DNA of 22,299 nt. It comes from a virus. A program made the translations under genes and the position numbers. The notes under the pieces are model-generated. The model searched no databases and was not told where the DNA came from. It saw only the letters and a program-made list of their open reading frames with translations. Numbering within the stretch: position 1 is the stretch's first letter; each line of letters opens with the position of its first letter. The stretch covers positions 1-22,299 of the IMG/VR virus record IMGVR_UViG_3300028571_000136; one strand, 5' to 3'. Below, in pieces: positions 1-22,299 of this stretch.

Positions 1-1
1 A

Positions 2-178
2 AGTTACATATCAGTTAGAAAACAAGAATATGACGAGTTGAAAGATTTCGTTAATAGATATGAACTTAATGAAGTTACTCCTTTGCAAGTCGCTGGAGAT
101 GATACTATTCCAGGAGTTTATGATCCATTTGGAAGGAATGCCTTTCGCAACATAAGAACAATTTGGTACTCAGCATAA
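2..178 (+). CDS. 3' end of an unidentified structural gene
   Basis: The open frame enters from the left edge and gives 58 residues ending ...RTIWYSA before TAA at 176-178. The visible part starts with a charged helix-like stretch (KQEYDELKDFVNRYE) and then a Pro/Gly-containing segment (GVYDPFGRNAF). No family is recognised. It ends 4 bases before the next ATG and is clearly cotranscribed with the neck genes that follow, so a head or head-to-tail connector protein (capsid C-terminus or adaptor) is likely by position only. Its start and N-terminus lie outside the window. Confidence 0.6.
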   Translation, partial: SYISVRKQEYDELKDFVNRYELNEVTPLQVAGDDTIPGVYDPFGRNAFRNIRTIWYSA

Positions 179-182
179 CATT

Positions 183-623
183 ATGAGCTTTATAAACTCA
201 ACAGCTGCGGCAGAATTTTCGCAAGATTATGATAATTTTTTTACTTATTTTTCCAGACCTTTTATAGTTCATAAAGATCCAATAAGAATTGTAGAACAAG
301 TTCAAAGTGCTCCGTTGTATGGTTACGGTCAATCTTCAGACGCAGTGAATTTTACTTATATTCCTGTAACTGGAACTTTCAATGGAAGAATTTATTATAA
401 TAACGCAAAAGATGTTGACGCTGTAAATAGTGACTTAAAATTAGTTTTTGTAAGAGGAGATGTTACTTTAAAAGTTAAACAAGACGCAAGAGATTTTATC
501 GCGAATGGAAGAACTATAAAGCTTGAATTTGATGGAAAAACATGGAACCTAATAACAGAAGATACTATAAAAAAATATCTTAATAATACATATTATGTAT
601 ATGGATTAGAACAAACTAAATAA
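183..623 (+). CDS. Putative head-closure (stopper-like) neck protein
   Basis: A 146-residue beta-rich protein with no signal peptide or membrane segment. The C-terminal half alternates short strands with a pattern resembling small phage head-completion proteins: a stretch around residues 92-120 (DVTLKVKQDARDFI, then NGRTIKLEFDGK) where a domain closes over an 'x-DG-x' turn before W121. In siphoviruses such a protein of 100-150 residues, encoded between capsid/adaptor genes and the gp10-like gene, seals the portal and joins the tail. The ATG at 183 is 4 bases after the previous stop and has no SD, so translation is probably coupled. Assignment rests on size, position and general fold impression; it could instead be an adaptor or decoration protein. 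Confidence 0.5.
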   Translation: MSFINSTAAAEFSQDYDNFFTYFSRPFIVHKDPIRIVEQVQSAPLYGYGQSSDAVNFTYIPVTGTFNGRIYYNNAKDVDAVNSDLKLVFVRGDVTLKVKQDARDFIANGRTIKLEFDGKTWNLITEDTIKKYLNNTYYVYGLEQTK

Positions 624-624
624 T

Positions 625-1215
625 ATGGCCGCCAAAATCAATTTTAATCAAGTCCGAAGTGAAGTTGCATCTTCATATGAAAAAACCTTAAAAAAAGAAG
701 GAATTATTTTTGCTGAAGAAATTTTACAAGAAAATTTAGATAAATATATAAATGAAATTAAAAATCACCCAGTATCACAAGAACTGGATAGCGGTCCAGA
801 CGGTGAAAACGTTAGTAATACTTTAAATGGAAAAGAAAATCTTTTTGCTTTTATTGGATTTGATAGTGAAGACAAACCAGTTGATGATCTTACTCAACTC
901 ATAAAACAAAATACTTTTTTAGATAAAAAATCTACTTTTGATAAAAAAAGTTTTCAATTAAAATTTAATATATTCAGCCCTTCAATCGAAGAAATTAAAT
1001 CTGCTACCCCTTTACCTTTCGAAAGAGGAAGAAGTTGGGTTAAGGGTGTAGAAGATGGTATTTCTGGATTTGGTTATTATGTTTATGGAATGTTATTTCC
1101 TTCTAGCAGATCTGGTAGAGGAATTCAATCTAAAAATAAAGTTAGAGCTGCGGCTTATAAACCTGTAAGATATATGTCAGAACTTTATAATAATTTTATA
1201 AAAAATTTAAAATAA
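625..1215 (+). CDS. Putative HK97 gp10-like neck / tail completion protein
   Basis: A 196-residue, Lys-rich protein with a helical N-terminus (residues 1-45, with a heptad-like charged pattern), a DSGPDGENVSNTL linker, and a C-terminal region with PFERGRSWVKGVEDGISGF (about residues 131-149), followed by a basic SRSGRGIQSKNKVRAA patch. The basic GRSW and SRSGRG pattern recalls gp10-type neck proteins that sit between stopper and tail terminator. The start is fixed by the TAA-T-ATG junction with the preceding gene (one intervening base); no SD is present, so coupled translation is likely. Neighbouring genes of neck type on both sides support the role. The family call is tentative. Confidence 0.45.
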   Translation: MAAKINFNQVRSEVASSYEKTLKKEGIIFAEEILQENLDKYINEIKNHPVSQELDSGPDGENVSNTLNGKENLFAFIGFDSEDKPVDDLTQLIKQNTFLDKKSTFDKKSFQLKFNIFSPSIEEIKSATPLPFERGRSWVKGVEDGISGFGYYVYGMLFPSSRSGRGIQSKNKVRAAAYKPVRYMSELYNNFIKNLK

Positions 1216-1216
1216 T

Positions 1217-2086
1217 ATGATCCCACAATTTGATAATATTTTAATGACTAGCATGTTACTTTGGTTAGATAATAAAGTATCAACCAATGGAGAAGCTTAT
1301 ACGAATTATCAGAGTGTATTTTATCCTGTTGCTAATATGTATTATGGATATTATACATATGGTGCACCATTAAAACAAATGGTTATAGACTCTTCAATAA
1401 GTGGCGCAAATATTATAAGTGGAGTTTATGTTAATGGAGTTTTTACAATTCCTGGACAAAATAATTTAAGTGGAATTAACGCTTCAGAAGGCCAATTATA
1501 TTTTAGTCAACCAGTGAGTAATCCTAGCACAGCTTTAAGTGGCAATTATGCTGTTAAAGATTTCAACATCTATTTGACCAGTAAAACTGAAGAAAATTTA
1601 TTATTTGAAACTCAGTATCAAATTAATCCTAAAACATATCAAAATCCTACTGGATTACCAGTTGGTTCAGAGACGTATCCTGTTATATATTTAAAATATC
1701 AAGGCGGAAAAAACAAGCCTCTTGCTTTTGGTGGATTTGATCAAACAGTTGGTAATGTCAGAGCAATCATATTATCTGATAGCGTATTTAGTTTAGATGC
1801 TGTAACAAGCATAATGAGAGATACCGCTAGGGAGCTAATACCATTAATATATCCAAATGAAATGCCTTTTAATTCATTAGGATCAGTGAGTACGCCAAAT
1901 AATAATTTCAATTATATTAATTTTACAGCAAATAAAGCTAATACCGATGATTATCTATATATTAATGAAGTTAATGTAACCAAGACTGATACTAGAATAC
2001 TTAATGCTACAAATAGCTTAAATAGGAATGTATATTCAGCTTTTGTTGATTTTGAGGTTATTAAGAATAGATATCCAAGACAATAA
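1217..2086 (+). CDS. Putative tail terminator / tail completion protein
   Basis: A 289-residue Tyr/Asn-rich protein directly before the tail tube gene, the place where tail terminator (lambda U-like) proteins are encoded. The N-terminus is helical (MIPQFDNILMTSMLLWL), the middle is rich in short strands and loops, and the C-terminus ends with a strand pattern NVYSAFVDFEVIKNRY like the final strands of terminator folds. It is considerably longer than classical terminators (about 130-170 residues), with residues ~60-110 (GANIISGVYVNGVF...) looking like an inserted beta domain. It starts at the second TAA-T-ATG junction and has no SD. The function is inferred mainly from gene order; no catalytic motif is visible. 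Confidence 0.4.
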   Translation: MIPQFDNILMTSMLLWLDNKVSTNGEAYTNYQSVFYPVANMYYGYYTYGAPLKQMVIDSSISGANIISGVYVNGVFTIPGQNNLSGINASEGQLYFSQPVSNPSTALSGNYAVKDFNIYLTSKTEENLLFETQYQINPKTYQNPTGLPVGSETYPVIYLKYQGGKNKPLAFGGFDQTVGNVRAIILSDSVFSLDAVTSIMRDTARELIPLIYPNEMPFNSLGSVSTPNNNFNYINFTANKANTDDYLYINEVNVTKTDTRILNATNSLNRNVYSAFVDFEVIKNRYPRQ

Positions 2087-2113
2087 AAAAATAGAAAATA
2101 AATAAAAAAAATG

Positions 2114-2120
2114 GTGTAAT
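2114..2120 (+). promoter_or_regulatory. GTGTAAT promoter-like motif before the tail tube gene
   Basis: GTGTAAT lies in the 58-base gap between 2086 and 2145, after an A-rich stretch (2087-2111), with 24 bases between motif and ATG. GGAG at 2131-2134 serves as SD (10 bases before the ATG). The same heptamer occurs before 3397, 5732, 20061 and 21718 and, as GTGTAAA on the other strand, before 20009. The promoter role is inferred from this recurrence. Confidence 0.6.
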
Positions 2121-2144
2121 AACTGTAAATGGAGAAATACTAAT

Positions 2145-3293
2145 ATGGCAAGAAATCGTATAATTTATCAATCAGAAGCTGTTTATGCTGGACCCGCTCC
2201 AGCAACAGGTTACCACTACGGAACATACACACCTGGAATCGGTGGAAATAGTAATGTACCAAATTCAAGGAATAATCTAGTTCAACAGCTACAAAGAATT
2301 CAAACAGCTAATTATAGCTTTACAGTAGATCGCACAGATGTTAATCAATTCGGACAATTAGCAGCTATTGATCGTGTAATTTTAACAAATCCAACAGTTT
2401 CATTAGATTTTAGTTATATTAACTCGAGTCTTGCTAATGAAAATCTTCTAGGATTCACAGTTGCTTCTGGAAGTAGTGATTCAACTGTCTCTGCTATTTC
2501 TGGATTCTTAAATAAAACTTCAGATGAAAGAAATTATTTCATTCGTACAACTCCAGAAGGTACTGATGCAGTAGGATTCACAGATGGTTCTTCTGGAAAT
2601 AACGGAGTTATTGGAATTGGCAACGCATTCTTAACTTCATATTCAACAGAAGGTTCTGTTGGTAATTTCCCAACAACAACTATCAATGTTGAAGGTTTGA
2701 ATATGAATTTCCAAAACGGAATTAGTGGAAATTTTGTTCCAGCAGTTAATCCTACAGACGGATCAGCTCTAACAAACTATTATCAATTAGCTCAAGCTGT
2801 TGAAAATGTTGGAATTGGACTTGGAAGCACAATCAGCGCTCTACGTCCAGGAGATATTACATTATCATTAAGTAATACATTGGCTAGTGGAGTTGATGTA
2901 AATACAATGAATATCCAAAGCTACACATTGAGCTTCGATCTAGGTCGTACACCAATTCAAAGACTAGGAAATAAATTCGCATTCACAAGAGAGATTGACT
3001 TCCCATTAACAGTAACATTAAGTGTTGATGCTCAAGTCACAACAATGAATGCAGGAAATTTAGCAAATCTTGTAGTTGATGATTCAGCAAAATACAATCC
3101 ATCAATCACAATCAAGAGTCCATCTAATTCTAATCTAACTATGGCAAAATACATCCTTAAGGGTGCAAAATTAGATAGTCAAGAATATAGCTCTGATGTA
3201 GGTAGCAATAAATCTGTCTCCCTTACATTCAGTGCTCAAGTTGGTGGCCCACAAGACACATCTAACGGATTATTTATCAACGGACAGTTCTAA
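2145..3293 (+). CDS. Major tail tube protein
   Basis: A 382-residue protein, low in Cys, rich in Ser/Thr/Asn and beta strands, expected to form the stacked rings of the tail tube. It sits between neck genes and the chaperone/tape-measure genes, as tube genes do. It is the only gene in the window isolated between its own promoter-like motif and a strong terminator, fitting very high expression. Its codon use also looks different from neighbours (more CGT, ATC, TTC), typical of an abundant protein. Two blocks (residues 58-92 and 162-190; then 257-296) align with the product of 20061-20861, so the tube fold is present twice in this phage. The ATG has GGAG 10 bases upstream. A tube role is well supported by context; no family name is claimed. 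Confidence 0.75.
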   Translation: MARNRIIYQSEAVYAGPAPATGYHYGTYTPGIGGNSNVPNSRNNLVQQLQRIQTANYSFTVDRTDVNQFGQLAAIDRVILTNPTVSLDFSYINSSLANENLLGFTVASGSSDSTVSAISGFLNKTSDERNYFIRTTPEGTDAVGFTDGSSGNNGVIGIGNAFLTSYSTEGSVGNFPTTTINVEGLNMNFQNGISGNFVPAVNPTDGSALTNYYQLAQAVENVGIGLGSTISALRPGDITLSLSNTLASGVDVNTMNIQSYTLSFDLGRTPIQRLGNKFAFTREIDFPLTVTLSVDAQVTTMNAGNLANLVVDDSAKYNPSITIKSPSNSNLTMAKYILKGAKLDSQEYSSDVGSNKSVSLTFSAQVGGPQDTSNGLFINGQF

Positions 3294-3316
3294 TAAATAA
3301 TACATAATTAAGTTAT

Positions 3317-3352
3317 AAAATAACCCCTACGTTCTCGTGGGGGTTATTTTTT
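3317..3352 (+). terminator. Intrinsic terminator after the tail tube gene
   Basis: A 15-bp stem (3317-3331 with 3336-3350; one G-T pair) around a TTCT loop, with a GC block (CCCC/GGGG) and a run of six T at 3347-3352. The A-tract on the 5' arm makes it potentially bidirectional. It lies 23 bases after the tube gene stop, and its T-run directly abuts the next GTGTAAT motif. Confidence 0.93.
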
Positions 3353-3359
3353 GTGTAAT
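3353..3359 (+). promoter_or_regulatory. GTGTAAT promoter-like motif before the chaperone-region operon
   Basis: GTGTAAT begins at the base right after the terminator T-run and is 37 bases before the ATG at 3397. An SD-like AAAGGT at 3383-3388 precedes that ATG by 8 bases. This restarts transcription for the four genes 3397-5668 after the tube gene is terminated. Confidence 0.6.
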
Positions 3360-3396
3360 TGAAGTTAGGCAGAGGGTTAGATAAAGGTAAAAGATT

Positions 3397-3621
3397 ATGG
3401 AAAACGATCCTATTAAAGACATGACTCTTTTTCAGATAAAGAGAAAGATCACAAATATATACAAGAATTTCTTTTTTATTCTTGAAGACTTGACTGATTC
3501 TGGATATAATATAAATGATGAAACCTATCAAAAAATGCGCAAAAGAATACTTGATAATGCTAATGATGCAGTAAGAGAGATAGAAGAGAACTTTACTAAA
3601 CTTAACATAACATTAAAATGA
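3397..3621 (+). CDS. Small helical protein of unknown function
   Basis: A 74-residue protein predicted to be almost wholly alpha-helical, with two amphipathic helices (about residues 8-33 and 40-68), many Lys/Glu and no Cys. It is the first gene of the unit after the terminator. Its ATG has AAAGGT at 8 bases, and its TGA overlaps the next ATG (ATGA, 3618-3621), so the two are translationally coupled. No family is recognised. Location between tube and tape measure genes suggests a tail-assembly accessory. The open frame of 72 codons on the other strand here crosses the terminator and is a shadow. Confidence 0.7.
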   Translation: MENDPIKDMTLFQIKRKITNIYKNFFFILEDLTDSGYNINDETYQKMRKRILDNANDAVREIEENFTKLNITLK

Positions 3622-3893
3622 AATCTAAAAAATTAAACTATAATTTTCCTATAACCCAAATAATAGAAGGTAATCTTTCTACACAAAGTATACAAAAAAA
3701 CTTAAAAGATAACTTTGGAATTTTAAAACCAAGTTTAACAACATTTAAGAATCCCAATTTTATTAAAAATTATCAAAACTGGGATGATAATAAAAAACAT
3801 CAATTTATTAAAACAATTGGTGGAGTAGTTTACTATGGTAAAATCAAAAACTATCTACAGGAATTAATTGACAGTAATGGAGAAAAAATATGA
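3618..3893 (+). CDS. Small basic protein of unknown function
   Basis: A 91-residue, Lys/Asn-rich protein that overlaps its neighbours by 4 bases at both ends (ATGA junctions at 3618 and 3890). It has a basic N-terminus (MKSKKLNYNF), a region containing KNYQNWDDNKKHQF (residues ~50-63) and a hydrophobic segment IGGVVYYGKI (residues ~67-76) too short for a membrane span. No family is recognised. Tight coupling with the 74-residue gene and the chaperone-like gene suggests that the three are made in fixed ratio for tail assembly. Confidence 0.65.
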   Translation: MKSKKLNYNFPITQIIEGNLSTQSIQKNLKDNFGILKPSLTTFKNPNFIKNYQNWDDNKKHQFIKTIGGVVYYGKIKNYLQELIDSNGEKI

Positions 3894-4654
3894 AAACAAT
3901 GTTTGAATTTGATATATATCACGAAAAAGAAATAGAAAAAATAGAAGTATCTACTAATGAAAAAGGCGAAGAAGTAAAGACTACCTCTAAAGTTAAAACT
4001 GCTGTTCCAGTAAAATTAGCTATTAAAAAACCTACAAGAACTCTTTTTGATGAAGCCGAATTATTTTATGGAGTTAGGCTCTCAGAAGGAATTAAAGCTG
4101 GATTACTAACTAGAGCATTGCTTGCTAAAAGATTTAGTAATGATGGTGGAGTACTAAGTGATGATGAACAAAAAGAATATAATGAGTTATATCTTGAGTT
4201 TTTTAATTTACAAAATGAATTTCAAAAATTATCTATTAAAGACGAAGCTATAAGAACAGAAGAAGAAAAGCAAGAGGTTCAAAATGTAATTATAAAAATA
4301 AACCTTTCTAGAGAAAAGCTTCAAAGATATGAAATGGCGCAAGCCAATCTTTTTGAACAAACCGCAGAAAATAGAGCTAGAAACAAAACTATCATGTGGT
4401 GGGTTCTTCAACTTAGTTTAATACAAGGCGAAGATAAAAAATTCAAAGAACTCTTCAAAGAGGGGTCTTATGATGCGAAGCTTAAAGTATATGACGAAAT
4501 TGAGGAGTCTGAATCTGGAGTAGAGAAAATAGCTTTACAAAAACTTCTTTATTTAATCAGTTTCTGGTATATTGGTAGAGCAGCTTCCCAAGAAGAATTT
4601 GAGAAACTTTTGAATGTCATGCAAAAAGATGAAACAAAAGAATCAAAGGGATAA
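3890..4654 (+). CDS. Putative tail assembly chaperone (G-like by position)
   Basis: A 254-residue acidic protein in the slot between tube and tape measure genes, where tail assembly chaperones (lambda G/GT type) are encoded. The N-terminal ~45 residues are charged and look like two strands with a basic turn (EVKTTSKVKT). A helical core follows (residues ~48-175, including EAELFYGVRLSEGIKAGLL), with coiled-coil potential from ~85 to 145. The ATG (3890) has GGAG about 7 bases upstream and overlaps the previous stop. The stop TAA at 4652-4654 is followed at once by an in-frame TGA, and the next gene continues in the same frame. No lambda-like -1 slippage is needed or supported. The chaperone role is inferred from position. 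Confidence 0.5.
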   Translation: MKTMFEFDIYHEKEIEKIEVSTNEKGEEVKTTSKVKTAVPVKLAIKKPTRTLFDEAELFYGVRLSEGIKAGLLTRALLAKRFSNDGGVLSDDEQKEYNELYLEFFNLQNEFQKLSIKDEAIRTEEEKQEVQNVIIKINLSREKLQRYEMAQANLFEQTAENRARNKTIMWWVLQLSLIQGEDKKFKELFKEGSYDAKLKVYDEIEESESGVEKIALQKLLYLISFWYIGRAASQEEFEKLLNVMQKDETKESKG

Positions 4655-4660
4655 TGATTG
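4645..4660 (+). promoter_or_regulatory. RBS, tandem stops and TTG start between the chaperone-region genes
   Basis: AAAGGG (4645-4650) is the SD for a TTG start at 4658, with 7 bases between. In the same frame, TAA (4652-4654) and TGA (4655-4657) come immediately before that TTG. An ATG at 4654-4656 is in another frame and gives only 15 codons. Reinitiation after the upstream stop is the simplest reading. Confidence 0.6.
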
Positions 4661-5668
4661 CAAACTTTAGAAAAGAACAAATTAAGGCTTTCATTTGTTG
4701 ATATATTAAAAGGATATAGCCTATCCTATTATAAAAATAATAAATTATATTTTAAACACAATACAAGTCTTGATTCTGGAGATATAGATCACCTTAGACA
4801 AGAGTTTATAGAAATAGCCCAAAAAAAGGGGCTTCCAACTGAAGATCAAAAAGAAGACTATATAATACTAGAAGATCTTTGGTCAAAAGATAAAAATAAA
4901 GAGATTAAAGATTTAAAATTTGATATCTCTAATTTAAAGCAAACTAAATCAAAACTATTTAAAAACGATGACGTTAATGAATTCAATAAACAAATTGATG
5001 CAAAAAAATTAGAATTAATTAATTTAATTTCTGAAAGAAAAGAGCTTTTAGGTTTTACTGTAGAAGACTACGCAAACAAAAAAATTAATGAATATTATAT
5101 GTTCAACTCGTTATTCAAAGATAAGGATTTAAAAGATAAATTTTTCTCTGAACAGGAATTTGACGAATTAGAAAATAAAGACATATCTGAAATATTGCAA
5201 ATATATAATGATATCAATAAAAATTTTGCAGAAAATAATCTTAAAAAAATAGCTCTTTCTTCTTATTATCTTAGCTTATTTAATATTTGTGATGAGAGTG
5301 CATATAATTTATATGGTAAGCCTATAATATATTTAACGTTTTATCAAATGGAAGTGTTTGGATATGCTAGATACTTCAAGAATGCATTAGAGCAAGCAAA
5401 GCATAAACCAACTGATGAATTATATGAAGATCCAGAAAAACTTATAGAATGGTTAGAGAGTAGTCGAAACGCACAAGAACTTCTTAATAAAACAGAAGAG
5501 GGTCATAGAAAAACAGAGGGTGCAATAGCTACTTCTATTATAGGGGCTAAAAAAGAAGATCTAGCTAAAATAGGCAAAGATGAAAATAGTATAAGTCTAC
5601 ATAAAGAAGCTCAGAAAAAGGGTGGTGTTTTGAATATGGATGATCTAATAAAGATGCATAAAGCTTAA
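4658..5668 (+). CDS. Putative tail assembly protein, second gene of the chaperone slot
   Basis: A 336-residue Lys/Glu-rich protein encoded directly before the tape measure gene. Residues 1-60 form a mixed alpha/beta region (LRLSFVDILKGYSL..YYKNNKLYFKHN). Residues ~88-135 have coiled-coil character (IKDLKFDISNLKQTKSKL, then KQIDAKKLELINLISERKE). The C-terminal third holds a Tyr/Phe-rich helical part (FYQMEVFGYARYF) and a flexible charged tail ending NMDDLIKMHKA. The start is TTG at 4658 with AAAGGG upstream; no in-frame ATG lies nearby and the frame is closed directly upstream by TGA and TAA. It has the position of the T part of a G/GT pair, but it is a separate, non-frameshifted product. Family not recognised. 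Confidence 0.55.
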   Translation: MQTLEKNKLRLSFVDILKGYSLSYYKNNKLYFKHNTSLDSGDIDHLRQEFIEIAQKKGLPTEDQKEDYIILEDLWSKDKNKEIKDLKFDISNLKQTKSKLFKNDDVNEFNKQIDAKKLELINLISERKELLGFTVEDYANKKINEYYMFNSLFKDKDLKDKFFSEQEFDELENKDISEILQIYNDINKNFAENNLKKIALSSYYLSLFNICDESAYNLYGKPIIYLTFYQMEVFGYARYFKNALEQAKHKPTDELYEDPEKLIEWLESSRNAQELLNKTEEGHRKTEGAIATSIIGAKKEDLAKIGKDENSISLHKEAQKKGGVLNMDDLIKMHKA

Positions 5669-5700
5669 ATATCTAATACTATCATAATTAATCATATTTT

Positions 5701-5707
5701 GTGTAAT
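5701..5707 (+). promoter_or_regulatory. GTGTAAT promoter-like motif before the tape measure gene
   Basis: GTGTAAT, preceded by ATATTTT, is in the 63-base gap between 5668 and 5732 and lies 24 bases before the ATG. An SD-like AAAGGA (5719-5724) lies 7 bases before the ATG. No terminator is seen in this gap, so the motif would add to read-through from the upstream unit. Confidence 0.6.
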
Positions 5708-5731
5708 TTATCATAGCAAAAGGATTAAGGA

Positions 5732-8700
5732 ATGGCAAGAACATCAGCTACAATTAGCGTAGGTGCGGATACTAGGCAGCTTGAAAGAGATATTCAAGGC
5801 GCTTTAAGCCGTGATTTTAAATTAAAGGGATTGAATGAAAAGGCCTTTACTCAACCTTTGGGTAGAATCACTGGTTCAGCAAATGAATTTCAAAAATCAT
5901 TAGATGCATCTAATGCTCGTGTTATAGCCTTCGGAGCAAGTGCTGGATTGATATTTACTGTAGAAAAAGCATTTACTTCATTGGTTAAAAGCACTATAGA
6001 TGTTCAAAAATCATTAACTGATATTAATGTAATATTGAACGCAAGCGCTGGCACTTTAGATAAATTTGGTAATAGCTTATTTGATATAGCTAAAAATACT
6101 GGTCAATCTTTTGATGTGGTTGCTGTGGCTGCTACTGAACTTTCTCGTCAAGGTCTTGGCTTAGAAGAAACTCTTAGAAGAACTCAAGATGCATTAATAT
6201 TAACTCGTTTAAGTGGTCTTGATACAGCAAGTGCTGTAGAAGCTTTAACAGCTACAATTAACAGTTTTAATAAAGCTGGCTTAGATTCAACAACTATTAT
6301 TAATAAATTAGCAAATGTTGATGCGGCTTTTGCTGTTAGTAGTGGTGATCTTGCAGAAGCGATTAAACGAGTTGGATCTTCTGCTTCAGATGCAGGGGTT
6401 GGTTTTGATGAACTATTAGCAATCGTAACTAGCGTACAACAAACTACAGCTAGAGGTGGTGCAGTAATTGGAAATTCTTTAAAAACAATATTTACAAGAA
6501 TAGAAAGAACTGAAACCTTAGATCAACTTGAAGAACTAGGTATTAAAGTAAGAGATTTGCAAGGAGATGCATTACCAGCAATTCAAATTCTCTCTAATTT
6601 ATCTAATACTTTTAATACTTTGGCTAGTTCTCAAAAAGCTCAAGTAGCTGAAACTGTTGGTGGTATATTTCAAATTAATATTTTAAAAGCAGCGTTAGGA
6701 GATTTAGGAAAAGAGTATTCTGTTTACGATAGAGCTTTGCAAACATCAGCGAATAGCACTGATCAAGCTATCCAAAGAAACGAAGCTTTAAATCAAACTC
6801 TATCGGCTTTAATTAATCAAACTTTTCAAAATTTAATTCGTGTTTCTTCTGATGTTGGTGAAATATCTTTGGGCCCAACATTTAAAAACACTTTAGAGAT
6901 ATTAAACAAAGGATTAGAGTCGTTATCTACTGATAGTAGTTCTACTGGTGGAAAAATTGGTAAAGGAATATTAGAAGGAATTGGCACATTTATAAGTGGA
7001 CCAGGAGTTATATTAATTACTGCTGTTTTTGGAAAATTACTTTTAAATTTAGGAAAATTTGCTGCGCAATCATTAGGCGTACTTTTAAATATAAATACTC
7101 AGTCCGAACAAAGAGTGCAAATACAAGCTAAAATTAATGAAGTATTAGCTCAAGAACCGTCTTTGGTAGCTGCAATATATAGCAAACAAATAAGTGTCTT
7201 AGAAGTAGAAAATCAAATTCTTAATATAATTAGATTGCAGACTATAGAAAGAGAAAGAGCTGCGGCTGTTTCAGCTACTATTGCTGGAGGATTAACTAAA
7301 CGAGGAGTAAGTACCAAAGGTGGATCTTTAAAAGCCAGCTCAGGATTTATACCTAATTTTAATGCTTCAGAAATCTATGGCGCATTAGCTGGAGGATATG
7401 CTCCAGGAAATATTCGACAAATGAATATCCCTGGAAAAGGAAATGTAACTTATAATAGCGCAGAAACAGTTAAAAATTTTCCAGGAATGAGTCAACCAGC
7501 TATTATGCCACCTCAAGATAGCAAAGCTGGAAAAAATTATAAAAAACAATTTTCTAGTGCTCATGGATTTAATCCTTATGCAAGCGAAGGTTTTATTCCT
7601 AATTTTGTTACAACCCCATTTCAAAAAGCTCAAAAACTTTTTACAGAAGCAAGAAGTTCAAAATTAGATGTTGAAGATTTAATTAGAAAAAGAAATTATA
7701 TAATAACGCCAGAAATAAGAAAAGAAATAGAAGGCATTAAAACAGATCCTAAAAAAACCGCGCAAACAAAAGGAGAAGTAGTCACCTATGATGCTAGTAA
7801 ATTAGGTATAGTTGGAGTAGGTGGAAGAAGAGGTACTGTAGATGCTCAAACTGCATTTAGTACATTAGGTTATACAAAAGATCCAAGATCAGTAAAATTT
7901 GTAGGAATCCAAGCGAGAACACTTGAAGATTTAAAAAATAGCGAAGTTCGAGATAAAAATTCTTTTTCTACAAAAATTAATGACTTATTTTATAATCCAC
8001 TTGCTCAACTTGCAAATGATATTTTTGGTCCATTAAGTCCAGATCCTAAATTTAAATCAGTACTCGCGTCTAATACTAGAAAAGCTGGAATCAATCTTTT
8101 CCCACCAGGCGCAGAAGGATCAATTTTTGAAGCCGCAGTAAATTTAGGAACAAAAAAAGGTGGATCATTAGAGGCTGCATTTAATCAAAACGCTTCTCAA
8201 AAACCATTTGATTTTGAAGAAGCGTCTCCCCCAGCTACAGCTTTTAATAGTAAATTTGGATTTACTCCACCCGTTTTACGAGCAGACGCAAAAAGAACTA
8301 TATCAAGCGAACAAGCAAGAGAAATAATTGATAAAGCTTATAGAGATGCTATCACTAGAAGTGATCCAAAGTTACCAAAACCAAGAATAGCTGCGTCAGG
8401 TTTTATTCCTAATTTTACAGCATTAGATAATGCTATTGGAAGAGAAGTAGCAGCTGGTACAGCTACTTCTAAAATAAGAGTTGGCAAAGATGCAAGACTA
8501 ACATCTTCAGCAAATCCACTTGGATTAGGAGTTTATAATACAAAAGATGAACCTATGGGTCTTGGCCAAGGAGTTGAAAGATATGGATCAAAAGCTAAAA
8601 CCGCAGGAGCAGCTGCTGGATTTATTCCTAATTTTGCAGAATTATCATTTAATCCTGGAAGCAAAGGTGCAATAATGGATCCATTAGTTGCAGATAAACG

Positions 8701-11700
8701 AGTTGGTGCATCAGTATCAAGGATCGTAGCAAAATTAAAAACTCAAGAAATAACACTTGATCAGGCAAACGCAAAGCTTAAACAATTAACTGCAGATTAT
8801 GGAATCGCTGCAAGTAGTCAAAATAGATTCAATCAAATTTTACAAAGCAGAGGATCTCAATTTGCAAGTAGCGCAAAATCTGCAACTTTAGCATTAGATA
8901 ACAGTAAAAAAGGTTTTGAAAAATTTGGTGGTGCGGCTTTAGCTGCTTCCTTTGTTATACCAATGATTCTACAAACAGTTAGTCAATTTAACGAAGGAAA
9001 TAAAAAATTACAATTAGGAATAAATGCAGCAAGCACAGCATTAAGTCTTACTGCTGCTGGAGCTACTTTTGGAGTTCCTGGTGCAATCGCAGGTGCGGCT
9101 GTTGGAGGTGGATTAGGTTTATATCAATATTTTGAAGGATTAAAAGGCATGGACCTTGAAAAACTTAAAAATGATATTCAAGCGCTTCAAGATGAATTTA
9201 ATAATACTTCAACGTCTGTAAATCAAATTATACCATTAATAGAAAAATATAAAGAGATTCAAGGTTCTAGCCTACCTGATGTTGATAAAGCTGAAGCCTC
9301 ATTAAGGGTTCAAAATCAAATTACTGAAAATATAGGAAAAATTGGACCAGAATTTTCAGATGCCCTATTGAAATCTTTACAAGATGCTGTAAAAAATGGA
9401 GACTATACTGCATTTTCTAATGATTTAAATAAAGCACTTATTAAAAAATCTGCTGAATTATCAAATTTGAGTGCGCAAGCAGTAATCGAGGGTGCGGGAA
9501 AAAATATAACAGATAAATCTGTAGCAGGAGGAATTAGTAAAGCAGTAACTGGGTTACAAACTTCATCAGGAAAAAATATAATACAAGACTTATCAAAGAC
9601 TGAAGAGGGCAAAGCTAAAATTGGAGAAACAATTCAAAAATTAGATTCACTATTATTACAAAGAGCGTCTAAAGAAAAACAAATAAATGATTTAATAGTT
9701 ACTGAAGAGCAAATAGCACAAAGAAGACAAGCAGGAGAAAAAGAATTTTTAGCGTATTCAAAAGAAAAGGGTTCGTTAGGACAAAAAGCTGTAGCGTTAA
9801 TCTTTGGTTACAATAAGGCTTTAGATGAGGGATATGGTAACGAAAAAAATAATAACGAAATAATAAAATTAAGAGAAGATCTAAACAAAGAATTAAATTT
9901 AAATTTAAGTGAATATTTACAAGCCGTCAAACCTTTATATCAAACTACCGAAGAAGGAAGAATACAATTTCAAAAATTAGAAGAAAAAGCTAAAGAATCA
10001 TCTTTTAATCAAGAAGCTGGAAATAAAGTAATTAAAGATACTAAAGCATATCTACTAAACATTAAAGACCATGAAGAAAAAATTGCAGCCTTATTAAAAA
10101 GTGGAATTTCAACAGTAGACCAATATATTCTAGGATTTAAAAATAATACATTAAATGCAAAAGACGCTCAAGAATTTTATAAGAAAACATTTGCATTACA
10201 AAATGATCCATTAAGAATGTTAGGCAAAAGTCAAAATGAACTTAATATGTCTGTTGCAACCACTATACTTAATGAAGACAGTAGAAATAGAGTACTAGAT
10301 CAACTAACAGTAGAGGAAGATAAATTAAGAGCAAAATTAGCAAATAGACAAATAACCGAAGATCAATACGCTAAAGCCCTTGAAGGATTAAAAGATAAAA
10401 TAATTCTTGAACAAAGAAAAGGCGGAACAATATTTGCAGAGGATTTTAGAGGCGGAAGACAAACCGCAAGAGAAAATAAGGCTCTAGCTGGCCAAACACA
10501 ATTAGAAGATTTTGCTGGAGCATTTTTTGATGAATTTGATAATAGTGCTGCAGATTCATTCCGTCAAGCTCAACTGGGTGCCAAAGATACCGCCAATACA
10601 ATCAAAAGTGAATTTAATAACGCCTTCTTATCTTTCGCTAATGGAACAGCTACTGCTAGCGATGCTTTCACAAAAATGGCTCTAAACGTCAGCGACAAGA
10701 TACAGCAATTAGCTCTTGAATTTAGTACAAACCTTATTTTTGGAAAACTTTTCGGGACTACAAGTAATATGTTTGGTGGCGGTGGAAGTGGAGGTATTGG
10801 AGATTTCTTTGGTTCATTATTTAAATCAAAAGGTGGAATGGTTAAAGGATATTCGTCTGGTGGTAATGTAACTGGTGGATCAGGAAATAAGGACGATGTT
10901 CCAGCTATGTTAAGTGGTGGAGAATATGTTATAAAAAAAGATTCTGTTAACAAATATGGTTCTAGTTTACTTCATATGATAAATGGAGGTAGAATTAACG
11001 GATTCGCTTATGGTGGAGAATCTTCTTATAATGGTACAAATGTTTATAGATATAATGATCCTCTTTATCCAACCGCTGGGGAAAATGTTATTGATCCAAG
11101 ACTAAGTTTACAAGCCATTATTGATCCAAATAATCCTCAAAATAAAATTAGGCAAGAAAGAGAGCAGAGTCTTTATGATTATTTAAATTATGCTGAAGGA
11201 GTTAGGTTGGAAAATGAAAGAGCATTACAAGAAAATATAGCCTTAAACAAAAAAATTCAAGATGAATATAATCAGCAAAAAAATGCAAAATCAAACGGGG
11301 CGTGGTATCAAGCTCTTTTTGGACTTGCAGGAGCTGGATTAAGTTTCGTTGGTTCTAATGGGGGTTTTGGCGGGAGTAGTGCCTCAAAATATGGAGCATC
11401 AGCAACTTTAGGAGGTGGAGCGGCAGCAAGACAAAGTTATTCTAATAGCGCACCATTTCGTTATAGTACTCCAACACCAAGAGCAAACGGTGGATATATT
11501 AGAGGTTTTGCAAATGGTGGTTCAAGTGGCAAAGATGATATTCCAGCAATGCTTATGGGGGGTGAATTTGTTGTGAGAAAAGAAGCTGTAAATATGTATG
11601 GCAAAAAATTCTTTGATGACCTTAATTCTGGAAGAGCAAAAAAGTTTGCAGATGGTGGTTCTGTTGATAATTCATCAGCTGGAACGAACTCAACCAGTTA

Positions 11701-11920
11701 TACTCCAACAAATAATGTTAGCGTTGTGGTTAATTTGAATCAAGAAAATGTTGCTAATGAAAATACAAAAGAAGATAGTAATGATGAAAAAAGAGCAGAA
11801 GCTCAAAGAACAAAGGAATTAGCCGAAAAAGTAAAAACTCAAGTAATGAGAGTCATAACAGAACAACAAAGACCTGGAGGATTATTGAGTTCTGCGGTTT
11901 ATAGAAAAATACAAAAATAA
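5732..11920 (+). CDS. Tail tape measure protein
   Basis: A 2,062-residue protein that sets tail length and is ejected ahead of the DNA. Residues ~70-400 match the PhageMin_Tail/TP901-type core (LTDINVILNASAGTLDKF, DVVAVAATELSRQGLGLEET, TARGGAVIGNSLKTIFTRIE). Hydrophobic segments at ~411-450, ~1065-1085 and ~1097-1132 could enter or form a channel in the host membrane. Four GFIPNF motifs lie at residues 538, 620, 890 and 963. Coiled-coil and helical parts fill ~1140-1640. A Gly-rich C-terminal part carries two DD(V/I)PAML..GE(Y/F)V modules (~1721 and ~1935). At 0.15 nm per residue the maximal tail length would be about 310 nm (inference). Its stop is one base from the stop of the convergent gene at 11922. 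The ATG has an SD (AAAGGA). No sign of frameshift. Confidence 0.95.
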   Translation: MARTSATISVGADTRQLERDIQGALSRDFKLKGLNEKAFTQPLGRITGSANEFQKSLDASNARVIAFGASAGLIFTVEKAFTSLVKSTIDVQKSLTDINVILNASAGTLDKFGNSLFDIAKNTGQSFDVVAVAATELSRQGLGLEETLRRTQDALILTRLSGLDTASAVEALTATINSFNKAGLDSTTIINKLANVDAAFAVSSGDLAEAIKRVGSSASDAGVGFDELLAIVTSVQQTTARGGAVIGNSLKTIFTRIERTETLDQLEELGIKVRDLQGDALPAIQILSNLSNTFNTLASSQKAQVAETVGGIFQINILKAALGDLGKEYSVYDRALQTSANSTDQAIQRNEALNQTLSALINQTFQNLIRVSSDVGEISLGPTFKNTLEILNKGLESLSTDSSSTGGKIGKGILEGIGTFISGPGVILITAVFGKLLLNLGKFAAQSLGVLLNINTQSEQRVQIQAKINEVLAQEPSLVAAIYSKQISVLEVENQILNIIRLQTIERERAAAVSATIAGGLTKRGVSTKGGSLKASSGFIPNFNASEIYGALAGGYAPGNIRQMNIPGKGNVTYNSAETVKNFPGMSQPAIMPPQDSKAGKNYKKQFSSAHGFNPYASEGFIPNFVTTPFQKAQKLFTEARSSKLDVEDLIRKRNYIITPEIRKEIEGIKTDPKKTAQTKGEVVTYDASKLGIVGVGGRRGTVDAQTAFSTLGYTKDPRSVKFVGIQARTLEDLKNSEVRDKNSFSTKINDLFYNPLAQLANDIFGPLSPDPKFKSVLASNTRKAGINLFPPGAEGSIFEAAVNLGTKKGGSLEAAFNQNASQKPFDFEEASPPATAFNSKFGFTPPVLRADAKRTISSEQAREIIDKAYRDAITRSDPKLPKPRIAASGFIPNFTALDNAIGREVAAGTATSKIRVGKDARLTSSANPLGLGVYNTKDEPMGLGQGVERYGSKAKTAGAAAGFIPNFAELSFNPGSKGAIMDPLVADKRVGASVSRIVAKLKTQEITLDQANAKLKQLTADYGIAASSQNRFNQILQSRGSQFASSAKSATLALDNSKKGFEKFGGAALAASFVIPMILQTVSQFNEGNKKLQLGINAASTALSLTAAGATFGVPGAIAGAAVGGGLGLYQYFEGLKGMDLEKLKNDIQALQDEFNNTSTSVNQIIPLIEKYKEIQGSSLPDVDKAEASLRVQNQITENIGKIGPEFSDALLKSLQDAVKNGDYTAFSNDLNKALIKKSAELSNLSAQAVIEGAGKNITDKSVAGGISKAVTGLQTSSGKNIIQDLSKTEEGKAKIGETIQKLDSLLLQRASKEKQINDLIVTEEQIAQRRQAGEKEFLAYSKEKGSLGQKAVALIFGYNKALDEGYGNEKNNNEIIKLREDLNKELNLNLSEYLQAVKPLYQTTEEGRIQFQKLEEKAKESSFNQEAGNKVIKDTKAYLLNIKDHEEKIAALLKSGISTVDQYILGFKNNTLNAKDAQEFYKKTFALQNDPLRMLGKSQNELNMSVATTILNEDSRNRVLDQLTVEEDKLRAKLANRQITEDQYAKALEGLKDKIILEQRKGGTIFAEDFRGGRQTARENKALAGQTQLEDFAGAFFDEFDNSAADSFRQAQLGAKDTANTIKSEFNNAFLSFANGTATASDAFTKMALNVSDKIQQLALEFSTNLIFGKLFGTTSNMFGGGGSGGIGDFFGSLFKSKGGMVKGYSSGGNVTGGSGNKDDVPAMLSGGEYVIKKDSVNKYGSSLLHMINGGRINGFAYGGESSYNGTNVYRYNDPLYPTAGENVIDPRLSLQAIIDPNNPQNKIRQEREQSLYDYLNYAEGVRLENERALQENIALNKKIQDEYNQQKNAKSNGAWYQALFGLAGAGLSFVGSNGGFGGSSASKYGASATLGGGAAARQSYSNSAPFRYSTPTPRANGGYIRGFANGGSSGKDDIPAMLMGGEFVVRKEAVNMYGKKFFDDLNSGRAKKFADGGSVDNSSAGTNSTSYTPTNNVSVVVNLNQENVANENTKEDSNDEKRAEAQRTKELAEKVKTQVMRVITEQQRPGGLLSSAVYRKIQK
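7343..8635 (+). repeat. Four GFIPNF repeats inside the tape measure protein
   Basis: The hexapeptide GFIPNF is encoded at 7343, 7589, 8399 and 8618 (residues 538, 620, 890, 963), each time after a small-residue run (SS, SE, AS, AA). Between the last two, a unit of about 73 residues holds A-IGREVAAG, NPLGLGVYNT and EPMGLGQGVER. The motif is known as a recurrent element in large tail proteins of many phages; its role is not established. The DNA copies differ at synonymous sites, so the repeat is old. Confidence 0.85.
10838..11661 (+). repeat. Duplicated Gly-rich DD(V/I)PAML module at the tape measure C-terminus
   Basis: Two copies of a ~50-residue module, about 214 residues apart: KDDVPAMLSGGEYVIKKDSV followed by NKYG..LLHMINGG (residues ~1720-1760), and KDDIPAMLMGGEFVVRKEAV followed by NMYG..FFDDLNSG (~1934-1975). 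Each is flanked by GG-rich loops. The element is common near the C-termini of phage tape measure proteins. The spacer contains a charged helix (~1795-1850) and a hydrophobic Gly/Ala segment (~1858-1880). Confidence 0.85.
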
Positions 11921-11921
11921 T

Positions 11922-13337
11922 TTATAATATTAATTTTGCTGAGAAGTTGATTAAATCTTTATCTGATATAATTTGAGATTTATTAATAGAAGGATTTTCA
12001 ATTAAATATTCATTTAAAGTCTGTAAATCATATGAATATTTGAACAATAAGGTGATATAATCCTTGCCGTCGATATTTGTCTTGTATTTTTCGCTATATT
12101 TGAGGTTATTGCTAGTTTCTATATAGAATTTCTCATTGTTGTAAAAAGTGGTTATATATTCAATATAAATATTACAAGTATTGCTATTTTCTTCGATTTC
12201 GATGATTTTGGCTTGAAGTACCCCTTGGTTTTGAAGATAATCTAGGTCAATGGCCACATCTTCGTAGGCACTAGAATCTTTACCATAAAAACCTAAATAT
12301 CTCTTTTGTAGGTTATAGTTATTATCAATTACGTCATCTGTATTTAAATCATTAGACAAGCATATAGTTTTATTAGCTTGATCTTTATTTAAAAGTGGGA
12401 AATAACGATTAAATGCAATATCATTAATTGATATATTTGAAGTTAAGCTATTTGAATTTAAACTTTCATTATTGAATAAATACAAGTAATTTTGATAGAA
12501 TACTACAGTTTCATTATTTACAGACTGCTTATATATTTTGCCAATATTAAATGTTTGATTAGGGAAATATTCTTCGTATAGATTATTAATGTCTTCTTGA
12601 GATTCTCTTCCTTTTAAAAAATTATATAATTCAGATTGAAAGTAATTAAGTGGAATAACTTTAATGTTTAAGTTCTCAGAGATTTCAACAATATCGCTTT
12701 CAATAAAAGGTATTGTTAATAATACCGTAGATTCATTTACATCTAACCATTTTTCTTCAACTTTTTCAGTAAATAGATTTGTTAATTTTTTATTTTTAAC
12801 TAACTTATTGGAAACTTCGCTCAATATGAGGAATGAATATACCTCTTGCTGTTTAAAATATTCTTTATTTATAAGTAATTTTACTGTAAGGTAGTCGCTA
12901 CTGCGATAAATTTTATTAAATAAAGTATTTTTATCTAAATTTTCAATTTCAGCATATTCTGCGCCAAGTTCAAAATCTCCTTTGCCGTCATTATTATAAT
13001 CTACTTCAAATTTTAAATTTTTAAAAAAACCGAGTTTATTATTTAATTCTTTATATTTTATATAATTATTGTGAAAATCATATTTAAAAATATTTTTAGT
13101 TTTATTTTTAGACACCTCTACAGTAAGCTTTGGTTTAAGCATAAAATCTTCACATAGAAGATTAGATTCCGTAATAAATTCATGATTATTTAAATTTAAA
13201 TTTTGGTCTATCAAGTAATTATTTTCATTTTTTACTTTTACATTATAAGTTGGGAACTGTGTATCAATTTTTAAAAATTCAGGAATATTTCTGATAGTTT
13301 CCCATTCCAAAGTTAAATTTAAATTTTTTACTTTCAT
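11922..13337 (-). CDS. Unidentified tail-tip-associated protein with calcium-loop-like motifs
   Basis: A 471-residue acidic, Asn/Tyr-rich protein, last gene of the minus-strand tail-tip operon, only 3 bases after the gpJ-like stop. It is beta-rich without signal peptide or membrane span. Two Asp-rich loops resemble calcium-binding loops: D113-x-N-x-D-G-K-G-D121 (very like the D-x-N-x-D-G-K-x-D of FG-GAP or dockerin loops) and D330-x-N-x-D-D-x-x-D338. In lambda-like phages the gene after J encodes an outer-membrane-interaction or side-fibre protein, so a role at the distal tail such as receptor contact is plausible, but no family is recognised. The start ATG has no SD. Its stop lies one base from the tape measure stop on the other strand, with no clear terminator between them. 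Confidence 0.65.
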   Translation of the reverse strand: MKVKNLNLTLEWETIRNIPEFLKIDTQFPTYNVKVKNENNYLIDQNLNLNNHEFITESNLLCEDFMLKPKLTVEVSKNKTKNIFKYDFHNNYIKYKELNNKLGFFKNLKFEVDYNNDGKGDFELGAEYAEIENLDKNTLFNKIYRSSDYLTVKLLINKEYFKQQEVYSFLILSEVSNKLVKNKKLTNLFTEKVEEKWLDVNESTVLLTIPFIESDIVEISENLNIKVIPLNYFQSELYNFLKGRESQEDINNLYEEYFPNQTFNIGKIYKQSVNNETVVFYQNYLYLFNNESLNSNSLTSNISINDIAFNRYFPLLNKDQANKTICLSNDLNTDDVIDNNYNLQKRYLGFYGKDSSAYEDVAIDLDYLQNQGVLQAKIIEIEENSNTCNIYIEYITTFYNNEKFYIETSNNLKYSEKYKTNIDGKDYITLLFKYSYDLQTLNEYLIENPSINKSQIISDKDLINFSAKLIL

Positions 13338-13340
13338 AAA

Positions 13341-16300
13341 TTAATAAACATTTGCACCAGAAGCTTGAACACTGAAAACAGAGGCTTGATTGGTTAGGTT
13401 GAACGATGCCGCAAGAGCAGAGGTTCTTTCTCCTATATTATTTTCAGCAAATATTCTAAAATAGTATGTACCAGCACCAGTTGGTGTTATAAATGGTGGT
13501 ATATTACCTATAGCCCAATTAAGTGGAGCTAAACCAGTTCTAATTGTTAAAGGAGATATCGCATCAAATAAATATGATTCTGGCGTTTGAGTCGTGCTTG
13601 TAAAATCAGAAAATGGTTTTACGTATACATAATATAAGTTATTACTTGCATTATTTATTGGCGGTTGTATATTATACATTATACTATTAATTCCACCTTG
13701 ATTTGTTGTATAAATTGAATTACAAGCATTGGTTGTACAATAACTATTAGTAATAGGACTCCTAAAGATTCCACTTAAAAATAAAGTAGGAGCAACTGGA
13801 GCTGCAGGTCTAAGCGGTACGTTAACTAAATCATTTACATTATCAATATTTGCGTATTTTTGATCATTATATTCAAGGGCGTTAATATTAAATAATTGTA
13901 GTTCTTTTTCTGTAATATCTAATACTCTATATTTTTTAGGTTTATTAAGATATGATTCTAAATAATATCCTGGATATAAAGTATTGGTTGGATTGTTCAT
14001 TTGAGATCTTGTGTTAATTCCTGCTGTTGCATATCCAGAAGTATTTATATCTATATTCCAAACTGTATTTTGCGGTAAACTATAACCGCTAACTATTAAA
14101 CCTCTTGGAAAATTAAGTCTTATATTGTTAGAATATATCCCAGATCCACTAGTTAAATATTTTTGTGGATTATTTATTGTAATAGACTGCAACTGACTTC
14201 TTCTAAAGAATGAACTATTTAATCCTGTTACTCCTGAAGATGTAACATTAAAACCAGTAATATATAAATCTCCAAGTTGTGTTCCAGGATTTAAATTATA
14301 AGTTGGAGTTAATACATTAAATACAAATGAATTATTCATATTTGCGCCAGTAATTGCGTATGTATTAGTAAAATTATATGGAGTATCTAATACTGCGTAT
14401 CCACTAGTTAGTTCTAATGTTCTTCCTGCATAAGATTGATTTTTTCTATATTGATCATGAATTGATATAACATCTCCTGGCCTTAAATAATTGCCCTCTA
14501 GACCAACTTGAAAATCAACCAATTCTGTTTCTGTATTTTGAGTAAGTAAAAGCCATTTGCCAATTCTTTTCGCTTGACTACTGCTTGTGCAACCAAACGC
14601 AACAATTTCTGTTTCTCGTATTCCGTATTTTAATATTGAGTTTTTATCTTCTACATATTCCATTGCTGGTTTATAATTATCATTTTTATCATTAAATCTT
14701 ATGGTCGCTACTGTTTTTCTTGATTTTTTAGAAGCATCAGAATAATTAAATGACCCTTCTATGACATTACTATTATTAAAAAGATATATAGGCTCTTTTA
14801 ATGAATCTTGAGATACAGTTATTTGTCCAGCTGAATAATATACGATCGCTCTAAAAATACTCGACATATCATTTAAAACTTTATAGGCTTCTTCTTTTGT
14901 ATTAATATATAAATTACAAGTAAATCTGGGCTCTAAACCTCCAAGACCATCAGATACAAGTTGATCACAATATTGACCAACCTCATACAAAGTCCATTTA
15001 TCTGTTAAGCTAGTATCAATAAATTTTCCTAATCCATATCTATTATTTGTAATTAAATCATAAAAACACCAAGCTGGATTATCAGTCCATGCAATTTTAA
15101 ATTTTCCGTTCCATGGACCAGTATAATTTCTAGCAATTGGGTCATAATTTACTGGTATCTTGACTTTTAATAATCTTAATTTATATGTTCTTGTTGGGAT
15201 ATCATTAAAATATCTTGCATCAAATTTTGAAAACACTAAAGCTGCGTCTGGATAAACAAAACGATCTGAATAAACTTCAGTTATGCTATCTATTGATGTA
15301 GAATTAAAAAGTCCACCCCCCACACTTTCTCTTGTTTTTTTAACAACATCTATAGCCCAACCAATTTGATTTGAAAAAATTTCAAACCAAGGAGTATTTT
15401 CTGCATTAGGCCTTAATGTTATTTCATATGGAACGATCATTGGGCTATTAGCTATTTTTCCTTGCAGTTGAATAGTGTCGACTGAATATCCTTCTCTTAG
15501 ATAAGGTTTATATTTAGATGTATCTAATAATATAAGACTATTGTCTGAAAGAATTCTATATATTGCAAACGTAAAAACTCCAACTTGTGGCTCAACATCT
15601 CCAGCGTTTGATCCAGCTAGAATTTGTTCATTTAAACTATTTATTTTTATATTTATTTTAATTGATGAAACATCAGTATTATATACATAGTAAGTTTTTG
15701 GTGTTAATATTTGAGTTCCAGTTAATTGATAAAATCCGTATAAAGTTTCATTTATGCTTTTTGTTACAGATGTTTGTAATGGTATTTTATTTTGATCAAC
15801 TTGTTTACCAAAGTAATTTCTTCTTTCTTCATATAGATTTAAATATGGATTATAAATTGTATGATCATTTGTTTTTTCGCCATATGTATATTTATAATTT
15901 ACATATTGAAAATTATAAAACCCTGCAAGATCTGTAATTGGAGTATCATTCCAATATATTGATCTAGTTTCTGGATTACTATAAGTTTGTTCGTATGGTT
16001 GAAATCTAACGCTAGTATATCCTATATCTCCAATTGATTTTCCACTTAAATTTGGAATATATAACCCACTAACAAATCCTTCAATTGGACCCTCGCAAAC
16101 TAAATCTAATACGTTAACTTGACCAATGGAATTATATGCTCTTTGATCTTTAAATCTTTGAGTTAAAAATACTCCATTATCTAATGGAGCCGTTCCAGCT
16201 TCTACAGCTGCAACATTACTTACTCCAAATATTGTTCTTAAATCTGGCGCACCAAAAGTATTCGCCCTAAAGAGTGTACCATCTGCAACACTTCCATCTC

Positions 16301-16577
16301 TAGTACTAAATCTTTGAATATTGGCCCCAGTCATTACAGCTAATACAGTATGCCTTGCAAGAAACCCACTTGGCCCCCTGCCATAAATATTTGGCGCGCC
16401 TGGATTAGAGGTAGGGACAGGCAATGCTGTACCACTAAAGCTTAAACACAAATTACCACCACCTACATCATCTTGAGCCGTACTTTCTGGAAAATTATAT
16501 CCACATACTCCTTGACCAACATTTCCAGGAAAAACAAGGTATTGTAAACCGTCTGCGTATTTATTTGGATTTCCCAT
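13341..16577 (-). CDS. J: gpJ-like tail tip / host specificity protein
   Basis: A 1,078-residue central tail-tip protein that forms the distal hub and usually contacts the receptor. Lambda gpJ hallmarks in order: LVCEGPIEG (~159-167), AWTDNPAWCFYDLIT (~496-510), YCDQLVSDGLGGLEPRFTCN (~536-555), an FNYSD...TVATIRFND segment (~610-630), FGCTSSSQAKRIGKWLL (~661-677) and LRPGDVISI (~698-706). The C-terminal ~150 residues include a fibronectin-III-like strand pattern (YYFRIFAENNIGERTSA). Unlike lambda gpJ, where EGPIEG lies near residue 30, ~150 residues precede it here: a Gly-rich segment with Cys25 and Cys44. It follows the I-like gene by 4 bases; no SD. It is probably cotranscribed from the divergent promoter near 20036. 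Family assignment is firm; receptor unknown. Confidence 0.95.
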   Translation of the reverse strand: MGNPNKYADGLQYLVFPGNVGQGVCGYNFPESTAQDDVGGGNLCLSFSGTALPVPTSNPGAPNIYGRGPSGFLARHTVLAVMTGANIQRFSTRDGSVADGTLFRANTFGAPDLRTIFGVSNVAAVEAGTAPLDNGVFLTQRFKDQRAYNSIGQVNVLDLVCEGPIEGFVSGLYIPNLSGKSIGDIGYTSVRFQPYEQTYSNPETRSIYWNDTPITDLAGFYNFQYVNYKYTYGEKTNDHTIYNPYLNLYEERRNYFGKQVDQNKIPLQTSVTKSINETLYGFYQLTGTQILTPKTYYVYNTDVSSIKINIKINSLNEQILAGSNAGDVEPQVGVFTFAIYRILSDNSLILLDTSKYKPYLREGYSVDTIQLQGKIANSPMIVPYEITLRPNAENTPWFEIFSNQIGWAIDVVKKTRESVGGGLFNSTSIDSITEVYSDRFVYPDAALVFSKFDARYFNDIPTRTYKLRLLKVKIPVNYDPIARNYTGPWNGKFKIAWTDNPAWCFYDLITNNRYGLGKFIDTSLTDKWTLYEVGQYCDQLVSDGLGGLEPRFTCNLYINTKEEAYKVLNDMSSIFRAIVYYSAGQITVSQDSLKEPIYLFNNSNVIEGSFNYSDASKKSRKTVATIRFNDKNDNYKPAMEYVEDKNSILKYGIRETEIVAFGCTSSSQAKRIGKWLLLTQNTETELVDFQVGLEGNYLRPGDVISIHDQYRKNQSYAGRTLELTSGYAVLDTPYNFTNTYAITGANMNNSFVFNVLTPTYNLNPGTQLGDLYITGFNVTSSGVTGLNSSFFRRSQLQSITINNPQKYLTSGSGIYSNNIRLNFPRGLIVSGYSLPQNTVWNIDINTSGYATAGINTRSQMNNPTNTLYPGYYLESYLNKPKKYRVLDITEKELQLFNINALEYNDQKYANIDNVNDLVNVPLRPAAPVAPTLFLSGIFRSPITNSYCTTNACNSIYTTNQGGINSIMYNIQPPINNASNNLYYVYVKPFSDFTSTTQTPESYLFDAISPLTIRTGLAPLNWAIGNIPPFITPTGAGTYYFRIFAENNIGERTSALAASFNLTNQASVFSVQASGANVY

Positions 16578-16581
16578 AAAA

Positions 16582-17346
16582 TTAAAAAGCTAAAGCTTGC
16601 AAAGGTTCTTGACTTATTAGCTGACATCTAGAGTTAAATAAATATTGAGAATTTCCTGCGTTATTTATTTGTAAACTACTAGTATCATAATTACCAGCAT
16701 ATGCTCTATAAACTATATCATAAGTACTAAATACATTATTCCCACCAACCATTAGTTCTCCATATCCTATTGGGACTGGGCCACCTTCACCAACTGTATT
16801 TACTGGTCCATTAAAAAGATAAGAGGTTGGTCCTCCAGCTTCACCCTGTCCATCTATCGGATTGACTTGTTGAGCAGTAAAAGGAACAGATGGTGGGGGT
16901 TTTGATAATAATTCACTTGTTCCTGCTGCAATTAAACCTAAACCAACAAATCCAATCGCCACGGCTGGTAGAAGAAATGGTGTAAATACTGCTATAGCTA
17001 TCGCTGCAACAATTAGAATTGCTCCTACTATTATTTTTCCTATCCCTCCAGAACCTATAATGGATGGAACAATATCTATTGTTTTTATTTTATTTTTAAT
17101 ATTTAAACAGAATTCAGAATTTTTTAATTCATTTATATCTTTGATATTAGGAGATTCATCAAAAAAATTATTATCGTCTGCTAAAATTTCATATTCATAT
17201 TGATCTTTATTATATATTAACCAATGTCTTAATTTTTTAGTATTTATATCTATAGCGTGTAAAGCTTCTGCTACAGAAGAAACATCTAATTCCCATGTTT
17301 CCCCTAAGTCTTCACCCAATTTACCATGCAAATTTACTGTTATCAT
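16582..17346 (-). CDS. I: Lambda I-like tail assembly protein
   Basis: A 254-residue member of the Lambda_tail_I family. The N-terminal ~85 residues form a ubiquitin-like region (ITVNLHGKLGEDLGETWELD, then SVAEALHAI). Next comes a strongly hydrophobic Gly/Ala/Ile segment (~95-147, two possible membrane-active helices), then a Pro-rich linker (KPPPSVPF) and the conserved NGPVNTVGEGGPVPIGYGELMVG block (~179-202). In lambda gpI takes part in tail-tip assembly around gpJ and is not found in the mature tail (family knowledge). The ATG overlaps the stop of the K-like gene by 4 bases, indicating coupling. It is slightly longer than lambda gpI, with ~50 residues after the conserved block. Confidence 0.92.
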   Translation of the reverse strand: MITVNLHGKLGEDLGETWELDVSSVAEALHAIDINTKKLRHWLIYNKDQYEYEILADDNNFFDESPNIKDINELKNSEFCLNIKNKIKTIDIVPSIIGSGGIGKIIVGAILIVAAIAIAVFTPFLLPAVAIGFVGLGLIAAGTSELLSKPPPSVPFTAQQVNPIDGQGEAGGPTSYLFNGPVNTVGEGGPVPIGYGELMVGGNNVFSTYDIVYRAYAGNYDTSSLQINNAGNSQYLFNSRCQLISQEPLQALAF

Positions 17347-18068
17347 ATTTTTAACCTAAAGATTGAATCTGTACGCCTTTTATAAAAATTACAATAATTT
17401 TCAATTCTTGAGAAACCAAACATAGGTTGATGTAAAATTTTATCTTGTCCCATATACAATGCGAAATGTTTTGGTTTATCTTCTCCAAAGGCATCTATTA
17501 GAAGTATATCGTGTAATTTAAGATCGTTTTTATCTTCTATAAGTTGAAAATTATTATCTTTATAAAATCTATATAGTTCTGTTTTTATATCCATTTGTTC
17601 TAATGATTTTGAATAAAAATTATTATCATACTTAAATTCTATAGACTTTTCTTTTTTATAAAATTCTTCAATTAATCTAAAACAATCATATTTTCCATGT
17701 TGATAGAATCTTCCAATATATTCTTTTTTTACACTTATTGGTTCATAAATTTTGAATATTCTTTTATTTAAATTATACATTATAATTGGTAGACATAAGT
17801 TTTCAGAGCAAGAAATATCTTGTTCAGAAAAATTTTCATTATCGTTTATATGGCTATGATAGATATAAAGAATTTTATCTGAATGTTTTTTTATTTTAAT
17901 ATAATCTAAAGAAGATATCATAAAATTTTCTTTTTTATTTTTTGCAATATTTTCACATGGCATGCATATAAAATTATTATTTGTTAGTACTATAAATCCA
18001 CAAATTTCTTCGGATGAATTTTTTAAACATTCTTTTATAATAAAATTTTTATTTTTTTTATCAATCAT
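17343..18068 (-). CDS. K: Lambda K-like tail protein: JAB/MPN domain plus NlpC/P60 peptidase
   Basis: A 241-residue two-domain hydrolase. The N-terminal domain has the full JAMM metal site: E20/E21 in EEICGF, H71-S-H73, S81 and D84 (HxHx7SxxD). The C-terminal NlpC/P60 domain shows Cys129 in KYDCFRLIEEF, His201 in KHFALYMG and a third polar candidate at His213 (KILHQ). NlpC/P60 enzymes cut peptidoglycan stem peptides, so this protein may process the tail tip and open the cell wall on infection. All key residues are intact. It lies 2 bases after the L-like stop, with SD AAGGA 5 bases before the ATG, and overlaps the I-like gene. Length matches the family. The tail-tip context makes a host-derived enzyme unlikely. 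Confidence 0.93.
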   Translation of the reverse strand: MIDKKNKNFIIKECLKNSSEEICGFIVLTNNNFICMPCENIAKNKKENFMISSLDYIKIKKHSDKILYIYHSHINDNENFSEQDISCSENLCLPIIMYNLNKRIFKIYEPISVKKEYIGRFYQHGKYDCFRLIEEFYKKEKSIEFKYDNNFYSKSLEQMDIKTELYRFYKDNNFQLIEDKNDLKLHDILLIDAFGEDKPKHFALYMGQDKILHQPMFGFSRIENYCNFYKRRTDSIFRLKI

Positions 18069-18070
18069 TT

Positions 18071-19456
18071 TTATCCTTGGGGTTGATTTGTTCCTGGGAA
18101 TCCTCCGAATGGAAGAAATCCATTTAAATAATTTTGATTCATATCTTTTGGAATTCCATGAGCTCTAACTCCAGTTGGATTTTCTGCTCCAGGTCTTCTT
18201 GGAAAATTAATTGGAACACCATTTAAACCAGTTACCCATAAATTTATTCTTTCACCACTTCCAACCAAACTAACTATTCTATCTTTTGTTTGAGTCCAAT
18301 TCTCTCCATTTCTATCTGTTGGCCAAATAACTGGTCTAAAAGCTGGATTTTTTAACCATCTTAATCTACAAGCGTTTATATTTTTTGAACATGAATCAGC
18401 TGTCCAATAATTAGTATTTGGCGGAGCATTAAATGGATCAGACGAATGATTATTTAAGCAAACATAATAAAATTTTAATCCTCTGTTTTGTAAATAAATA
18501 AAATCTCCAGAAATATATGTTTGATTTTGAGACCATTGTCCAGAATTTCCAAGAGAGCCGTTGGTTCCATAATTTGCCCCAGTTATTCTAAATATTGCTG
18601 AAAGATGTGCGTTGCCTCCAGTAGGATTAAAAACGCTTCCAAAAAATAACTGATCATTTTCTGTAGCTACTGGAGGGGCAGTGTAAAGACCTTTTACTGT
18701 TATGGGAGAATTATCTATACCTGCGTAAATTCCACTGTGCAAATAAGTTAATCTGCTATTATATTCATAACAGCATCCTTCTCCTCTATATTGAAATGGG
18801 CATTTTTTACCGTAAATTGTTCTTCCTGGTAATGTTAAATTTTCTATATCTAAAATTGTATTTAATTGGTATTCAACTATATTTCTATTTTCAACTGTTT
18901 TTCTATCTATGTAGTAAATATCTCTTGGTAGTTCTACTTCATATAATCCTTCGTTTTTATTAAAAGGATTAATATTATCAGAAAAATTTATTTTATCGAG
19001 ATATTTTGAAAATGTTTTAATTCTACTAAATTTTGCACCAACAATATCTCCTAAACTTTGCATTTGCATTCTAATATATCTATAGAAAGAATTTGAAGAG
19101 TAATCTGGAGAAAGGTTAGATATTAAAACTTTTGGAGTTGGTAGTGTTCCTGCGGAAGAATATTCAAAACCTTCTGAAAAAATTGGAAAAGGATAATAAT
19201 AATTATTTTGCCATTTTAATGCTCCGTATGGATTATTTACAATTTTGAATAAATTATAATCATTATATACTCTAAATATTCCATTATTAATGGGCTGATC
19301 TCCATTATAATTATAATTTATGGTTGTGGGAGCAATTTCAGAAAGATCAATTTCGTATAAAATAACTTGCGTAGATGGAGTTAAAGAACTTAGTTCAGTA
19401 TTTAAAGATTTATTACCGCTTACTATTGAATTATAAACTTCAGATGATGTAGGCAT
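18071..19456 (-). CDS. L: Lambda L-like minor tail protein with inserted aromatic module
   Basis: A 461-residue minor tail protein L homologue. The N-terminal domain has typical strands (VILYEIDLS, FRVYNDYN). The C-terminal domain has the Cys pattern that in lambda gpL binds an iron-sulfur cluster: C219-P-F-Q-Y-R-G-E-G-C228-C229-Y, then C356-x6-C363, with the closing LPFGGFPG at ~448-455. Four of these five would be ligands (inference). Lambda gpL has 232 residues; much of the excess here lies between C229 and C356, where a W308...Y...FYY...N...P...YW351 pattern resembles a CBM5/12-like carbohydrate-binding module. It bridges the tape measure end of the tail to gpJ. It starts 4 bases after the M-like stop without an SD. 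Confidence 0.9.
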   Translation of the reverse strand: MPTSSEVYNSIVSGNKSLNTELSSLTPSTQVILYEIDLSEIAPTTINYNYNGDQPINNGIFRVYNDYNLFKIVNNPYGALKWQNNYYYPFPIFSEGFEYSSAGTLPTPKVLISNLSPDYSSNSFYRYIRMQMQSLGDIVGAKFSRIKTFSKYLDKINFSDNINPFNKNEGLYEVELPRDIYYIDRKTVENRNIVEYQLNTILDIENLTLPGRTIYGKKCPFQYRGEGCCYEYNSRLTYLHSGIYAGIDNSPITVKGLYTAPPVATENDQLFFGSVFNPTGGNAHLSAIFRITGANYGTNGSLGNSGQWSQNQTYISGDFIYLQNRGLKFYYVCLNNHSSDPFNAPPNTNYWTADSCSKNINACRLRWLKNPAFRPVIWPTDRNGENWTQTKDRIVSLVGSGERINLWVTGLNGVPINFPRRPGAENPTGVRAHGIPKDMNQNYLNGFLPFGGFPGTNQPQG

Positions 19457-19460
19457 AATT

Positions 19461-20009
19461 TTATGCTGGTACTTCCATGAATGCAGCTTCTATAGAGTAG
19501 TTATTATAAGATATATAAGTTGGAGACCATTCTGCGCAAACAAATTTTGTGCTTAAGTCGCTGCTTGATTTAGAATATATTGTTGGAAGATTATAAACGA
19601 AGGCTTCTTGCGCGTTTCTTTCGTTTAAGAAATGCAAAATAGATACCGCTTCTATTTCACTTCTATTATCAAAATTTAAAGTTAGTTCTATCAAATTATT
19701 ATTTATTCCATCATTTATTCGTTGCTCGTATCCATTACCAAATTTGTTAATTTTAATTCTTGGTTTATTATTTATTTTAGCATTATACGAAGGTTTCCAG
19801 AAAAAATTCGGATATAGCACGCTATTTAAAAGTATATATCCATCCCAATCAACTTGAAGATTGGCAGGGGTTACTGGATTATTTCCAGCACCTACATTAG
19901 AATCTATTATTGAATAATAGTATTTGCTATCAGTACCAAGTACTATATTGTACTTGCTATAAATAGTAAGCGAGCTCCAAGCTAGAACTGTATCGTAAAT
20001 ACTTGCCAT
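19461..20009 (-). CDS. M: Lambda M-like minor tail protein with N-terminal aromatic module
   Basis: A 182-residue protein. Residues ~68-182 match the Phage_min_tail (lambda gpM) family: NFFWKPSY, KINKFGNGYEQRINDGIN, LNFDNRSEIEAVSILHFLNERN, KFVCAEWSPTY and the ending AAFMEVPA. Residues 1-60 are additional: AWSSLTIYSKYNIV, KYYYSII and VDWDGY form a W...Y...YYY...N...P...W pattern like the insert in the L-like protein next door. It is the first gene of the minus-strand operon, with a perfect AGGAGGT SD (20019-20025) 9 bases from the ATG and a GTGTAAA motif just upstream. The role is in building the tail tip where the tube meets the L- and J-like proteins. Confidence 0.92.
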   Translation of the reverse strand: MASIYDTVLAWSSLTIYSKYNIVLGTDSKYYYSIIDSNVGAGNNPVTPANLQVDWDGYILLNSVLYPNFFWKPSYNAKINNKPRIKINKFGNGYEQRINDGINNNLIELTLNFDNRSEIEAVSILHFLNERNAQEAFVYNLPTIYSKSSSDLSTKFVCAEWSPTYISYNNYSIEAAFMEVPA

Positions 20010-20018
20010 ATACCTTTT

Positions 20019-20025
20019 ACCTCCT
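20019..20025 (-). promoter_or_regulatory. Perfect Shine-Dalgarno of the tail-tip operon
   Basis: On the minus strand AGGAGGT lies 9 bases before the ATG at 20009. It is the strongest ribosome binding site in the window and heads the six-gene tail-tip operon, while most downstream genes of that operon start by tight coupling with little or no SD. Confidence 0.85.
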
Positions 20026-20029
20026 ATAT

Positions 20030-20036
20030 TTTACAC
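20030..20036 (-). promoter_or_regulatory. GTGTAAA promoter-like motif for the minus-strand tail-tip operon
   Basis: Read on the minus strand, GTGTAAAATATAG follows TTTTAA and ends about 20 bases before the ATG at 20009. It is the mirror of the plus-strand GTGTAAT at 20046-20052, only 9 bases away, making a compact divergent promoter pair. The seventh base is A instead of T. Confidence 0.55.
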
Positions 20037-20045
20037 TTAAAAGAT

Positions 20046-20052
20046 GTGTAAT
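20046..20052 (+). promoter_or_regulatory. GTGTAAT promoter-like motif for the tube-paralogue gene
   Basis: GTGTAAT ends 8 bases before the ATG at 20061, where no SD is present. If the motif is a -10 element, transcription would begin at or next to the start codon, giving a leaderless mRNA. It is divergent from the motif at 20030-20036. Confidence 0.6.
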
Positions 20053-20060
20053 TATAGTTA

Positions 20061-20861
20061 ATGTTTAATGTATATTCTATAGAAAATCAGAACTTTTATC
20101 TAAATGATTCCTTGGTATCTGGAATAAAAAGTTTTAATGTTGGAGTTGACTTTAAAATAAGTCCTCAAATATCTATCAATGATTCAATTAATTATACAAA
20201 AGATGGTTTACCAGTTGCTCAATTTGACTTATCTTATGTATTAAGTGATAGTGATAGATTTTTGCTTTATACTGGAACTAATTCATTTTCTGGAAGAGTT
20301 GAATATGGAGATAAATATGTAACATTTACAGATGGGTATTTAACTAATTATTCTTTAAATTACAAACTAGGAGAATATCCAACTGTTGATATAAAAGGGA
20401 TTATTTTTAATTGGACAGCTTCTCAAATAACTTTTAAACCAAAACCAGTAAATTTAAATACATTTAATGTTGGAGATCCATGTTTTATTGATACAAATAT
20501 AGCGACTTTTACTTCAAATCGAACCCAATCATTTGGAATTAATATTGATGTAAGTCGTATTGCCAATTATACTATTGGAAATTATTTACCAGACACTGTA
20601 TATATTCAATATCCAATAAAACAAGAAATGTCAACAGATGCTAGCGCAAGCGATTCAATATTTATTTCTAACATTTCTAATTTACCAAATTCAGGTTACG
20701 TTAGTACTGCTAGTCAATATATATCAATTAAAAAATATCAATCTGACTCAAATTTAGCGACATTTAACTTCTCTCAAGTTACTAATAATATTAACTCTTC
20801 ATTGAGTAGCGATAATGAAGCTCAATACAACCAAAGTAGAGTATCTTATCTTCAACCATAA
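20061..20861 (+). CDS. Second tail tube-like protein (paralogue of the major tail protein)
   Basis: A 266-residue beta-rich protein. Residues 155-194 align without gaps to residues 257-296 of the tail tube protein (12 of 40 identical by eye: QS, D, R, GN, T, I, P, S and DA shared). Residues 93-108 (YLTNYS...LGEYPT) match 162-177 (FLTSYS...VGNFPT) with the same spacing. Residues 24-60 (SFNV...FDLSYV) match 58-92 (SFTV...LDFSYI). It is about 116 residues shorter. It is likely a minor tube-fold protein such as a distal ring or completion protein at a tube end (inference). It begins a plus-strand unit divergent from the tail-tip operon; the next gene starts 42 bases downstream. Its start has no SD, only a nearby GTGTAAT. 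Confidence 0.75.
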   Translation: MFNVYSIENQNFYLNDSLVSGIKSFNVGVDFKISPQISINDSINYTKDGLPVAQFDLSYVLSDSDRFLLYTGTNSFSGRVEYGDKYVTFTDGYLTNYSLNYKLGEYPTVDIKGIIFNWTASQITFKPKPVNLNTFNVGDPCFIDTNIATFTSNRTQSFGINIDVSRIANYTIGNYLPDTVYIQYPIKQEMSTDASASDSIFISNISNLPNSGYVSTASQYISIKKYQSDSNLATFNFSQVTNNINSSLSSDNEAQYNQSRVSYLQP

Positions 20862-20888
20862 TTTTTAGATTTTTAGCAATATATATAC

Positions 20889-20894
20889 TATAAT
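20889..20894 (+). promoter_or_regulatory. Possible TATAAT -10 element before the 157-residue gene
   Basis: A perfect TATAAT ends 9 bases before the ATG at 20904, mirroring the 8-base spacing of GTGTAAT at 20061 and 21718. A weak -35 candidate (TAGATT, 20866-20871) is 17 bases upstream. The gap is almost pure A/T, so a chance match is quite possible. Confidence 0.3.
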
Positions 20895-20903
20895 ATAATA
20901 AAT

Positions 20904-21377
20904 ATGACATTTCCAGAACTCCTCAATTCTCCAGTATTTTTTAATACTTTTCTTAAAAATGATACATTTTTCAACTCTTTAAAAGATAAGTTTCCAGAAA
21001 TCTTAGCAGATCTTACTAGCTCCAAAAACAATCCAAATTGTTCTTGCAAAAATAGAGTAAAAGCTCATCTTCAAGCTAAAATTACCACTGAGGAAGATTA
21101 CTTTAATAATCTAATAAATAATGAAGAAATCAAAAAATTATTAGAAGAAAAAGCAGGAGAAATTAAATCTTCTCAAGTATCAAGTGACCCAATGGAACAT
21201 CATATGCAAATGATGCAACAAAACATGTTTAGAAATAGTGGCGGAAGAGTATTTGAAATTGGCAAATCTGAAGAAGCTTGGAAAGATCTTGCTAAAAAAT
21301 TAAGTGATGAAAAAATTGGTTTTAAATCTTTTTCTTTAGTTGAAAAAGAAGATAAATTGGTCGTTTATTTTATTTAA
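20904..21377 (+). CDS. Unidentified helical protein with CxC and Met/His-rich segments
   Basis: A 157-residue protein. The N-terminal ~40 residues are Phe/Leu-rich amphipathic helices (PELLNSPVFFNTFLKND). A Cys46-x-Cys48 motif in NPNCSCKNRVKAHL follows, then an acidic helix (~62-90) and a Met/His/Gln cluster (MEHHMQMMQQNMF, ~97-109). A C-terminal alpha/beta part (WKDLAKKLSDEKIGFKSFSL...KLVVYFI) looks like a small folded domain. CxC and Met/His clusters can bind metal, but no family is recognised and no function is claimed. It has no SD at its start, and its TAA directly abuts the next ATG, so the membrane-protein gene is coupled to it. Confidence 0.7.
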   Translation: MTFPELLNSPVFFNTFLKNDTFFNSLKDKFPEILADLTSSKNNPNCSCKNRVKAHLQAKITTEEDYFNNLINNEEIKKLLEEKAGEIKSSQVSSDPMEHHMQMMQQNMFRNSGGRVFEIGKSEEAWKDLAKKLSDEKIGFKSFSLVEKEDKLVVYFI

Positions 21378-21674
21378 ATGTTTTATCAATTCTTGGCGTA
21401 TTTGTTTGTTTGTTTAGGAGTAACTTATGCTTGGAGTGACACTGAAATTGCTAGACCTTTTAGAAATTTTATAGCTAAAATTCCTTATATCCATAAACCT
21501 TTACTTTGCCACGAATGCTCTAGTTTTTGGATATCTTTGGCTGTTAGTTTTTTTATTAATCCATTTGATGTATTAACTTATGCTTATTTTAGCAACTTAT
21601 TAAGTGCTTTTTGTGGATTTTTTATTAATTTATATTTCGTTAGAAACCAATTAGTTAAATATAAAGAATTTTAA
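21378..21674 (+). CDS. Small membrane protein with CxxCxxFW motif (DUF1360-like)
   Basis: A 98-residue protein with three hydrophobic segments (about 2-19, 50-62 and 68-88). Between the first two lies a conserved-looking loop: AWSDTEIARPFRN, then C44-H-E-C47-S-S-F-W. This GVTYAW...plR...C-x-x-C-x-x-F-W layout resembles small membrane proteins of the DUF1360 type found in phages and bacteria, whose function is unknown. It begins right after the previous TAA with no spacer. A holin-like role is conceivable from size and spans, but no lysis gene is nearby. Its stop codon is the first unit of the (TAA)9 tract. Confidence 0.7.
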   Translation: MFYQFLAYLFVCLGVTYAWSDTEIARPFRNFIAKIPYIHKPLLCHECSSFWISLAVSFFINPFDVLTYAYFSNLLSAFCGFFINLYFVRNQLVKYKEF

Positions 21675-21699
21675 TAATAATAATAATAATAATAATAAT
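21672..21699 (+). repeat. (TAA)9 trinucleotide tract
   Basis: Nine uninterrupted TAA units plus one T. The first unit is the stop codon of the 98-residue membrane-protein gene. The tract ends 3 bases before the GTGTAAT motif of the Cys-rich gene, i.e. it occupies the place where a -35 or upstream promoter element would be. Confidence 0.95.
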
Positions 21700-21702
21700 C
21701 TT

Positions 21703-21709
21703 GTGTAAT
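21703..21709 (+). promoter_or_regulatory. GTGTAAT promoter-like motif before the Cys-rich gene
   Basis: GTGTAAT ends 8 bases before the ATG at 21718. No SD is present. The arrangement is the same as at 20046-20061 and also suggests a leaderless transcript. Confidence 0.6.
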
Positions 21710-21717
21710 CTTATTAT

Positions 21718-22299
21718 ATGCCTGGATCATGTTCATCAAATGAGCTTAATGGTTGCGCAGGTTGCGGACCAGGTTTAGTTTTATTTGGACTTAGTGCTTC
21801 AACTTATGAAGCAAAAGATGGTTTTTGTTGTCTTGATGGATGTGATACGAAAAGATATCGAACTAGAATTAGTTCGACAAACGGTGGCTACTCCTTCTAT
21901 AGCTCGGTCGGGCAGTCGCAATCCACCTCTGCGTCTGACTCTTCTAGTGAAGCTGTAATATATACAGTAGATAAATATGGTGTAATCGTGTACTCAAACA
22001 AGATAGATTCTAGGAGTTCGGGAAGCGGTACTAACCTTTTCTTTGGCGAGGGATATTCTGACGAGACAAGTGGTAGTACATCTACCACATGCAAAAAGCT
22101 CCCCAGAGAATCAAGTTGTGAAGAGGAGCCAGGAAATATATGCGAGACTCAGGGCGAGTGTACTGCTTATTACGTTCCTTGTGGAATGCCTGGCTGTGTC
22201 GGGGACGGTTCGTGTAACAATTTTCCCCCATATGATCCACCACCTCCTTGTGTCACTGAGACTTCGTGTACTAAATCTACCACAAAAGGCAATTATTCT
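21718..22299 (+). CDS. Cys-rich protein, 5' part (open at the window edge)
   Basis: The ATG at 21718 opens a frame without stops to the window end (194 codons seen). Fifteen Cys lie at 5, 13, 16, 37, 38, 42, 125, 134, 142, 148, 155, 160, 166, 178 and 184; between the two Cys groups is a Ser/Thr/Gly-rich segment with no Cys (43-124). After residue ~140 the pattern is short Cys-spaced loops with Pro runs (PPYDPPPPC). No signal peptide or family is recognised. GC content by counted 60-base blocks rises from 33% (21781-21840) to 53% (21901-21960 and 22141-22200), unlike every neighbour. It may be a surface-exposed tail or receptor-related protein with disulfide- or metal-bound loops (inference). 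The start is chosen from its position after GTGTAAT; there is no SD. Confidence 0.65.
   Translation, partial: MPGSCSSNELNGCAGCGPGLVLFGLSASTYEAKDGFCCLDGCDTKRYRTRISSTNGGYSFYSSVGQSQSTSASDSSSEAVIYTVDKYGVIVYSNKIDSRSSGSGTNLFFGEGYSDETSGSTSTTCKKLPRESSCEEEPGNICETQGECTAYYVPCGMPGCVGDGSCNNFPPYDPPPPCVTETSCTKSTTKGNYS

Follow-up and report, generated by a model that had tools for sequence, protein, structure and literature searches.

The heptamer GTGTAAT, which precedes tail genes of an uncultured phage, is very probably a late promoter made of a single -10-like element. Its most likely reader would be a phage sigma factor associated with the host core RNA polymerase; transcription would start at a downstream A, and many of the mRNAs produced would be leaderless or have leaders of 1-7 nt.

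The phage group and the motif copies of the window

The window, which is the whole stretch of DNA analysed here (22,299 nucleotides, IMG/VR record IMGVR_UViG_3300028571_000136), comes from an uncultured phage, of which it is a tail-gene fragment of 22.3 kb. It has a tape measure gene and a leftward block similar to the lambda genes M, L, K, I and J, with neighbours that are mostly without assigned function. A second contig, IMGVR_UViG_3300032315_001572 (G001, 89.5 kb), is 95% identical to the window over one tail protein and was analysed whole, and the use of its DNA polymerase III alpha as a query identified at least 180 relatives of the phage group in IMG/VR. No close relative was found among isolate phage records, in which the polymerase and terminase matches were all below 60% identity and a 180-aa core protein had zero matches. 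The search for a host in GTDB genomes, via the polymerase and via tRNA, gave nothing usable. The group is probably one of freshwater or lakes, according to an impression of the sample identifiers rather than to tool output. A large aquatic phage lineage (PMC12619734) was considered as the same group and is disfavoured, since its members are jumbo phages with contractile tail proteins.

Two features of gene content in the relatives can be mentioned here. In G001, a region of ~15 kb (1759-16934) carries at least nine glycosyltransferase-like genes, together with genes for methyltransferase and sugar-nucleotide functions, most of them being common to few or no other members. In G004, T4-type rIIA and rIIB homologues are present (99669-102807) in a group that has lambda-like tail genes.

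A sequence-only reading of the window had proposed GTGTAA(T/A), located 8-37 bases before a start codon, as a candidate phage late promoter marking every internal transcription-unit start. The six copies that it reported were all found exactly at their positions, with gaps to the start codon of 24, 37, 24, 8, 8 and 20 nt. The features concerned are the following:

2114..2120, plus strand: GTGTAAT, predicted late promoter element, before a 382-aa gene (ATG at 2145; gap 24 nt)
3316..3352, plus strand: intrinsic terminator with a 15-bp stem and a U tract (fold -21.8 kcal/mol, z -6.65), abutting the promoter at 3353
3353..3359, plus strand: GTGTAAT, predicted late promoter element, before the gene block 3397-5668 (gap 37 nt)
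5701..5707, plus strand: GTGTAAT, predicted late promoter element, before the tape measure gene 5732-11920 (gap 24 nt)
20030..20036, minus strand: GTGTAAA, predicted late promoter element, before the leftward M-L-K-I-J-like tail tip block, from 20009 down to 11922 (gap 20 nt)
20046..20052, plus strand: GTGTAAT, predicted late promoter element, divergent from 20036-20030, with an ATG 8 nt downstream and a predicted 1-nt leader
20061..20861, plus strand: 266-aa gene without a PHROG match, whose mRNA is predicted to be near-leaderless
21703..21709, plus strand: GTGTAAT, predicted late promoter element, before the 3'-terminal ORF (ATG at 21718, 8 nt downstream)

These six copies lie in about 360 bases of gap, or about 411 oriented gap bases, where 0.06 would be expected (Poisson P 5.6e-11). 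In the whole window, GTGTAAW occurs 13 times against 6.4 expected from shuffles, and the seven copies inside genes (2374, 16980, 17257, 17511, 17728 on the minus strand, 18681 and 21980) were missing from the earlier list. The gap 20862-20903, of at least 40 bp, contains no copy, which makes the word "every" in the earlier reading a slight overstatement.

Several of these sites are conserved in the relatives. The motif of the tape measure promoter is kept in 9/9 orthologues, and that at 2114, whose 382-aa gene has GGAG in its leader, is kept in G001, G011, G017 and G018, with xTGTAAT variants in others. At the site matching window 3316-3359, a GC-hairpin and T-run followed by the motif appear in this same order in 8/10 relatives; the hairpin of the window itself had been overlooked by a built-in terminator scan and was clearly revealed by folding. 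The inverted TTACAC..GTGTAA arrangement of window 20030-20052 is also present in G001, G011, G017 and G018, and the offset of 8 at 20046 is kept in 4/4 orthologues. In G001, the gene at the place matching the site at 21703 has an offset of 7; in the window, an AAT-repeat run (21676-21700) lies directly upstream of this promoter. Taking into account the promoter that abuts a terminator (3316-3359) and the back-to-back pair (20030-20052), the structural blocks look like separate transcription units.

Enrichment in the relatives and spacing to the start codon

The motif had originally been chosen after inspecting the window, a concern that is removed by an unguided scan of all 7-mers on the oriented upstream gaps of the window and 11 related contigs (~1.2 Mb including the window), with genes called by a simple longest-ORF caller. 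GTGTAAT ranked first among all 7-mers (135 copies vs 3.1 expected, 43-fold, P ~1e-165 over the 12 contigs, the sites in related genomes not being independent), as expected under the promoter proposed by the sequence-only reading; TATAATA, which is sigma-70-like, formed a second class. It could be argued that such a short motif, about half of whose window copies are inside genes, is a chance product of the composition of an AT-rich genome, but the size of this enrichment, a count far above those of same-letter permutations (mean 4.2) and one-mismatch neighbours, and the absence of GTGTAAW upstream of genes in T4 and in the AT-rich HTVC008M, which show their own ATAAATA-type motif instead, make this explanation extremely improbable. 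Moreover, orthologous gaps vary in the flanks of the motif and not in its own columns, and 154 of 205 copies are located within 75 nt ahead of an ATG-ORF, compared with 15% of random positions.

The target genes fall into 83 groups, many of them structural. In G001 the motif precedes 15 of the 21 spaced structural or lysis genes and 2 of the 11 spaced genes of the other half, which agrees with the late promoter that had been proposed, the "late" class being defined here by structural and lysis gene content and not by timing. The same contig has a 257-aa gene (21021-21794, minus strand) that is preceded by a GTGTAAT of its own (spacing 7) and lies on the opposite strand within the replication gene block; a related gene is found in only one other contig.

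As a control, the same pipeline recovered TATAAATA in T4, without leaderless spacing. It failed to recover the phiEco32 motif, which is rare (six promoters known), and its power is thus limited for small regulons. Among the divergent relatives, G026, whose sigma gene product (see below) is 41% identical, had first been suggested by 7-mers to be free of the motif; this was ruled out by the 6-mer GTGTAA, the top G/C-containing one in that contig (20 vs 1.6). No motif enrichment was detected over the whole of G039 (42 kb), although the class with 38-41% sigma identity is enriched as a group.

With respect to the anatomy of the promoter, the profile between -60 and -10 relative to the motif is flat and without any conserved block, and TTGACA-like hexamers at promoter spacing appear in 12 of 240 sites, in line with the earlier remark that no good -35 accompanies the motif. 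Neither an extended -10 nor a second conserved block at a fixed distance was found. The conserved relation is that with the start codon: the distance from the end of the motif to the ATG has its mode at exactly 7 nt (49/154 sites; spacing 7 in 27 gene groups), and at this position an A is favoured (0.70-0.71) even where the ATG lies elsewhere. A Shine-Dalgarno sequence is present in 0/107 sites whose ATG lies within 14 nt and in 25/47 of those with longer leaders (15-75 nt). We infer from this pattern a transcription start 8 bases after the motif, and the 7-nt spacing, the preference for A and the lack of Shine-Dalgarno sequences, taken together, indicate that many late mRNAs should be leaderless, starting at or near the start codon. 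This arrangement had been overlooked by the sequence-only reading, and the combination of motif, candidate factor and predicted start-codon fusion is what is new.

The sharpness of the 7-nt spacing would also be understandable if GTGTAAT were no promoter at all, acting instead as a signal in the mRNA, an alternative ribosome-binding element 7 nt before the ATG. Against this, 47 of the 154 sites are 15-75 nt away from the ATG, about half of them with their own Shine-Dalgarno sequence; the A at +8 is favoured with the ATG elsewhere; and the motif directly follows a terminator-like hairpin in those 8/10 relatives and forms divergent pairs at another site. In addition, the sigma-70-type promoters of the same genomes share the short distance to the ATG, their TATAAT-to-ATG spacing having its peak at 5-8 nt. 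A translational role is, consequently, very unlikely, and the promoter reading is retained. Such a spacing would be expected if these mRNAs, too, began with the ATG or beside it; leaderless starts thus seem to be common throughout these phages and, presumably, in their host as well.

A candidate sigma factor

The larger relatives that reach the corresponding locus encode a protein of ~200 aa which belongs to the sigma-70 family, with regions 2 and 4. Its gene has a kinase-like gene adjacent and ribonucleotide reductase genes close by; among the first 11 relatives it is present in exactly the five contigs with the nrdA cluster, and a profile search in 18 contigs gave 12 positives, with one gene each. 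Examples are G004 78837-79436 and G021 64158-64748. In G004 (73669-83306), ribonucleotide reductase and kinase-like genes flank the sigma gene, as do IMPDH-like and adenylosuccinate-synthetase-like genes, identified by reading the sequence only; an unusual nucleotide or modified-base metabolism is possible there. The match in G026 (167446-168033) spans one TGA stop, unlike those of the other members.

The protein matches PHROG 351/1740 (E 1e-7). Its region 2 matches RpoD/SigA profiles (E 3e-5) and, falling narrowly short of the curated cut-off, PF04542 (E 1.4e-4), and the helix-turn-helix of region 4 matches PF04545 in 4/5 members and in 10/15 contigs, mostly under the curated cut-off. The structure model (pLDDT 77, pTM 0.47) has region-4 helices at 142-195, and the top matches of a fold search with it were sigma factors. 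The region-4 helix-turn-helix is retained although no -35 is conserved. Beyond a variable stretch, the last residues of the protein form a D-x-I tail that is conserved over 80 loci (94% for D, 91% for I); this tail may be a binding site for another protein, for instance a clamp.

The sigma gene is absent from the window and from G001, both of which seem to stop short of its locus. Sigma and motif are therefore linked through other contigs, three of which bear, besides the gene, DNA that matches window 2050-5731 at 85, 80 and 74% identity. Across 80 sigma loci, GTGTAAW is enriched 15-19x in every class of sigma identity, from 100 to 38%, and the segments KFSTWLxNQxRYxCLN of region 2.4 and STQTAINLHNK of region 4 are nearly invariant. 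Motif and sigma are co-conserved, which falls short of proof that this sigma reads this motif. Thus, the phage-specific sigma-like factor suggested earlier has a counterpart in a sigma-70-family gene of the relatives, including those with window-like DNA, and its recognition of the motif is something that we still infer.

Another proposal would be that the motif is read by an alternative sigma factor of the host, or by its sigma-70 assisted by an activator from the phage. Binding of the phage sigma to GTGTAAT is a prediction, and sigma-70-type TTGACA/TATAAT promoters are present in the same genomes, so that the host holoenzyme probably serves some genes. Nevertheless, the sites have no -35, extended -10 or second block at a fixed distance, the motif and region 2.4 of the phage sigma are conserved together across the group, and a phage sigma with a late class of -10-only promoters has known parallels (PMC8948821, PMC2988020), which leaves a host reader as an unlikely option. 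The following scheme, based on the phage sigma, is preferred. Early genes would probably be transcribed by the host sigma-70 RNA polymerase, to judge from TTGACA/TATAAT, and the ~200-aa phage sigma would later redirect the host core enzyme to GTGTAAT, with initiation at an A separated from the motif by 7 bases. For many structural genes the initiating base would coincide with the A of the ATG, giving leaderless mRNAs or leaders of 1-7 nt; the mRNAs of the remaining genes would begin further upstream and carry a normal leader, which in about half of them includes a Shine-Dalgarno sequence.

Known phage systems and meaning of the finding

A phage sigma with a single-element late promoter is a known type, represented by phiEco32 gp36 and T4 gp55, and what differs here is the motif, the sequence of the sigma, the retained region 4 and the predicted fusion to the start codon. 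A literature search gave no paper that connects GTGTAAT with a phage promoter. The middle and late promoters of phiEco32 gp36 consist of one element, tAATGTAtA, without a -35 and with starts 6-8 bp downstream (PMC8948821). The group resembles this system in its phage-encoded sigma, its one short element and the lack of a -35, and the start predicted from the DNA would be at a similar distance; it differs in the sequence of the motif and in the region-4 helix-turn-helix, gp36 being reported to have no region 4 (PMC8948821). The two phiEco32 sites inspected, at 9102 and 26015, precede genes with an ordinary Shine-Dalgarno leader.

T4 late transcription with gp55 is a phage-sigma system of the same type (PMC2988020). 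The late promoters of T4 (TATAAATA; gp55/gp33/gp45) also have a short -10-like element without a -35, structural genes as targets and a small phage sigma, but the group has GTGTAAT instead of TATAAATA, a difference that the sequence-only reading had already pointed out. In the T4 stretch analysed with the same script, late promoters lie 14-28 nt from the ATG in 13 of 14 cases and 73 nt in one, with a Shine-Dalgarno sequence in 12/14. The comparison of the group sigma with phi32_gp36 and with T4 gp55 gave an hhalign probability of 0.1 in both cases, single-sequence templates making this comparison insensitive. No bacterial-type beta clamp was found in 15 contigs of the group. Salmonella phage 7-11 likewise has a phage sigma, gp47, with a late regulon, whose promoters are bipartite (GTAAtg-16-aCTA; PMC8948821), in contrast to the single element of the group. 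Leaderless transcripts, in which the mRNA starts with the start codon or immediately beside it, have been reported in mycobacteria (PMC4633059, PMC3898074); here they would come from phage late genes with a phage-type promoter, as predicted from sequence only.

It seems probable that throughout the group the late promoter, dependent on the phage sigma, is fused to the start codon, so that many structural genes have one and the same base as transcription and translation start and form a leaderless late regulon, and that region 4 of its sigma no longer reads a -35. A map of the late regulon and a candidate sigma are now available for a phage group for which no close isolate relative was found, and with them the sequence by itself is enough to annotate operons and late genes. 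Should the leaderless prediction be true, the late programme of these phages would do without Shine-Dalgarno leaders in many genes, and their sigma, with regions 2 and 4 and no -35, would offer a compact and testable system of promoter specificity.
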